Origin: a virus
Reading direction: 5' to 3' (one strand)
IMG/VR virus record: IMGVR_UViG_3300031576_000108
Location: 1-44,328 of that record
Length of the DNA stretch: 44,328 nucleotides
Shown here: positions 1-44,328 of the stretch, one piece after another
How the letters are laid out: each line of letters starts with the position of its first letter
How positions within the stretch are numbered: the first letter of the stretch is position 1
Notes under the pieces: generated by a model
What the model saw: the letters and a program-made list of their open reading frames with translations, nothing else
What the model was told of the DNA's origin: nothing
Databases searched by the model: none
Program-made: the position numbers and the translations under genes

Positions 1-31
1 CCTCTTTGAGACCCAGTTACTTTTCCGCTAA
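1..31 (+). CDS. small protein, 3' part of the junction-spanning gene
   Basis: This is the continuation of the frame that starts at 44193; the codons from ACC at 11-13 to the TAA at 29-31 complete it after merging the duplicated CCTCTTTGAGA. Function unknown. Confidence 0.55.
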   Translation, partial: LFETQLLFR

Positions 32-33
32 GT

Positions 34-367
34 GTGCAAATTTGCCATTTCGCATTCGCAGGTGAAAAACGTGCCCCAAGCCCAACAAGCGCGAGTCCTC
101 CGGATCGAGTATGTGCCGCTCAGGCGTCGTTGCCCGAGGTCTCGGTCCGCGAGGTCCCTGGCATGGAGTGCCGCACGTGGGAGCATAGCGAGGTTGATTC
201 TTATCGAGGTTCAAAGCTCCGCATCGTGCCCATCCCCGAGGACGTGTTTGGCCGAGCAGCTGTACCTGCGGAACAAGTGGGGCCGTCACATCTCTTTCGG
301 CGAGTTCGCCTCCATCGAGAAAACCTCCATCCACGTAGGCCGCCGCCAGTCTCTCCAGGCCGTCTAG
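34..367 (+). pseudogene. probable small early gene with a frameshift near base 250
   Basis: Two overlapping plus frames each look coding over part of this stretch. From GTG 34 the frame reads convincingly up to about base 250 (segment SKLRIVPIPEDVF). After that, the frame two bases earlier takes over with strongly GC-biased third positions and peptide NKWGRHISFGEFASIEKTS, ending at TAG 365-367. A single indel near 245-258 would join them into one protein of about 110 residues. It begins directly after the stop of the junction-spanning gene. It could be a real mutation, a sequencing error, or two unrelated ORFs; no family is recognised. Confidence 0.35.
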
Positions 368-434
368 ACCAAAAGAATTTTTCCATCTCCCCGGCCCGTC
401 CGGTCCAAAAAGCCTCTCCCTCCAAGTCTTAGGT

Positions 435-464
435 CTAGAAAAAAATTCCCATTTTTCTAGTTTT
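435..464 (+). terminator. AT-rich hairpin followed by T-run
   Basis: CTAGAAAAA (435-443) pairs with TTTTTCTAG (452-460) and is followed by TTTT. It separates the frameshifted ORF from the next promoter region, so it probably ends upstream transcription. An AT stem this weak may work poorly. Confidence 0.4.
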
Positions 465-544
465 CTCGCCTTCCCGTTAGAACAATAAACGGTATCATTA
501 TAGTAGATACAACAAAACCACCGACCAAACGAAAGGGGAAAACG
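465..544 (+). promoter_or_regulatory. early promoter region P1
   Basis: This gap holds GGTATCATTATAGTAGATAC followed by AACAAA; the 16 bases TAGTAGATACAACAAA recur exactly before the gene at 43260. TATCAT at 493-498 or TATAGT at 500-505 could be the -10 box; no clear -35 is seen. The leader ends in a purine-rich AAAGGGGAAAACG before the ATG at 545. Confidence 0.45.
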
Positions 545-712
545 ATGAAAAATCAGAAGAAAAATCAAATGTGGGTTGTGAAAGCTGAAAGCGTGAACGG
601 CCAGCCATGGGTGAGCCAGCCCATGAACCGCGAAGCAGCCGAAAAAGAATGTCGGGACGTGGAAATGTTCCATTGGAAGTTCTGGAGGAATGCCCGCGTC
701 GTGAAAGTCTAA
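545..712 (+). CDS. hypothetical small protein (55 aa)
   Basis: A 55-residue basic protein beginning MKNQKKNQMWVVKAESVNG. The ATG at 545 lies eight bases after AAAGGGG, a good ribosome site, and just downstream of early promoter P1. A short run (MNREAAEKECRDVEMFHW) resembles the SRETAEACLEKL segment of the small protein at 1848, so the two may share a fold. No known domain is recognised. It is the first of a run of very short, closely spaced early genes, a position where phages commonly keep host-takeover or regulatory peptides; that role is inference. Confidence 0.65.
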   Translation: MKNQKKNQMWVVKAESVNGQPWVSQPMNREAAEKECRDVEMFHWKFWRNARVVKV

Positions 713-739
713 ATAACGAGCTGGAAAGGACGGAAGGAA

Positions 740-955
740 ATGAACGGGAAAAAGAGTAGCAAAGTGAATGTGTGCACGCGGGCCTTTGAGAACACCTACG
801 GACACAAGCCGCGCGGGTTCGGCTTCTGGATCTTCAAGATCATCCACCCGACAGAGTTGCGGTGGGATCTGTTCCAGGTGCCCTCCTCGAACTACGGGAA
901 GGCCAAAGCCGAAGCCGTCAAAGAGGCTAACAACGCAGAGGAGTCCTCGATATGA
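740..955 (+). CDS. hypothetical small protein (71 aa)
   Basis: A 71-residue protein beginning MNGKKSSKVNVCTRAF, with a central aromatic stretch (GFGFWIFKI) and a charged, helix-prone C-terminus. AAGGA and GGAAGG precede the ATG at 740. Its TGA (953-955) overlaps the ATG at 952 of the next ORF in ATGA, so translation of the two is probably coupled. Family not recognised. Confidence 0.6.
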   Translation: MNGKKSSKVNVCTRAFENTYGHKPRGFGFWIFKIIHPTELRWDLFQVPSSNYGKAKAEAVKEANNAEESSI

Positions 956-1068
956 ACCTGACTACCAAATACCGACCGAAATGTTTGGACGAGGTCCTGG
1001 GGCAGTCTGACGTAGTTCGGAGATTGAGACTCTTCCGGCAGGAACCCTACACGACAGAGGAGTATTGA
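952..1068 (+). CDS. clamp-loader-like N-terminal peptide (38 aa)
   Basis: A 38-residue ORF whose first 22 residues (TTKYRPKCLDEVLGQSDVV) match the opening of RFC small subunits, DnaX and RarA, where K-Y/W-R-P-x-T-x-D-E-V-x-G-Q precedes the Walker A loop. Here the frame stops before any Walker A, Walker B or sensor motif. Start is coupled to the previous gene (ATGA); stop is four bases before the next ATG at 1072. The next gene encodes the matching C-terminal domain, so the pair looks like an AAA+ clamp loader or RarA from which the ATPase core is missing. It may be a remnant, or a peptide that docks on host clamp-loader parts. Confidence 0.6.
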   Translation: MNLTTKYRPKCLDEVLGQSDVVRRLRLFRQEPYTTEEY

Positions 1069-1071
1069 GAC

Positions 1072-1626
1072 ATGAAAATCCTCACGACGCGAGGCTACGA
1101 CTTTTTCGAATGTTCGTCTGCGATGCAGAAAGCGATCCGCCGCGGCGACGCGCGGCTGGGCGGCTACTGGGCCGTCGAGCTGCACGAGTCGAATTATGGG
1201 GAGTACGTCTGGAACCGGCTGATGACGATCTCGGCCGAGGACTGCTGGGGGATCCTCACGCAGGAGGTCGAGTCGCTGTATCGCGGCTGGCTCATGGTGA
1301 ACAAGCGGCGCCGCCCGAAGGATCCATTCAAGGGCCGAGTGTTCGTGGCCAAGGCGGTGATCCTACTCAGCCAGGCCAAGAAGTCGCGCGATGCCGACCA
1401 CCTGACCAACCTGCTCTACGACGCCCAGGCGGTGACCGACCACGAGCTCGATCGCGAGCTCACGGCGGCCCGCAAGAACCCGGAGGAGATTCCGGAGTAT
1501 GCGTTCGACGTGCACACGCAGAAGGGCAAGAAGCGTGGCCGGACGAAGGAGGAGTTTTTCGCTGACGAGCACGCGGCCCTCAAGCCGCGCGAGCCCGGCC
1601 TGTTCGACAAACTGATCGACTCTTAA
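1072..1626 (+). CDS. RarA/MgsA C-terminal-domain-like protein
   Basis: A 184-residue protein. Residues about 8-60 (YDFFECSSAMQKAIRRGD, then WAVELHE, then ISAEDCW) follow the pattern of the C-terminal domain of RarA/MgsA (Y-D-x-x-S-A-x-x-K-S-x-R-G-S-D-x-x-A-x-x-W, then S-E-D-I-G), the tetramerising collar of that clamp-loader relative. Similar stand-alone proteins occur in phages. There is no Walker A or B motif. GAGG upstream and a four-base gap tie it to the 38-residue RFC-like peptide. The C-terminal third is charged and lysine-rich (KGKKRGRTKEEFF) and may be flexible. A role at replication forks is inferred from the family only. Confidence 0.65.
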   Translation: MKILTTRGYDFFECSSAMQKAIRRGDARLGGYWAVELHESNYGEYVWNRLMTISAEDCWGILTQEVESLYRGWLMVNKRRRPKDPFKGRVFVAKAVILLSQAKKSRDADHLTNLLYDAQAVTDHELDRELTAARKNPEEIPEYAFDVHTQKGKKRGRTKEEFFADEHAALKPREPGLFDKLIDS

Positions 1627-1645
1627 ACAGGAAAGCGAGGTTCCG

Positions 1646-1792
1646 ATGAACAAGTTCATTGAGGAAGACAGGGTGCTGGCTGTGGGCCTGGTGGTTGAAG
1701 TCCGCTGGACGAACAAAGTTCCGAGTCAGATCGGCGCGGAGCCGTACCCTGTAGGTCGGGAGATCATCGTGCCACGTTGTCAGCGGGTATAG
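1646..1792 (+). CDS. hypothetical small protein (48 aa)
   Basis: ATG at 1646 after GAAAGCGAGG; 48 residues beginning MNKFIEEDRVLAVGLV and ending at TAG 1790-1792. The beta-prone, hydrophobic middle and charged ends suggest a small folded domain, but no family is recognised. It follows the RarA-like gene by 19 bases and is probably in the same transcript. Confidence 0.5.
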   Translation: MNKFIEEDRVLAVGLVVEVRWTNKVPSQIGAEPYPVGREIIVPRCQRV

Positions 1793-1847
1793 CGATCGCT
1801 ACGCTTGTAAGCAAAACAACACCCCCAGCAGGCAAAGGAGAATGACG

Positions 1848-2060
1848 ATGAACTATTACTTCACAGTCGCAGTTGAAACGTGTTCCATGACTGAGATCCC
1901 GGCACGATGGGAGCAAAAGACAAACTGTGGTCACAAGCACCTTAGCAGAGAGACGGCCGAGGCGTGCCTTGAAAAACTAAGGCGTCGCAACAAGGACGGA
2001 AGTTGCTCAGCCCTGTGGTACAACGCGCGAATTCATGATCAGGACCGTCACAGAGCCTGA
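1848..2060 (+). CDS. hypothetical small protein (70 aa)
   Basis: Two ATGs (1842 and 1848) share the frame. AAAGGAG at 1834-1840 is too close to the first and seven bases from the second, so 1848 is chosen; the product starts MNYYFTVAVETCSM. It has two His and two Cys in a CGHKHLSRETAEACLEKL segment, but no regular zinc-ligand spacing. The segment resembles part of the protein at 545. Confidence 0.6.
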   Translation: MNYYFTVAVETCSMTEIPARWEQKTNCGHKHLSRETAEACLEKLRRRNKDGSCSALWYNARIHDQDRHRA

Positions 2061-2079
2061 AAGGAGCAGGGAGCACACA

Positions 2080-2277
2080 ATGCCCAAAACCAGCGCCTAC
2101 ACTCTGATTCTCCCGGCCGAGGAGTGGCACGACTTCAAAGTGTTGGCCGCGGTACGCGGTTCGAACATCCGGGAGGAGCTCCGGACGATGATCCGGCGCG
2201 AGGTCGATGAGGCCCGCCGGGCCGGCCGGCTCCCGACCGATACCCCTCCACGGAAGAAGCCCGCCAAGAAGCGCTGA
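2080..2277 (+). CDS. ribbon-helix-helix-like DNA-binding protein
   Basis: A 65-residue protein starting MPKTSAYTLILPAEEWHDF; AAAGGAGCAGGGAG precedes the ATG. The layout of a short strand (YTLILP) then two helices (EEWHDFKVLAAVRG and SNIREELRTMIRREVDEARR) fits the ribbon-helix-helix fold of Arc/CopG regulators, which bind operators as dimers. The tail RKKPAKKR is basic and is shared with the helix-turn-helix protein ending at 3700. The 3' third of the gene is duplicated 119 bases downstream. A role as an early-gene regulator is inferred from fold and position. Confidence 0.6.
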   Translation: MPKTSAYTLILPAEEWHDFKVLAAVRGSNIREELRTMIRREVDEARRAGRLPTDTPPRKKPAKKR

Positions 2278-2280
2278 CCA

Positions 2281-2335
2281 AAAAATCCGAAAAAATTCTA
2301 TGCGGCCCTACTATGCGGCCCCAATGATATGTGAT
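2281..2335 (+). promoter_or_regulatory. operator/promoter block P2 with direct repeats
   Basis: AAAATCCG..AAAATTCTATGCGGCCCTA followed by a second TATGCGGCCCC: the decamer TATGCGGCCC occurs twice, 14 bases apart. The same block recurs at 43142-43185. AT-rich TGATATGTGATATAGA follows and could hold a -10. The repeats look like binding sites for a phage regulator. It heads the transcript for the gene at 2549. Confidence 0.45.
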
Positions 2336-2394
2336 ATAGATGTCAGGTGTGAGTAGGACGCGGCCCCGGCGAACAGGGGCAGGACGCAAACTCG

Positions 2395-2464
2395 GGTCGA
2401 TGAGGCCCGCCGGGCCGGCCGACTCCCGACCGATACCCCACGGAAGACCGCCAAGAAGCGCTGA
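2395..2464 (+). pseudogene. duplicated 3' fragment of the ribbon-helix-helix gene
   Basis: GGTCGATGAGGCCCGCCGGG onward repeats the end of the gene at 2080-2277 with a few changes and small deletions, down to AAGAAGCGCTGAC. It has no start of its own and is too short to fold, so it is scored as a duplicated remnant. It ends 85 bases before the next gene. Confidence 0.6.
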
Positions 2465-2548
2465 CAAACGTTGTGATGTGCCCCGTACGCCTGGCCGACG
2501 CAGGGATCCAGTCGGAGCCGCGGCCCGCGAAGCCGCAAGGGAGAAAAA

Positions 2549-3235
2549 ATGAGATATGACCTCAAACAGTACCGCGAAATTCCAAGCATCCGAGGAAAAG
2601 ACCTCGACGTCAGTTACGATGAGCTCCGGGACTGGGACCGCGGATTCCTCGAGAGACTTCGCGTCCAAGAACAGGTTGACCATCCTGCGTTCATTTGTTC
2701 GCGCGGTTTGACCGAGCAGTCGTACCAGGATGGACTGAATAAACTCGGTGTCGTGTACACCGAGCGAACGATCCCTAATATTTTCTGCGGAGAGAGATTC
2801 AACGAACCAGAAGAGATTCAGTACATCAGCCCGAAAGACGGAAGACCGAAATGGGCTTATCAGTTCACGTTCGGATCCATCGACTCGTACTCCTGTGATG
2901 TGCTGATCTTGTCTTCCCCCGTACCTGATGAGGAAATCGGAGGGCTGTTCGATAACTGGCGGTCCGCTTTCCAGCGCAGCATGCGCGAGCAGGATCAACT
3001 CAGAAAAAAGGCCGAGCTCGGCCGTCCATTCTGGGCGATGATCAATGGTAGCTGGATGCTCGGTGAGTTTTGTTTCGAGCTGCGGCTGTTCCCGATGTCG
3101 GACGATGAGATTGCGGACCGGCTCAACTGGGGGGCGACAGCCTGCGGACGGGATGGATTCATTTCTTCTATTCGCAAGTACGCTGAACTGTGTCCGGAAA
3201 CGCTTCTTGAAAAAGCGCACAGTCTCGGCTGGTAG
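2549..3235 (+). CDS. hypothetical protein (228 aa)
   Basis: A 228-residue, acidic, mostly helical-looking protein beginning MRYDLKQYREIPSIRGKD, with AAGGGAGAAAAA before the ATG. Several tryptophan/aromatic positions (WAYQFTF, FWAMINGSWML, NWGATACGRDGF) suggest a compact globular protein. There is no signal peptide, membrane span or metal motif, and I recognise no family. It sits alone between operator block P2 and a strong terminator, so it is probably expressed as its own unit, unlike its smaller neighbours. Confidence 0.65.
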   Translation: MRYDLKQYREIPSIRGKDLDVSYDELRDWDRGFLERLRVQEQVDHPAFICSRGLTEQSYQDGLNKLGVVYTERTIPNIFCGERFNEPEEIQYISPKDGRPKWAYQFTFGSIDSYSCDVLILSSPVPDEEIGGLFDNWRSAFQRSMREQDQLRKKAELGRPFWAMINGSWMLGEFCFELRLFPMSDDEIADRLNWGATACGRDGFISSIRKYAELCPETLLEKAHSLGW

Positions 3236-3254
3236 AGACACGCTGCGAGCCCCT

Positions 3255-3315
3255 GCCCGCGCCGTCCGGTCTCGCAAACCGGCCCTCACGGGAAGTGCGG
3301 CGCGGGCGGCTTTTT
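3255..3315 (+). terminator. strong intrinsic terminator
   Basis: GCCCGCGCC (3255-3263) pairs with GGCGCGGGC (3299-3307), with an inner CCGG...CCGG stem, followed by GGCTTTTT. It lies 20 bases after the stop of the 228-residue gene. Confidence 0.75.
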
Positions 3316-3343
3316 GACAACAACAAACCACAAAGGAGACGAC

Positions 3344-3415
3344 GATGAAGACGACAAAGGAAGCGATGAAATGCACGCACGAACAAACCGCCATCAGGGC
3401 AAGTCGGGCAAAATG
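3344..3415 (+). CDS. leader peptide coupled to the HTH gene (23 aa)
   Basis: AAAGGAGACGACG precedes an ATG at 3344 that opens a 23-codon ORF (MKTTKEAMKCTHEQTA and seven more). Its TGA (3413-3415) overlaps the ATG at 3413 of the helix-turn-helix gene. The ribosome site is much better than that of the downstream gene, so translation of the regulator probably depends on this leader. A similar arrangement precedes the paralogue at 43714. Confidence 0.5.
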
Positions 3416-3700
3416 AAAACATCACCCCCCGCAGCTCACGGAGCCCACTGGCCGCGCGGTAAGCGACGGCACGCAGATGTGGGCGACTGGTCGCACATCC
3501 GGCTGCAGGTCCAGTCGGTACTCGATGCGCATTGGTCGCCTGGTGAGCGATCGTTGCGAGCTATCGCCGAGGTGCTTGGGGTCTCCGACCGTGCGGTCAG
3601 GCGATGGATGTCTGGAGAGGACCGCCCTCCACCAGAGAAGCAAGAAGAGCTGCGGGCATGGCTACAGCAGCAGCGGAAGAAGCCCGCCAAGAAGCGCTGA
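3413..3700 (+). CDS. helix-turn-helix regulator, copy 1
   Basis: A 95-residue protein starting MKTSPPAAHGAHWPRG. The segment LRAIAEVLGVSDRAVRRWMS is a canonical helix-turn-helix (first helix, G-V-S turn, recognition helix), followed by GEDRPP. It ends in the basic tail RKKPAKKR shared with the ribbon-helix-helix protein. It is a paralogue of the protein at 43714-44043: the run AAHGAHWPRGKRRHADVGDW is identical in both. The start is set by ATGA overlap with the leader peptide. A repressor or Cro-like role in lysogeny is inferred from fold, size and duplication. Confidence 0.7.
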   Translation: MKTSPPAAHGAHWPRGKRRHADVGDWSHIRLQVQSVLDAHWSPGERSLRAIAEVLGVSDRAVRRWMSGEDRPPPEKQEELRAWLQQQRKKPAKKR

Positions 3701-3790
3701 CAAACGTTCACAAACGTTCTACAAAGGCCACCAGTCCGGGGAAACGACTCCCAAACACGGGCTGGCCCGGGTTCTTGGAGGCCAAACTAG

Positions 3791-4609
3791 GTGGCAAGGA
3801 AGCCCAAACAGGCCCCCTCTCCCACCCCCGATCGGCCGGTAGTTGCCCCTGACCTGGCCGCCCAGGCGATCGAGAACCTCCGGACGATGGCCCTTATGGA
3901 GGTTAAGAGGCTCGGGGACAAGGTCCAGGCCGGGGTGACCCTATCTACATCGGAACGTTCGAGCCTGTTTAGACTTAGGAAGGCGTTCGAAACAGGCTCG
4001 TCTAGCCCTAAACGGCCGGAAACCGTAGCATTCTCGCCGCGATCCGTGACAGTTTCGCTGGCGGCGGACTGTTTCGGGCTGGACCGACGCAGCCTGCAAT
4101 ACTGGTTCAAGGAGGGAGCTCCCAAGAACGCCGACGGGACGGTGAGTCTGCCGGACCTGTTTCGTTGGTGTGGGGAGCGAGCCAAGTCGGATCGCGACAC
4201 CACGCAAAGCATCACGAATTGGGACCGTATCTTCCGCAAGTGGAAGGCTCGGGCCGCGGAGCTCGCCTACCGGAGGGCCAGGGGCGAGTTAATCACGCAG
4301 GACGAGGTCGCTTCGACTGTCGGATCCATTGCCGCCACGGTCTCCGGCGCCCTTTCCCGTCTTCCCGCTCAGATTGCCCAGACGCTTGAACATCGCCATC
4401 GGGCCGACATCGAGGCCCGGCTGGCGGTTGAAATCGACGACATTCTGAGCCACCTGGCACAATGCGAGTACGTGCAAAAACAGTCGAGGGTCGAGGGTCG
4501 AGGGTCGAGGCCCAGCAGCCCAAACCCGACCGCATCATCACGGCCTGGCGGGCCGGCATCGGGCCGCGGCCGAAAACGACGTGTTCCGAGTGGGCCGAGC
4601 AGCACGTAA
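3791..4609 (+). CDS. terminase small subunit (Nu1-like)
   Basis: A 272-residue protein with GTG start 3791, GGAGG nine bases upstream. The position directly before the large terminase, an N-terminal DNA-binding-like region (about residues 85-125, LAADCFGLDRRSLQYWFKEG) and a helical middle with RARGELITQDEV followed by a long helix match Nu1-type small subunits, which recognise pac/cos DNA and present it to the large subunit. The last 45 residues are low-complexity (SRVEGRGSRPSSPNP), encoded by a GGGTCGA tandem repeat, and overlap the large subunit by 148 bases in another frame; the ancestral stop was probably earlier. Confidence 0.75.
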   Translation: MARKPKQAPSPTPDRPVVAPDLAAQAIENLRTMALMEVKRLGDKVQAGVTLSTSERSSLFRLRKAFETGSSSPKRPETVAFSPRSVTVSLAADCFGLDRRSLQYWFKEGAPKNADGTVSLPDLFRWCGERAKSDRDTTQSITNWDRIFRKWKARAAELAYRRARGELITQDEVASTVGSIAATVSGALSRLPAQIAQTLEHRHRADIEARLAVEIDDILSHLAQCEYVQKQSRVEGRGSRPSSPNPTASSRPGGPASGRGRKRRVPSGPSST

Positions 4610-6483
4610 ATCTCGACGAGCTGGACGGCACGCCCTGGCCAGGTCCCTTCCGCTATCGCCGCACTCCCTTTGCAAGGCAGATCGCAGACTCGATCAGCGA
4701 CCGCGAGGTGGGTGCCGTGACCGTCGTAGCGGCTGCTCAAGTCATAAAAACCCGTACCGCCTTGAATGCCCTGGGTTGGATGATTGACTGCGATCCAGGC
4801 CCGATCATGTTGGTGATGTCGTCGAAAGAGCAGGCCGATGACGTGGTGGAACAGCGGGTCCGGCCGTTTCTCGAACGGACGCCAACGCTGGCCGCCCGCC
4901 GCTCGCACTCGAAGGCCCACTGGAAAACTGATGAGCTATGGTTCGACCGCTGCATCCTGCGCATAGCCGGCTCGAACTCCGCTTCGCAGTTGTCTAGCCA
5001 CTCTATCCGCTGGCTGATCCTCGACGAAGTGGACAAATTCAGGGGTCAGACAGAGAAGCACGGGTCGTCCGTGGCCTTGGCCGAAGCGCGCACCAAAGCC
5101 TGGGGCACGCTCGCGAAGACGCTAGCTTTCTCGACGCCGACCACCAAATTTGGGGCTATCTGGCGTCGCTTTCTGGCCGGCACGCAAGAGCGCTATTGGG
5201 TGCCCTGCCCTCACTGCGGCGAGTTTCAGATTCTCAAGTTCGAGCAGATTCGCGTAGCCACTTCCGCCGGGACAAGCCCGGCGGCTCGCGGAAGCGGCGC
5301 TCGCGCAAGCGGCGTTGCTTCCGCTACGACGATCGGAAGTGTGGCCACTTCCACTACCAATCCCGAGGTTGCCTTTGAGCAAGCACACTATGAATGCGTA
5401 GTGTGCCGCGGAAAGATTCTCGACCATCACAAGACGGAGATGTTGGATCGCGGACAGTGGCGTGCCCTGGTCACTGGCCGCCGGCATCGCAGTTTTCACA
5501 TCGGCGGCCTGTACTCACCCGTACTTGGTTTCGGCTATTTCGCGCGGCGGTTCATGTTGTGCCACCCGCTTGATGAGTCGGGCAACGTGATCGCGCGATC
5601 GAAGCCATACCCGGACGCATTGCAGGCGTTTCAGAACGAGGATCTCGGTGAACTGTGGGAGGAGCCTGGCGAGGCTGCGACTGATGAACAGATTCTCTCG
5701 CACCGCGATGAGAGTTATGGACCGGGAGAGTGTCCGACATCTTCACCGTTCGAAGTGATCCTCTACGCGGACGTGCAACATTCGGGTTGTTACTACGTGA
5801 TCCGCGCGTACGGGCCGCACGAGACGAGCTACCTGCTCGACTACGGTTTCACACTTTCATGCGAGGAGCTTCAGCCGATCGGCCAGAACCAATACCGCAC
5901 ACCTGGCGATGGCCTGGTTAGTGTCACTCGTGTTGCGCTCGATTCGTCCGACGGGACACAAGTTGACCACATTTACGAAGTCTGCCGGCGGTTCAAGTGG
6001 ACGGCGGTCAAGAACTACGACATCTCACAGCAGCCGCAGCCGGTCCGCCTCGGCAAAGGACCCGCCGGTGTGCGTCTGATCCTTGTGCAGACGCCCTACT
6101 TCAAAGATTATCTGATGCGGAAACTGCAGATTCACCTGGGCGATCCAGGGGCCTTCCACCTGCACCGCGAGACCGGCCTGGACTACGTCCGGCACATGAC
6201 GTGTGAGAAGCGGGTTGACGACGTCGATCAGTTCGGCGCCCCGCGCGTCTCATGGGTCCAGTCGCACCCGGACAACCATTGGTTCGACTGCGAGGTCGGG
6301 CAGCTCGCGATCGCTTACGTGCTCCGGTTGCGCTATCGCCATCTCCCGGAGGACACGGCGCGCCGCCGCCAGGAGCGGAACACCAGAGACGACCTACACA
6401 ATCGGACGGCCCGCCGACGTGAGCGAATCGACCGAATGCGTGATCGTGTCGGTGCCCGTCTACGGCGGAGGAACCGTCGATGA
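4462..6483 (+). CDS. terminase large subunit, GpA-like
   Basis: A 673-residue DNA-packaging motor and nuclease of the lambda GpA type. CSEWAEQHV and PGPFRYRRTPF at 41-70 are the family opening; AAAQVIKT (90-97) is the Walker A-like loop; WLILDEVD (184-191) is Walker B. YWVPCPHC (245-252) and ECVVC (311-315) are the two halves of a zinc ribbon, split by a foreign insert (about residues 266-300) made from a palindromic repeat. The C-terminal half carries the nuclease region (LYADVQHSG) and ends in an arginine-rich tail. The annotated start encodes repeat-derived residues (VEGRGSRVEAQ), so the ancestral start may lie near codon 20. Its stop overlaps the next ATG (ATGA). Confidence 0.85.
   Translation: MRVRAKTVEGRGSRVEAQQPKPDRIITAWRAGIGPRPKTTCSEWAEQHVNLDELDGTPWPGPFRYRRTPFARQIADSISDREVGAVTVVAAAQVIKTRTALNALGWMIDCDPGPIMLVMSSKEQADDVVEQRVRPFLERTPTLAARRSHSKAHWKTDELWFDRCILRIAGSNSASQLSSHSIRWLILDEVDKFRGQTEKHGSSVALAEARTKAWGTLAKTLAFSTPTTKFGAIWRRFLAGTQERYWVPCPHCGEFQILKFEQIRVATSAGTSPAARGSGARASGVASATTIGSVATSTTNPEVAFEQAHYECVVCRGKILDHHKTEMLDRGQWRALVTGRRHRSFHIGGLYSPVLGFGYFARRFMLCHPLDESGNVIARSKPYPDALQAFQNEDLGELWEEPGEAATDEQILSHRDESYGPGECPTSSPFEVILYADVQHSGCYYVIRAYGPHETSYLLDYGFTLSCEELQPIGQNQYRTPGDGLVSVTRVALDSSDGTQVDHIYEVCRRFKWTAVKNYDISQQPQPVRLGKGPAGVRLILVQTPYFKDYLMRKLQIHLGDPGAFHLHRETGLDYVRHMTCEKRVDDVDQFGAPRVSWVQSHPDNHWFDCEVGQLAIAYVLRLRYRHLPEDTARRRQERNTRDDLHNRTARRRERIDRMRDRVGARLRRRNRR
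4485..4520 (+). repeat. GGGTCGA tandem repeat (family D)
   Basis: GTCGAGGGTCGAGGGTCGAGG tandem array at the overlap of the terminase genes; translated in two frames at once. Related arrays occur at 6786, 22330 and 36403. Confidence 0.8.
5263..5290 (-). repeat. palindromic repeat (family B) inside the terminase gene
   Basis: CCGCCGGGACAAGCCCGGCGG plus CTCGCGG lies in frame in the terminase, encoding SAGTSPAARGS between the halves of the zinc ribbon. It is followed by degenerate GC-rich copies to about 5335. No frame disruption results. Confidence 0.85.
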
Positions 6484-6803
6484 ATGGAGTGGGCGTATTC
6501 GTTTCGAATCGCGTCCTGGCCGGCGGCGGCTCGGTGGCCCGCAACCGGTGCCCGTGCGGTGGCGTTGCCGTGGTGACTAGCACGCCGGGCGAGATCCGCT
6601 ACCTGCAATGCCGTCTATGCCGACGACGCCTGCGTGTGATGGGACCCGACAAGCGGCCGGGTATGCCGACGCTCAAGAAGCGGGCGCTAGCCGAGCTCAA
6701 GGAGTTGGTCAACCGTTTCATGCGCGAGTCCTACGCGCTCGGCAAATCGGCCGGCCGCCGCCGCAAAAGCCGCAGCAGCAAAAAGTCGAGGGTCGAGGGC
6801 TGA
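6480..6803 (+). CDS. zinc-ribbon protein downstream of terminase
   Basis: A 107-residue basic protein whose ATG (6480) overlaps the terminase stop. CPC at residues 24-26 and CRLC at 44-47 form a probable four-cysteine zinc ribbon, followed by a long basic helix (LKKRALAELKELVNRFMRES). The C-terminus KKSRVEG is encoded by the GGGTCGA repeat, so the natural end was probably lost. Small zinc proteins next to terminases can assist packaging or head completion (lambda FI/gpW region by analogy), but this one is not assigned. Confidence 0.6.
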   Translation: MNGVGVFVSNRVLAGGGSVARNRCPCGGVAVVTSTPGEIRYLQCRLCRRRLRVMGPDKRPGMPTLKKRALAELKELVNRFMRESYALGKSAGRRRKSRSSKKSRVEG

Positions 6804-6820
6804 GGGTTGAGGGCCAGAAA
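6786..6820 (+). repeat. GGGTCGAGGG tandem repeat (family D)
   Basis: TCGAGGGTCGAGGGCTGAGGGTTGAGGGCCAGAAA, supplying the last codons and stop of the zinc-ribbon gene. Confidence 0.75.
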
Positions 6821-6825
6821 GGCAT

Positions 6826-6851
6826 AGTAGTAGGCACGCTCCGCGTGCCGT
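6826..6851 (+). repeat. family A palindromic repeat
   Basis: AGTAGTAGGCACGCTCCGCGTGCCGT; GGCACGC and GCGTGCC pair around TCC. It sits in the short gap between converging operons. Confidence 0.9.
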
Positions 6852-6860
6852 CGTCCGGGC

Positions 6861-6890
6861 GAGCCGCCGGTGCTTGTCCCGGCGGCTTTT
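6861..6890. terminator. family B palindrome acting as a terminator between converging operons
   Basis: GAGCCGCCGG and CCGGCGGCTTTT pair around TGCTTGTC and are followed by TTTT, a textbook intrinsic terminator for the plus-strand terminase block. The T-run contains the stop codon (complement of TTA, 6889-6891) of the converging minus-strand gene, so the repeat has been fitted to both transcripts. Confidence 0.7.
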
Positions 6891-8406
6891 AGCAGACTGG
6901 CACAAAGTCGTAATTCCCCGAAAAGAGGGTGGCGTTGCAATCCTCCATGAGTGCTGTGGCGATGAGCCCGTTGGGCTTCCAAGTCAAACTGCTTACACCG
7001 CCGGTCCCGGCACCCAACTCAACCTGAATCTCGAACATCAGGCTTGTAGCGTCGAGAAACAGTGCAGCGTCCACGTCAAAATCAACTGGGCTGTTCAGTA
7101 TGGCAGTTGCTCCGGTCACGATGAGACTGCCATCCGAGGAGCTGAAAACGATGCTCGGAAATGGCCCCTCCTCGACCAGAACTGAAACTGTGCGTTGTCC
7201 AACCAACATACCGTTCACAAAGAACTTTACGGTAGCACTCTGTGTACTGGGCAATGCCGGGTAGTCGTTGCCAGGCCCCGACGGTGTGGTGCATGAGATG
7301 CGCAGCTGAATCACCACCGCCCCGACCAATCGCACCGATTCTGTCTGGTAGCCGAAGAACGATAATTCGTACCAATGGCGCAGCTTCTTCTTCCAAGGCA
7401 ACCCGCTGATCCCGGCGTCGAAGCCGAATTTGTTCTTCACCCAGTTCTCTCGGTACAGCACCCGGCCATCAAAGGGGAATCCTGCAAACTGAGCTCCAAT
7501 CGCGCTATTGGCTACCACTAGGCTGCCTGGTTGCTCGTTCAAACCAGGACGCGGATCAAAGATGAAGTCCTGCAGGATCGTTTCTCCATCTCGCCAGTAG
7601 TTTTTCACGAATCCCTTCTGCGATTGTCGCCACGGCATGTATCCGGTTTCCAGATAGAACTCGTGCATGATCTGGAGGTCGGGCGGGTAGAGCGGTGAGT
7701 TTGGCGTCGTACCGTGGTTGAACTGCATGATCTCGAACAGGTTGGTGTTCTGATCGTTGCCTGGCGAGATTTTTGTCGAGGGGTCCAAGTACCAGGGCCG
7801 GCCGAGCGGGTGAGCGCCGTCCGTCTTCCAGTTCCACAAATCGCTTGCTATGCGATCGTTGACGAAGGGGCTTTCGGGCCAACCACCAGAATGTGCGAAC
7901 TTCGTTGTGGTTCTACTCGCTGGCTGCGGGTTGCCGATGAAATCCAACCCCATTGGGTGCCTCGCTCCATGCACCCAACCCTCCAAGCCTGGCCCATTCG
8001 GCGGGTCTTCCCACAGCTCGGCCGATACCAAATCCGCCGCCGCGCGCATCTGTGCCAAGAGGTCTTCGAAATAGAACCAGTGAGCGCCTTCCCGCGATGG
8101 CCCGAACGGCCGGAAGAACTGCTCCAACACCAGGGGCACTGGTGTGGTCAGCAGGTCGAAGACGTAGCCCAGTTCGTCGGGTTCTGTGATGAGCTGATAG
8201 GGTTCCTGGGTCACTCGGTCGCGTAATATGAACTCTGGCGGCGACCCGCCCAGCCACCGCTGCAAGGCGTTCAGCCGGTAGCAGGCCATCGCTATGTCTG
8301 CGACTCGGTTGAGGCCGAACGCCATTTTGCGGAAGCGAGCTGATGTCGAAGTGAATTCGAAAATGACGGGCATGCCAGAGTTTTTGAACAGCCAAACGCA
8401 AGGCAT
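6889..8406 (-). CDS. putative tail-tip/virion protein (505 aa)
   Basis: Last gene of the virion operon. A 505-residue protein beginning MPCVWLFKNSGMPVIFEF; the N-terminal half is mixed helix/strand with many aromatic residues, the C-terminal third is beta-rich with a repeating strand-turn pattern (ESVRLVGAVVIQLRI, ATVKFFVNGMLVGQRTVSV, LMFEIQVELG) like a carbohydrate-binding or receptor-binding jelly roll. No signal peptide. It starts three bases after the stop of the preceding gene, so it is co-translated. A role in host contact is inferred from position at the distal end of the tail genes and the beta-rich C-terminus. Confidence 0.6.
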   Translation of the reverse strand: MPCVWLFKNSGMPVIFEFTSTSARFRKMAFGLNRVADIAMACYRLNALQRWLGGSPPEFILRDRVTQEPYQLITEPDELGYVFDLLTTPVPLVLEQFFRPFGPSREGAHWFYFEDLLAQMRAAADLVSAELWEDPPNGPGLEGWVHGARHPMGLDFIGNPQPASRTTTKFAHSGGWPESPFVNDRIASDLWNWKTDGAHPLGRPWYLDPSTKISPGNDQNTNLFEIMQFNHGTTPNSPLYPPDLQIMHEFYLETGYMPWRQSQKGFVKNYWRDGETILQDFIFDPRPGLNEQPGSLVVANSAIGAQFAGFPFDGRVLYRENWVKNKFGFDAGISGLPWKKKLRHWYELSFFGYQTESVRLVGAVVIQLRISCTTPSGPGNDYPALPSTQSATVKFFVNGMLVGQRTVSVLVEEGPFPSIVFSSSDGSLIVTGATAILNSPVDFDVDAALFLDATSLMFEIQVELGAGTGGVSSLTWKPNGLIATALMEDCNATLFSGNYDFVPVC

Positions 8407-8409
8407 TTC

Positions 8410-8775
8410 CTAGAAACCCCTCGGTATAGATTCTGAAACCCAGATCGAGCCCGACTTGAAAACGGTCACCTCATCGCCAACCACCAGAAAAGGCGAGCCG
8501 CCGACGGCCTCGACCTTGTTCCAAAACTCGATTTCTTCCCCCAAACTTGCCGGTACCAACTCGCCGTTCAGGTTAACGGCATAGGTTCGAACAAACCCCG
8601 TGTACTTCTTTCGTCCGGACGTCGCTTGGTTTGTGACAACGACGTGTTTGAACTCAGAAGCGCTTGCTAGACTGGGTGCCCGCCGTCGTATGTTGACGGT
8701 CAGTTGCCCCTCGACTTCGATGAGCTTCTTCGCGTGCTGCCTGACAATCTGTTCCAAGTCGTCGAGCCTTGCCAT
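8410..8775 (-). CDS. putative tail protein with N-terminal coiled coil (121 aa)
   Basis: A 121-residue protein starting MARLDDLEQIVRQHAKKL, a short coiled coil, then a compact beta domain (YTGFVRTYAVNLNGEL, GDEVTVFKSGSIWV). The frame is open upstream through two copies of the family A repeat (GTRSVPTTE), but the ATG at 8775 has TGAGG in front, partly supplied by the repeat edge, and is preferred. Coiled-coil plus beta domain suits a small trimeric tail or fibre-attachment protein; inference only. Confidence 0.6.
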   Translation of the reverse strand: MARLDDLEQIVRQHAKKLIEVEGQLTVNIRRRAPSLASASEFKHVVVTNQATSGRKKYTGFVRTYAVNLNGELVPASLGEEIEFWNKVEAVGGSPFLVVGDEVTVFKSGSIWVSESIPRGF

Positions 8776-8784
8776 CTGTTCCTC

Positions 8785-8887
8785 AGTAGTAGGCACACTC
8801 CGTGTGCCGTCCTCAGTAGTAGGCACACTCCGTGTGCCGTTTGGATCTGCGGCTACCTCCCACGGCACACGGAGTGTGCCTACTACT
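8785..8887. repeat. cluster of three family A repeats, one inverted
   Basis: Direct copies at 8785-8810 and 8815-8840 (AGTAGTAGGCACACTCCGTGTGCCGT would be one copy) and an inverted copy at 8862-8887. Together they can form a large cruciform in the gap between two tail genes; the inverted copy abuts the stop of the gene at 8888. Confidence 0.9.
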
Positions 8888-10987
8888 TCAAAACACCTGC
8901 GCGGCTTCTTCCATCGACCAGTACCCTGTGCGCAAGGACGTCACCACCTGCCCTTCTCGGAACACGTTCCGCCTCTCGGTGACGACTGCAAATACCGGCT
9001 CCGCGACGTTTATCCCGATAACGCCGGTCACCATCGAGCCGATCGGCGCGAACGACCCGACCATGTTGATTGGTATCTCGATCGCCTGCCGCTCGACCGA
9101 CGCAAAGTAGACGACCACGGGCGCGAACGCCCTCAACCGATCGGTCGTGTCCTCGACGATGAGGTTGTCGCCGTGGATCCGCTCCAAGGTGGCGTCGTCG
9201 TCCTTGATGCTGGTTACCGTTCCGGGCGCGCAGTACCGAAACTTGACCCCGCGGATCTCGATTGTCTTCTTGCGTTCGGCGTCGAGGTTTGCCGCGGCGT
9301 TGCGCCTGAGCACGACGTGCGGATGCTGGTCGGTCTTGAACGCCGCGGTGACGATTACATCCCGCCAATCGACGCCGGTTGTCTCGGGGTCGAACTTGGA
9401 GTCGGTGTGCGGGTCCCAGTTCCCGCGCGCGAGTGCGTGGTTCGGGTTCCCGTCCAGTTCGACGCCGAAGGCGGCGTCGAGCGATCGCACGTTGCACGGT
9501 GCGAGTGCCGCCTGGCTTAGCTTCTCGATGTGTGCCCACCGATCTGGATCCGCCGCCTGCGCCTTCGGCAGCTTGACGAATGCGATTAATGGCAGGAACT
9601 CCTCATCTTTATCGGGTATGTCCGGGTCGATCTTGAGGACCTGGCCGTCTACGACGGAGGGTGGCTCGTGGTACTCGCGGTTCTCGCGCAGAAACGTGTC
9701 CGGCATGAACCGCTTCTCACCGCTCCAGTAACCCGCCGGCGACTGGTCCGCCGTGTCGATGGTCCCGTCCTCGCGCGGCTTTAGCGCGGTGTTGGTTTTC
9801 TCCCCGCCCTCGCCGTCGCCGACTTTCTGATCCCAGCCCGGTACGACGATGAAATGTCGGAAGACGTCCCGGTACTTGTCCTTCGAGCGGGCCAGGTCGT
9901 TCTTGGTGGCGTCACCCTCATCGACGTTGGCGTACTCGTCCTGGCGATCGAGGCTCCAGCGCCGCGTAAAGTTCTCGTCCTCGAACGACCAGCTCCCCAT
10001 GAGCTCGATCGGGTCGGCGCCGCGGATCTCGTAGGTGTCGTACTGGCTGCTGGTCGATTGCCGAAAATCGACTGCGTCAATGAGTCCGGTGTACGGCCAC
10101 TCGGTGGGCAGGATGAGTGGCTGTTGCCAGGCGTTGGCCGGCAGTGTGTAGCTGCCGAAGCTGACTGGCCGGTCGGCCAGAGAGAAAATCTCCAGCAGCG
10201 TGATCGTCGTTGCGGTCGCCTGCATGTGCATCCCAAGTCCGCGCCGCCGATCGACCAGCCGGTTCATCGCCTCCCACGCGCTCGATCCTTTCAGGTCGTT
10301 GACCTCGATCAGGTCGTCGAGCACTTCGAACTGTCCGAAGAGCCACAATGGGATGTTGTTCGGGCCGAACCAGCACTCGACATATTCAAGCGCGTTCAGG
10401 TTCGACCAGGGGTTGTTCTCGTTCTCGCTCGAAAAGACATAACTGGATCTGCCGTTGGCCGGGTTGGTGAACTTGGAGCTCGACCGATTCCCGCGCGGCA
10501 CTGTCCCGCGGATCGGTGACAGGTTGAACGTCGGCACGCGGTGAATCTCGCGGGCCTGGCCGCTCTCCTCGGCGATCGCATGGTCGATGTAGACGCGGTC
10601 CCACAGGTGTGGTAGCCCGTAAGCCTGGACCGTCTGGGTGCCCGACAACCTGGTCGAGCTCATCAGCCGGTTGAGCGGGTCCTGGAAGAGGCCCGTCCAG
10701 AGGATCCCAGGCGCAAAGCCTGGGTACTGAAACCGAATCTGCGCGTACAGATTGGTGAACCGCAGGGGAAAAATCTGTGTAAGTGCCGAGTGATGGGGCC
10801 ACTGGATGCGGCCGAACTGAAAGATGAACGTGGCGTCGGGCATATCTGGGCCGGCCACGTCGCGGCATTCGTCGGCGTCGAGCAGCGGGAAGAACGTCCA
10901 GGGCGCGGACCAGCTCGCTTTCAGAAACGTGTACACGCGCGCCCTCGGCTGCGCCGTCCCCGAACTACTCGACTTAACGCTCGGCAT
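8888..10987 (-). CDS. putative tail hub/tip structural protein (699 aa)
   Basis: A 699-residue protein beginning MPSVKSSSSGTAQPRARV. It is rich in Trp, Tyr and Pro in the first 300 residues, then strongly acidic (DEYANVDEGDATKNDLA), and ends with a barrel-like region (VKFRYCAPGTVTSIKDDDA, VITGVIGINVAEP-type strands). Position after the tape measure and before the fibre-like genes, and its size, suggest the tail hub or a tip protein. I recognise no defined domain. GCAAGGA precedes the ATG closely. No enzyme motif was found. Confidence 0.6.
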   Translation of the reverse strand: MPSVKSSSSGTAQPRARVYTFLKASWSAPWTFFPLLDADECRDVAGPDMPDATFIFQFGRIQWPHHSALTQIFPLRFTNLYAQIRFQYPGFAPGILWTGLFQDPLNRLMSSTRLSGTQTVQAYGLPHLWDRVYIDHAIAEESGQAREIHRVPTFNLSPIRGTVPRGNRSSSKFTNPANGRSSYVFSSENENNPWSNLNALEYVECWFGPNNIPLWLFGQFEVLDDLIEVNDLKGSSAWEAMNRLVDRRRGLGMHMQATATTITLLEIFSLADRPVSFGSYTLPANAWQQPLILPTEWPYTGLIDAVDFRQSTSSQYDTYEIRGADPIELMGSWSFEDENFTRRWSLDRQDEYANVDEGDATKNDLARSKDKYRDVFRHFIVVPGWDQKVGDGEGGEKTNTALKPREDGTIDTADQSPAGYWSGEKRFMPDTFLRENREYHEPPSVVDGQVLKIDPDIPDKDEEFLPLIAFVKLPKAQAADPDRWAHIEKLSQAALAPCNVRSLDAAFGVELDGNPNHALARGNWDPHTDSKFDPETTGVDWRDVIVTAAFKTDQHPHVVLRRNAAANLDAERKKTIEIRGVKFRYCAPGTVTSIKDDDATLERIHGDNLIVEDTTDRLRAFAPVVVYFASVERQAIEIPINMVGSFAPIGSMVTGVIGINVAEPVFAVVTERRNVFREGQVVTSLRTGYWSMEEAAQVF

Positions 10988-11001
10988 TCCTTGCCCCCGT
11001 G

Positions 11002-11026
11002 GTAGTAGGCACGCTCCGCGTGCCGT
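11002..11026 (+). repeat. family A palindromic repeat
   Basis: One copy (GC variant: GGCACGCTCCGCGTGCC) in the 90-base gap between two tail genes, just upstream of the minus-strand start at 10987. Confidence 0.9.
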
Positions 11027-11077
11027 CGTTCAGCGCCGTGGAGATAGCGCCTTTTTGCCGCCTCGGTCTCTTTATCA

Positions 11078-14000
11078 CTATTTCTGCTCCGCTATCCCTC
11101 GGTAGATCACCTTCCCCGTCTCCTGCCCGGCCGCGTTGCTGAGCATCGTTGCGGTGAGCACGTTGGTGTTCGTACTCTCCTTTCCGTCGCTCGACCGGAA
11201 CGACCGGATGATCATCTTCATAGTGGTCCCCGGCGGCCAGCCGACTCCTCCGTTGTTGTTCTGGTAGTTGAGCTGCGGCGCGCCGTCGGTGTCGATCATG
11301 TCGATGTCTACCGGCGCATCGACGCCGCCTGGCACCGGTGCGGTCCCGTTCGTCCTGAAGTATAAGCGGAACTTATTCGCCTGCAGCGGCGCGTCGGTGG
11401 CCGAGAAGTAGGTTGCCGTCGCGACGAATGTCCCGCCGACTTTCGCAACCAGCATCTGGTCGAACGGTGCGGACGGCGGCAGGTTCATCTGGTTGCCGCC
11501 CCCGTCGATCATTATCTGTGTTGCCTCGACCGGTGCCCCGATCGCGAGCATGTTGAAGCGGTTCCTGCGCCCGAGCAGTAGGTAGTAGGTGTGGTTTGGC
11601 GCGAGCACCGGCGAGTCGAACGGCAATGTGACGGACGTTGCCGCCGGCGGGGCCGCCAAATTCGGCGGCACATCCTGGCCGATGTAAAGCTCGTACCGAG
11701 AGAGGTCGTCGTCCGCGACACGGAACAGGCCGGCGAGCGGCTCGTCGAACGTGACCGCGCCGACTTGGTACTGAACCCGAAACATATTGAAGACCTCGGG
11801 AGTGGCGATCGCCCCGGCGGTGGTGAGTCGCTCGTACCACAGGCCCGCCTGGCGGAAGGTCGCCAGGTCACCCACGAGCACGCCTCCGGCCGGTGTGATG
11901 CCCGACGACCAGGTCCCCCCCACAAACCCGGCCGTGCTGGGTGCCGTCGATTCGTTTGGAATCGTCTGGATCGGTCCGCCGATCTGCGGCGACGCCGGCT
12001 CGATGCCGAACCGGACGCCGGCCGTCGGATAGACCCGATCGGTTGCGACGCCGCCCGACGCGACGGTTCCCAGTAGTCCACGGCCGGTTGCGGGCACCGT
12101 GAGCGTTGTCGCGTCCCGGCTGGAGTAGTAGACAATCTCCCGCAGCGTTCCATCGACCCGCCGCACCTGCGCGTATCCGTAGCGTTCCCAGCTACAGAAT
12201 AAATCCGGTTGGCCGCTGATTGTGCCGGCACCGGCAGCCGGCAGCGTCATGTTGTTCGTAACAACCGGCGAGCCGAACGTGGCCAGGTACACGCGAATGT
12301 TCGTGACGGTGGCCATCGACCGCGTTTCGAGCATGACCGCGCGGTATCGGCTGCCGCCGGCTGCCGACAGGGCCTCGGGTACATTCGATGCACCGAACAC
12401 GTTGTTGAACTGGTCCGAAAATTGGATCGAGTACCCACCGGCGAGTGTCGTCCCCGTAGCGCTTCGCTCGACCCGGATCCACTTTCCAGGGTCCCCGCTC
12501 GATATGAGTTTGGTTGTGCCGACCGGCAATAGGGTGATCGGCCCGGGCGAGTCGCCCGGCGCCGTGTACCGCACGTTGTTTCCATCGACCACGGCCAGGC
12601 TGCCGTCTTGAGGCTCATAGGGGAACCGCCGAGTGTCCAGGTTCTCTCGACTGGCGAACAGCACGCGCACACCCGACAGGATCCCGAAGACCTCGAAGGC
12701 GATTCGCTCGGCCTCGTAGGAGCTGCGGAAGTTGCCCAGGCTCGCCGCCTGGTTGGTTTGCTCACCGCTATAGACGGTCGCTCCGGTGAACCAGATCACG
12801 AGACTATCGGCGCCCGTCGGGCCAAAGAACGTCGTGAAGTCGCTGTCCCAGCTGTCGGTTGTGAACACCTTTTCCCAGAAGCCGGGCGTTTTCGGCGGTA
12901 TCGGGTCAAGGTCGTCGGGCGTGATGTAGTCGTAGACCGCGAACGTGCTCGGGTCCCAGTTGACCTCGGGCGGCTCGTCGTAGCCGATCGGCACAGGCAC
13001 GGGCCGGCGCGTCAGCTCCTCAATCTCATCGAACCGCATGGGAAAGAACGGACCGAACGCGCCGAACAACCCCGCGAAAATACCCGTCTCTGTGTTGTCT
13101 AGGTCGATGCTAGGCCGGACGGGACGCGCCCAGGGATCTTCCCATGGATAGGCGTACTTGTGTGGCGCGTCCGGTGGGAAGATCCCTCCCCCAAAGTTGA
13201 TCCCCTCCACGTGCTCGTAGTAGAGCAGCGTCGCCATCACGGACGTGGTCCGGGCCGGCGCCGGCACAGTGTCCCAGTCCCCCGGATCCGTGAGCGCCGC
13301 CGCGAACGCAGGCGGCTTATGGCAGTATTCCTCATCCTCGGCGAGCCGCCGGGCTTGCCCCGGCGGAAGCTCATCGTCCACGTGGCAGAGCAATCGCGGG
13401 TCGATCACCGCGAACGCAAACGTGTTCCCCGGTTGATCCGGCTCTGGCGCCAAGAACTTGGATGCTCCGCGCGGTAACTGGTCATCGACCTCGGGGACCA
13501 TGCCAGGCGTAAACGGTGCCGGCGGCGCTGCCGGCACGAACCCGTCCGGATCCTCATCCGTGAGCCGCCGGGCTTGTCCCGGCGGAAGGTCTTCGGGGCC
13601 TTCGCCGACCAATGCCGCGCTGAACACGGCCGCCGGCGCGAACACGTTTGGTTCATCGTCGAGGCCCGCCGGGGCAAGCCCGGCGGCTCGCGGAAGATCC
13701 TGGTCGGCCTCGACCACAAACGCCGCATTGAACGTGACCGCGACCGGCGTGAACACGTTCGGCTCGTCATCCGGCAACGTGGCGGCTGCTGCCAGTGGCC
13801 GTGGTGCTGGGTCGTCCGGAAAGTCCAAATGCGGGTCGGCCCAGACGATCGGGGGCGTCCCACCGGTCACGCACAGGGTGATCCGGCAATGGTCTACTCG
13901 CGCGGTTCCGGATCCGGCCCCGCTGTTCTGCGCGGCTAGGAGCGCACCGAATCCAGAGCTGTTGACTTGTGCTAGCGTGAGGCTCGGGAACCCCCACTCT

Positions 14001-14617
14001 GCGGGCGTGTACCGATAGAGTCGGTACGTGTCAACCGTCGGCCAATCGACGGCCGACGATTTGTCGGTCGCACTGGCGACGCCGTCCACGATCAATCGGG
14101 CCGCCGAGTCCTTCACCGGGTCACCAGTCCGCGAAATCTCAAACTCGACCTCGACCCACTCGATCTTGCCTCCGGTGAGCAGTGGAAAACCGAAGTTGGT
14201 GAACTCTAACCAGCGCGTGTCATCACCGGGCGTGAGGGTGGCAGTTGCGTAGAAGTCGTCGCTGCTGAGTGCGTTGGCTGGTGCGGTCCAGAGGAACGGC
14301 CCACCGTGTGTGACGATTCCGTTCTTGACCAGTCCCGGGTTCCGCGGGCCAGTGCAATGTGTGAATCCGGTGAGCAGCTCCTCGTCGAACGGCTGCGGCC
14401 GGGTAATCGAAAACGGGATGACGTCGTCCAGATCCTCGGGAGCCGGCGTGAACGTGATTGCTGGGGCCGGCGCGAAGACGTTCGGCTCGTCTTCGAAGTT
14501 GATGAGTTGGGCGCGTGGTGGCAGATCTTCATCCGGCTCCGGCGACGGCGTGACTGTCGGCGCCGCCGCCGGAGCGAAGACCGCGTTATCGCCCTGATAC
14601 CAGACGCCTCTTCCCAT
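11078..14617 (-). CDS. giant modular tail protein with tandem repeats (1179 aa)
   Basis: Largest gene of the window. After a short N-terminus come degenerate repeats of about 35 residues with the core D-x-D-L-P...DEPNVF-x-P-A; units lie at about residues 28-60 and 265-445. Between them (residues 95-255) is a beta-rich domain (FTNFGFPLLTGGKIEWVEVE). After the repeats come several fibronectin/lectin-like beta domains to the end, finishing KVIYRGIAEQK. Several repeat units contain LPPGQARRL or GLAPAGL, which are translations of the family B DNA palindrome. Position and modular beta architecture point to a tail fibre or tip protein for host contact; inference. The gene uses strongly GC-biased codons like its neighbours. 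Confidence 0.65.
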   Translation of the reverse strand: MGRGVWYQGDNAVFAPAAAPTVTPSPEPDEDLPPRAQLINFEDEPNVFAPAPAITFTPAPEDLDDVIPFSITRPQPFDEELLTGFTHCTGPRNPGLVKNGIVTHGGPFLWTAPANALSSDDFYATATLTPGDDTRWLEFTNFGFPLLTGGKIEWVEVEFEISRTGDPVKDSAARLIVDGVASATDKSSAVDWPTVDTYRLYRYTPAEWGFPSLTLAQVNSSGFGALLAAQNSGAGSGTARVDHCRITLCVTGGTPPIVWADPHLDFPDDPAPRPLAAAATLPDDEPNVFTPVAVTFNAAFVVEADQDLPRAAGLAPAGLDDEPNVFAPAAVFSAALVGEGPEDLPPGQARRLTDEDPDGFVPAAPPAPFTPGMVPEVDDQLPRGASKFLAPEPDQPGNTFAFAVIDPRLLCHVDDELPPGQARRLAEDEEYCHKPPAFAAALTDPGDWDTVPAPARTTSVMATLLYYEHVEGINFGGGIFPPDAPHKYAYPWEDPWARPVRPSIDLDNTETGIFAGLFGAFGPFFPMRFDEIEELTRRPVPVPIGYDEPPEVNWDPSTFAVYDYITPDDLDPIPPKTPGFWEKVFTTDSWDSDFTTFFGPTGADSLVIWFTGATVYSGEQTNQAASLGNFRSSYEAERIAFEVFGILSGVRVLFASRENLDTRRFPYEPQDGSLAVVDGNNVRYTAPGDSPGPITLLPVGTTKLISSGDPGKWIRVERSATGTTLAGGYSIQFSDQFNNVFGASNVPEALSAAGGSRYRAVMLETRSMATVTNIRVYLATFGSPVVTNNMTLPAAGAGTISGQPDLFCSWERYGYAQVRRVDGTLREIVYYSSRDATTLTVPATGRGLLGTVASGGVATDRVYPTAGVRFGIEPASPQIGGPIQTIPNESTAPSTAGFVGGTWSSGITPAGGVLVGDLATFRQAGLWYERLTTAGAIATPEVFNMFRVQYQVGAVTFDEPLAGLFRVADDDLSRYELYIGQDVPPNLAAPPAATSVTLPFDSPVLAPNHTYYLLLGRRNRFNMLAIGAPVEATQIMIDGGGNQMNLPPSAPFDQMLVAKVGGTFVATATYFSATDAPLQANKFRLYFRTNGTAPVPGGVDAPVDIDMIDTDGAPQLNYQNNNGGVGWPPGTTMKMIIRSFRSSDGKESTNTNVLTATMLSNAAGQETGKVIYRGIAEQK
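13342..13693. repeat. three family B palindromes embedded as codons
   Basis: Copies at 13342-13369 and 13562-13588 (GAGCCGCCGGGCTTG(C/T)CCCGGCGG) and an opposite copy at 13667-13693. On the coding strand they read LPPGQARRL twice and AAGLAPAGL once, each at the same place in a protein repeat unit. Confidence 0.85.
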
Positions 14618-14620
14618 TGC

Positions 14621-14646
14621 GAGCCGCCGGTTTTACACCGGCGGGT
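14621..14646. repeat. diverged family B palindrome at the start of the giant gene
   Basis: GAGCCGCCGGTTTTACACCGGCGGGTCC lies directly before the ATG at 14617 on the minus strand. GGACCCGCCGG includes the only ribosome-site-like purines, so the hairpin may gate translation. Confidence 0.6.
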
Positions 14647-14665
14647 CCTTTTTTCTACCCTTTTT

Positions 14666-15076
14666 CTACCCCTGGATTCCGCACGCCACCCAGCGAAGCA
14701 GGTTTGCGAACACATCACCTTCCGCCAATCGAGCGGTCCCGCGGCAGCTCTCATTCCCGAGTTTCCGCACGTAGTCGATTGTGCCGTTCACGTTCGGGAA
14801 GAAGTGAACGGATCGGTCCCCGTTCAACGCGCCGACCTCCAGGAAGTACGGACCCGAACTCTTAAACGTGAGCTCTGGCGGCACACAACCCACGAGCGAT
14901 TTGAGCTCGGCGTCTTCTCGGTTTTTGAACCGAGGGATGTCGGTCGCGTCTGTGTACCAGTGGGCGGCAGTTTTCTCGATGATGGTTTCTCCGCACTTCT
15001 GCAGAACCTCATCGACCTGCATCGAATCGAGCTGGTCGCTGCTCTGCGAAACCCATTCTGCAACTTCCGCACGCAT
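14666..15076 (-). CDS. hypothetical virion-operon protein (136 aa)
   Basis: AAAGGAGACAAGGCC precedes the ATG at 15076, which is preferred over the upstream in-frame codons that lie in a repeat. The 136-residue product starts MRAEVAEWVSQSSDQLD, is helical in the first third and mixed afterwards, with several cysteines (KCGET, LVGCVPPEL, ESCRG, VACGIQG) that show no regular zinc spacing. Unknown function; genomic position suggests a tail accessory protein. Confidence 0.6.
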   Translation of the reverse strand: MRAEVAEWVSQSSDQLDSMQVDEVLQKCGETIIEKTAAHWYTDATDIPRFKNREDAELKSLVGCVPPELTFKSSGPYFLEVGALNGDRSVHFFPNVNGTIDYVRKLGNESCRGTARLAEGDVFANLLRWVACGIQG

Positions 15077-15092
15077 GGCCTTGTCTCCTTTT

Positions 15093-15130
15093 GTAGTAGG
15101 CACACTCCGTGTGCCGTTTTTCCGTGTGCC
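15093..15130 (+). repeat. family A repeat plus a half copy
   Basis: Full copy 15093-15117 followed by TCCGTGTGCCGT at 15119-15130, a partial tandem duplication. Confidence 0.85.
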
Positions 15131-15135
15131 GTTTT

Positions 15136-15435
15136 TTATGAACGTCTAATCTCTCTTCTGATAATCTTCCGCTGGTCGTGGCTCGGGCAGTGCTTCGAGC
15201 CGCACGTTGGCCCGACGCAGCGCGGGCAGAACCCGCGCCTTTTCCCGCTACCTCGACTGACCTTGAAGTCGCGCCGGCAGTGCACGCACTCGACCAGGTC
15301 GATGTGAATCGTCGGGTCGCCGTGCTCAAACGTAATTTCAATTTGCCCGGACGGCCTGTAGCCGAAGCAGCTCGCCGGCAGCCAGATCGGTCCGTCATAG
15401 GCGCGGCGACCTGGCGTTAGGATCGTGACAGCCAT
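15136..15435 (-). CDS. zinc-finger protein in the tail gene block (99 aa)
   Basis: A 99-residue protein from the ATG at 15435 (GGGGAG upstream), beginning MAVTILTPGRRAYDG. The C-terminal half holds CVHC, then CPRC, then CGSKHC, spaced for one or two zinc sites, and a basic tail. The N-terminal half is beta-like with a GDPTIHIDLVEC strand. Probably a small structural or assembly protein; no family recognised. The in-frame extension upstream is repeat sequence. Confidence 0.6.
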   Translation of the reverse strand: MAVTILTPGRRAYDGPIWLPASCFGYRPSGQIEITFEHGDPTIHIDLVECVHCRRDFKVSRGSGKRRGFCPRCVGPTCGSKHCPSHDQRKIIRREIRRS

Positions 15436-15445
15436 TCTTGGCTCC

Positions 15446-15476
15446 CCCTCTCCTTGTCTCCTTGTCTCCCCCTCTT
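15446..15476 (-). repeat. GAGACAAGGAG repeat (family E), short form
   Basis: CTCCTTGTCTCCTTGTCTCC on the plus strand, a shorter version of the arrays at 18051 and 20747; it lies just upstream of the minus start at 15435 and contributes purine-rich leader sequence. Confidence 0.7.
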
Positions 15477-15479
15477 CTT

Positions 15480-15932
15480 CTACTCGTACCACTCCTGCTC
15501 AAACTCGCTGTTGATGCTCGCCGGCGTGACATCGACAAAGATGCCGAGGCCTTTCGCCGACGCATACGCCGTCGGGCTGTATCCCTCGCCCCTCGCCTTC
15601 TGCACCTTTGCACTCGACCTCTGATAGACCGGCATCTGCAGCATGGCGACGCCGGTCTTCGTGGGATCGGTGGTGTACGTGCCCTTTTTCGCCGTGACCG
15701 CGCTTGTTCCACCGTGGCCGATTGCCTTGGGTGTGATCGCGGTCCCGCCAGTGCCGGCGTCGCTGACCTCGTAGAGTGCGAACAGGTACGCTTTGTCGTC
15801 GGGTGTCGCGGAGAACCCGGCGACGAGCATGATGACTTCAGGTTGCACATTGCCGTCGCCCGTGATTACGAGCATCGGCTTGGCCGCTGTCGCTCCGCAG
15901 GCCAGCGACGCGGGCGCGTTGTATCGTCCCAT
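15480..15932 (-). CDS. putative tail protein (150 aa)
   Basis: A 150-residue protein with AAAGGAG eight bases before the ATG at 15932; starts MGRYNAPASLACGATAAK. The sequence is beta-rich (PMLVITGDGNVQPEVIML, AYLFALYEVS) with an Ala/Gly/Thr-rich middle, like small tail-tube-type or ligand-binding barrels. No catalytic motif. Function assigned only from operon position. Confidence 0.6.
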   Translation of the reverse strand: MGRYNAPASLACGATAAKPMLVITGDGNVQPEVIMLVAGFSATPDDKAYLFALYEVSDAGTGGTAITPKAIGHGGTSAVTAKKGTYTTDPTKTGVAMLQMPVYQRSSAKVQKARGEGYSPTAYASAKGLGIFVDVTPASINSEFEQEWYE

Positions 15933-15961
15933 TCTTCTCTGCTCCTTTCCTTCCGTGGGTT

Positions 15962-16012
15962 AGTAGTAGGCACACTCCGTGTGCCGTCGTGTGCCGTCGT
16001 GTGCCGTCGTTC
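15962..16012 (+). repeat. family A repeat with tandem GTGCCGTC units
   Basis: AGTAGTAGGCACACTCCGTG is followed by GTGCCGTC repeated three times, a local slippage expansion of the right half of the palindrome. Confidence 0.85.
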
Positions 16013-16015
16013 CGT

Positions 16016-16810
16016 TTAATCCGCTGCAATGCAAAACACCGGCTGGTCTAGCTGGGCGATGTCGTCGTCCCAATCCTCCTGGTCATCTCGCCCGGCCGCC
16101 GGATCGTCCACTTCCGACAACGCGAGCATCACGCTCGACTGGTCATTAGCTGCCGTTGTCGGATCGGTGCTGTCGGTTGTACCCGTGAGGATCCTCCACT
16201 CACCGCGGGTGGTTATGTTGCTGCCGCCGCCGCCGCCCGTTGTGGTGGCTCCCGTGTGATCCATCGCGGTGTAGTTAGTGCTCACTGTGTATGTCGTAAA
16301 GGTGCCCTCAATGGCTCCACCTCGAACGAAGAGATGTTCGATATTTGCCAGGCCAGACAGTGTCATCGAGCCCGCATCGGCGCCATCGTTCGCCAAGTTT
16401 GCCGGAGTGCCTGACACCCGCAACGTCTTGCCGGCTCCGACGGAGAAGACCTGTCCGGTGACGGCTTTTGCTGTCGTCGATCCAGACAGGTTGATGGTGA
16501 TCGTCGCGCCGCTCGATAGTGTGGCCCGAGCCTTAGTCACCCAGATGGAGACGACGGTGCCAGCACCTGCGGCCGCCTGGCTGTTGCAAAACTCAGCCTC
16601 GACGGCGGGCTTCACCCAGAAATTACCGGCGGAGTCTGTGACGCTCGTCACCTCGGCGGTGTTCCCATCGACTGTAGAAATATTGTCTTTGCCGATGATG
16701 AGCACGCCGACGTTTCCGGCCGCGAGCTCGCCCTCTGTCGTCACGTTGAACGACGTGCCGGGAACCTTGTCGTTCTGAGATGCCAAGTGTCCCACATCCG
16801 CGATCGCCAC
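16016..16810 (-). CDS. putative beta-rich tail/adhesin protein (264 aa)
   Basis: GTG start at 16810 behind ACGGAGGGGAAGGGCC; the frame is open further upstream but only through a palindromic repeat. The 264-residue product starts VAIADVGHLASQND and is almost wholly beta: many G-x-T/S-I/V-x-I steps (VVSIWVTKARATLSSG, TITINLSGSTTAK), a GGGGGS linker and an acidic end (DDQEDWDDDIA). It resembles beta-barrel virion proteins of the fibre/decoration type. Named from composition and position only. Confidence 0.6.
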   Translation of the reverse strand: MAIADVGHLASQNDKVPGTSFNVTTEGELAAGNVGVLIIGKDNISTVDGNTAEVTSVTDSAGNFWVKPAVEAEFCNSQAAAGAGTVVSIWVTKARATLSSGATITINLSGSTTAKAVTGQVFSVGAGKTLRVSGTPANLANDGADAGSMTLSGLANIEHLFVRGGAIEGTFTTYTVSTNYTAMDHTGATTTGGGGGSNITTRGEWRILTGTTDSTDPTTAANDQSSVMLALSEVDDPAAGRDDQEDWDDDIAQLDQPVFCIAAD

Positions 16811-16824
16811 GGCCCTTCCCCTCC

Positions 16825-16850
16825 GTAGGGCGGGCTCTCTAGCCCGCCCG
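16825..16850. repeat. family C palindromic repeat
   Basis: GTAGGGCGGGCTCTCTAGCCCGCCCG; arms CGGGCT and AGCCCG. Related copies at 33779 and 43099. It forms the leader just upstream of the ribosome site of the gene starting at 16810. Confidence 0.8.
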
Positions 16851-16857
16851 GTTGGAT

Positions 16858-17373
16858 TCAAAACCCTGAGAACGTGATGTCCCCGACCCTCACGCTGACA
16901 GCCATGATTGCGAGCCACTCCGTCTCACTGATTGGGGTGCTGATACTGATTTGCAGCGACAGGTCCGAGACGTTGCCGCCTGGCGGATAAAACGCGACCT
17001 TTGCCACGTTCTGGTTGGCGTGCAGCGAGTGAATGACAGCGAGGGTCGGCAGTCCGCCGTAAATCTCGTTCGCCTTCAGTCCAGTGCAGCTGACGGCCTT
17101 CCCGGCCAGGTCAATCGCATTGACCTCGATCGGTTGGATCGGTCCAGGTGCGGGCATAGCCGCGCAGATGGCGAGCCACTCCGCCTCGGTCTTGTCATCG
17201 AGGATCGAGAAACCTTTGGTCGGCGCGCCGTCCTGTTCGCTTAGGAATATGACTCGCGACAACTTGCCGTTCGCGTTCATCGAGTAGAGCACGTTGCACG
17301 GACCGTCGCCGGGTCCGATTGCGGGCGCGTACAGGTCGGCCACCAGCTGAGCAGTCGATACGAGCGTGATCAC
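16858..17373 (-). CDS. hypothetical tail-operon protein with internal duplication (171 aa)
   Basis: GTG start (MITLVSTAQLVADLY) behind AAAGGGGTG. Two halves end alike: TEAEWLAICAAM near residue 90 and SETEWLAIMAVS near residue 155, each after a strand-rich region, so the protein is probably a tandem duplication of one domain of about 75 residues. No known family. Likely a virion component. Confidence 0.6.
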   Translation of the reverse strand: MITLVSTAQLVADLYAPAIGPGDGPCNVLYSMNANGKLSRVIFLSEQDGAPTKGFSILDDKTEAEWLAICAAMPAPGPIQPIEVNAIDLAGKAVSCTGLKANEIYGGLPTLAVIHSLHANQNVAKVAFYPPGGNVSDLSLQISISTPISETEWLAIMAVSVRVGDITFSGF

Positions 17374-17390
17374 TGTTCACCCCTTTCTGC

Positions 17391-17459
17391 GAGCCGCCGG
17401 GCTTGCCCCGGCGGGTCCCCTTGAACCCCACCATCCGCCGGGACAAGCCCGGCGGCTCA
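17391..17459. repeat. inverted pair of family B palindromes
   Basis: Copies at 17391-17415 and, inverted, 17434-17459, separated by 18 bases. They lie between two minus genes and can form either two small hairpins or one long one. Confidence 0.85.
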
Positions 17460-17484
17460 CGAAACCGTCCCCCCCACCAGCGGG

Positions 17485-18021
17485 TCACGAAACGGTCACC
17501 TTCCCGGTCCCCGCGCTGTAACTGAAATTCTGGTCCGGCACATCCGGATGCCTCACCATTTCCGCGGTGAACGGGATCGGCAGCGCTTCGAGCCCGCCGA
17601 TCGTGATCGCCACGACGCGAAATTGGTGTACGGTCACGTCGGCCAGCCAGGGCGTGCGCCAGGTGAAGTAGCCGTCCACGTAGTACGGCACCGTCCCTTT
17701 CTCGACCCAGGCTGCGCCGACGAACTGTTCGACGCGAAACGAGCTGGCGTCCGGCTGCGACCAGTACCAATGCAGGTCCCACTGGCCTGGGTATGCGTAT
17801 TCCGGTCTCAGGCACGCTTCGTCGAGGACCTCTACGAACGGGCTGGTCGCATTGCCCACGTTCACTTCGAACTCGAAGGTGCCGTCCGCCGAGACAAACG
17901 CGTTCAGGTACAGCCGGCCGGCCACGTACACGCGCAGGGTGACTGGCGGGGTCAGTGTGGAGTGCCCCTTGAACTTCCACAGCGTCAGGTCCACCTGCTC
18001 GATTGAGTCGTAAACGATCAT
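17485..18021 (-). CDS. putative tail protein, Ig/fibronectin-like (178 aa)
   Basis: A 178-residue protein starting MIVYDSIEQVDLTLWKF. Strand-rich throughout, with VTLRVYVAGRLYLNAFVSA, YYVDGYFTWRTPWLADVTVH and VVAITIGGLEALP resembling fibronectin type III strands. No signal peptide or membrane span; weak ribosome site. Position after the tape measure suggests a distal tail or tip protein. Confidence 0.6.
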   Translation of the reverse strand: MIVYDSIEQVDLTLWKFKGHSTLTPPVTLRVYVAGRLYLNAFVSADGTFEFEVNVGNATSPFVEVLDEACLRPEYAYPGQWDLHWYWSQPDASSFRVEQFVGAAWVEKGTVPYYVDGYFTWRTPWLADVTVHQFRVVAITIGGLEALPIPFTAEMVRHPDVPDQNFSYSAGTGKVTVS

Positions 18022-18050
18022 GTTTGTCAGTGGTCAGAAAATCAGACGGG

Positions 18051-18139
18051 GAGACAAGGAGACTGGGAGACAAGGAGAACTTGCTGCGAGAGAGTCTCCC
18101 TTGTCTCCTGGTCTCCTTGTCTCCTGGTCTCCTTGTCTA
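18051..18139. repeat. GAGACAAGGAG inverted array (family E)
   Basis: GAGACAAGGAGACTGGGAGA (18051 on) pairs with the CTCCTTGTCTCC units at 18095-18139 to give a long imperfect hairpin in the gap between two minus genes. Nearly the same element is at 20747-20825. Confidence 0.8.
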
Positions 18140-18167
18140 GCCTTTTGTCGCGGCGGAACTCACCGGT

Positions 18168-18572
18168 TTAAGTCGGCCTTGGGTAGATCACCCGCCAGAC
18201 CGTCTCGACCAGGTCCGCGGATCCTCCGCCGCCCACGTTGACGCCCTGGATGCACTTGATGAGCCGCTTCGGCTCACGGGCCAGCGCCACCTCCAGCACG
18301 AACACGTTCGCGACCGACCCGCCGTTCATGGCGACGGTCACCGAGCTCCCCTGCATCAGCTTGTAGGTGTTGAGCAACGCTGCCCACAGTCCAACGCCCA
18401 CGTCCACTTTGGCGAACAGCTCCGTCGGCACGGCCCGCTTTGCGACCTCTCGCAGTCCGACTCCGTCCACATGGTTGCGCGCGAGCATCTCGTACATATT
18501 GCCTGGCCGGTCCAGGGGTCCTTCCACTCGGAGAAACGTCTGGCCTCCAATCGTCGGTCTATCGAGTGGCAT
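18168..18572 (-). CDS. putative distal tail protein (134 aa)
   Basis: A 134-residue protein starting MPLDRPTIGGQTFLRVEG, first gene after the tape measure. Helix in the middle (GLREVAKRAVPTELFAK), then strands with VTVAMNGGSVANVFVLEVAL and a glycine run (VNVGGGGSADL). The gene after a siphovirus tape measure usually encodes the distal tail protein or a tip chaperone; sequence alone does not confirm it. Confidence 0.55.
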   Translation of the reverse strand: MPLDRPTIGGQTFLRVEGPLDRPGNMYEMLARNHVDGVGLREVAKRAVPTELFAKVDVGVGLWAALLNTYKLMQGSSVTVAMNGGSVANVFVLEVALAREPKRLIKCIQGVNVGGGGSADLVETVWRVIYPRPT

Positions 18573-18586
18573 TTCTCTGTCCCCGC

Positions 18587-18612
18587 AGTAGCAGGCACAC
18601 TCCGTGTGCCGT
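18587..18612 (+). repeat. family A palindromic repeat
   Basis: AGTAGCAGGCACACTCCGTG and on; it touches the stop codon of the tape-measure gene and precedes the start of the next minus gene by 15 bases. Confidence 0.85.
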
Positions 18613-20732
18613 TATCTGTGTGCGTTTCTGTCCAACGTTCTTCTCCGGCTGATATCGACCAACACCCCGAGCGTCTTCCGCTGCACGTCGAGCGAATCCT
18701 TGAACAGCTTTTCCAGGTCGCTGAGGTCGAGCCCGGGTGCGACGTTGCCCGACTGGTTGGGCACGAACACCTCGGGGCCGGCCTCGCCGACCATATAGGC
18801 GTCCCCGGCCGCGACCGGTCCGCCTCGACGTCGGGCCGGCAGGTCGAGCAGGCCGCCGCCAGGCCCCAGCTTCTCCTCACCGATCTGGATTTCCAGCCGC
18901 TTGATTCGTCGTTCGATCAGGTCGATTTCGGGTTGTCGTTCGGCTTTGATTTTGTTGATAGCCCCCTTGTCTGTCACACCGTCGAGGGCCTCGTCGCGCC
19001 AGAGCTCCAGCTTTTGCTTAACAATCGTGAGCCGCTTCCGCTCGACTTCCGCAGGCGAGTCGGCTTTACCGGCCCTTGCCTGTTCCTTTGCCTTCTCTTT
19101 CTCTTCCTTCTGTCTCTGGAGTTGCTCGAAGATCGTCTCGAAGTCGGTACCGGGTGTCCGTTCTCGTCGTCCCTGCAGGGGTGTAGCTGGCTCGATGAGA
19201 TCCGAGACGTCGGCGGCGGCCCGGCCGGCGCCGGCTGCCTCTGCCCGGTCGGCCTGCATCCGTTCGAGTGCCTTGCGGATGATCTGCTTTGCGGTCGTGT
19301 CGATACCAAGCATTGGCTGGCCGGCCCGACCCAGGAAGTCCTCGGCCGCCCCGCGGGGCATCTGCCCGAGGCCCTGGGCCAGGCCGGGCACCTGGGCGCC
19401 GATGACCGGTATCTCGAACCCGAAGAGCTGTTTCTCCAGCGACATTTTTCCGAAGTCGCCGACGCCGGCCTCGGCGGCGGCGGCCGCGATCTCCTGCTTG
19501 AACCGATCGACGTCGAACCGCTTGGCGCCCTGCTCCGCCTCGGCGGTTTGCCGTCGCGCCTCGGCCGCGTTCTTTTGTGCTTCGGGTGTGGTGCGGGCCA
19601 GCCCCTGGGCGGCGCCGATCTGCTGGACGCCGGTCCCTTGCGCGCCGAGCAGCTGCTGGGCGAGCGGCAGGTCGAGCATGAGTGCCTCGAGCGCCGCTGC
19701 AATGTCCGGCTTGCCGCCGGTGAGCTGCCGCAGGAAGTCGGCCCGTACCGCGTCCGACTTCCCCTCCAGGCCCTTTTGCAGGTTCTCCAGCGCGGTGAAA
19801 AGATCGACCTTCGCCAGGTCAACGGTCTCCGGGTCGATACCCACGATGGCGAATGCCTCGCGTTTCTTCTCGTTGGTCGCCGCCTTATTCAGCGTCCTAG
19901 CCGCCTTCGTCAGCTGCTCGACGGATCCGCCGCGCTCCTCGCGGAGAGCACCCGCGACGATCCCCTGTTCGGGCGACACGCCGAGCGACTGGAGGGCCTC
20001 GATCTGTCCCTTGATGCCACCGAGCGATACGCCCCCGAGTCCGGCGCTCTGGAGTGCCCGGATCTGGCCGGCGATCCCGGTGATGTTCTCTGCTGAGAGG
20101 TCCCGGCCGGTTGCCCCGAGGAAGTCGATGATCTCCTTGCCGAAGTCGGCCCGACCGAGACCTTGGCCGGCCCCGACGGCGGCCCCGAGCGGCCCGGCCA
20201 TCTTGTCCGACTTGATCCCTTCGCCGGCGAGTTGGGCGGCCAGGCCCCCGACCGTCTCCCGCCCGGCTCCGGTGCGGGCCATGACGCCGGTGATCGCTTT
20301 CGTGAGTTCGGGGCTCCGCTCGAGCGCCGCAATTTCCGCCGCTGCGGCCAGCTGGCGAACCTCTTTCGATGCGGCGATCGACTTCTCTCGGAACTTGTCC
20401 AGGTCCTCCAGGATCTTGGCGAAGCTGATGCCGGCGATCGCCCCCTTGATCATGTTGAAAGCGCTTTCGCCGGTCTTGCCCGTCTCCTCCTGCTTCTTCC
20501 GGAGGCTCTCCGTCTCCTGTTCGAGTTTCTTCGTGTCGGCCGCGACGCGGCGCAGGATGTCGGCCTCTTTCGCCTTGGCCTGCTGCCACTCCTTTGACCC
20601 CTTGTCAGCCGTTTCGAGTGTCTGCTTAATCTGGCGCAGCAGCTCACGGTCGGCCTCGACCACCTGGCGGTACGCCTGGATAGCGCCCGAGGTATCGCCG
20701 TCCCACACCAGTTTCTCGTGCGTTACACCCAT
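18612..20732 (-). CDS. tail tape measure protein
   Basis: About 706 residues from the ATG at 20732 (MGVTHEKLVWDGDTSG); the longer in-frame start lies in repeat DNA. A long helical N-terminus with coiled coil (residues about 20-110: LLRQIKQTLETADKGSK, KKLEQETESLRKKQEE), an Ala/Gly-rich middle, and near the C-terminus RRGGPVAAGDAYMVGEAG followed by PEVFVP, a signature of phage tape measure proteins. At the usual 1.5 angstroms per residue the tail would be near 100 nm. The protein sets tail length and is threaded through the tube. It follows the chaperone and tube genes in the normal order. Confidence 0.85.
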   Translation of the reverse strand: MGVTHEKLVWDGDTSGAIQAYRQVVEADRELLRQIKQTLETADKGSKEWQQAKAKEADILRRVAADTKKLEQETESLRKKQEETGKTGESAFNMIKGAIAGISFAKILEDLDKFREKSIAASKEVRQLAAAAEIAALERSPELTKAITGVMARTGAGRETVGGLAAQLAGEGIKSDKMAGPLGAAVGAGQGLGRADFGKEIIDFLGATGRDLSAENITGIAGQIRALQSAGLGGVSLGGIKGQIEALQSLGVSPEQGIVAGALREERGGSVEQLTKAARTLNKAATNEKKREAFAIVGIDPETVDLAKVDLFTALENLQKGLEGKSDAVRADFLRQLTGGKPDIAAALEALMLDLPLAQQLLGAQGTGVQQIGAAQGLARTTPEAQKNAAEARRQTAEAEQGAKRFDVDRFKQEIAAAAAEAGVGDFGKMSLEKQLFGFEIPVIGAQVPGLAQGLGQMPRGAAEDFLGRAGQPMLGIDTTAKQIIRKALERMQADRAEAAGAGRAAADVSDLIEPATPLQGRRERTPGTDFETIFEQLQRQKEEKEKAKEQARAGKADSPAEVERKRLTIVKQKLELWRDEALDGVTDKGAINKIKAERQPEIDLIERRIKRLEIQIGEEKLGPGGGLLDLPARRRGGPVAAGDAYMVGEAGPEVFVPNQSGNVAPGLDLSDLEKLFKDSLDVQRKTLGVLVDISRRRTLDRNAHR

Positions 20733-20746
20733 AAAGATCAGAGGGG

Positions 20747-20825
20747 GAGACAAGGAGACTGGGAGACAAGGAGACCTGCTGCGAGATGGTCTCCTTGTCT
20801 CCTTGTCTCCTGGTCTCCTTGTCTA
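20747..20825. repeat. GAGACAAGGAG inverted array (family E)
   Basis: Same architecture as 18051-18139: two GAGACAAGGAG units, a short spacer, then several CTCCTTGTCT units. It separates the tape measure from the preceding gene and covers the unused upstream start of the tape measure. Confidence 0.8.
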
Positions 20826-20833
20826 GCTTCTCC

Positions 20834-21376
20834 TCACGCCGCCAAGCGAACCTCCCTCGGCTCCCTGAACTCCCGCAGTCTCATGCGCACATGCTCGACA
20901 ACGATCTTCCGCATCTCCTTGCGTTCCATGTCGAGCAGCATGGTCAGTTCGCCGCTGTGTTTTTCGTTGATCGGGTGGCCCAGGGGCACCTTTACCTCAA
21001 CACGTGTAGTGTTAGCTGTTGCCAAGGCGGTGGCCCGGGCGCTCCCGATTGCGACACCCTTCAGCTGACCCGAGAATTCAAACGGCCGCTTATCCTGCAG
21101 CAGCTGGCCGAACCCGCTGCCCCTCTTGAGTGCGATGCCAAGTGTCTTTGCTGTGGGCAGGTCGCCGAGTTTCCGAGCCTTTCGAACCATCCACAGCGCC
21201 GTGCGCAACGCGTACTTGAACCGTTGGGTCGCCTGCGGCCCGAAGTGGAGTGGCAGCCTGTTCCGAATCCACCATTCGCCGGCGAGCAAGAGGCCCTCTC
21301 TGACCCAGAGATTGAACAGTCTCTGGATGACGTCGGGCGGCCTCAGCCGTTGCACCTTGACCCGTAGCGGGATCAC
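20834..21376 (-). CDS. putative tail-assembly/neck protein (180 aa)
   Basis: GTG start (MIPLRVKVQRLRPPDVI) with GAGGG upstream; 180 residues, very basic. Features such as GPQATQRFKYALRT and PFEFSGQLKGVAIG loosely resemble HK97 gp10-type tail completion proteins. It lies between the tail chaperone and the tape measure. The start is one base from the ATG of a gene on the opposite strand, so their leaders overlap completely. Confidence 0.55.
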   Translation of the reverse strand: MIPLRVKVQRLRPPDVIQRLFNLWVREGLLLAGEWWIRNRLPLHFGPQATQRFKYALRTALWMVRKARKLGDLPTAKTLGIALKRGSGFGQLLQDKRPFEFSGQLKGVAIGSARATALATANTTRVEVKVPLGHPINEKHSGELTMLLDMERKEMRKIVVEHVRMRLREFREPREVRLAA

Positions 21377-21377
21377 A

Positions 21378-21683
21378 ATGGCCCTCGTGAAAATCCACTT
21401 CTCAGTACCGCTTCGCGTTCCTACGCCGATGCCAACTCACACATTTCGCTGCATCGGCGAACTCTCTGCGATGCCCGGCAGCATGGAGGCCGACTGCGGT
21501 TGCACGGCCGAGATCGAATGGCAGTATGTGGCTGGTCGTGCAAAACCTGTGGTCGGCATCGTGCGGACCGTTCGCGCCTGCGAGGTTCACGGCGTCGGCC
21601 TGCCCGACCCCCTGCTGATCGAACGTTTTAAAAAGACACTGCAGGAGCTCTTAGCCCAATACGGCGAGGCCCCACCGTTTTGA
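21378..21683 (+). CDS. isolated plus-strand gene inside the minus virion operon (101 aa)
   Basis: From the ATG at 21378 the product starts MALVKIHFSVPLRVPTP; an alternative start is ATG 21429. The central and C-terminal part looks strongly coding: THTFRCIGELSAMPG, ECDCGC-like cysteines (EADCGCTAEIEWQY), then CEVHGVG and a final helix (LLIERFKKTLQELLAQYG). Four cysteines and a histidine suggest a metal site. It is the only plus-strand gene between 6889 and 31137, with no clear promoter and no good ribosome site. Function unknown. Confidence 0.55.
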   Translation: MALVKIHFSVPLRVPTPMPTHTFRCIGELSAMPGSMEADCGCTAEIEWQYVAGRAKPVVGIVRTVRACEVHGVGLPDPLLIERFKKTLQELLAQYGEAPPF

Positions 21684-21756
21684 GCTAGACGAACCGGTTT
21701 CGAACGCAGTTGAGCCCCTCGCTCAAGTCCAATCCCCATAGGAGTTCTGAATCGCC
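21684..21756. other. convergent intergenic gap
   Basis: Between the plus gene ending at 21683 and the frameshift extension ending at 21757. It contains GTTGAGCCCCTCGCTCAA, a small hairpin that could stop either transcript. Confidence 0.35.
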
Positions 21757-21904
21757 TCAACTCTTTTCTGACTGCCAAAAAACGTATGCAAAAGTCGCTT
21801 CATAGTCCGTTTCTAAACCGCGGTAGTAGCGGTCGAACGTGAGCCATCGTGTTGTGTGCCCTGTTGCTCGGACGCCTGCGCCCGTCCTACGTCCTTTTTT
21901 TTTC
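21757..21904 (-). CDS. -1 frameshift extension of the tail chaperone (gpGT-like)
   Basis: On the minus strand the zero frame reads CGA AAA AAA AAG GAC; the heptamer A AAA AAG is the classic bacterial -1 slippery site. A shift there fuses ELAARKKK to GRRTGAGVRATGHTTRWLTF and a further aromatic stretch ending VFWQSEKS at 21757, giving a product of about 277 residues. Many siphophages make a G and a longer G-T chaperone in this way. The nine-A run (21895-21903) could instead hide an indel, in which case the longer frame would be the only product. Confidence 0.6.
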
Positions 21905-22589
21905 GCGCGGCGAGCTCGGCCTGGACGGCCGGCAGGTCGAGCGCCGCCCAGAGGATTTGGTCGAGGGCCTGTTTCTCCAGCAATCCCCAGGTCGAAATCT
22001 GTAGCGGGCCGATCCGGTAATGCACCCCGAGGAGCTTGCACGCGAAGTCGATCACTTCCGAGACGCGCGGCTTCTCCGTCTTACCGATCACGATCTGGCT
22101 ATCCCAGTAGCGGTTCGCAACGTCGAGCAGCTCTTCGTCCTCCTGCATCAGCGACAGCCATCCCACGTGCGGTTCGAGCCGAATCTTCTTAGTGCCGAAC
22201 GCCCGGACGGTGGGCACGAGCCACTGGCGGCCGTCGCCCAGCTGCACCGGGTAACCGAGATACTGATCCGGCCTGGCCAGGTCCTCTGGTCGCGGCGGGT
22301 CGTCGCGCCGCCAGCCGTACCAATAAGATGGGCTGAGGGCTGAGGGTTGAGGGTCGAGGGCCTGAACCCACTCTTGAGTTTCGGGCTCGAAGTGTGCGCG
22401 TGTGGTGCGGCCGCCCGGGCAGTTCGGCTCCAGCTGCATGAGCAAGCCGCTGATTCCGGCGGCCGGGCCCGCGACGTTGGGCAGGCAACCCGCGGAGTGT
22501 TCACCGAGCCAATCGAGCCCGAGCTGTTTGATCTCTTGGGCCGTGGGCCGCGACTGCTGCTCAGGAATCCAGATGAGTGGGCACGCCAT
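21813..22589 (-). CDS. tail assembly chaperone, zero-frame product
   Basis: A 258-residue protein from the ATG at 22589 (CGGAG upstream), beginning MACPLIWIPEQQSRPTAQ. Its place between the tail tube and tape measure genes is that of gpG-type tail chaperones, which keep the tape measure soluble. The second half is helical (EVIDFACKLLGVHYRIG, LEKQALDQILWAALDLP). After ELAARKKK the zero frame continues into a Gln/Ser/Thr-rich tail and stops at 21813, while the -1 frame encodes a better-looking extension. A family D repeat is translated within it as QALDPQPSALSPS (about residues 90-105). Function assigned from position and the frameshift signal. Confidence 0.65.
   Translation of the reverse strand: MACPLIWIPEQQSRPTAQEIKQLGLDWLGEHSAGCLPNVAGPAAGISGLLMQLEPNCPGGRTTRAHFEPETQEWVQALDPQPSALSPSYWYGWRRDDPPRPEDLARPDQYLGYPVQLGDGRQWLVPTVRAFGTKKIRLEPHVGWLSLMQEDEELLDVANRYWDSQIVIGKTEKPRVSEVIDFACKLLGVHYRIGPLQISTWGLLEKQALDQILWAALDLPAVQAELAARKKKDVGRAQASEQQGTQHDGSRSTATTAV
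22330..22368 (+). repeat. GGGCTGAGGGTTGAGGG tandem repeat (family D)
   Basis: Tandem GGGCTGAGGGCTGAGGGTTG units, in frame within the tail chaperone gene. Same family as 4485, 6786 and 36403. Confidence 0.75.
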
Positions 22590-22608
22590 CTTTTGCGTTC
22601 TCCGTCTA

Positions 22609-22637
22609 GTGTGCTAAGTACCCGGTACTTAGCACAC
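22609..22637. repeat. 29-bp perfect palindrome
   Basis: GTGTGCTAAGTACC, one central C, then the exact reverse complement. A weaker second hairpin (GTGTGCTACTTAACACAC) follows at 22646-22663. Both are in the leader of the tail chaperone gene; unrelated in sequence to the main repeat families. Confidence 0.85.
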
Positions 22638-22722
22638 AGTTTGCCGTGTGCTACTTAACACACAGTTTTGCCGGGGAACGCCGGCGCGCGTGGCGGGCAA
22701 AGCCGCTCTCCGCGATGTGTTG

Positions 22723-22749
22723 CGAGCCGCCGGGCTTGTCCCCGGCGGG
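22723..22749. repeat. family B palindromic repeat
   Basis: GAGCCGCCGGGCTTGTCCCC then GGCGGGAG, just after the stop (minus strand) of the gene at 22758. Confidence 0.85.
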
Positions 22750-22757
22750 AGTGCTTT

Positions 22758-23081
22758 TTATCCTGGTCCGAACGAACCTCCTGCAGGCGAATTCCAAACC
22801 TCTCCGGCAGCGAGAATGTTGAACGTCTCGTTGGCCTGTGCTGCGTCCATGCCTTGCACGATCAGGTGATCACGGGCTCCGGGAAACCGATCGCCGAACA
22901 CCAGGCGTATCTGTGTACTACGCGCGTGGTCAATCGCCTCGTCGATCGACTGACGCGTTTCTGCCGGCGGATCCGCGGCGACCTGATCCGGGGCACTGTC
23001 CAGAATCCGATCGCTCTGGATTGCGCCAGGACGCGATCTTTCGACCTCGACCGACTCCGGAGTCGTCTGTTTTTCGGCCAT
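22758..23081 (-). CDS. hypothetical protein between tail tube and chaperone (107 aa)
   Basis: From ATG 23081 (MAEKQTTPESVEVERS); the longer frame upstream is translated repeat (RRSVPTTT). The first half is charged and probably disordered, the second (TQIRLVFGDRFPGARDHL, MDAAQANETFNILAAG) may fold. Its position matches the small gene often found before the tail chaperone. No family recognised. Confidence 0.55.
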   Translation of the reverse strand: MAEKQTTPESVEVERSRPGAIQSDRILDSAPDQVAADPPAETRQSIDEAIDHARSTQIRLVFGDRFPGARDHLIVQGMDAAQANETFNILAAGEVWNSPAGGSFGPG

Positions 23082-23122
23082 TGTGGTTTGTACCCTGTTC
23101 GTTGGCCTCTTCACTGTTCCGG

Positions 23123-23163
23123 CCCCGCTGGTTTTCTCGACTTGCGAGACCAGCGGGGTTTTT
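23123..23163 (+). terminator. strong terminator-like hairpin facing plus strand
   Basis: CCCCGCTGGT (23123-23132) and ACCAGCGGGG (23149-23158) form a perfect 10-bp stem followed by TTTTT. Only the plus strand has the T-run, opposite to the virion operon. Confidence 0.7.
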
Positions 23164-23166
23164 GTC

Positions 23167-23286
23167 GTAGTAGGCACGCTCCGTCGTGCCGTGGTCGTAG
23201 TAGGCACGCTCCGTCGTGCCGTGGTCGTATGTAGGCACGCTCCGTCGTGCCGTTCCTGCCAACGGCACACGGAGTGTGCCTACTAC
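23167..23286. repeat. cluster of four family A repeats
   Basis: Three direct copies of the GTCGTGCC variant (23167-23192, 23197-23222, 23227-23253) and one inverted copy of the common type (23262-23286), which abuts the stop of the gene at 23289. The densest array in the window. Confidence 0.9.
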
Positions 23287-23288
23287 CC

Positions 23289-23549
23289 CTACTTCAGCTG
23301 TCGCACGTCCTCTCTCAGCTGGTGCACGTTCTCCATCACCATGATTTGGTTCGCCTCGACGCGCGTTTCGAGTTTGGTAATCCGGTTCTCCAGAGCGATC
23401 GAGAGTCGCCACAACCCGAAGACGAGCGCCACAACCTGTATGGCCAGCCCGCCGCAAACCTTCATCCAATCCTTTGTGGCGAGTCTCACTTCATGCCCGC
23501 CTTTCGGGGGAATGCTCCGCACCGGATAAATCTTCGGGTCTCTGGTCAT
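23289..23549 (-). CDS. membrane protein with C-terminal coiled coil (86 aa)
   Basis: An 86-residue protein beginning MTRDPKIYPVRSIPPKG. One membrane span (about residues 33-50, GGLAIQVVALVFGLWRL) is followed by a heptad-rich helix (ALENRITKLETRVEANQIMV, LREDVRQLK). This build is common for small phage membrane proteins of holin-like or accessory type. It sits among tail genes, between the tube gene and the chaperone, so a lysis role is uncertain. Confidence 0.6.
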   Translation of the reverse strand: MTRDPKIYPVRSIPPKGGHEVRLATKDWMKVCGGLAIQVVALVFGLWRLSIALENRITKLETRVEANQIMVMENVHQLREDVRQLK

Positions 23550-23563
23550 TCTGTTTTTTTGTT

Positions 23564-23589
23564 GTAGTAGGCACGCTCCGTCGTGCCGT
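23564..23589 (+). repeat. family A palindromic repeat
   Basis: GTAGTAGGCACGCTCCGTCG variant; next to the stop codon of the tail tube gene at 23594. Confidence 0.9.
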
Positions 23590-23593
23590 TTTT

Positions 23594-24556
23594 TTACGGC
23601 ACAACGATTGTGCTTGCAGTGTTTACGAGCACCGCCGCGGTGGTCCCGTCAAATGCGGGGTAGATCCGCACGTTGACGTCGCTCGATCGCGCGTTCGGCC
23701 CGCCGAGGTCCTGAACGGTGATCCGTCCATCGTTCACCTGAAACTTGATGTGGTTGGCCGTCGCGTCGGCGATTCGCTTCTTGTTGCGCTCCACTTTGCG
23801 TAGGTAGATTTCGCTGTCGGTCGCCCCTTGAGCCATACCACTGAGGGTAACGAGGGTGATCTGTGGCACGTCCTTGCACTGGCATTCGAACACCGGTTGC
23901 CGCCGCGCGATGGCGACAAAGTCCGGCCACACCTGGCCGCCGTGAAAGTTGACCTCCAGTTCGACGCCGACGTTGTAGGTCCAGCCCTGCAGGCTCGGCA
24001 GCTCCACGCCGCTGATGTTGACCGGTCCGAGTGCGTAGAGCTCGCTCACTATGCCGGGTGTCAGGCCGGCCACGTCGCTTGAAAATTCGACGATGTCGTT
24101 CGTGCCGTCCCAAACAGGCTGCATCTGGAACGTGATTTGCGCGCGTCGGTTCCTGGCTGCGGTGATCTGTTGCGGGTAGATGCCGGCCTTTCGGCTCTTG
24201 GCAAAGAAGTGCTTGGTCGCCGCGGGCAGCTCGCGCACGGAGAACGGTTTCATCCGGACCCATTGGGCCTGCACCTGGTTCCCGGTGGTCCCGACGTCGC
24301 CGATCGGCAGCCCGTCGAGCGTGATGAGGTCGAGGAACTTCTTGATCTCCAGCATGGTGCCGGAGAGTCCCGGATTTTGCTCGCCGAGCGCCAAAAAATC
24401 AGGGTCAACATTTGCTCCCGACTGTTCTGCCCACTCGGACATTCCCGTGCTCATTCTCAGGTCTGGAATGCCGTTGAATTGTGTAGTAGTCGCGCCGGCG
24501 ACGCCGGTCTTCGTCTCCAGCATCCCGACGACGTGTAACTTTGTGGTAGCCGGCAT
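23594..24556 (-). CDS. putative major tail tube protein (320 aa)
   Basis: From ATG 24556 (MPATTKLHVVGMLETKTG); the upstream frame is repeat sequence. 320 residues, mostly beta, with a central region (PVNISGVELPSLQGWTYNVG) and a long hairpin-like segment (GGQVWPDFVAIARRQPVFEC) as in tail tube barrels, and a C-terminal Ig-like stretch (SSDVNVRIYPAFDGTTAAV). Position just before the chaperone/tape measure genes and after the tail terminator supports the call. It would polymerise around the tape measure to form the tail. Confidence 0.65.
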   Translation of the reverse strand: MPATTKLHVVGMLETKTGVAGATTTQFNGIPDLRMSTGMSEWAEQSGANVDPDFLALGEQNPGLSGTMLEIKKFLDLITLDGLPIGDVGTTGNQVQAQWVRMKPFSVRELPAATKHFFAKSRKAGIYPQQITAARNRRAQITFQMQPVWDGTNDIVEFSSDVAGLTPGIVSELYALGPVNISGVELPSLQGWTYNVGVELEVNFHGGQVWPDFVAIARRQPVFECQCKDVPQITLVTLSGMAQGATDSEIYLRKVERNKKRIADATANHIKFQVNDGRITVQDLGGPNARSSDVNVRIYPAFDGTTAAVLVNTASTIVVP

Positions 24557-24571
24557 CCTTGCCTCCAGTTG

Positions 24572-24633
24572 TAGTAGTAGGCACGCTCCGCGTGCCGTCA
24601 CGGCAAACACGGCACACGGAGTGTGCCTACTAC
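24572..24633. repeat. inverted pair of family A repeats
   Basis: Direct copy 24572-24598 and inverted copy 24609-24633 between two minus genes, able to pair with each other. Confidence 0.9.
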
Positions 24634-24636
24634 TTT

Positions 24637-25125
24637 TCACGACTCCAGGCCGAACAGCATCCCGTAGCCAGCCTGGTAGTAATCTCCCTCAGTATTCTTC
24701 TCTCTCTTATGCGACCGCTTGGGTCCCCACCGGCGCCGAATGTCCCGCACGATCAGGTATCCGCCGATGATGGAGTTTGCGAGGATCTCCGCGACGATCT
24801 TCCCGCACTGGTTCATAAACGCCGTCTTGCTCGCTTCCGGATCGGCCGCGTCGCCGCTCGCTACGGCGATCTCGAACATGAGGAACAGTTCACCGCGTGG
24901 CCAGTCGCCGGGGTTGGCTCCCACGTCGAGGTATTCCCAGCTCCCATCAGAACCAATCAGTGCAAAAGGGCGGGTTACCGCCGTCCTCCTGCCCAGGTAG
25001 ACGCGCGTCTTTGCGTTTGTCGGGTCGGCTGGAAACCCGACCAAAGTCTGGAACGTCGTCGAGCTCGCAACCAGCTTTCTCGCCTCATCCTCGACGCTTG
25101 ACTCTGGTCCGTCTGGTGCCGGCAT
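24637..25125 (-). CDS. putative tail terminator/connector (162 aa)
   Basis: From ATG 25125 (MPAPDGPESSVEDEARKLVA); a GTG four codons upstream falls in the repeat. An N-terminal helix, two strands (TRVYLGRRTAVTRPFALIG), an acidic loop, another strand (ELFLMFEIAVASGD) and a helix follow the alpha/beta layout of tail terminator proteins such as lambda gpU. It lies one gene before the tube. Its leader is made of the family A repeat, whose CACGGAG is the only ribosome-site-like sequence. Confidence 0.55.
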   Translation of the reverse strand: MPAPDGPESSVEDEARKLVASSTTFQTLVGFPADPTNAKTRVYLGRRTAVTRPFALIGSDGSWEYLDVGANPGDWPRGELFLMFEIAVASGDAADPEASKTAFMNQCGKIVAEILANSIIGGYLIVRDIRRRWGPKRSHKREKNTEGDYYQAGYGMLFGLES

Positions 25126-25151
25126 AGTAGTAGGCACACTCCGTGTGCCGT
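25126..25151 (+). repeat. family A palindromic repeat
   Basis: One copy immediately before the ATG at 25125 on the minus strand. Confidence 0.9.
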
Positions 25152-25158
25152 TCCCCCC

Positions 25159-25557
25159 TTAGATGTTCCTCTCGATCGTTTCCTCGTTCTCCTTAGTGAC
25201 CGCGACATTCCTCCAGACCTCGACTCGCGTCGCGCCGTACTGACCGCGCCCCCAGCTCTCCGGGGTCCAGTTGAACCCGTCGAAGTTGAATTTGTCGTCG
25301 TCATCCACCGTGGCTACGGCCGTCAAGGCATCGTTGGTGATGAGTAGCGTTGCCCGCTGGATCTGCTGTTCACCGTCTTGGAAAAAGCGGCTATCGAGCT
25401 GCTCGCGGACGTCGATGACGGCGTACACGGTGATAGGTGCTCCGCCGCTCGGCGTATAGGTGATCGGCTTCCCCGCTCCGCCGGTCCCGTCCCCGCCGTT
25501 GAGCACCCTCTTCAGTTTCGACACAAACCGGCTCTTCACCGGCAGCGGCCACGCCAT
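25159..25557 (-). CDS. putative head-tail joining protein (132 aa)
   Basis: A 132-residue protein, MAWPLPVKSRFVSKLKRV, with GAGGG upstream. An N-terminal basic helix is followed by beta strands (ITVYAVIDVREQLDSRFF, RATLLITNDALTAVATVDDD), with GFNWTPESWG near the end. Size, strand content and place between capsid and tail genes suit a lambda FII-like head-tail joining protein. Not recognisable beyond that. Confidence 0.5.
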   Translation of the reverse strand: MAWPLPVKSRFVSKLKRVLNGGDGTGGAGKPITYTPSGGAPITVYAVIDVREQLDSRFFQDGEQQIQRATLLITNDALTAVATVDDDDKFNFDGFNWTPESWGRGQYGATRVEVWRNVAVTKENEETIERNI

Positions 25558-25591
25558 ACAAAGGCCCTCAGCTTTTCAGCTGTCAGCAATC

Positions 25592-25650
25592 AGTAGTAGG
25601 CACGCTCCGCGTGCCGCCGCTTACAGTAGTAGGCAGGCTCCGCGTGCCGT
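25592..25650 (+). repeat. two family A repeats in tandem
   Basis: Copies at 25592-25616 and 25625-25650 (second with GGCAGGCTCC, one base off the palindrome). Confidence 0.85.
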
Positions 25651-25658
25651 TCCGCTGC

Positions 25659-25913
25659 TTACTTCTTGTCTTCCGCATCTTCCGGCTTGTCCGGCTTCCT
25701 CCTGACTTTCTCGACAACTTCGGCCTCTTCGTCGAACTCGACCAGCACCCCGTTTGCGATTTCTCCCTTGAGGTGTTCGACTTCTTGGTTGCTGATCTCC
25801 GTGGGCTCGTCCTTTGCAAACCGCACCTCTCGGATCTTTTCCAGTTTCGGGCCGCTGCGCACGTTGTAGCTCGCGAAGATGCCGGGATGATCGCCTCTCA
25901 GAACGAACCTCAT
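25659..25913 (-). CDS. small acidic protein after the capsid gene (84 aa)
   Basis: GAAAGGACAGACAA precedes the ATG at 25913. 84 residues, MRFVLRGDHPGIFASYNV, then a highly charged C-terminal helix (VEFDEEAEVVEKVRRKPDKP). The first gene after the major capsid protein is commonly a head completion or packaging accessory protein; no family recognised. Confidence 0.6.
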   Translation of the reverse strand: MRFVLRGDHPGIFASYNVRSGPKLEKIREVRFAKDEPTEISNQEVEHLKGEIANGVLVEFDEEAEVVEKVRRKPDKPEDAEDKK

Positions 25914-25938
25914 TTGTCTGTCCTTTCTGTTTTAGAGT

Positions 25939-26016
25939 GGGGGCACGGCCTGGAGTCCCGCGGCCGTGCCCCCCTCAGCGCTGGGATTCGCGATCCGCCG
26001 GGCTTGCCCCGGCGGG
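25939..26016. repeat. 12-bp hairpin and a family B palindrome
   Basis: GGGGGCACGGCC (25939-25950) pairs perfectly with GGCCGTGCCCCC (25962-25973); a family B copy (TCCGCCGGGCTTGCCCCGGCGGG) follows at 25994-26016, just after the capsid gene stop. The pair may attenuate transcription after the highly expressed capsid gene. Confidence 0.75.
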
Positions 26017-26020
26017 TGTC

Positions 26021-26941
26021 TTAGTTGAACTCAGTTTGGACGCTCGTCCACCAGGCCAGGTATCCCATGTTATAGCGCGCATCGGCCATGAATTTCACGT
26101 TCTTGGTCTCGGCGTCGTCCCAGCCCTTGGTCTGGGTCGCGAGCGCGCGCCGCGGCTGATATACGAACGGTTTCAACGGGCTGCCCAGGAAGTGCAGCCA
26201 CCACTTGACCGCGCTGGTGAGCTCGTTGTTTACGATGATCACCGGCTGGTCGAGCACGATGTTCGTGTTGCCGCCGCCCAGCAGTGCGGATCGCAGCCCC
26301 TCATTGGCGGCGACCTCCAGCTCGGGCGGCACCTCGACCATCAGGTCGGCCAAGCGGCCGGCGATCGGCCGGATGAGCTTCTTGCCCTGATCGTTCTTGA
26401 AGGTCAACATTTTCGTGCGAGCCGCGTTGTAGGCGCTCTTGAACTCGGCGGCCGTGACTGCCAGGTGATTGGTGGCGTCGTACGTGAGATCGTTCGACTG
26501 TGTGCCGGAGTCGCCCCAAAGATGGTCCGTGTCGTAGAAGAACTGGCCATCCCACGTCGCTGTGGATTCGCCGGCGATGAGAATCTCGGTCCGCAATGCG
26601 TCGGGGTGGTACATGGCCTCGGACGCGAGCATCGCGATCGAGTCGCTGTACATGCCGAGCCGATCATCTTCGATGTCGGTTTTTTCGATCAGTATCGAGT
26701 CCTCCCAGAGCTTGTTGGCCAGGGTGAACTTGCCGCCGCGCATCTCTTTGAACACTCGCTCACCCAACCACTCCCGCATCGCAGGCATGGTTCCGAGAAA
26801 TGCGTATTCCTCATCAGCCCCGCCCGATGGTCGCACCGTGCACACGCGGGGATAGAAAGGCTGCGCACTCATGGCAGCCAGTTTGAAAGCCGCCGTCAGC
26901 CCGCGCGTCGTGACGATGGCCTTTGCTGTGTCGAGAGACAT
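26021..26941 (-). CDS. major capsid protein, Mu gpT-like
   Basis: 306 residues from ATG 26941 (MSLDTAKAIVTTRGLTAAF), AAGGAG eight bases upstream. The segment MREWLGERVFKEMRGGKFTL, then IEKTDIEDDRLGMYS and the DGQFFYDTDHLWGD motif, match the Mu head subunit gpT family of HK97-fold capsid proteins. HPDALRTEILIAG and the C-terminal WWTSVQTEFN also fit. It assembles the icosahedral shell. A Mu-like capsid with a lambda-like portal and protease shows the mosaic origin of the head module. Its neighbours on either side are the decoration and completion genes. Confidence 0.85.
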   Translation of the reverse strand: MSLDTAKAIVTTRGLTAAFKLAAMSAQPFYPRVCTVRPSGGADEEYAFLGTMPAMREWLGERVFKEMRGGKFTLANKLWEDSILIEKTDIEDDRLGMYSDSIAMLASEAMYHPDALRTEILIAGESTATWDGQFFYDTDHLWGDSGTQSNDLTYDATNHLAVTAAEFKSAYNAARTKMLTFKNDQGKKLIRPIAGRLADLMVEVPPELEVAANEGLRSALLGGGNTNIVLDQPVIIVNNELTSAVKWWLHFLGSPLKPFVYQPRRALATQTKGWDDAETKNVKFMADARYNMGYLAWWTSVQTEFN

Positions 26942-26966
26942 TTCCACTTCTCCTTGTTCCGGTTGT

Positions 26967-26991
26967 GAGCCGCCAGGCTTGTCCCCGGCGG
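26967..26991. repeat. family B palindromic repeat
   Basis: GAGCCGCCAGGCTTGTCCCCGGCGG, one mismatch in the stem, in the leader of the capsid gene. Confidence 0.8.
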
Positions 26992-27019
26992 AAAACCCGC
27001 CGCTGCGCCGCGGGGCTGT

Positions 27020-27436
27020 TTACGCCTGGATCGGATCGATGTCCACGTAGACCTGGGTGCTCGAAACGAACTCAGTCACTCGGCCGATTTTCGAGCTGCC
27101 GGCGGCAGTGACCGTGATCGTGTAGTTGTCCGAGCCGTACACGAGCTGGTAGTTGCTGTTGGCCTGGGTGAAACCGGTACCGACCAACAAAAAGCTACCC
27201 TTCGTGAAGACCTCGACCTTGATCGCACCGTCGAGGCCCGCGCTGTTGTCCGCCTCTTTCTTGACGACGCCGGCGAACTCGTTGACCCCGGCCGCATCGT
27301 CGTCAGTGGCGAATCCGTTGGCGTCGATGTACACCAACGTGCCCTGATAGAGCCGCTTCAAGGTCGTAACCGGGATCGGCCGAAGGCTGCCCGGCTCCCG
27401 AGCCGTGATGAGTTGGTTTGCTGTTACAGCTGCCAT
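27020..27436 (-). CDS. putative capsid decoration protein (138 aa)
   Basis: 138 residues, AAGGAGAGTCAA before ATG 27436. MAAVTANQLITAREPGSL followed by strands (GTLVYIDANGFATDD, EFAGVVKKEADN, IKVEVFTKGSFLLVG) matches the small beta-barrel head decoration or cement proteins (DUF2190-like). It precedes the capsid gene, the lambda gpD position. It would stabilise the expanded shell. Confidence 0.65.
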   Translation of the reverse strand: MAAVTANQLITAREPGSLRPIPVTTLKRLYQGTLVYIDANGFATDDDAAGVNEFAGVVKKEADNSAGLDGAIKVEVFTKGSFLLVGTGFTQANSNYQLVYGSDNYTITVTAAGSSKIGRVTEFVSSTQVYVDIDPIQA

Positions 27437-27453
27437 TTGACTCTCCTTGAAAT

Positions 27454-27506
27454 CCCGCCGGCCGGCGGGCTGTTTTGAAAAGTAGTAGGCACACTCCGTG
27501 TGCCGT
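27454..27506. repeat. 16-bp palindrome plus family A repeat
   Basis: CCCGCCGGCCGGCGGG (27454-27469) is a perfect palindrome; a family A copy follows at 27481-27506, ending eight bases from the stop of the protease/scaffold gene. Confidence 0.85.
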
Positions 27507-27513
27507 GCCCCGC

Positions 27514-28077
27514 TTACTTCTTTGGCGTTGGCGTTGCCTTCCCGAGCTGCGCCAGTACGTACTGATCTTCGGCGAGGCCCAGCTGCTGGAACGTCTCGGC
27601 GTTGTCGCGGTACTCCTTGCGCAGCTTGGCCTCGGCCGCTTCACCTTCCGGCGCTTCGGAGTGTTCGACTGGCTTCTGTGTGGAGGCCAGCTTATCGAAG
27701 TAGGCGGCTTTGGCCCCCTCGATGGAAACCCCGTCGCCGATCAGTTTGGCTGCCAGCTTGGTATCGCCGTAGCGATCGCCCAGGGCCTGGATCTCGGCGC
27801 ATCGGATCCTTTCGGATTCGACCGAGCCAGCTGCTGCAGCAGCTGCAGCTGCTGGGGCCTCCGTTTTCGCCGGCTCTGCGACTCCACAGTGCCCGGTGAG
27901 GGTGGGCATCCTGATGGCGCCCATCAGCTTTTCGAACTGTTCCTGGCTCAACGTAACCGGCGATGCGGTCGGTTGAGTCTGCGGCACCGGTGCAGCCGCG
28001 GCGGCGGCCGGTGCGGTCGCCGGAGCGGTCGGCGTCGCGGGGCTTTGTCCTCCGGATGCCGTTGCGGCATTGGCCAT
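27514..28077 (-). CDS. nested scaffold protein (Nu3-like, 187 aa)
   Basis: ATG at 28077, in frame with codon 320 of the protease, is preceded by AGAAGAGGAGAGTCAC, a far better ribosome site than that of the full gene. The product, MANAATASGGQSPATPT onward, has an Ala/Pro-rich start and a helical, charged C-terminus (EAEAKLRKEYRDNAETFQQL), as in lambda Nu3. It would guide shell assembly and be removed by the protease. In other phages the pair shares the same C-terminus in this way. Confidence 0.65.
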   Translation of the reverse strand: MANAATASGGQSPATPTAPATAPAAAAAAPVPQTQPTASPVTLSQEQFEKLMGAIRMPTLTGHCGVAEPAKTEAPAAAAAAAAGSVESERIRCAEIQALGDRYGDTKLAAKLIGDGVSIEGAKAAYFDKLASTQKPVEHSEAPEGEAAEAKLRKEYRDNAETFQQLGLAEDQYVLAQLGKATPTPKK

Positions 28078-29034
28078 GTGACTCTCCTCTTCTGGTGTTT
28101 CTAATTCGTCCTCGACTGGCTCCGGCTCGGGGACGATGACAGAGACCGGATTCTTCTTCGCTCGCTCCCGGAGTTCTGCGAGCGTGTCCGTATAGGTTCC
28201 TAAGGAGTCGGCCAGACCAGCGTCCAATGCCTGCTGGCCGACGAATTCGCGGCCCTCCGCCCAACTTTCCGTGTCGGCGAGTGAGAGTCCGCGATTGTTT
28301 GCTACAGCGTTCAGGAACAGGCTGTTGTAGTAGTCGATGTACGACTGGATGACCGTCTTATCACTCTTGTCGAGCGGTTTGTCCGGGTGCCCGGCCGTCT
28401 TGTACTTCCCCGCCTGGATGAACGTCACTTTCTCGCCCAGCATCTCCCTCTGTCGCGAGTAGTCCACGTGCACCCAGTAGGTGCCGATGGCCCCGAGCTC
28501 CGAATCGCTGCTGAGAATGATTCGCTCGGCGGCGGAACCGAGGTAGTAACAGGCGCTGTAGGCCACGCTATCGGCAATCGACCAAATCTCTTTCACGGCT
28601 CGCCCGGCGACGATCAGGTCCGAGCACTCGGCCAGGCCGCCGCCGGACGCTCCGCCGGGTGAGTGGCAGCGCAGCAGGACCTTCTTCACGCGATCATCGG
28701 CAAGCACTTCGCGGATGCAGTGGCCCAGCACCTCGTAGCTGGTGCCACCGGAGTAGTAACTCATCAGGTTCGCCCGGCGGGTGAGCGTCCCGGTGATCGG
28801 AATAACGGCGACGCCGTCGATGATCTCGTACCGCTTGGCCTTCTCGCTCGACGCCCCCTCGTACTGGGCCTTCACCTTTTCCGGGTCGATCTGGTCCGCC
28901 AGTTTCGCCTGGAGAAACTCCTGGATCTCCTGCAGCTTGGCTAGCCGCATGTGCCAGGCGGTGCCGTAGAACGTCTCAGCAACCAGCTTGAGCCGTTCCC
29001 GTCCGCGTCGTTGTGCTACGTGAGCGTTCGCCAT
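27514..29034 (-). CDS. prohead protease (S49/SppA type) with fused scaffold
   Basis: 506 residues. Residues 70-300 are an S49 serine peptidase domain: GVAVIPITGTL opens the fold, HSPGGASGGGL forms the oxyanion glycines, AYSACYYLG carries the likely nucleophile Ser160, and AGKYKTAGHP the likely base Lys212. As with lambda gpC it would cleave head proteins during maturation. After a linker rich in Pro/Glu (PEPEPVEDELETPEEE) comes an Ala/Pro-rich, then helical C-terminus typical of scaffolds. An internal start at 28077 would make that part alone. No strong ribosome site at 29034. Confidence 0.8.
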   Translation of the reverse strand: MANAHVAQRRGRERLKLVAETFYGTAWHMRLAKLQEIQEFLQAKLADQIDPEKVKAQYEGASSEKAKRYEIIDGVAVIPITGTLTRRANLMSYYSGGTSYEVLGHCIREVLADDRVKKVLLRCHSPGGASGGGLAECSDLIVAGRAVKEIWSIADSVAYSACYYLGSAAERIILSSDSELGAIGTYWVHVDYSRQREMLGEKVTFIQAGKYKTAGHPDKPLDKSDKTVIQSYIDYYNSLFLNAVANNRGLSLADTESWAEGREFVGQQALDAGLADSLGTYTDTLAELRERAKKNPVSVIVPEPEPVEDELETPEEESHMANAATASGGQSPATPTAPATAPAAAAAAPVPQTQPTASPVTLSQEQFEKLMGAIRMPTLTGHCGVAEPAKTEAPAAAAAAAAGSVESERIRCAEIQALGDRYGDTKLAAKLIGDGVSIEGAKAAYFDKLASTQKPVEHSEAPEGEAAEAKLRKEYRDNAETFQQLGLAEDQYVLAQLGKATPTPKK

Positions 29035-29045
29035 TTTCTATTTTT

Positions 29046-29117
29046 GTAGTAGGCACACTCCGTGTGCCGTTCTGTCCCGTTCTCCCCCGTTCACGGCACA
29101 CGGAGTGTGCCTACTAC
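29046..29117. repeat. inverted pair of family A repeats
   Basis: Direct copy 29046-29070 and inverted copy 29093-29117 between portal and protease genes. Confidence 0.9.
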
Positions 29118-29121
29118 GACC

Positions 29122-30894
29122 CTACGCCGCCCGGTGTCCGTTTCTGCTGAACCGCCGCACGTTCACCAGCTTGACCGGCTTCCGCTGTTCCGTGTCTTCG
29201 TCTTCATCCTGATCCATGCCATCGGGGCTCTTGGGCGCCGATGGGACCCCGCTTACGGCCTTTGTGCTACGTCCTCGCACCAGGCCGTTCTCGGTATACC
29301 ACTCCTCGACGCGGAGGTTCTGTTCCGCGACCTCCTGCCAATCGAGGCCGTTCTCGGCACACACGTTGGGAAGCGAGTTGAATCCCGCCTCGACCTCCAA
29401 CATGGACGCCTGGACTTCCTTCAGGGGATCGACCCACGGATTTGGCGGCGGCGCCCACCAGCACTTTTCAAACGCGAACCGGTTGGCGTTGTACTCCCGC
29501 ATGCTGAGCGGGATCAGATCCGCGGTGATCGAGTCGGCGACGATCTCTCGCCACACGGGCTGCAGGAACCTCTCCACCATGATGATCTGGTCGAGCTGGA
29601 AGTTTCGGCGCGCGTCGAGCAGTGCCAGCCGTGTCGAGCTGAAGTTACTTTTGCTCCAGTCGCCGGCGAGCAGCTCGTAGCCGTAGCCGATCGCGTTGCC
29701 GATCAATCGGCACAGCCACACCAGGAACGGGTCAAACGTGTCGTTAGCCGGCTGCGGGTTGCCGAACTCCACGGATTCGCCCGGGTTCAAATAATAGGCG
29801 CGCCCGTGGTCGAGATCCTCGATCGGGTCGTTCGTCTCCGGCTCCGTGTCCGACGCATTGGCGAGTGCCGCGCCCATCGCGTCGCCGGTCAATGTGATGA
29901 AGACGGAGAAGCAGCTGGCGATGTCGAGATTCTCGAGCCATCCGTCCAGCCAATCGTCCAGCGTCTGCAGCTTGAGGATGACCGGTGCCAGCTCGGGCAC
30001 GCCCCTCGATCGCCTCCGCCTTCGGCGGTACAGGTGGAACACGTCGCCGGCCGGCAGCCGCCGCATGTCGAAGCCGCCGCGAACGTCCTTGATGTCGTCC
30101 GGGTGCGTCCGACTCACGAAATATCCTAGGATGCGTCCGAGCTCATCGCGTTCGATGCCAGCTCGGACGCGCGGGTCGTTCATTCGTTCGAGTGGGGTGA
30201 AGAGCCGCTCGGGCGCGATCGTCTGTAGCTTGAGCGGGATGGGGGCCTGCGGGTCCGGGATCCGCGACTTGAGCGCGATGCCTTCGCCCGATTCGAACCT
30301 GTCCCAGGCCGCCTCGCCCTGCAGCTCGCCGAACGACAGTTTGCCCGACACCTCCGCGCGCGGCGCCCATTCCGCAAAAATCTGTTCGAGGGACCGGTTA
30401 ATGTCCTTCGCGCGCGAGTCGGTGACCAGGCCGTCCTCGGCGGTGATCCGGGCCTGCGGGCGCATGCCTGGTCCGACGGTGTAGGTGACCCACTTCCGAG
30501 CCGCCGCCGCGGCCAGCGCGTTGTTGTCGATCATGTGCTGGCTCTTCTGCCGCATCACGTCGAGCGACTCACCGAAGTCAAAGTCGTCGTCGTCGGTCAG
30601 TCCGGATGTTTTCCACCGGTCGTGATGCCGCCTATCGTAGTTGGCGGCCTCGAATTTACTGGCCGCCCCCTCGATGCGTGCCTCCTGGAGTGGCCACATG
30701 CGTCGCTCGATCTGGCGGGCTTTTCCCCACTTGGGGCTAACTGCGTAGGCGAACCAATCGACGAGTCGAGCCGCGCGCGAGGCTGTGGATGGGAACTTAC
30801 GGAGCTGTCCCTTGTCGTCCTTCAGGTCGATTCTGACCGGCGCCAGTCGGCGGTTCGAAGGTCGCCGGTATTTCCGCTCAGCAATTTTAGGCAA
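29122..30894 (-). CDS. portal protein, lambda gpB family
   Basis: About 590 residues. The frame has no ATG near its start; a TTG at 30894 (LPKIAERKYRRPSNRR), nine bases after AGAGAGG, is chosen, while a GTG 11 codons earlier lies in a repeat. WVTYTVGPGMRPQARI, EGIALKSRIPDPQAPIPLKL, and GYFVSRTHPDD are characteristic of lambda-family portals; FHLYRRRRRRSRGVPELAPV carries the basic channel region. Acidic end (DGMDQDEDEDTEQRKP). Twelve copies form the DNA entry ring that docks terminase. Upstream is the gpW-like gene, downstream the protease, as in lambda. Confidence 0.8.
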   Translation of the reverse strand: MPKIAERKYRRPSNRRLAPVRIDLKDDKGQLRKFPSTASRAARLVDWFAYAVSPKWGKARQIERRMWPLQEARIEGAASKFEAANYDRRHHDRWKTSGLTDDDDFDFGESLDVMRQKSQHMIDNNALAAAAARKWVTYTVGPGMRPQARITAEDGLVTDSRAKDINRSLEQIFAEWAPRAEVSGKLSFGELQGEAAWDRFESGEGIALKSRIPDPQAPIPLKLQTIAPERLFTPLERMNDPRVRAGIERDELGRILGYFVSRTHPDDIKDVRGGFDMRRLPAGDVFHLYRRRRRRSRGVPELAPVILKLQTLDDWLDGWLENLDIASCFSVFITLTGDAMGAALANASDTEPETNDPIEDLDHGRAYYLNPGESVEFGNPQPANDTFDPFLVWLCRLIGNAIGYGYELLAGDWSKSNFSSTRLALLDARRNFQLDQIIMVERFLQPVWREIVADSITADLIPLSMREYNANRFAFEKCWWAPPPNPWVDPLKEVQASMLEVEAGFNSLPNVCAENGLDWQEVAEQNLRVEEWYTENGLVRGRSTKAVSGVPSAPKSPDGMDQDEDEDTEQRKPVKLVNVRRFSRNGHRAA

Positions 30895-30913
30895 GGCTCC
30901 CAGCCTCTCTTGG

Positions 30914-30939
30914 AGTAGTAGGCACACTCCGTGTGCCGT
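30914..30939 (+). repeat. family A palindromic repeat
   Basis: One copy filling the whole gap between the gpW-like stop and the portal leader. Confidence 0.9.
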
Positions 30940-31137
30940 TTACCGTGCCACTCTGAGTTTCGTGAACGCCGGCCTGCGAGCTGCATTCCTCGAATCGACC
31001 CAATCCTGGAACTCTTTCAGGTGGGTGAGGTCACGCTCGATGACGACGCCGTCAACGTCGTATTTCTCGCCGGTTTCGAGCGTGTCGAGAATAGCGTCGC
31101 GAGCGGCGTCTGACAGTTGTTGGTCAGTGGCGGGCAT
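30940..31137 (-). CDS. gpW-like head-tail connector (65 aa)
   Basis: First gene of the virion operon, 65 residues (MPATDQQLSDAARDAILD). Helix, short hairpin with a basic loop (GEKYDVDGVVIERDLTHL), second helix and basic tail fit lambda gpW, which sits directly before the portal gene and joins head to tail. Weak ribosome site. The stop abuts a family A repeat. Confidence 0.65.
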   Translation of the reverse strand: MPATDQQLSDAARDAILDTLETGEKYDVDGVVIERDLTHLKEFQDWVDSRNAARRPAFTKLRVAR

Positions 31138-31184
31138 TTGTAGGTGTGTTTGTACTTGAAGAGCCGGTGGGGAAAGAATGGTCC

Positions 31185-31292
31185 GTTTACAGATCGGGGC
31201 CAGGTGGCGGGTGGAGGGTGGAGGGTGAAAAGGGTGCCGGAATCACACCACCCGCCACCCTCCACCCGCCACCTTCTTTCCGACCTGTAAAC
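31185..31292. repeat. 108-bp nested inverted repeat in the divergent region
   Basis: Outer arms GTTTACAGATCGG (31185-31197) and CCGACCTGTAAAC (31280-31292), one mismatch; inner arms AGGTGGCGGGTGGAGGGTGG (31202-31221) and its exact complement (31255-31274). It lies between the divergent virion and lysis operons (31138-31371), whose promoters must be on either side of it, though no convincing boxes are visible. Confidence 0.85.
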
Positions 31293-31371
31293 AGCCGCTT
31301 CTGAAAAACGCGACCTCGACATAGAGTCGCCGCCACTCCAGTTCAACAAGTTGAGGAACGGAGAAAAACCC

Positions 31372-31614
31372 ATGTGGGAAAAACTCTTCCCGCTCGCATC
31401 TTCGCTCACGCTGATCAGTCTGCTGGTTGCCTTTGTGATCGTCGCCGCTACAGGCTGCCAGACCGTGGACCGCCTCCGCAACTTGCGGAGGCCTCCGCCG
31501 GCCGCGCCGCCGAATCCGGAGCCGGCGGCCGCGACCAGCGAAAGCAAGAGCGAGGTGCGCGTGATCGTTCCACCGCCCTACCCGTTCACGGATGACGCGC
31601 CAACTGAACGATGA
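31372..31614 (+). CDS. lipoprotein, probable spanin-like lysis protein (80 aa)
   Basis: ATG 31372 with GAGG and CGGAGAA upstream. 80 residues: MWEKLFPLASSLTLISLL leads a lipoprotein signal peptide ending in the lipobox VAATGC (Cys about residue 29), then a Pro/Ala-rich mature part (PPPAAPPNPEPAA) and VRVIVPPPYPF. Small proline-rich lipoproteins in lysis cassettes are typical outer spanin subunits (Rz1-like), which help disrupt the outer membrane. Its TGA overlaps the ATG of the next gene (ATGA). The spanin call is inferred from build and position. Confidence 0.6.
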   Translation: MWEKLFPLASSLTLISLLVAFVIVAATGCQTVDRLRNLRRPPPAAPPNPEPAAATSESKSEVRVIVPPPYPFTDDAPTER

Positions 31615-31985
31615 AAGTTTTCAGCGAACTATTGCGAGTGGGCCTGTTTTTGCGACTGGTAGCCTGGCTGCTGCTGGCGGGCGGCCTGGCCGGCTGCCAG
31701 CTTCCAGAGGGATCGAGCCTGCAATCGAGCGTGGTGGGGCTCAAGCTGGCGCCATTCGGTGACGCCCCGACGGCCCCGCAGATGATCTTCGGTTCGAGCA
31801 CGAGCCACTACTCCCAGATGCCGCGCTCGGACGTGGGGCCGCTTCTGAACCGTACTCAGGTGAAAGCCCCGTTCGGGCTGGACCAGACCTCGACTCTTGC
31901 GGCTGGCCCGGTCGGCGAGCAGTTCCGCGAGGGCGGCCCGGTGATGGCCGAGACGATCCGAGCCCTTCATCCACCGGAGCCATAG
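31611..31985 (+). CDS. second lipoprotein of the lysis island (124 aa)
   Basis: 124 residues, translationally coupled to the preceding lipoprotein. LRVGLFLRLVAWLLLAGG then LAGC is a signal peptide with lipobox at about residues 25-28. The mature part is Gly/Pro/Ser-rich without known domain (LNRTQVKAPFGLDQTST). Two tandem phage lipoproteins are unusual; one may be the spanin and the other an exclusion or envelope protein. Confidence 0.6.
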   Translation: MKVFSELLRVGLFLRLVAWLLLAGGLAGCQLPEGSSLQSSVVGLKLAPFGDAPTAPQMIFGSSTSHYSQMPRSDVGPLLNRTQVKAPFGLDQTSTLAAGPVGEQFREGGPVMAETIRALHPPEP

Positions 31986-32046
31986 GGGCTGGGGTCTAGG
32001 GGCTGGGGGCTGGGGGGAGCGGATCAGAGAATCGGAGGTTTCACTT

Positions 32047-32181
32047 TTGCGTTTCTCACGCCGTTGGCCATGCGTTTGCCTCTTGGTCGCGTCGCTGTTG
32101 CAGCTTGCCGGCGGCATCCTGATCTTCGGCACTGCGGCGGCCATCTACTTCAAGGTCGTCCAGATCCTCAGCACGTTGTAG
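32047..32181 (+). CDS. small membrane peptide, holin-like (44 aa)
   Basis: TTG start at 32047, eight bases after CGGAGG. 44 residues: basic N-terminus (LRFSRRWPCV) then one hydrophobic segment of about 30 residues (LVASLLQLAGGILIFGTA, AAIYF), ending ILSTL. The size, N-in charge and place between spanin-like lipoproteins and probable envelope enzymes suggest a single-span holin or pinholin. The stop TAG is the first three bases of a family A repeat. Too short for firm assignment. Confidence 0.5.
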   Translation: MRFSRRWPCVCLLVASLLQLAGGILIFGTAAAIYFKVVQILSTL

Positions 32182-32202
32182 CAGGCACACTCCGTGTGCC
32201 GT
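32178..32202 (+). repeat. family A repeat supplying a stop codon
   Basis: GTAGCAGGCACACTCCGTGT; its TAG ends the holin-like ORF. Confidence 0.85.
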
Positions 32203-32312
32203 TTCTGAAATGAGTTGCAAGCATGCACTCTTTGCTCATCTCTGCCTTTCTCGTTTTCCAGTGATCTCAGCCGGTATGTGCGGCGTCAGTTGGCGCTGGA
32301 GATTGGCGGCCA
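32203..32312 (+). other. short intergenic stretch
   Basis: Holds only very short ORFs (one of 31 codons from ATG 32275 overlapping the next gene); no promoter or terminator recognised. Confidence 0.3.
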
Positions 32313-33167
32313 GTGACAGGCGGTGGCGGCGCCGGGACCGCGGTCGAACGCAAGGATTCAGGCACCGCTAAGCCGGCACCCGAACGTGACGGCATCTTTA
32401 TCAAAGTGCCCAGACACCGTTCCTATCCGGGCGACGAGTCGAGCACGTTTCACGACGTCATGTCTCACGGCGACTCGCGCCGCTTGTGGTGGAACACCTA
32501 TGCGACAACCGCTCACGAGACCCACCATCACGCGAACGCGCTGGTTCAACGGACTTTCTATCTCGGTCGCCCCTGCAGTGGTTTCTATGTGTGGGACGGC
32601 AGGGCGGCGATCTACCCCGAGCCACGTTTCCTGAAGAGGGACATTGCAAAGTTTGTCCCACGGTCGTTGCGCGACGACCGCTTTTTCTACGTGTGGGGCC
32701 AGTGGGATTCCGACGAGTTCCCGCTCTACGTGCTCGACGAATGGATCGCCTACATAACCGACGCGAAGGTGATCGCTGAGTACGCCTACTTGGAGAAACG
32801 ACCGGCTGGCTATCGCACCGGTGAAGGGCAAGGGTGCATCGAAATGATGGTCTACGGCCTGGCGCTGTATCGGGCGATACAGACCCACGACCCGAAGTAC
32901 CTGGAACGCAATCCAGATTTCCGGGAATTCTTGGCGTTCCTTTGTTGCGAGACGTTGGCCAGCTACGAGGTCACCCAGCGGTTCCCACAGTACCGATGGC
33001 AACCGGAGTACCTGGAAAAAACCTTTCGCAAGGACCCGGCCGCCGCGGCACTGCGCAGCATCCTTGAATCGCTGTTAATCGGGTCGCCGTCTGCAGCGCG
33101 AATTGCTTTCGGCCGCACGTTTGGCCCGTCAGTGATCCTCGCCGGCCGCATCGAGGGCCTCGACTAA
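32313..33167 (+). CDS. putative HExxH metalloprotein of the lysis island (284 aa)
   Basis: GTG start at 32313 (TGGAG ten bases upstream); no ATG is available before residue 50. 284 residues, no signal peptide. AHETHHHANALVQR holds an HExxH zinc motif (H68, E69, H72), and E143 in VLDEWIAYITDAKV is well placed as third ligand, as in gluzincins. The rest is rich in aromatic residues (FYVWDGRAAIYPEP, FFYVWGQWDSDEF). Position between a holin-like peptide and an alpha/beta hydrolase makes a wall- or envelope-degrading role attractive, and no other endolysin candidate is present. Family not recognised. Confidence 0.55.
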   Translation: MTGGGGAGTAVERKDSGTAKPAPERDGIFIKVPRHRSYPGDESSTFHDVMSHGDSRRLWWNTYATTAHETHHHANALVQRTFYLGRPCSGFYVWDGRAAIYPEPRFLKRDIAKFVPRSLRDDRFFYVWGQWDSDEFPLYVLDEWIAYITDAKVIAEYAYLEKRPAGYRTGEGQGCIEMMVYGLALYRAIQTHDPKYLERNPDFREFLAFLCCETLASYEVTQRFPQYRWQPEYLEKTFRKDPAAAALRSILESLLIGSPSAARIAFGRTFGPSVILAGRIEGLD

Positions 33168-33782
33168 ATGATCATCGCACTCGTCCACGGTATCTCGCAC
33201 TCTCGCCCACGCGACTGGTGGTGTGAGTGGATGCCGCACGTGCAGCGGCTGATCGGCGCGCGCGCCTTCCAGATCCAGCCGATCAACTGGGAGTTTCTGG
33301 AGGAGCGCCAGCCGGCCCATCAGCTCAACTGGTGCACGAATCTGTTCGGCGACCTATCGGCGGTCAGAGATCCGTTGATAAACGGCTTCATCCGCCAGGA
33401 GCTCGACCGGGCTTCCTGGATGTCGAACGGTTTGATCGTCATCTCGCACTCGCTTGGGACTGTATTGACCCATTACGCGCTGACCGACATGGAGCTCCCG
33501 GTTCGACTGTGGGTGACGATGGGCTCGCCCATGTGGTTGCGTGACAAATTCCCCGGCCTTCTTCCGCCGGGTGCGAAGCCGCCCGGTGTACGTCGTTGGG
33601 TGAACGTCTACTCGCCGGTGGACTGGTTCGTCGGCCGGCGCGCGATCTCACACGCCGACGCGAACTATCGCGCGTGGTGCCGTCACCCCGCATCTCACTA
33701 TTTCTCGTCGAACGCTGTCTGGAACAACCTGCCGCGCGAGCTCGCCGCGGCCTACGACTCCGACGAACCGCTTGCCGCGTAG
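33168..33782 (+). CDS. alpha/beta hydrolase (probable esterase/lipase)
   Basis: 204 residues, ATG directly after the preceding TAA. VHGISHS near the start is the oxyanion strand; VISHSLGTVL holds the nucleophile elbow with Ser95; VYSPVDW offers Asp152 and RHPASHYFS His177, a complete triad. The fold resembles small lipases/esterases. Mycobacteriophage LysB is a lysis esterase of this superfamily, but planctomycetes lack mycolic acids, so the substrate here would be another envelope lipid or acyl group. No signal peptide. Confidence 0.7.
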   Translation: MIIALVHGISHSRPRDWWCEWMPHVQRLIGARAFQIQPINWEFLEERQPAHQLNWCTNLFGDLSAVRDPLINGFIRQELDRASWMSNGLIVISHSLGTVLTHYALTDMELPVRLWVTMGSPMWLRDKFPGLLPPGAKPPGVRRWVNVYSPVDWFVGRRAISHADANYRAWCRHPASHYFSSNAVWNNLPRELAAAYDSDEPLAA

Positions 33783-33804
33783 GGCGGGCTTCCTAGCCTG
33801 CCCG
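33779..33804. repeat. family C palindromic repeat
   Basis: GTAGGGCGGGCTTCCTAGCCTGCCCG; its TAG is the stop codon of the hydrolase gene. Confidence 0.75.
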
Positions 33805-33839
33805 AGGAAACACTTTTCAAAAACAGCACGGAGGCACCT

Positions 33840-35606
33840 ATGCGGAACAGAGAACGCCGCCGCCCAAAAACCTTCGAACAGCTCGAACGTCGCCAATGCC
33901 TGTCTTGTCCCGGCCTGGTCACTCCTCACGACACTATCCCTGACTTCGGTTGCGACCCGACGATCGAGAGCCTTCGATCCGGCCGATGGGGCGATCCAAC
34001 GACCTGGTCGCTCGACCGCGTGCCGACATCCGACGACGTGGTGCTAGTTTCGAGCGGTACGGCGGTGGTGATTGAGGGTGAGAACTTTGGAGGCACGGCC
34101 TACGCGAATGTAGTAGCGATCTCCGGCGATTTGCGGTTCGATCCGAACACAGAGTTGCGCGTGACGACGGTGCTTGTCTACGTAGGGGGCCAACTGAAGA
34201 TAGGCACGTCGAGCCAACCCATCGTTGGCCACGCCGAGATTGTGTTTCGTGACGCGCCGCTCGATTTGGCGGCGGACCCTGGCCAGTTCGGACACGGTTT
34301 GATCGTGCTCGGTTCGATCGACATTCACGGCCAACCACAAACCGACACATTCGTGCGACTCGCCGAGGCCCCGGCCGCGGGCTCGTCTGTCATCCATCTC
34401 TCGGTTCCGGTCGCCTGGTCCGTTGGCAGCGAGATCGTGCTGCCTGATTCTCGCCAGGTGCGAACTGGCCCGGCCGATGCGTCCTTGAGGACGTGGCCGG
34501 GCAGCCAAACCGAGACGCGGCGGATCGCGGCGGTCGACGGACTCGATATCATCCTTGACCAACCGCTCAGCTACAGCCATCCGGGCAATGGTAACCACCA
34601 GTCGCACGTTGGCTTGCTCAGCCGTTCGGTAGTGCTGCGTTCTGAGAATCCGAATGGTGTCCGCGGGCACACCATGTACGTCGATCGCGTTCTGGCGGAC
34701 ATAGAGTACGCCGAGTTTCGCGACTTGGGACGGACCATGGCAATGGTTCCGCTCGACGCGGCGACCAACCACATCGGCCGCTACCCACTGCACATGCACC
34801 ATGTGTACGGTGATCCAGCCGGCGACGAGAGCGGCTATCAGTTTCGCGTGGTCGGCAACTCAATCGTCGGCTCTCCAAAGTGGGGGGTTACTATCCACGA
34901 CTCGCACTTCGGCCTGGTCGCCGACAACGTCTTGCTGCGTGCTTTGGGCTCCGGCGTGATGACGGAGGACGGATCCGAATCCTACAACGTCATCGACCAC
35001 AATTTCGCGATCGACTCTTTCGGGTCAGGTCAGGCCCTTTACAAGCGTTCCCCGATCGGCGACTTCGGATACGAGGGCACCGGCTTCTGGTTCCGCGGCA
35101 CCAATAACTATGTGCGCAACAATGTTGCTGCGGCCTCGAGCACCAGTCTGTATGTCTACGCTGTGATCGACGTCGGCGTAGACGACGGGGAACCTGACAC
35201 GCGCTACCCGATCTTCCCTGGTGCCAGCACTGTGATCGCCGGCGAGTTTGTAACCGTCAATCCGAACGCCCAGGGCATACTGGAGTTTGCGAACAATGAG
35301 GGGTACGGAGGCGCGTTCAGCTCTGGACTGCATCTGTGGGAAGTGGGCGCCGCGCAGAAGATTGGCGGGGAGCAGATCCATTTCTACGACGGGCCGGCCA
35401 GCGTCGTCTCCTCGCTCACCCTCTGGAACATGGGCGGAAAAATTGGGGTTGAGCTCCGCTGGTCCGCTCACATCCTCGTGAGCGGCCTGGTATTCCATCA
35501 GCAGCCGACTACTAAGTTGAGTCAGGTTGCGGTCGGGGCTCTGCGGCCGACGCTCGACGCGATGAGTGTCGATTCTGATCTGCTGTATGTTTTACCCGGT
35601 CTGTGA
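33840..35606 (+). CDS. G8-like beta-helix surface protein (588 aa)
   Basis: 588 residues. The N-terminus RPKTFEQLERRQCLS is the short motif found at the start of many exported planctomycete proteins. Residues about 45-140 resemble a G8 domain: GRWGDPTTWSLDRVPTSDD, then VVLVSSGTAVVIEG and GDLRFDPNTELRVTTVLVYV with GGQLKIGT. From residue 230 a right-handed beta helix follows (NHIGRYPLHMHHVYGD, NSIVGSPKWGVTIHDS, NYVRNNVAAASS). G8/beta-helix proteins bind or cut polysaccharides. It could be a tailspike-like enzyme or a lysogenic conversion protein taken from the host. GGAGG precedes the ATG. Confidence 0.7.
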   Translation: MRNRERRRPKTFEQLERRQCLSCPGLVTPHDTIPDFGCDPTIESLRSGRWGDPTTWSLDRVPTSDDVVLVSSGTAVVIEGENFGGTAYANVVAISGDLRFDPNTELRVTTVLVYVGGQLKIGTSSQPIVGHAEIVFRDAPLDLAADPGQFGHGLIVLGSIDIHGQPQTDTFVRLAEAPAAGSSVIHLSVPVAWSVGSEIVLPDSRQVRTGPADASLRTWPGSQTETRRIAAVDGLDIILDQPLSYSHPGNGNHQSHVGLLSRSVVLRSENPNGVRGHTMYVDRVLADIEYAEFRDLGRTMAMVPLDAATNHIGRYPLHMHHVYGDPAGDESGYQFRVVGNSIVGSPKWGVTIHDSHFGLVADNVLLRALGSGVMTEDGSESYNVIDHNFAIDSFGSGQALYKRSPIGDFGYEGTGFWFRGTNNYVRNNVAAASSTSLYVYAVIDVGVDDGEPDTRYPIFPGASTVIAGEFVTVNPNAQGILEFANNEGYGGAFSSGLHLWEVGAAQKIGGEQIHFYDGPASVVSSLTLWNMGGKIGVELRWSAHILVSGLVFHQQPTTKLSQVAVGALRPTLDAMSVDSDLLYVLPGL

Positions 35607-35620
35607 CCGGCGAGACGCGG

Positions 35621-35713
35621 CGAGCCGCCGGGCTTCTTTCAGCCTGCACAAAATGCTGTTTTTGCCGTAGTATTTAGCGGTCTCTGTTGTAGTAGGCACA
35701 CTCCGTGTGCCGT
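35621..35713 (+). repeat. half family B repeat and a family A repeat
   Basis: GAGCCGCCGGGCTT (35622-35635) has lost its right arm; a full family A copy is at 35689-35713. Between them TTTTTGCCGTAGTATTTAG may hold a weak promoter for the genes from 35738. Confidence 0.7.
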
Positions 35714-35737
35714 CAACGGAAAGTTGCGGGGGTCAAA

Positions 35738-35971
35738 ATGGACCGTCCCGAGACAAGGATAGTGCTGCCCGACGCGCACACCGCCGACCTGGAACTGATC
35801 CACAGTTCTGGGCTGGTCGGTCGCACCTTTGCGGACACAGCGCGCATTTGCCTGGGCCGCGGCATCCGGTTGGTGATGATTGAGTCGGCCGCCTTCCTCC
35901 GCGACCGCCGTGGCTTGGCTCGTCTACTCTCTGCGGACCCCCCGCTCAAAACGGCCAGGAGGGCCTCATGA
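35738..35971 (+). CDS. hypothetical small protein, possible DNA-binding (77 aa)
   Basis: From ATG 35738 (MDRPETRIVLPDAHTADL), GCGGGGG upstream; the longer frame begins in a repeat. A short strand (RIVLP) then two helices (HTADLELIHSSGL, FADTARICLGRGIRLV) is compatible with a ribbon-helix-helix fold but without its usual signature. Stop overlaps the next ATG (ATGA), so the two may act as a pair, for example an antitoxin/toxin or regulator/partner. Confidence 0.5.
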   Translation: MDRPETRIVLPDAHTADLELIHSSGLVGRTFADTARICLGRGIRLVMIESAAFLRDRRGLARLLSADPPLKTARRAS

Positions 35972-36402
35972 TGGATCATCACCGGAACGTCTTGATGAAT
36001 GCTCTGGCGCTTTGGGCCAACAAAGAGTGTGACCCCAAGGAGCTCGGGGTCGGCTCCTACGAGTTGTCGGTAGCGATCGACGCCGTGGTCGATGGCCTCG
36101 ACTTGAGCGAGGGGCTCAACTGCCGGTTACACCAGTCGGCGGACCAGACGTCATCCGCCTCGATCTCGCCGGCTACTTCGGCTTTGGTGGCCTACCTGCT
36201 GCATCAGCTGCCCCGCAACCGCCGCAAAATGCTAATCGAGTCGTTGCCCGAATACTTCCTGCAACACAGGGAGTTGCCGCTCATTCCGGAGGAGATGCAT
36301 CAGGTCGCGGAGAGCTTCCTGAAGCGTATGCGGGCGACCACAACCACTACAAAACGCGGCGCCCGTCACGTCGAGCTACTCGCCGTCCCGTCCTCAGCTT
36401 GA
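35968..36402 (+). CDS. hypothetical helical protein (144 aa)
   Basis: 144 residues, translationally coupled to the preceding gene. MMDHHRNVLMNALALWAN, then a long helical region; no motif known. Codons 19-86 lie in a 203-bp segment that is repeated exactly at 37792-37994. The C-terminal third (MLIESLPEYFLQHRELPLIP) is unique to this copy, so this one is intact and the other is a fragment. Confidence 0.6.
   Translation: MMDHHRNVLMNALALWANKECDPKELGVGSYELSVAIDAVVDGLDLSEGLNCRLHQSADQTSSASISPATSALVAYLLHQLPRNRRKMLIESLPEYFLQHRELPLIPEEMHQVAESFLKRMRATTTTTKRGARHVELLAVPSSA
36023..36225 (+). repeat. 203-bp direct duplication, copy 1
   Basis: Identical to 37792-37994 over 203 bases, from AAGAGTGTGACC to CCGCAACCGCCGC. 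Lies inside the gene at 35968. Confidence 0.9.
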
Positions 36403-36434
36403 AGGGTCGAGGGTCGAGGGCTGAGGGCCAGAAA
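36403..36434 (+). repeat. family D tandem repeat used as a leader
   Basis: GGGTCGAGGGTCGAGGGCTG then AGGGCCAGAAA; the GAGGG ends seven bases before the ATG at 36435 and is its only ribosome site. Confidence 0.75.
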
Positions 36435-36641
36435 ATGAAAAGTCGCATTCCCGCGTCCTACCTCCCGGCCTCATTGCGGTGCACATTGCCGGTTGACGAT
36501 GCCACCAACCGGATCGGCGTCGCCTTCAATCTCCCCGATGGCCAGGTCCTGCGCATCGCCTTGGACGAGAAAAACGCAAAGGCGATTTGCACGTTGCTCT
36601 CACCGCCTCACATGGGCCGCTGTAATCTTGGCCACGTATGA
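36435..36641 (+). CDS. hypothetical small protein (68 aa)
   Basis: 68 residues, MKSRIPASYLPASLRCTL, with a strand-rich core (IGVAFNLPDGQVLRIALD) and a final helix (EKNAKAICTLL). Its last 42 bases overlap, tail to tail, the minus-strand gene ending at 36600. No family recognised. Confidence 0.5.
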   Translation: MKSRIPASYLPASLRCTLPVDDATNRIGVAFNLPDGQVLRIALDEKNAKAICTLLSPPHMGRCNLGHV

Positions 36642-37283
36642 GGCCATGTCGTCCACTGGGATGAACTTTTCCACACGGGCCTTGCCCTGGGAAGATTGAA
36701 ACCAGAGAGAAACGACTATTCCCCTTCGTTTGTGGTCGATATCAATTTCCGGCTGCTCCCGGAGTTGCAGGGGCAAGGCACCATTCTTCTTTTCCAAGTA
36801 GCGAATCTGCTCGACTTCCGTTCGAAACTTTCCCTTCTTAAAGTCGATGAGCTGTCGTAGCTGCTCGTTGTCGAGCTCGCTTGGGTGAACGAGCTTGTGG
36901 TCATCCCCTTTGCCCGTCATCAGCTTTAGGCTTTTGTCTTCGAGCAGCCGCTCCTGGTCGGGAATAGTTAACCTTCTGAACAACTCCAGCAGGCCGGGCC
37001 TGAAGTATTTGATCACTAAGCCGCCAAGCAACTGGCCGTGGGCAATGGGCCGGATTATGTCGCTCACCAGGCCGAGATTGGGATAGATCCCGTCAATTTC
37101 AGCGCCGAGCTCCTGCAACCGGCGCATGCCCGTTGCAGCGAGAAGGATTCCTGCCACCGTCATAGTCAGGCCTTCAGCGATCGCCGCCAGGACTTCCTCA
37201 ACGTTTGTCATTTTTTCGATGCGGTCGATTTTTCTTCTCAGATCCGCCGACAACTTTTTTGGCATGGGTATTTCCGGCATCAT
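36600..37283 (-). CDS. hypothetical protein (227 aa)
   Basis: 227 residues, GAAAGGATGG upstream of ATG 37283. Begins MMPEIPMPKKLSADLRRK; a hydrophobic helix at about 33-53 (AEGLTMTVAGILLAATGM) may insert in a membrane or pack in the core. The rest is helical and basic, ending in a beta segment (DHKRRGIVVSLWFQSSQG) that resembles a small DNA-binding or dimerisation sheet. No family recognised. It overlaps the upstream gene by 86 bases and the converging plus gene by 42. Confidence 0.6.
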   Translation of the reverse strand: MMPEIPMPKKLSADLRRKIDRIEKMTNVEEVLAAIAEGLTMTVAGILLAATGMRRLQELGAEIDGIYPNLGLVSDIIRPIAHGQLLGGLVIKYFRPGLLELFRRLTIPDQERLLEDKSLKLMTGKGDDHKLVHPSELDNEQLRQLIDFKKGKFRTEVEQIRYLEKKNGALPLQLREQPEIDIDHKRRGIVVSLWFQSSQGKARVEKFIPVDDMASYVAKITAAHVRR

Positions 37284-37788
37284 GAGGCACCATCCTTTCT
37301 AAAGCTTCCTGGATCGCAGAATTCACCAACACCAACTCCAACTGTATTTTCAGCAAACGCCTTTTTTCACGATAAGCAAATTTCGATGCACGATTCTTTT
37401 CCGGATGCCTCGTCTTCCAACGAGCATTCGATGCGAGGATCTTTTGCGGATCCTTCGCATATCTGGCACGAGACCGTGCACGATCCCGTGCACGCACCTT
37501 TTCCAGGTTCCTCGCTCTCAGGAGACGTCCTCTTGCACGCCCTTCTGCACGCGACTTTTCGACATCCTTAAAGTACCGTGCATGCGTCCGCGCCAGTCTC
37601 TTTTTCGGGTTCAGCTTGTACCGGGCACGCGACTCTGCACGTGTCTTTTCGGGATTCCGCCAGTACTGCTGTCTTCTCGTCCAATTTCGAAACGCACGCC
37701 AGCATGAGCGACAACGGATCGCATTGGAGCCATTCGCCTGAAACGCTAATTTGCAATCCTTGCATGTGATCAAAAATCTGCCCGGCAT
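37198..37788 (-). CDS. zinc-finger protein with tandem basic helical repeats (196 aa)
   Basis: 196 residues. N-terminal zinc finger C-K-D-C ... C-R-S-C (residues about 9-29, RFLITCKDCKLAFQ), then several repeats of about 16-22 residues with the pattern N-P-E-K-x-R-A-x-x-R-A-R-Y (WRNPEKTRAESRARY, LNPKKRLARTHARY, KDPQKILASNARW, RHPEKNRASKFAY). Such repeats next to a zinc finger occur in HNH/homing-endonuclease-associated phage proteins and bind DNA. No HNH catalytic motif is visible here. The gene starts three bases from the 203-bp duplication, which suggests it moved with it. Confidence 0.6.
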   Translation of the reverse strand: MPGRFLITCKDCKLAFQANGSNAIRCRSCWRAFRNWTRRQQYWRNPEKTRAESRARYKLNPKKRLARTHARYFKDVEKSRAEGRARGRLLRARNLEKVRARDRARSRARYAKDPQKILASNARWKTRHPEKNRASKFAYREKRRLLKIQLELVLVNSAIQEALERMVPHDAGNTHAKKVVGGSEKKNRPHRKNDKR

Positions 37789-37791
37789 TTC

Positions 37792-37994
37792 AAGAGTGTG
37801 ACCCCAAGGAGCTCGGGGTCGGCTCCTACGAGTTGTCGGTAGCGATCGACGCCGTGGTCGATGGCCTCGACTTGAGCGAGGGGCTCAACTGCCGGTTACA
37901 CCAGTCGGCGGACCAGACGTCATCCGCCTCGATCTCGCCGGCTACTTCGGCTTTGGTGGCCTACCTGCTGCATCAGCTGCCCCGCAACCGCCGC
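37792..37994 (+). repeat. 203-bp direct duplication, copy 2
   Basis: Exact copy of 36023-36225, 1769 bases downstream. In plus sense it is a headless, tailless piece of the gene at 35968; in minus sense it now forms the last 25 codons of the gene at 37920. Confidence 0.9.
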
Positions 37995-38534
37995 CCGCTC
38001 CGTCGTAACTGACCTCGCAAAGAGCGACCGTTGCGGCCCGTAGTCATCCTCCCACCGCTCGACTGGCGAAATCTCACTACGCAGTAGTAGTGCTCTACCG
38101 ATCGGGCACCGGCAGCAATAGGCTCGGCTCTCACCACGTCGATAGAGCCGGTTGGGAACACGCCTCACGACAATACCGCTCCCGAGGCACTCGCAGCAGT
38201 TCTGCTCGGCGAGATGTTTCATCTTCATGTCATCCGTCCACGGTAATTGATCACCGCAGGCCGGCTGAGGGGCAGCGAGAATGGGATTCTTGGCCGCCGC
38301 GGCCATGAGCTGGCTGAAAAAACGCGGCACAGGCCGAAGCACATAGATCCGGCAAATCAGCTGGTGCCATTGCTCGATGGTTACCTCGGCACACTCGATG
38401 GAAATTGCGACCATGCGGACGGACGTCTCGGGGTTGTACGGCGGCTCACGAAACTTGGGGTGTTGAACTGCCCAGAGAGCCCGTCCCACAATATCCACCG
38501 TTGGAGCCGTCCGCTCGAATGTCTGCCAGTCCAT
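37920..38534 (-). CDS. zinc-ribbon protein with repeat-derived C-terminus (204 aa)
   Basis: 204 residues beginning MDWQTFERTAPTVDIVG. The N-terminal two thirds is helical (VRMVAISIECAEVTIEQW). Residues about 113-145 form a four-cysteine ribbon, CCECLGSGIVVRR then AYCCRCPIG, of the DnaJ-like C-x-x-C-x-G-x-G type seen in several phage replication proteins. The last 25 codons (VAGQLMQQVGHQSRSS) are antisense to the duplicated segment, so the original C-terminus was replaced. A role in replication is possible but unproven. Confidence 0.6.
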   Translation of the reverse strand: MDWQTFERTAPTVDIVGRALWAVQHPKFREPPYNPETSVRMVAISIECAEVTIEQWHQLICRIYVLRPVPRFFSQLMAAAAKNPILAAPQPACGDQLPWTDDMKMKHLAEQNCCECLGSGIVVRRVPNRLYRRGESRAYCCRCPIGRALLLRSEISPVERWEDDYGPQRSLFARSVTTERAAVAGQLMQQVGHQSRSSRRDRGG

Positions 38535-38572
38535 TGGTCTGTGCCAGTCCCTTACTCATAACCATTGGTTTC

Positions 38573-38619
38573 CTCTCTCGCTCTCTTAGTAGTTTTTCAA
38601 AACTAAGAGAGAGAGAGAG
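38573..38619. terminator. 18-bp stem hairpin upstream of the zinc-ribbon gene
   Basis: CTCTCTCGCTCTCTTAGT (38573-38590) pairs with ACTAAGAGAGAGAGAGAG (38602-38619), one mismatch, loop AGTTTTTCAAA. The stretch to csrA (38620-38813) contains no convincing gene; it holds a T8 run on the minus strand (38749-38756) that may terminate csrA transcription. Confidence 0.6.
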
Positions 38620-38813
38620 CCGACGGAGAACAACGCAACGCGCGCAGTTGCACTTATGGGGTTGGCTGAAAGCCATTCCCAACCGGGCGGGTGCCACCAA
38701 GTACGAGGTCTCCCGCCGGGGCCTCTTCTTTTCCGGTACGAAAAAAAACACCAGGCCAGCCTTGCTTCGCCGCTCAGTCCCGGTCAGGGGCCGGGCTGCT
38801 AGCTTCCCTGCCG

Positions 38814-39011
38814 TTAGGACGCAGCGATCCCGCTGGCCCGGTGGTCATTTTGCTGCTCCCGATTCAAAAGTTCCCCTCGACAGATCCGTATACCAGCCGG
38901 GGCTTGGACCCCAACTTTCACTTTGCCGCCTCGCAGTTTCTGAATAGTGATCTCGACGTCGAGGTCAGGCAGTACAACGGTCTCTCCGCGTTTCCTGGTC
39001 AGCACCAGCAT
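38814..39011 (-). CDS. csrA: carbon storage regulator CsrA
   Basis: 65 residues from ATG 39011 (ATGGAG six bases upstream), MLVLTRKRGETVVLPDLD, the invariant start of the CsrA/RsmA family, followed by VEITIQKLRGGKVKVGVQAP and IRICRGELL with the RNA-binding arginines. CsrA dimers bind GGA motifs in mRNA leaders and block translation. Many leaders here contain GGA in hairpin loops or stems. Phage-borne copies could redirect host metabolism or time phage translation. It is near full family length (about 60) with a short extra tail. Confidence 0.9.
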   Translation of the reverse strand: MLVLTRKRGETVVLPDLDVEITIQKLRGGKVKVGVQAPAGIRICRGELLNREQQNDHRASGIAAS

Positions 39012-39039
39012 TTTAGGCTCCATCCTTGTGGAGTTTGTT

Positions 39040-39065
39040 GTAGTAGGCACGCTCCGCCGTGCCGT
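39040..39065 (+). repeat. family A palindromic repeat
   Basis: GTAGTAGGCACGCTCCGCCG variant in the leader of csrA. Confidence 0.85.
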
Positions 39066-39144
39066 CCGGGGCAGGCGTCCGGCGGGTGGAACCAAACCTC
39101 TTGAAGTCGGCTTCTCCTCAGCTCGCGGCAGTGATGCATACCCT

Positions 39145-39402
39145 TCACTCCTCTGTAGTAGGCACACTCCGTGTGCCGTGGATGGCACGCGGACAAGACA
39201 GAATCGCCTGGTCTGCGTCACATGCACCACATCGACCGGTTGCCAGGTTGATCGCCCCAGAGTCTTTGCAGACCGAGCATTCGCCATCGACCAGGTCGTC
39301 CAGCGAACGGATTCGCGGACGTGGAAAGCCAGTTGCATCCATCTTGCGAACGATGGCCTTGATGTCGTCTGGCAGGGTTGGATCGTCCAGCACGTCGCTC
39401 AT
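39145..39402 (-). CDS. small zinc-ribbon protein with repeat-derived tail (85 aa)
   Basis: 85 residues from ATG 39402 (AAAGGTGGGAGAAAA upstream), MSDVLDDPTLPDDIKAIV. C-S-V-C ... C-G-A-C (residues about 42-61) form a zinc ribbon. The last ten residues, GTRSVPTTEE, are the translation of a family A repeat, so the repeat has extended or replaced the C-terminus. Function unknown; in one cluster with csrA and the ParB-like gene. Confidence 0.6.
   Translation of the reverse strand: MSDVLDDPTLPDDIKAIVRKMDATGFPRPRIRSLDDLVDGECSVCKDSGAINLATGRCGACDADQAILSCPRAIHGTRSVPTTEE
39155..39179 (+). repeat. family A repeat inside a coding end
   Basis: GTAGTAGGCACACTCCGTGT lies within the 3' end of the zinc-ribbon gene and encodes its last residues. 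Confidence 0.9.
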
Positions 39403-39429
39403 TTTTCTCCCACCTTTCAAGGAATCGCC

Positions 39430-39559
39430 CCGGACCGCGGGTGATGAGCCCGCGGCCCGGAACACCCTCTATCGGCCCGGCGGCCACAAGCCGCCGGAAC
39501 CTTCGAGAACGACACGCGAGAGTCCGATGGTCCACCATCGGATTGAGAGTCCGATGGTC
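39430..39559. repeat. two further palindromes
   Basis: CCGGACCGCGGG/CCCGCGGCCCGG (39432-39460, one mismatch) and the perfect 20-bp TCCGATGGTCCACCATCGGA (39523-39542) with a third half-site TCCGATGGTC at 39550-39559. They fill the gap between the zinc-ribbon and ParB-like genes and could be operator or partition-like sites. Confidence 0.6.
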
Positions 39560-39579
39560 GAGCCAAGATTTTTAAGAAA

Positions 39580-40392
39580 CTACTTTTGGGCTCCGATGAC
39601 ACCAAGGTCTGTCCAGTTGCCGCGTCGTACCTGTTTAACATCCTGCCCTTTGATTGCCGCGATGGCACAGAAGACTGTTCCCTCGTAAATCTTGCCCCGA
39701 AGGGTAATGCCCGTTCCTCCAAGCAGAAGCCAATCACGCAACATCCGCCCAGGTTGCATCAGTCCGTCCGGAGTCAGCAGTGAATCGGTAAATTCTTCAG
39801 CGAGCTTTGGCTGACGCATATGAAACTCACAGAGAGCAGCTGCGACAGCTACAACCGTAATGGCCCTGAGATGCCGCCCAAGAAAGTTGGCTGCGAAACG
39901 AAAGGACTGCTCGTTGCCTAAGAAGAGTTGATGGGCTTCTTTCGGGGTTGGCTTTATACGTTCACCGGCTTTGTGCTGCATCTGAAACAGGCCATTGATA
40001 ACGTGCACCAAAAGTTTGTTGACCTGTTGGGACTTGTCCAGCTGAACCCGATCCTCCAGTGCTCTCGCAAGACCGGTGTCGATATATTCCCGCAGCGATT
40101 CGTCGGCACCACCAACAATTCGCGATGCAAACGGAATCGCAGCTTTCACACCAGCATGGAGCCGATGCTGACCGTCCATAATCCACCGAGCCGAGGCAAA
40201 GATAATCGGATCAGGGTGATCTTGCCTCCACTCCCCAGATAGCATTTGCGCGGCCAGATAGTTCACCCAACTGGGTCTGAGTCTCCTGTTGTTTGTGTTG
40301 AAAGTGGCTAGCCATTTTTCTGCTGTAGGTGGATGAATCAGAAATCGATCATCCAGCTCCTTTGACGGGTCCAGTTTTTCCGCATTTTTCAT
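39580..40392 (-). CDS. ParB/DGQHR-type protein
   Basis: 270 residues, GGGGGTGTACAA upstream of ATG 40392. DPIIFASARWIMDGQHRLHA (residues about 61-80) contains the DGQHR motif of ParB-like nuclease/CTPase-fold proteins and is followed by a helical domain (SQQVNKLLVHVINGLFQMQ). Family members in phages and plasmids range from partition factors to DNA-modification or DGQHR-system proteins. No HTH is evident. Palindromes directly downstream (39523-39559) could be its sites, which is speculative. Confidence 0.65.
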   Translation of the reverse strand: MKNAEKLDPSKELDDRFLIHPPTAEKWLATFNTNNRRLRPSWVNYLAAQMLSGEWRQDHPDPIIFASARWIMDGQHRLHAGVKAAIPFASRIVGGADESLREYIDTGLARALEDRVQLDKSQQVNKLLVHVINGLFQMQHKAGERIKPTPKEAHQLFLGNEQSFRFAANFLGRHLRAITVVAVAAALCEFHMRQPKLAEEFTDSLLTPDGLMQPGRMLRDWLLLGGTGITLRGKIYEGTVFCAIAAIKGQDVKQVRRGNWTDLGVIGAQK

Positions 40393-40586
40393 TTGTACAC
40401 CCCCGGATCAAAACAAATGGTGGGCACGACGCTCGGCATGCGCTCCGCTGCGTCGGCCCACCACTCTTCGCAGGACGGCCGTCCGGCGACTCCAAGTCAC
40501 CGGGCGACCACATACCTCCAAAACAAACCGGGCCGCGGCCTGTGTGCGGTACACCGCGACCCGGTCCGGACGGACAGATCGCCCGG
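40393..40586. other. gap between integrase and ParB-like gene
   Basis: About 190 GC-rich bases with several small inverted repeats (GGTGGGC/GCCCACC; CCGGGCG/CGCCCGG). These may terminate the integrase transcript or bind integrase; no gene seen. Confidence 0.4.
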
Positions 40587-41711
40587 TTAAAACAGCCGCA
40601 TCTGCACCCGCGGCAGTTGCTCCATACCGGCCAGGAAGGCCTGAGGCGTGGGGAACCGGGCTGCGCCTTCGACCAGGTCCTGGATCACGATCGTGTAGAA
40701 GCGAGCATTGACGCCTCGCTTCGCGTGCCCAAGCACCCATTCGCCCAGACCCGGCGTCAGCCGGCTCCAGGCGTTGTTGGCCGTCGTTCGCAGATGACGC
40801 GGCAGGAACGAGCGATAGGCTTGCGATCGAGCTACCGCTATCGCCTGGGCCTCGCCCTGGATTAGCTTCCAGATGCCATCGTAGAACGTCTTGGAGCTGA
40901 CCGGACAGGGGAAAACTGCCACGCGGTCCTGTTGGATCGCCTGCAGGTGGGCACGCACGCATTCGGTGAGTGGCACGATAACGGCTTCGCCACTGGTCCG
41001 CTGCGTCTTGGTGGGCACGTAGCTCAGCCATCCGTGCGGATTCGAGGCCTCGACCTGAGGATCGGGACACTCCACCGCGAACGACACGTTCTTCCAGCCG
41101 ATACCCGCAAAGCCGCGCTTGGTCGCAAACAGGTCCTGCGTACGAAAGCCGTAGGTGTGCCAGAGCACCAGTGCCGCGCGCCACATCGTCGGAGCTGCAA
41201 CATCTGTCCTCGGCCAGTTCGCGAGCCGGCAAGCTTCGTAACAGGCCCCCAGGTCCTGATCGCTCACTATTCGGCGATAGGAATGCTTGAGAGCCCCGTG
41301 CACGGGCTGGCAATAGGGCACCTGGCCGATCACGCCATTCCCCGCGGGGTTGCCCGTCTCGCGCGGACCTATGCGTCGCAAGATGGCCCGCAAGAATCGC
41401 CACTGCTTGGCCAGCGTCGGGGCCGACATGCCGCCCCGCACCATCGTCTCCCGCCAGACCCGAACCGTCTGGTCGGCGATGTCCACTACCACGGGATTTG
41501 TAGTCCCGTCGTACCAGTGCCTCAGCGCTGTGCGGTATCCCGAGATCGTCGCCGGAGCACGGTCTAAGACCAAGTCCGGTAACAGATAACGCTCGAAGCA
41601 TTCCTTGAGCGTCAGCCGCGAACCATCCACTTGGGCAGCATTCGGGGTTTTGGAGAAGTGACCGTCCGTGTCGTCGTCTCCGGTGAACAACCGGAGATGA
41701 TCCGACGACAT
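40587..41711 (-). CDS. int: tyrosine integrase
   Basis: 374 residues from ATG 41711 (GGGAGG upstream). An N-terminal SAM-like core-binding domain (about 33-115) is followed by the catalytic domain: Arg190 in YGFRTQDLF, Lys235 in PTKTQRT, PRHLRTT with Arg308 (the usual box II histidine position is Arg305, an accepted variant), His329 in LGH, and nucleophile Tyr339 in ARFYTIV. It would integrate the phage at a host tRNA-Asp gene, matching the half tRNA at 42984-43025. An antisense frame of 482 codons over this gene is a shadow. Confidence 0.9.
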   Translation of the reverse strand: MSSDHLRLFTGDDDTDGHFSKTPNAAQVDGSRLTLKECFERYLLPDLVLDRAPATISGYRTALRHWYDGTTNPVVVDIADQTVRVWRETMVRGGMSAPTLAKQWRFLRAILRRIGPRETGNPAGNGVIGQVPYCQPVHGALKHSYRRIVSDQDLGACYEACRLANWPRTDVAAPTMWRAALVLWHTYGFRTQDLFATKRGFAGIGWKNVSFAVECPDPQVEASNPHGWLSYVPTKTQRTSGEAVIVPLTECVRAHLQAIQQDRVAVFPCPVSSKTFYDGIWKLIQGEAQAIAVARSQAYRSFLPRHLRTTANNAWSRLTPGLGEWVLGHAKRGVNARFYTIVIQDLVEGAARFPTPQAFLAGMEQLPRVQMRLF

Positions 41712-41877
41712 CGCCTGAGGCCTCCCGTCGAAAAAATGTAGGCCCCACCGGCCCGGTGACGAGTTCCTTTTCCGGGGGCACTGGACAACCAGGACCGGCG
41801 GGACAAAAAGTTCCGCATTTGAACTCTACTACGAAATTTCGCTCGCTGCCCTCCATGAGGCCCTCCGTGGTCGAAAT

Positions 41878-42138
41878 TCACACAGAGCTGGATTGCCGCT
41901 TTTTCTCACGCAGCCTCTGCACAACGTGACGGATCGCCTGCATACGGGCATGGCAGTAACGCTGCCTGAACGGAAACAGCGGATAGTCTCGAATGGTGAC
42001 CGCGGTCATCAGCGCGTCATATGACCGGCTGACTTTTCTTTCGAGCTCCGCCGGCAGGAGCGCCGAGTGCTTTCGGCACATCATCTTCAAAGTGGTAACT
42101 TCACAAGACGGGATGGCACAGCTTCGGTTGACAGGCAT
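41878..42138 (-). CDS. small basic protein near integrase, possible excisionase/regulator (86 aa)
   Basis: 86 residues from ATG 42138 (GGAGG seven bases upstream), MPVNRSCAIPSCEVTTLK. Two Cys close together plus MMCRKH suggest a metal site; the rest is basic and helical (LPAELERKVSRSYDALMT, MQAIRHVVQRLREKKRQ). Position upstream of the integrase in the same direction fits an excisionase or directionality factor, but no winged-helix signature is visible. Confidence 0.55.
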   Translation of the reverse strand: MPVNRSCAIPSCEVTTLKMMCRKHSALLPAELERKVSRSYDALMTAVTIRDYPLFPFRQRYCHARMQAIRHVVQRLREKKRQSSSV

Positions 42139-42366
42139 TTTTGGCCTCCCTGCGCGCAGCATGAGCCGCGATGACAAAAGGCAGCTCGGCCAGGGGAACC
42201 CAAACGCGGTGGGCTGACTGGATCGAGCAAGTTTTCTGAACAGAGGCCATATATGCACCCATCGTTCGCGATTGTCAACCAATTTCTTCTCGATTTTTTT
42301 CAACCGCCATGCTCATAGTGTGTTTTTTAGCAAGTGCTACAACTTTTTTGATTGGAGGAAACCCCC
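42139..42366. promoter_or_regulatory. divergent promoter region
   Basis: AT-rich region between the minus gene at 42138 and the plus gene at 42367, with TTGTCA at about 42276 and several T-runs. Divergent promoters are likely, but individual boxes cannot be fixed. Confidence 0.3.
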
Positions 42367-42855
42367 ATGATGGATTTGAAACCGTACCAAGATCCGAGAA
42401 TCGAAAAACTCCAACGTGACGTTCGTCTGCTGAAGTGGATCACACTGGGTTGCATCGCGACCGCGTTAGGCACCTTCTGCTTTGCATCGCTCACACCTCG
42501 CAACGGGGATTTTCGCGGGGTGACACTGCGTGCTGGGAGAGTCGTTTTGGAGGATGCAGGCATTCGAGGCGAATGGAAGCCCGAGGGGTTGTGGATCTAT
42601 GATGGTCAAGGGAACGTGCGTTTGCGACTTGCGATCTTTGAGGAAGACCGAGACGGAGGCTTTGCTTCATTCGTACTTTGCAACGCTAAGCAAAAGCAGA
42701 TGGCCGGGATCGCGGCTTTTAACCAAGGCGGATGGTTTCAGCTGCACGACGAGGAGGAGCGAGTTCGAGCGGAAATGCACACAACGGCAGGACCGTACTT
42801 CGGGCTATTCGACAAAGATCACGTCGCGGTTTTTCACGAGCCGCGAATCAAGTAG
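42367..42855 (+). CDS. membrane-anchored beta-rich protein (162 aa)
   Basis: 162 residues from ATG 42367 (GGAGGAAACCCCC upstream). One membrane span (residues about 24-44, KWITLGCIATALGTFCFA) with the rest outside: short beta repeats such as GVTLRAGRVVLEDAGIRG, GLWIYDGQGNVRLRLAIF, GGWFQLHDEEERVRAEM. The orientation is probably N-in. Expressed apart from the other operons, next to attP: a typical place for a lysogenic conversion gene, for example superinfection exclusion at the envelope. That role is inference. Confidence 0.6.
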   Translation: MMDLKPYQDPRIEKLQRDVRLLKWITLGCIATALGTFCFASLTPRNGDFRGVTLRAGRVVLEDAGIRGEWKPEGLWIYDGQGNVRLRLAIFEEDRDGGFASFVLCNAKQKQMAGIAAFNQGGWFQLHDEEERVRAEMHTTAGPYFGLFDKDHVAVFHEPRIK

Positions 42856-42983
42856 CGATGAAAAAAAACAAACGCGGGACTTGTTCGGGCAAACATTGCT
42901 CGGCCGCGTGCGCGGCTTGCTTGATAGGCCCCCCAAAGCCTCGCGACTTCAGGAGTCCCGCATTTGTTATTCTAACTTCTGAG

Positions 42984-43025
<42 letters not shown>

Positions 43026-43098
43026 GCCCACTTCACGCTCGGTAGGATTCGAAGCTGTGACAACTGGCGGGCTCACGGGTTCCAAGCCCGCACGTGGT

Positions 43099-43126
43099 GT
43101 AGGGCGGGCTAGGAACCCCGCCCTAC
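43099..43126. repeat. family C palindromic repeat
   Basis: GTAGGGCGGGCTAGGAACCC then CGCCCTAC; arms GTAGGGCGGG and CCCGCCCTAC. Could also act as a hairpin between attP and the early promoter. Confidence 0.8.
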
Positions 43127-43141
43127 AGAATGACACCCAAA

Positions 43142-43259
43142 AATCCGGGAAAATTCTATGCGGCCCTATTGATTATGCGGCCCCATTGGGTATGATGTGT
43201 AGTAGATACAACAAACCTTCGGTCGGCGAACCAACACGAAAAGGGGGGAAAGGGAACCA
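43142..43259 (+). promoter_or_regulatory. early promoter P3 with operator repeats
   Basis: AAATCCGGGAAAATTCTATG then two TATGCGGCCC-type units, shared with P2 at 2281. TTGATT (43169-43174), a 16-base spacer and TATGAT (43191-43196) make a good sigma-70-like promoter. TAGTAGATACAACAAA, shared with P1, follows at the expected transcript start, then a small hairpin (CTTCGGTCGGCGAA) and a purine-rich leader AAGGGGGGAAAGGG. Confidence 0.6.
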
Positions 43260-43607
43260 ATGTTTACAGCAAAGAAACTAATCGACGCAGTAATGGGCCT
43301 AGCGGCGAACCATCCCGACGCGGTTTACGAAAAGCAGGATCGCGGCGCATCATGGTCCGCTTGTGGTCCCCAATGCTTTTACACGTTAGGTCAGGCGGGG
43401 GGTGGCGTGGGTTGCATCTTTGGCCAGGCGTTGCAGGCGATTAAGCCAGAAATAGATTGGAAAAGGTTTGATGACCCCCCCGTATCTATTCGGGTACTAC
43501 TATCTGATATAGGGTGTGAATGCACGGAAAGTGAGGACCAATGGATGACGCGCTGCCAGAAAAAACAGGATGACGGCGAGACGTGGTCAGCAGCAGTAGA
43601 CAACTGA
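43260..43607 (+). CDS. hypothetical early protein (115 aa)
   Basis: 115 residues, MFTAKKLIDAVMGLAANH, strong purine-rich ribosome site. A Cys/Gly-rich middle (SWSACGPQCFYTLGQAGG, GVGCIFGQAL) and an acidic C-terminal helix with C-E-C (SDIGCECTESEDQW). The cysteines may bind metal but lack a named pattern. First gene behind the best early promoter. Its codon choice is less GC-biased than most of the genome. Confidence 0.65.
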   Translation: MFTAKKLIDAVMGLAANHPDAVYEKQDRGASWSACGPQCFYTLGQAGGGVGCIFGQALQAIKPEIDWKRFDDPPVSIRVLLSDIGCECTESEDQWMTRCQKKQDDGETWSAAVDN

Positions 43608-43717
43608 TCGTAGATCGCTGGTATCGTGAGCTTGACGCGCGAGGCCGCAACGCAAACGAAACTGGTCTACCAAGGTGCTACAAACCACGTCTGTTCCCAT
43701 CGTTTGAACGCCGATGA
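43583..43717 (+). CDS. possible coupled leader ORF (44 aa)
   Basis: A frame from GTG 43583 overlaps the end of the preceding gene and stops with TGA at 43715-43717, overlapping the ATG at 43714 of the HTH gene. The peptide (VVSSRQLIVDRWYRELDA then RGRNANETGLPRCYKPR) looks plausible but the start is poorly supported. It mirrors the leader ORF at 3344. Confidence 0.35.
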   Translation: MVSSSRQLIVDRWYRELDARGRNANETGLPRCYKPRLFPSFERR

Positions 43718-44043
43718 CACTAATGCCATCATCATCACCAGCCCCCGCGGCACACGGAGCGCACTGGCCGCGTGGCAAGCGACGCCACGCGGATGTGGGC
43801 GATTGGTCGCGCGTCCGCCTGCAGGTGCAGTCCATCATCGATCAGCATTGGTTGCCGGGTCTGAGGAGCTACCGGGCAATCGCCTGCGCGCTAGGGATCT
43901 CCGATCGTACGGTCCGGCGCTGGATGTGCGGCGAGGATCGGCCGCCTGGCGAATCTCAAGGATGGTTGCGGGCGTGGGCCAAGGATCAACAGAAAGCGAT
44001 TCGATCCATTGAGGGGGGACGATACCGGCCGAGCCATCAGTGA
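43714..44043 (+). CDS. helix-turn-helix regulator, copy 2
   Basis: 109 residues from ATG 43714, or 106 from 43723. AAHGAHWPRGKRRHADVGDW is identical to copy 1 at 3413; YRAIACALGISDRTVRRWMC is the helix-turn-helix, followed by GEDRPPGESQG. The C-terminus differs (KAIRSIEGGRYRPSHQ instead of the KKPAKKR tail). Two diverged copies at either end of the early block, behind related promoters, suggest a duplicated regulatory module, perhaps a repressor and an opposing Cro-like protein. Confidence 0.7.
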   Translation: MTLMPSSSPAPAAHGAHWPRGKRRHADVGDWSRVRLQVQSIIDQHWLPGLRSYRAIACALGISDRTVRRWMCGEDRPPGESQGWLRAWAKDQQKAIRSIEGGRYRPSHQ

Positions 44044-44071
44044 CGATAGGGAGTAGCGTTGCGCGTGGGGG

Positions 44072-44125
44072 GCGTTGCGCGCAGAGCGCAACGCGCGCAA
44101 CACCCCTTGTTTTCTAGTATTTAGT
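44072..44125 (+). terminator. hairpin after the second HTH gene
   Basis: GCGTTGCGC (44072-44080) pairs perfectly with GCGCAACGC (44086-44094); CCCCTTGTTTTCT follows. Further GCGCAACG and TGCGCAACG units recur to 44151. Probably a terminator; the repeats might also be binding sites. 44095-44192 holds no gene. Confidence 0.55.
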
Positions 44126-44192
44126 TGAGCGCAACGCCTGCGCAACGGAAAGGGTCTTTTTCAGTCTGGCAGATGGCCGCCAGCGTCCAACG

Positions 44193-44328
44193 ATGGACAG
44201 ACTAGTGGTTGCGGCCGGCTACCGTGACCATCGGGCGGGGAACTGTCCCGGATCTGCTCAGCAGTGGCTCGCGTTGTTAAAACTCACGGGTCCTCCCCAG
44301 TCCCAGTGCAGGTTGACCCTCTTTGAGA
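44193..44328 (+). CDS. small protein, 5' part of a gene crossing the circle junction
   Basis: An ATG at 44193 opens a frame that stays open to the last base. If the 11-base overlap of the window ends is merged, it continues at base 12 and stops with TAA at 29-31, giving a 51-residue protein beginning MDRLVVAAGYRDHRAG and ending TLFETQLLFR. No family is recognised. The intact reading frame across the junction is the best evidence that the molecule is circular and that the terminal repeat is an assembly overlap. There is no strong ribosome site upstream (only a weak purine stretch), so the exact start is uncertain. Confidence 0.6.
   Translation, partial: MDRLVVAAGYRDHRAGNCPGSAQQWLALLKLTGPPQSQCRLTLFE

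Follow-up and report, generated by a model that had tools for sequence, protein, structure and literature searches.

We consider it likely that the virus record IMGVR_UViG_3300031576_000108 of IMG/VR carries, in damaged form, a two-gene phage version of RarA or a clamp loader, in which a deletion within the first gene left a short stub in front of an intact gene for a collar-type protein. The whole record, 44,328 bases, was analysed and is referred to here as the window. The stub, ORF38, is most likely a non-ATPase remnant of an RFC-like AAA+ gene. Judged by its homologues, the second gene, ORF184, is a complete and widespread phage gene and not a fragment. The features that matter for the argument are the following:

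740 to 955, plus strand: small ORF of 71 aa with no family match; its TGA overlaps the ATG of ORF38 (ATGA)
937 to 943, plus strand: AGAGGAG, ribosome-binding site of ORF38, 8 nt before the ATG at 952
952 to 1068, plus strand: ORF38 (MNLTTKYRPKCLDEVLGQSDVVRRLRLFRQEPYTTEEY), probable RFC-like AAA+ stub, from profile A3, alignment A2 and leave-one-out scores
1056 to 1062, plus strand: AGAGGAG, ribosome-binding site of ORF184, 9 nt before the ATG at 1072 and inside the final codons of ORF38 (T-E-E)
1072 to 1626, plus strand: ORF184, complete stand-alone protein like the MgsA_C/RarA C-terminal (collar/oligomerisation) domain, from phrog_16866, alignments A1 and A4 over the full length, MgsA_C and structure matches
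3791 to 4609, plus strand: terminase small subunit (phrog_57, E 3.7e-18)
4462 to 6483, plus strand: GpA-type terminase large subunit (PF05876, E 2.4e-61; phrog_15, E 1.5e-136)

ORF38 and ORF184 share one frame, the TGA of the former (1066–1068) being followed by GAC and the ATG at 1072, which leaves a gap of 3 bases. Both ORFs are present with intact frames and an AGAGGAG ribosome site each, as a sequence-only reading of this DNA had reported. Read-through of the TGA, which would fuse the two, was considered and dropped, as the fusion would still lack an ATPase core and the relatives have two separate ORFs. Head genes of the window lie at 26–31 kb. Searches with Rfam (positions 1–5000) and for tRNAs and PADLOC defence systems retrieved nothing relevant.

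The 3' end of ORF 2035–2277 (...KKPAKKR) is duplicated (2202–2285, 2395–2472 and 3674–3718), with a 45-nt repeat of 98% identity whose copies are 193 nt apart and whose tail, CGCCAAGAAGCGCTGACAAACGTT, recurs at 3685; the pattern shows signs of local duplication and deletion near the stub. The minus strand from 6889 to 25137 carries a run of long ORFs, including ones of 505, 699, 1179 and 713 aa, with almost no PHROG or Pfam matches (one PHROG match of 39 residues, in the 713-aa ORF). A 588-aa ORF at 33840–35606 contains a G8 domain and a CEMIP-type beta-helix, an unusual combination in a phage, and is perhaps a tail or surface-polysaccharide protein.

The AAA+ stub and the collar-type protein

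Codons 1–35 of ORF38 (952–1056) align with A3, a phage family of RFC-like AAA+ proteins, while EEY and the stop codon (1057–1068) correspond to the intergenic, ribosome-site region. With a profile of A3 built without the window sequence, residues 2–35 (955–1056) matched model positions 74–107 of 291 at E 2.9e-8, and the match ends directly before the strand leading into Walker A (AFLFxGxTGTGKT). ORF38 contains the KYRPxxLxxVxGQ N-terminal segment of RFC/DnaX clamp-loader subunits. Matches were additionally obtained to the RFC small subunit (phmmer, E 5.4e-4), the NCBIfam RFC small-subunit model (E 9.7e-5) and the PHROG clamp loader (E 5e-4), with ORF38 staying below every curated family cut-off; tblastn against phages returned weak matches only (E 1–7), DnaX/clamp-loader genes among them. 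The proposed clamp-loader-like N-terminus ending before Walker A is thus borne out, at E-values from 5.4e-4 to 2.9e-8.

Compared with RFC and DnaX, ORF38 lacks Walker A, Walker B, the sensor, the lid and the arginine finger, and its stop comes 5 residues after FxxxPY. As Walker A, Walker B and the lid are missing, it should be unable to bind or hydrolyse ATP. Domain and profile searches found an AAA core neither in ORF38 or ORF184 nor elsewhere in the 44-kb window, so that the claim of a missing ATPase core also stands. All family-invariant residues are kept over the aligned stretch, and in leave-one-out scoring the stub reached 45–48 bits against 50–66 bits for intact members. The lowest-scoring intact member, L174, likewise starts with MNLxxKYRP and has no N-terminal extension. 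No clear decay of the stub is apparent from its sequence, suggesting that the event was recent or that the stretch was retained for some reason. The final codons of ORF38 contain the ribosome site of ORF184, so the tail TEEY is largely this site in translation.

ORF184 matches phrog_16866 (E 1.5e-61), and one scan of IMG/VR retrieved 36 homologues with 53–61% identity over nearly the full length, most of them with a closely matching start and a C-terminal PGLFD. A stand-alone homologue of 46% identity over the whole length is gp86 of Microbacterium phages (Quhwahvirus; phrog_16866). This protein (Onika, L002 2483–3103) and more than 50 related records have been deposited as 'AAA-ATPase', a misleading name for a protein that has an MgsA_C-type domain and neither Walker motifs nor an ATPase domain.

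The relationship of ORF184 to the C-terminal domain of RarA/MgsA is indicated by sequence and by predicted structure. RarA has been described as an AAA+ protein resembling clamp loaders, which functions as a tetramer and can bind at gaps in DNA, and its molecular function is still unknown (PMC8735627). The ORF184 family profile matched RarA C-terminal structures (PDB 3bge, 2r9g, 2qw6, 8g28, 3ctd and 3pvs) at E 6e-5 to 6e-3. Pfam MgsA_C (PF12002) was matched at E<=0.1 by 28 of the 30 family members, the best E-value being 1.2e-7; the window copy alone reached E 0.2, under the curated cut-off, so its PF12002 membership comes from the family. These results uphold the earlier assignment of ORF184 as RarA/MgsA-like. 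WRNIP1 is the eukaryotic counterpart of RarA/MgsA. The AlphaFold model of ORF184 (pLDDT 81) has the expected helical fold; the 18 top-ranking PDB structures are without exception MgsA or RarA/MgsA-type C-terminal fragments, RFC collar regions ranking lower, and against 2qw6 it gave a TM-score of 0.87 by target over 92 columns. Considering that single Foldseek E-values are weak (0.08 at best), it is the agreement of sequence and fold that carries the assignment.

Every family-invariant residue is kept in ORF184, which is therefore predicted to be functional; it is intact and probably still made. GLFD (within PGLFD, 1594–1608) is invariant in alignment A4 and sits at the margin of the tail, whose prediction is poor; it is a possible short binding motif. 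A role as a sliding-clamp-binding motif was considered and dropped because the conserved first glutamine is absent in most members.

AAA+ and collar genes in related phages

In three relatives from independent contigs (L168, L171 and L172), a full-length A3 AAA+ gene is found directly upstream of the ORF184 homologue and on the same strand, the arrangement that also holds for the stub and ORF184. Two of these pairs were retrieved with the pattern YRP-GQ-V-L-F-PY and the third was added by a family-alignment scan. The AAA+ stop overlaps the collar start in L172 (GTGA), the genes are 24 nt apart in L168, and a short ORF separates them in L171. The genes lie just upstream of terminase-like genes in relatives too (L168, L170, L172 and L173, by ORF inspection).

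A3 proteins, of about 290–300 aa, share the AAA+ core and lid of RFC (2chg, 1iqp, 8dr0) and, together with ORF38, the KYRPxxLxxxxGQ segment of the RFC small subunit and DnaX. They differ from RFC/DnaX in lacking the third (collar) domain, and most add a helix-turn-helix-like region at the N-terminus. Their fold gave a TM-score of 0.77 by target against RFC domains 1 and 2 (2chg), and by sequence they matched RFC in the PDB at E 2e-19. In RFC subunits and in RarA, the AAA+ core and a helical third domain belong to one polypeptide. Because the phage AAA+ protein has no collar and the adjoining gene supplies that kind of domain, we read the pair as a split RarA or clamp loader: core and C-terminal domain form one chain in RarA/MgsA, whereas in the phages they are separate genes, the core being lost from the window. 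The ancestral layout was probably two genes, one for a collar-less AAA+ core and one for a separate collar protein. This departs from the proposal that ORF38 and ORF184 are the two ends of one AAA+ protein.

Identity of the window ORF184 to other copies peaks at 63%, with two of the copies paired with an AAA+ gene. The tree places it in a supported set of 11 rows that contains all three paired copies; it does not group with the paired copies alone, and forcing it to do so was not rejected (p-AU 0.154).

The two proteins are not obligate partners, given that L170 and L173 carry an A3 gene and no ORF184 homologue. In these contigs the AAA+ genes (L170 5001–5852; L173 4995–5852) are encoded upstream of terminase-like genes, and their products may work alone or with host subunits. 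A second, distinct family of collar-less RFC-like AAA+ proteins of 214–266 aa (A5, L183–L189) was detected in 9 of the 36 ORF184 contigs. It is encoded 4–6 kb away in the seven contigs where it is complete, the other two copies being cut by contig ends; nine is a lower bound, as most ORF184 contigs are fragments. Many of the 36 homologues are preceded by an unrelated type of ORF, of roughly 270 aa. A collar-only state exists as well: two complete genomes of cultivated Microbacterium phages with the collar protein showed no DNA_pol3_delta2 match, and one of them no match to an AAA profile either.

Clamp loaders made of several gene products are familiar in phages, T4 gp44/gp62 and others being phage-encoded loaders with RFC-like ATPases; to our knowledge, T4 gp62 is not recognized as an MgsA_C protein. 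We found no description of a split RarA or of a phage MgsA_C protein in the literature searched. The RarA and RFC clades include divergent clusters from phages according to the part of PMC12153180 covered here, in which no mention of a separate collar gene was found.

Origin of the stub

Where relatives read PY-[PS]-[ATV]-A-F, the window reads PY-T-T-E-E-Y-stop, and alignment to intact genes places the break after PY-T-T (PY-S-T-AFVF in L162). Intact genes have about 184–188 codons from the break to the stop, which puts the loss at some 550–570 nt. Because the stub has been seen once and no close intact sister was found (nor any close sister phage in a TerL search), the deletion is deduced from relatives at about 60% identity. 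The ancestral state being most likely an operon of two genes, only the first gene was truncated and ORF184 is complete. The deletion suggested by the sequence-only reading therefore agrees with ours in being internal and in keeping both ends, but not in splitting a single gene.

We propose that the product of an intact first gene is an RFC-like AAA+ core plus lid that lacks a collar, and that the ORF184-type helical domain, like the C-terminal domain of RarA/MgsA, would act as a collar in trans. The AAA+ subunits would come together as a ring or tetramer, with the separate collar protein holding them, and from what is known of the family, the two-gene machine may work on primer-template or gapped DNA in the manner of RarA and clamp loaders. 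In the window, the deletion would have taken everything from the strand before Walker A through the last AAA+ codons, its presumed junction adjoining the ORF184 ribosome site at 1056–1062, so that the start of the first gene and the ribosome site of ORF184 were kept. ORF38 may persist because the event is young, because its translation feeds ribosomes to ORF184, or both. Left without its own motor, ORF184 would work with a host AAA+ protein (RarA or the clamp loader) or have a motor-free role, as would be needed in the Microbacterium phages that have the collar and no clamp-loader AAA+ gene.

This last step can be extended to a further, tentative reading that we regard as possible though rather unlikely. 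ORF184 and its stand-alone homologues would be collar-only modulators that either enter the host assembly of RarA or the clamp loader or compete with it, and the window would capture the passage from a self-sufficient two-gene machine to dependence on a host motor.

It is unlikely that ORF38 is nothing but a translational leader, its peptide irrelevant, from which ribosomes stopping at 1066–1068 reinitiate at ORF184. The ATGA overlap upstream, the ORF184 ribosome site inside ORF38 and the 3-base gap from stop to start fit such a role, as does the GTGA coupling of the intact AAA+ gene in L172. ORF184, however, has a strong ribosome site of its own, and solo homologues do without a leader. Coupling would moreover be a reason for retention, compatible with a remnant and not exclusive of it.

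We give somewhat less credence to a misassembled contig, arising where the assembly passed over an intact AAA+ gene or merged two phage variants. The single occurrence of the stub, the missing sister and the repeat-derived rearrangements nearby would suit an assembly error, but the gene signals are neatly kept on both sides of the junction. The only shared word noticed near it, the 9-mer CAGAGGAGT, is too short to mislead an assembler, and its position would not give the observed product.

The sequence-only reading had offered, as one option, a pair that acts on the host clamp loader by poisoning or redirecting it. In such a device against the host clamp loader or RarA, ORF38 would mimic the N-terminal (adenine-pocket) segment and ORF184 the collar. 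The good ribosome sites of both ORFs and the retention of every family-invariant residue in ORF38 speak for it. ORF184 is conserved, yet neither ORF38 nor any other KYRP-type ORF was detected upstream of the 36 other homologues (the 38-residue query had no positive control on these records, and profile A3 was used instead), the very outcome that the sequence-only reading had named as refuting its proposal. A general KYRP pattern found 119 loci in viral contigs, 15 of them cut by a contig end; inspection of the listing showed that the 104 complete ORFs all run into Walker A, so truncation before it is not a common state. The YRP-GQ-V-L-F-PY pattern, with the spacing of the window, found six contigs, all encoding AAA+ proteins in which FxxxPY[PS]xAF is followed by GxxGTGKT, and this family-specific pattern gave no second truncated copy in 2.9 million viral contigs. 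A stricter pattern found no match in genome contigs, being too strict to speak for cellular genomes or prophages. The search for relatives that had been suggested did yield phages with both genes whole: in L168, L171 and L172, a full AAA+ gene occupies the place of ORF38, which as such was detected in no other phage. It is, furthermore, unlikely that 35 residues lacking Walker motifs, lid and arginine finger would fold alone. We consequently hold a conserved hijack pair to be very improbable, and joint poisoning by both ends is not supported; the weaker, general idea that collar-only proteins act on host complexes is a possibility.

Chance likeness of ORF38 to clamp loaders, which its 38 residues and sub-threshold scores might suggest, can practically be dismissed, the E 2.9e-8 match being to the sole AAA+ family found adjoining ORF184 homologues.

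What remains of interest is the split layout. The stub is most likely a remnant, and its condition looks like loss by deletion rather than an anti-host weapon. A natural division of motor and collar between two genes, with some phages keeping the collar only, would let each half be assayed alone. It would also point to a probable clamp-loader/RarA collar as the identity of phrog_16866, a large unnamed phage family in part annotated as 'AAA-ATPase'. The main value of the truncated copy in the window is as evidence that a collar can persist once its motor is gone.

What the first reader, a model, noticed from the sequence alone, without database searches (positions are those of the whole stretch)
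6826..39179. About 26 copies of one palindromic repeat (family A) placed at virion gene boundaries
GTAGTAGGCAC(A/G)CTCCG(T/C)GTGCCGT occurs about 26 times, about 21 in the same orientation, nearly always between genes and almost never in the early block. Some copies are tandem (8785, 23167, 25592) or form inverted pairs (24572, 29046). They supply stop codons (32179), protein ends (39155) and parts of ribosome sites (8776). This density for a 44-kb phage suggests active spread, as for REP elements moved by a RAYT transposase of the host, or a function such as mRNA processing between genes of the long operon.
Basis: partly seen in the sequence, partly recalled or inferred. Interest (0 to 1): 0.78.

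Follow-up and report, generated by a model that had tools for sequence, protein, structure and literature searches.

The report
Host REP repeats swarming a phage genome
A virus of (probably) planctomycete bacteria carries 26 near-identical copies of a tiny hairpin repeat that belongs to the bacteria and flanks one of their 'domesticated' transposase genes, which suggests that this supposedly stay-at-home repeat was recently copied many times into a mobile virus genome.

Summary
Confirmed: 26 copies of a 25-nt repeat, GTAGTAGGCAC(A/G)CTCCG(T/C)GTGCCGT, lie at 6.8-39.2 kb of a 44-kb tailed-phage contig. 25 of 26 are intergenic; 22 point one way, and the 4 reversed copies all sit in GTAG-outward inverted pairs. 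The repeat is a REP element: 5' GTAG foot plus a 7-bp hairpin. The identical 25-mer occurs in tens to about 180 copies per genome in many Planctomycetota and Poribacteria. In seven of those genomes it flanks, on both sides, one clade of REP-associated tyrosine transposase (RAYT/TnpA-REP), with HUH, Tyr and GTAG-contact residues conserved. No RAYT was found in the phage. About 80 related phage loci lack the repeats. At the portal-protease junction 59 relatives have a gap of -23 to +4 nt; this phage has 87 nt, filled by an inverted REP pair. No clearly decayed copies exist, so the expansion looks recent. Best reading: REPs, largely as single 25-nt units, were copied into phage DNA in trans by a host RAYT; selection kept those between genes. 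An RNA-level role is not excluded but is absent from relatives. REPs are known; a phage loaded with one per 1.7 kb is not reported in the literature I could search. Not shown: host, transposition itself, cause of the orientation bias.

The parts
6827..6851 (+). REP copy, G/C subtype, single
8786..8840 (+). two REP copies in direct tandem (8786-8810, 8816-8840), A/T subtype
8862..8886 (-). REP copy, inverted partner of 8816-8840 (21-nt spacer); ends 1 nt from the stop codon of gene 8888-10936(-)
11002..11026 (+). REP copy, G/C subtype, single
15093..15117 (+). REP copy, single, followed by a partial 3'-arm duplication at 15122
15963..15987 (+). REP copy, single, followed by partial 3'-arm duplications at 15988 and 15998
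18588..18612 (+). REP copy, single (1 mismatch), abuts the stop codon of gene 18612-20732(-)
23167..23253 (+). three tandem REP copies of the CTCCGTCGTGCC insertion variant (23167, 23197, 23229)
23262..23286 (-). REP copy, inverted partner of 23229-23253 (8-nt spacer)
23564..23589 (+). REP copy, CTCCGTCGTGCC variant, single
24574..24598 (+). REP copy, G/C subtype, left member of an inverted pair (10-nt spacer)
24609..24633 (-). REP copy, A/T subtype, right member of the inverted pair
25127..25151 (+). REP copy, single
25593..25650 (+). two REP copies in direct tandem (25593, 25626), G/C subtype
27482..27506 (+). REP copy, single, between protease and decoration-like genes
29046..29070 (+). REP copy, left member of an inverted pair that fills the portal-protease junction
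29093..29117 (-). REP copy, right member of that pair (22-nt spacer)
30915..30939 (+). REP copy, single, abuts the stop codon of gene call 30940-31137(-)
32178..32202 (+). REP copy, single (1 mismatch), among + strand genes
35689..35713 (+). REP copy, single, downstream of + strand gene 33840-35606
39040..39065 (+). REP copy, CTCCGCCGTGCC variant, single
39155..39179 (+). REP copy, single; the only one overlapping a (weak) gene call
26021..26947 (-). major head protein (Mu gpT-like); anchor used to find relatives
27514..29034 (-). head maturation protease (peptidase S49)
29122..30894 (-). portal protein (lambda family); stop-to-protease gap 87 nt here, -23 to +4 nt in 59 relatives
4462..6483 (+). 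terminase large subunit (GpA type)

Best explanation
The repeats are GTAG-class REP elements of a bacterial REP/RAYT system, copied recently and repeatedly into this phage. In infected cells a host RAYT (an HUH single-strand transposase) recognises the hairpin in single-stranded DNA and joins 25-nt REP units into phage DNA, either from the chromosome or from copies already in the phage. Insertions that broke genes were lost, leaving copies in gene junctions of the late block. Shown: REP anatomy, identity with genomic REPs, a RAYT clade flanked by the same REP, recency, absence from relatives, an opened portal-protease junction. Inferred: that the RAYT does the copying, that it acts in trans on phage DNA, and that strand-specific (replication-coupled) insertion explains the uniform orientation.
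For: Exact 25-mer in at least 117 stretches of Planctomycetota and Poribacteria genomes and 2-183 exact copies in each of 17 genomes checked. RAYT genes flanked on both sides by copies with 0-3 mismatches in Gemmataceae L223, Fimbriiglobus L225, Pirellulales L233, PLM2.Bin2 L235 and Poribacteria L184, L230, L231. Sister RAYTs are flanked by their own GTAG hairpin repeats. Best NCBIfam match of five of these proteins is REP_Tyr_transpos (58.6-71.5 bits, under its cut-off of 80); best PDB match of the clade is E. coli TnpA-REP 4er8; NHxH, WQ and YI..NP conserved. Inverted pairs all have GTAG outward: 62 of 62 in bacterial loci, 4 of 4 in the phage. Sharp 25-nt boundaries with unrelated flanks. 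No series of decayed copies. No copies in about 80 related loci nor in 8 whole related records and one prophage-bearing genome. Junction gap 87 nt against -23 to +4 nt in 59 relatives. A variant (CTCCGTCGTGCC) shared by four phage copies at two places and absent among bacterial copies in the fetched loci suggests copying within the phage.
Against: No transposition event was observed and no host was identified. No RAYT found in the phage. The published unit of movement is the REPIN pair, singlets being decaying remnants (PMC3116915, PMC8049555); here singlets dominate, and spacers of the inverted pairs match no bacterial spacer seen. CT cleavage dinucleotides known for TnpA-REP are not evident at the copy borders. 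In Poribacterium G004 orientation blocks exist (34 loci, 4 switches, no shuffle in 100,000 as ordered) but dnaA does not lie at a switch and GC skew is flat, so the replication link is unproven. The nearest relatives are only about 55% identical in the head protein, so true empty sites at base level are not available.
Confidence: 0.72

Rival explanations
1. The repeats are retained for a function in the late operon: as RNA hairpins between cistrons they set mRNA stability, processing or translation of virion genes, whatever their origin.
For: 25 of 26 are intergenic and all lie in the 6.8-39.2 kb region, none in the flanking early regions. Copies are near identical; the two stem subtypes are A..T or G..C, never mixed, in the phage. 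REPs are known to act on mRNA stability and translation in enterobacteria (reviews cited in PMC6006769).
Against: Relatives with the same head-gene order have none and no substitute repeat family; their portal-protease junction is overlapping or within 4 nt, so the insertion separated what is joined elsewhere. Two copies (32178, 35689) have the opposite sense relative to transcription. Tandems and inverted pairs look like insertion, not design. In bacteria the orientation relative to genes is mixed. Insertion plus purifying selection gives the same placement.
Confidence: 0.12
2. The contig is a long-resident prophage or chromosomal phage remnant that collected REPs at the rate of its host chromosome.
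For: REPs occur throughout such chromosomes; relatives' head genes occur in 7 of 392 Planctomycetota genomes, so prophages of this clade exist. Local clusters in Poribacterium G004 reach similar density (e.g. 9 copies in 6.5 kb at 2.516-2.523 Mb).
Against: One copy per 1.7 kb against one exact copy per about 32 kb in the densest genome checked; genes intact; no decayed copies; the contig ends share an 11-bp direct repeat that fits a complete phage genome with cohesive ends; no integrase among the genes tested.
Confidence: 0.1
3. Copies spread without a transposase, by hairpin-driven template switching or recombination during phage replication, from one captured REP.
For: Partial 3'-arm duplications next to 15093 and 15963, tandems with 30- and 33-nt periods, and a private insertion variant at two nearby places.
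Against: Does not explain the precise 25-nt unit with unrelated flanks, two subtypes both known from bacteria, or the shared GTAG-outward pair geometry. It may account for local tandems.
Confidence: 0.06

Closest known systems
GTAG-class REP sequences and REPINs (BIMEs) of bacterial chromosomes (PMC3733652, PMC3116915)
   Same: GTAG foot, short hairpin, intergenic, many near-identical copies, inverted pairs with GTAG outward, cognate RAYT flanked by the same repeat.
   Different: Located in a phage genome; mostly intact single units rather than pairs; density about 20 times the densest bacterial genome checked; singlets not decayed.
TnpA-REP / RAYT proteins, class 2 of the TnpA-Y1 family, subclass 2.5 (group 3) by features (PMC6006769, PMC8266576)
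   Same: NHxH, WQ, D-H-x2-R at the GTAG-contact positions, Y-I-x-x-N-P; short REPs with GTAG 1-2 nt from the stem.
   Different: Longer N-terminal part (about 120 residues before the core, with LPHW.Q...FRT.DS.P motif); scores below the NCBIfam cut-off and partly invisible to Pfam Y1_Tnp. Assignment to a subclass is by features only; no tree was made against the published classes.
IS200/IS605 single-strand transposons (IS608)
   Same: Same enzyme superfamily; strand-specific insertion could give uniform orientation.
   Different: No mobile gene is carried here; the unit is a 25-nt non-autonomous hairpin.
MITEs in phage genomes
   Same: Small non-autonomous repeat moved in trans.
   Different: No long terminal inverted repeats or target duplications; hairpin REP with GTAG guide.

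Membership tests
REP element (GTAG class) | 5' GTAG tetranucleotide beside a short hairpin | tested here: met
   GTAG-TA-7 bp stem-3 nt loop; folds as predicted, z about -3.8
REP element (GTAG class) | many copies, extragenic | tested here: met
   2-183 exact copies per genome; about 75% outside ORFs in fetched bacterial loci; 25 of 26 in the phage
REP element (GTAG class) | same repeat flanks a cognate RAYT gene | tested here: met
   L184, L223, L225, L230, L231, L233, L235
REP element (GTAG class) | cleavage and joining by the cognate RAYT | not testable with these tools
   needs a bench assay
REPIN | two inverted REPs with a conserved spacer as the unit of spread | tested here: not met
   in the phage only 4 inverted pairs, with unrelated spacers of 8-22 nt, and most loci are singlets; bacterial genomes do show pairs
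RAYT / TnpA-REP (for the bacterial protein) | HUH motif, catalytic Tyr in Y-x3-NP, W-Q and D/E-H-x2-R GTAG contacts | tested here: met
   motif definitions from PMC6006769
RAYT / TnpA-REP (for the bacterial protein) | score over the curated family cut-off | tested here: inconclusive
   NF047646 58.6-71.5 bits, cut-off 80, best family for all five
RAYT subclass 2.5 / group 3 | place in the published RAYT tree | not tested
   assigned by features only
IS200/IS605 insertion sequence | element carries its own transposase | tested here: not met
   25-nt units; RAYT-clade profile finds nothing among the window's genes

The most novel reading that the evidence does not exclude
A host RAYT copies single REPs, not only REPIN pairs, into replicating phage DNA at high rate and in one strand orientation, so phages act as vehicles that carry REP populations between hosts that share the RAYT; this would supply the horizontal route that current REPIN models regard as unlikely.
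Probability: 0.4. Interest if true: 0.82.

Novelty: new variant of a known kind. Interest (0 to 1): 0.66.

Why it matters
REPs are among the commonest bacterial repeats, yet how they spread is described as poorly understood, movement is thought to be very slow, singlets are taken for dead remnants, and copying onto a mobile replicon is considered unlikely (PMC3116915, PMC8266576, PMC8049555). A phage with 26 near-identical copies that relatives lack is a natural record of recent REP insertion, with intact single units. It offers a fast-replicating target in which RAYT-driven insertion, its strand bias and its unit could be tested directly.

Tried and rejected
Phage records: no DNA match to the first 25 kb, and none to two tandem copies in phages or plasmids. 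Portal protein alone found no relatives in viral contigs; the head-protein alignment did. Rfam: no family in the window. Transcription sense as the rule for orientation: mixed in bacteria (Poribacteria 25 sense, 11 antisense; Planctomycetota 2 and 7), so rejected as a general rule. Replication strand as the rule: orientation blocks in G004 are real but could not be tied to an origin; inconclusive. Identifying the host by spacer sequences of inverted pairs: no match. Looking for other phages with heavy REP loads: E. coli REP in 5 viral contigs, a sister planctomycete REP in 7, other sister REP in none, all with few copies. The first Y1_Tnp hits in the bacterial genomes were mostly IS200-like or other RAYTs without this repeat; only the A1 clade carries it, plus a looser neighbour at L137.

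Full report
Observation. The window is an IMG/VR virus record of 44,328 bases with terminase, portal, S49 protease and gpT-like head protein. The repeat is real: 21 copies by substitution search plus five with a one-base insertion in the distal arm, 26 in all; shuffles give none. On a simple codon-usage gene map of my own, 25 of 26 lie between genes where 16% of positions would (binomial 3e-19, which treats copies as independent). All lie between 6.8 and 39.2 kb. 22 are on the + strand; the four on the - strand are all right-hand members of inverted pairs with GTAG outward. Fourteen loci without an inverted partner are all +, which for a fair coin has a two-sided chance of about 1e-4 (own arithmetic).

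Anatomy. Each unit is GTAG-TA-GGCACAC-TCC-GTGTGCC-GT, or with G/C in place of A/T at the loop-closing pair; phage copies are 16 A..T and 4 G..C, never mixed. It folds as a single strand into a 7-bp hairpin. The borders are sharp: conservation falls to background outside the 25 nt. There is no tail of decayed copies.

Source. The exact 25-mer was found in 117 stretches of bacterial genomes before the scan hit its limit, the titled ones shown being Planctomycetota (Gemmataceae, Pirellulales, Schlesneria and others), Candidatus Poribacteria and one unnamed bacterium. In 17 of these genomes there are 2-183 exact copies. In the viral collection only one other contig has it, a single inverted pair.

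Transposase. All 17 genomes hold Y1 transposases, most unrelated to this repeat. One clade, about 220-260 aa, is linked to it: in Poribacterium L184 the gene has copies with 2 mismatches on the left and with 2 and 0 on the right. A profile of five members found further members, and those in L223, L225, L233, L235, L230 and L231 are flanked on both sides by the repeat with 0-3 mismatches. Other members of the clade are flanked by different GTAG hairpins, e.g. GTAGTCATCACGCTCCGCGTGATGTC and GTAGGATGGACATTCTTGTCCGTC, as expected of RAYTs each with its own REP. The proteins keep NHxH, WQ and YIxxNP; W-Q-x4-D-H-x2-R agrees with the GTAG-contact residues listed for subclasses 2.5 and 2.7 (PMC6006769). 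Their best named family is REP-associated tyrosine transposase, below cut-off, and the best solved relative is E. coli TnpA-REP 4er8. The profile finds nothing among the window's own genes.

Relatives. A head-protein alignment gave 157 related viral stretches, 80 kept, and matches in 7 of 392 Planctomycetota genomes, which makes a planctomycete host likely. In about 0.93 Mb of related loci no family-A repeat and no comparable multi-copy repeat exists; eight whole related records and a prophage-bearing genome also have none. The portal-to-protease junction is overlapping or within 4 nt in all 59 relatives that could be measured (-23 to +4 nt, median -11); here it is 87 nt, 72 of which are the inverted REP pair 29046-29117. 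This is the nearest thing to an empty site that the data offer.

How it most likely works. A REP/RAYT system of the host copied REP units into phage DNA. Because TnpA-REP enzymes act on single strands (PMC8266576, PMC6006769), insertion during phage replication would favour one strand; that fits the uniform orientation but is inference. In Poribacterium G004 REP loci fall into megabase blocks of one orientation (34 loci, 4 switches; none of 100,000 shuffles as ordered), yet dnaA is not at a switch and GC skew is flat, so replication strand was not shown. The insertion variant shared by four copies at 23.2 and 23.6 kb, absent among bacterial copies in the fetched loci, suggests copying within the phage too. 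Intergenic placement needs only purifying selection. Absence from both ends of the genome is unexplained; a modular exchange of the early region or selection could do it.

Known and new. REPs, REPINs and RAYTs are known, including in Planctomycetes (PMC3733652). In the held library no paper was found that describes REPs accumulating in a phage, a limited search. Modellers of REPINs regard copying through mobile replicons as unlikely and singlets as remnants (PMC8049555). A phage at one REP per 1.7 kb, mostly intact singlets, departs from both. The density is about 20-fold that of the densest bacterial genome checked by exact copies (183 in 5.8 Mb), though short stretches of G004 are as dense.

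Limits. Host unknown; all material is metagenomic; gene calls are my own; relatives are distant; the genome counts are of draft assemblies; transposition was not observed.

Noticed in passing
1-11 and 44318-44328: The contig ends share the 11-bp direct repeat CCTCTTTGAGA; it may be a complete genome with filled-in cohesive ends although the record is classed linear.
   Followed up: no
33840-35606: 588-aa protein with G8 and CEMIP beta-helix domains, perhaps a receptor-binding or sugar-degrading virion protein.
   Followed up: no
15117-15130 and 15987-16008: Partial duplications of the REP 3' arm directly after two copies, as if by slippage or nested insertion.
   Followed up: partly
Poribacterium G004 (OY282374), whole chromosome: REP loci lie in megabase-long blocks of one orientation with only four switches around the circle; not explained by dnaA position or GC skew.
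   Followed up: partly
L328-L335: Seven other viral contigs carry a few copies of a sister REP, GTAGYCATCACGCTCCGCGTGATG; several share two copies 2,334 bp apart.
   Followed up: partly
L004-L120: In the fetched bacterial loci no REP cluster fell between convergent genes while about ten fell between divergent ones; small sample, crude gene calls.
   Followed up: no
L223, L225: RAYTs of this clade that Pfam Y1_Tnp misses at E 0.001 but a clade profile finds at about 1e-90.
   Followed up: yes
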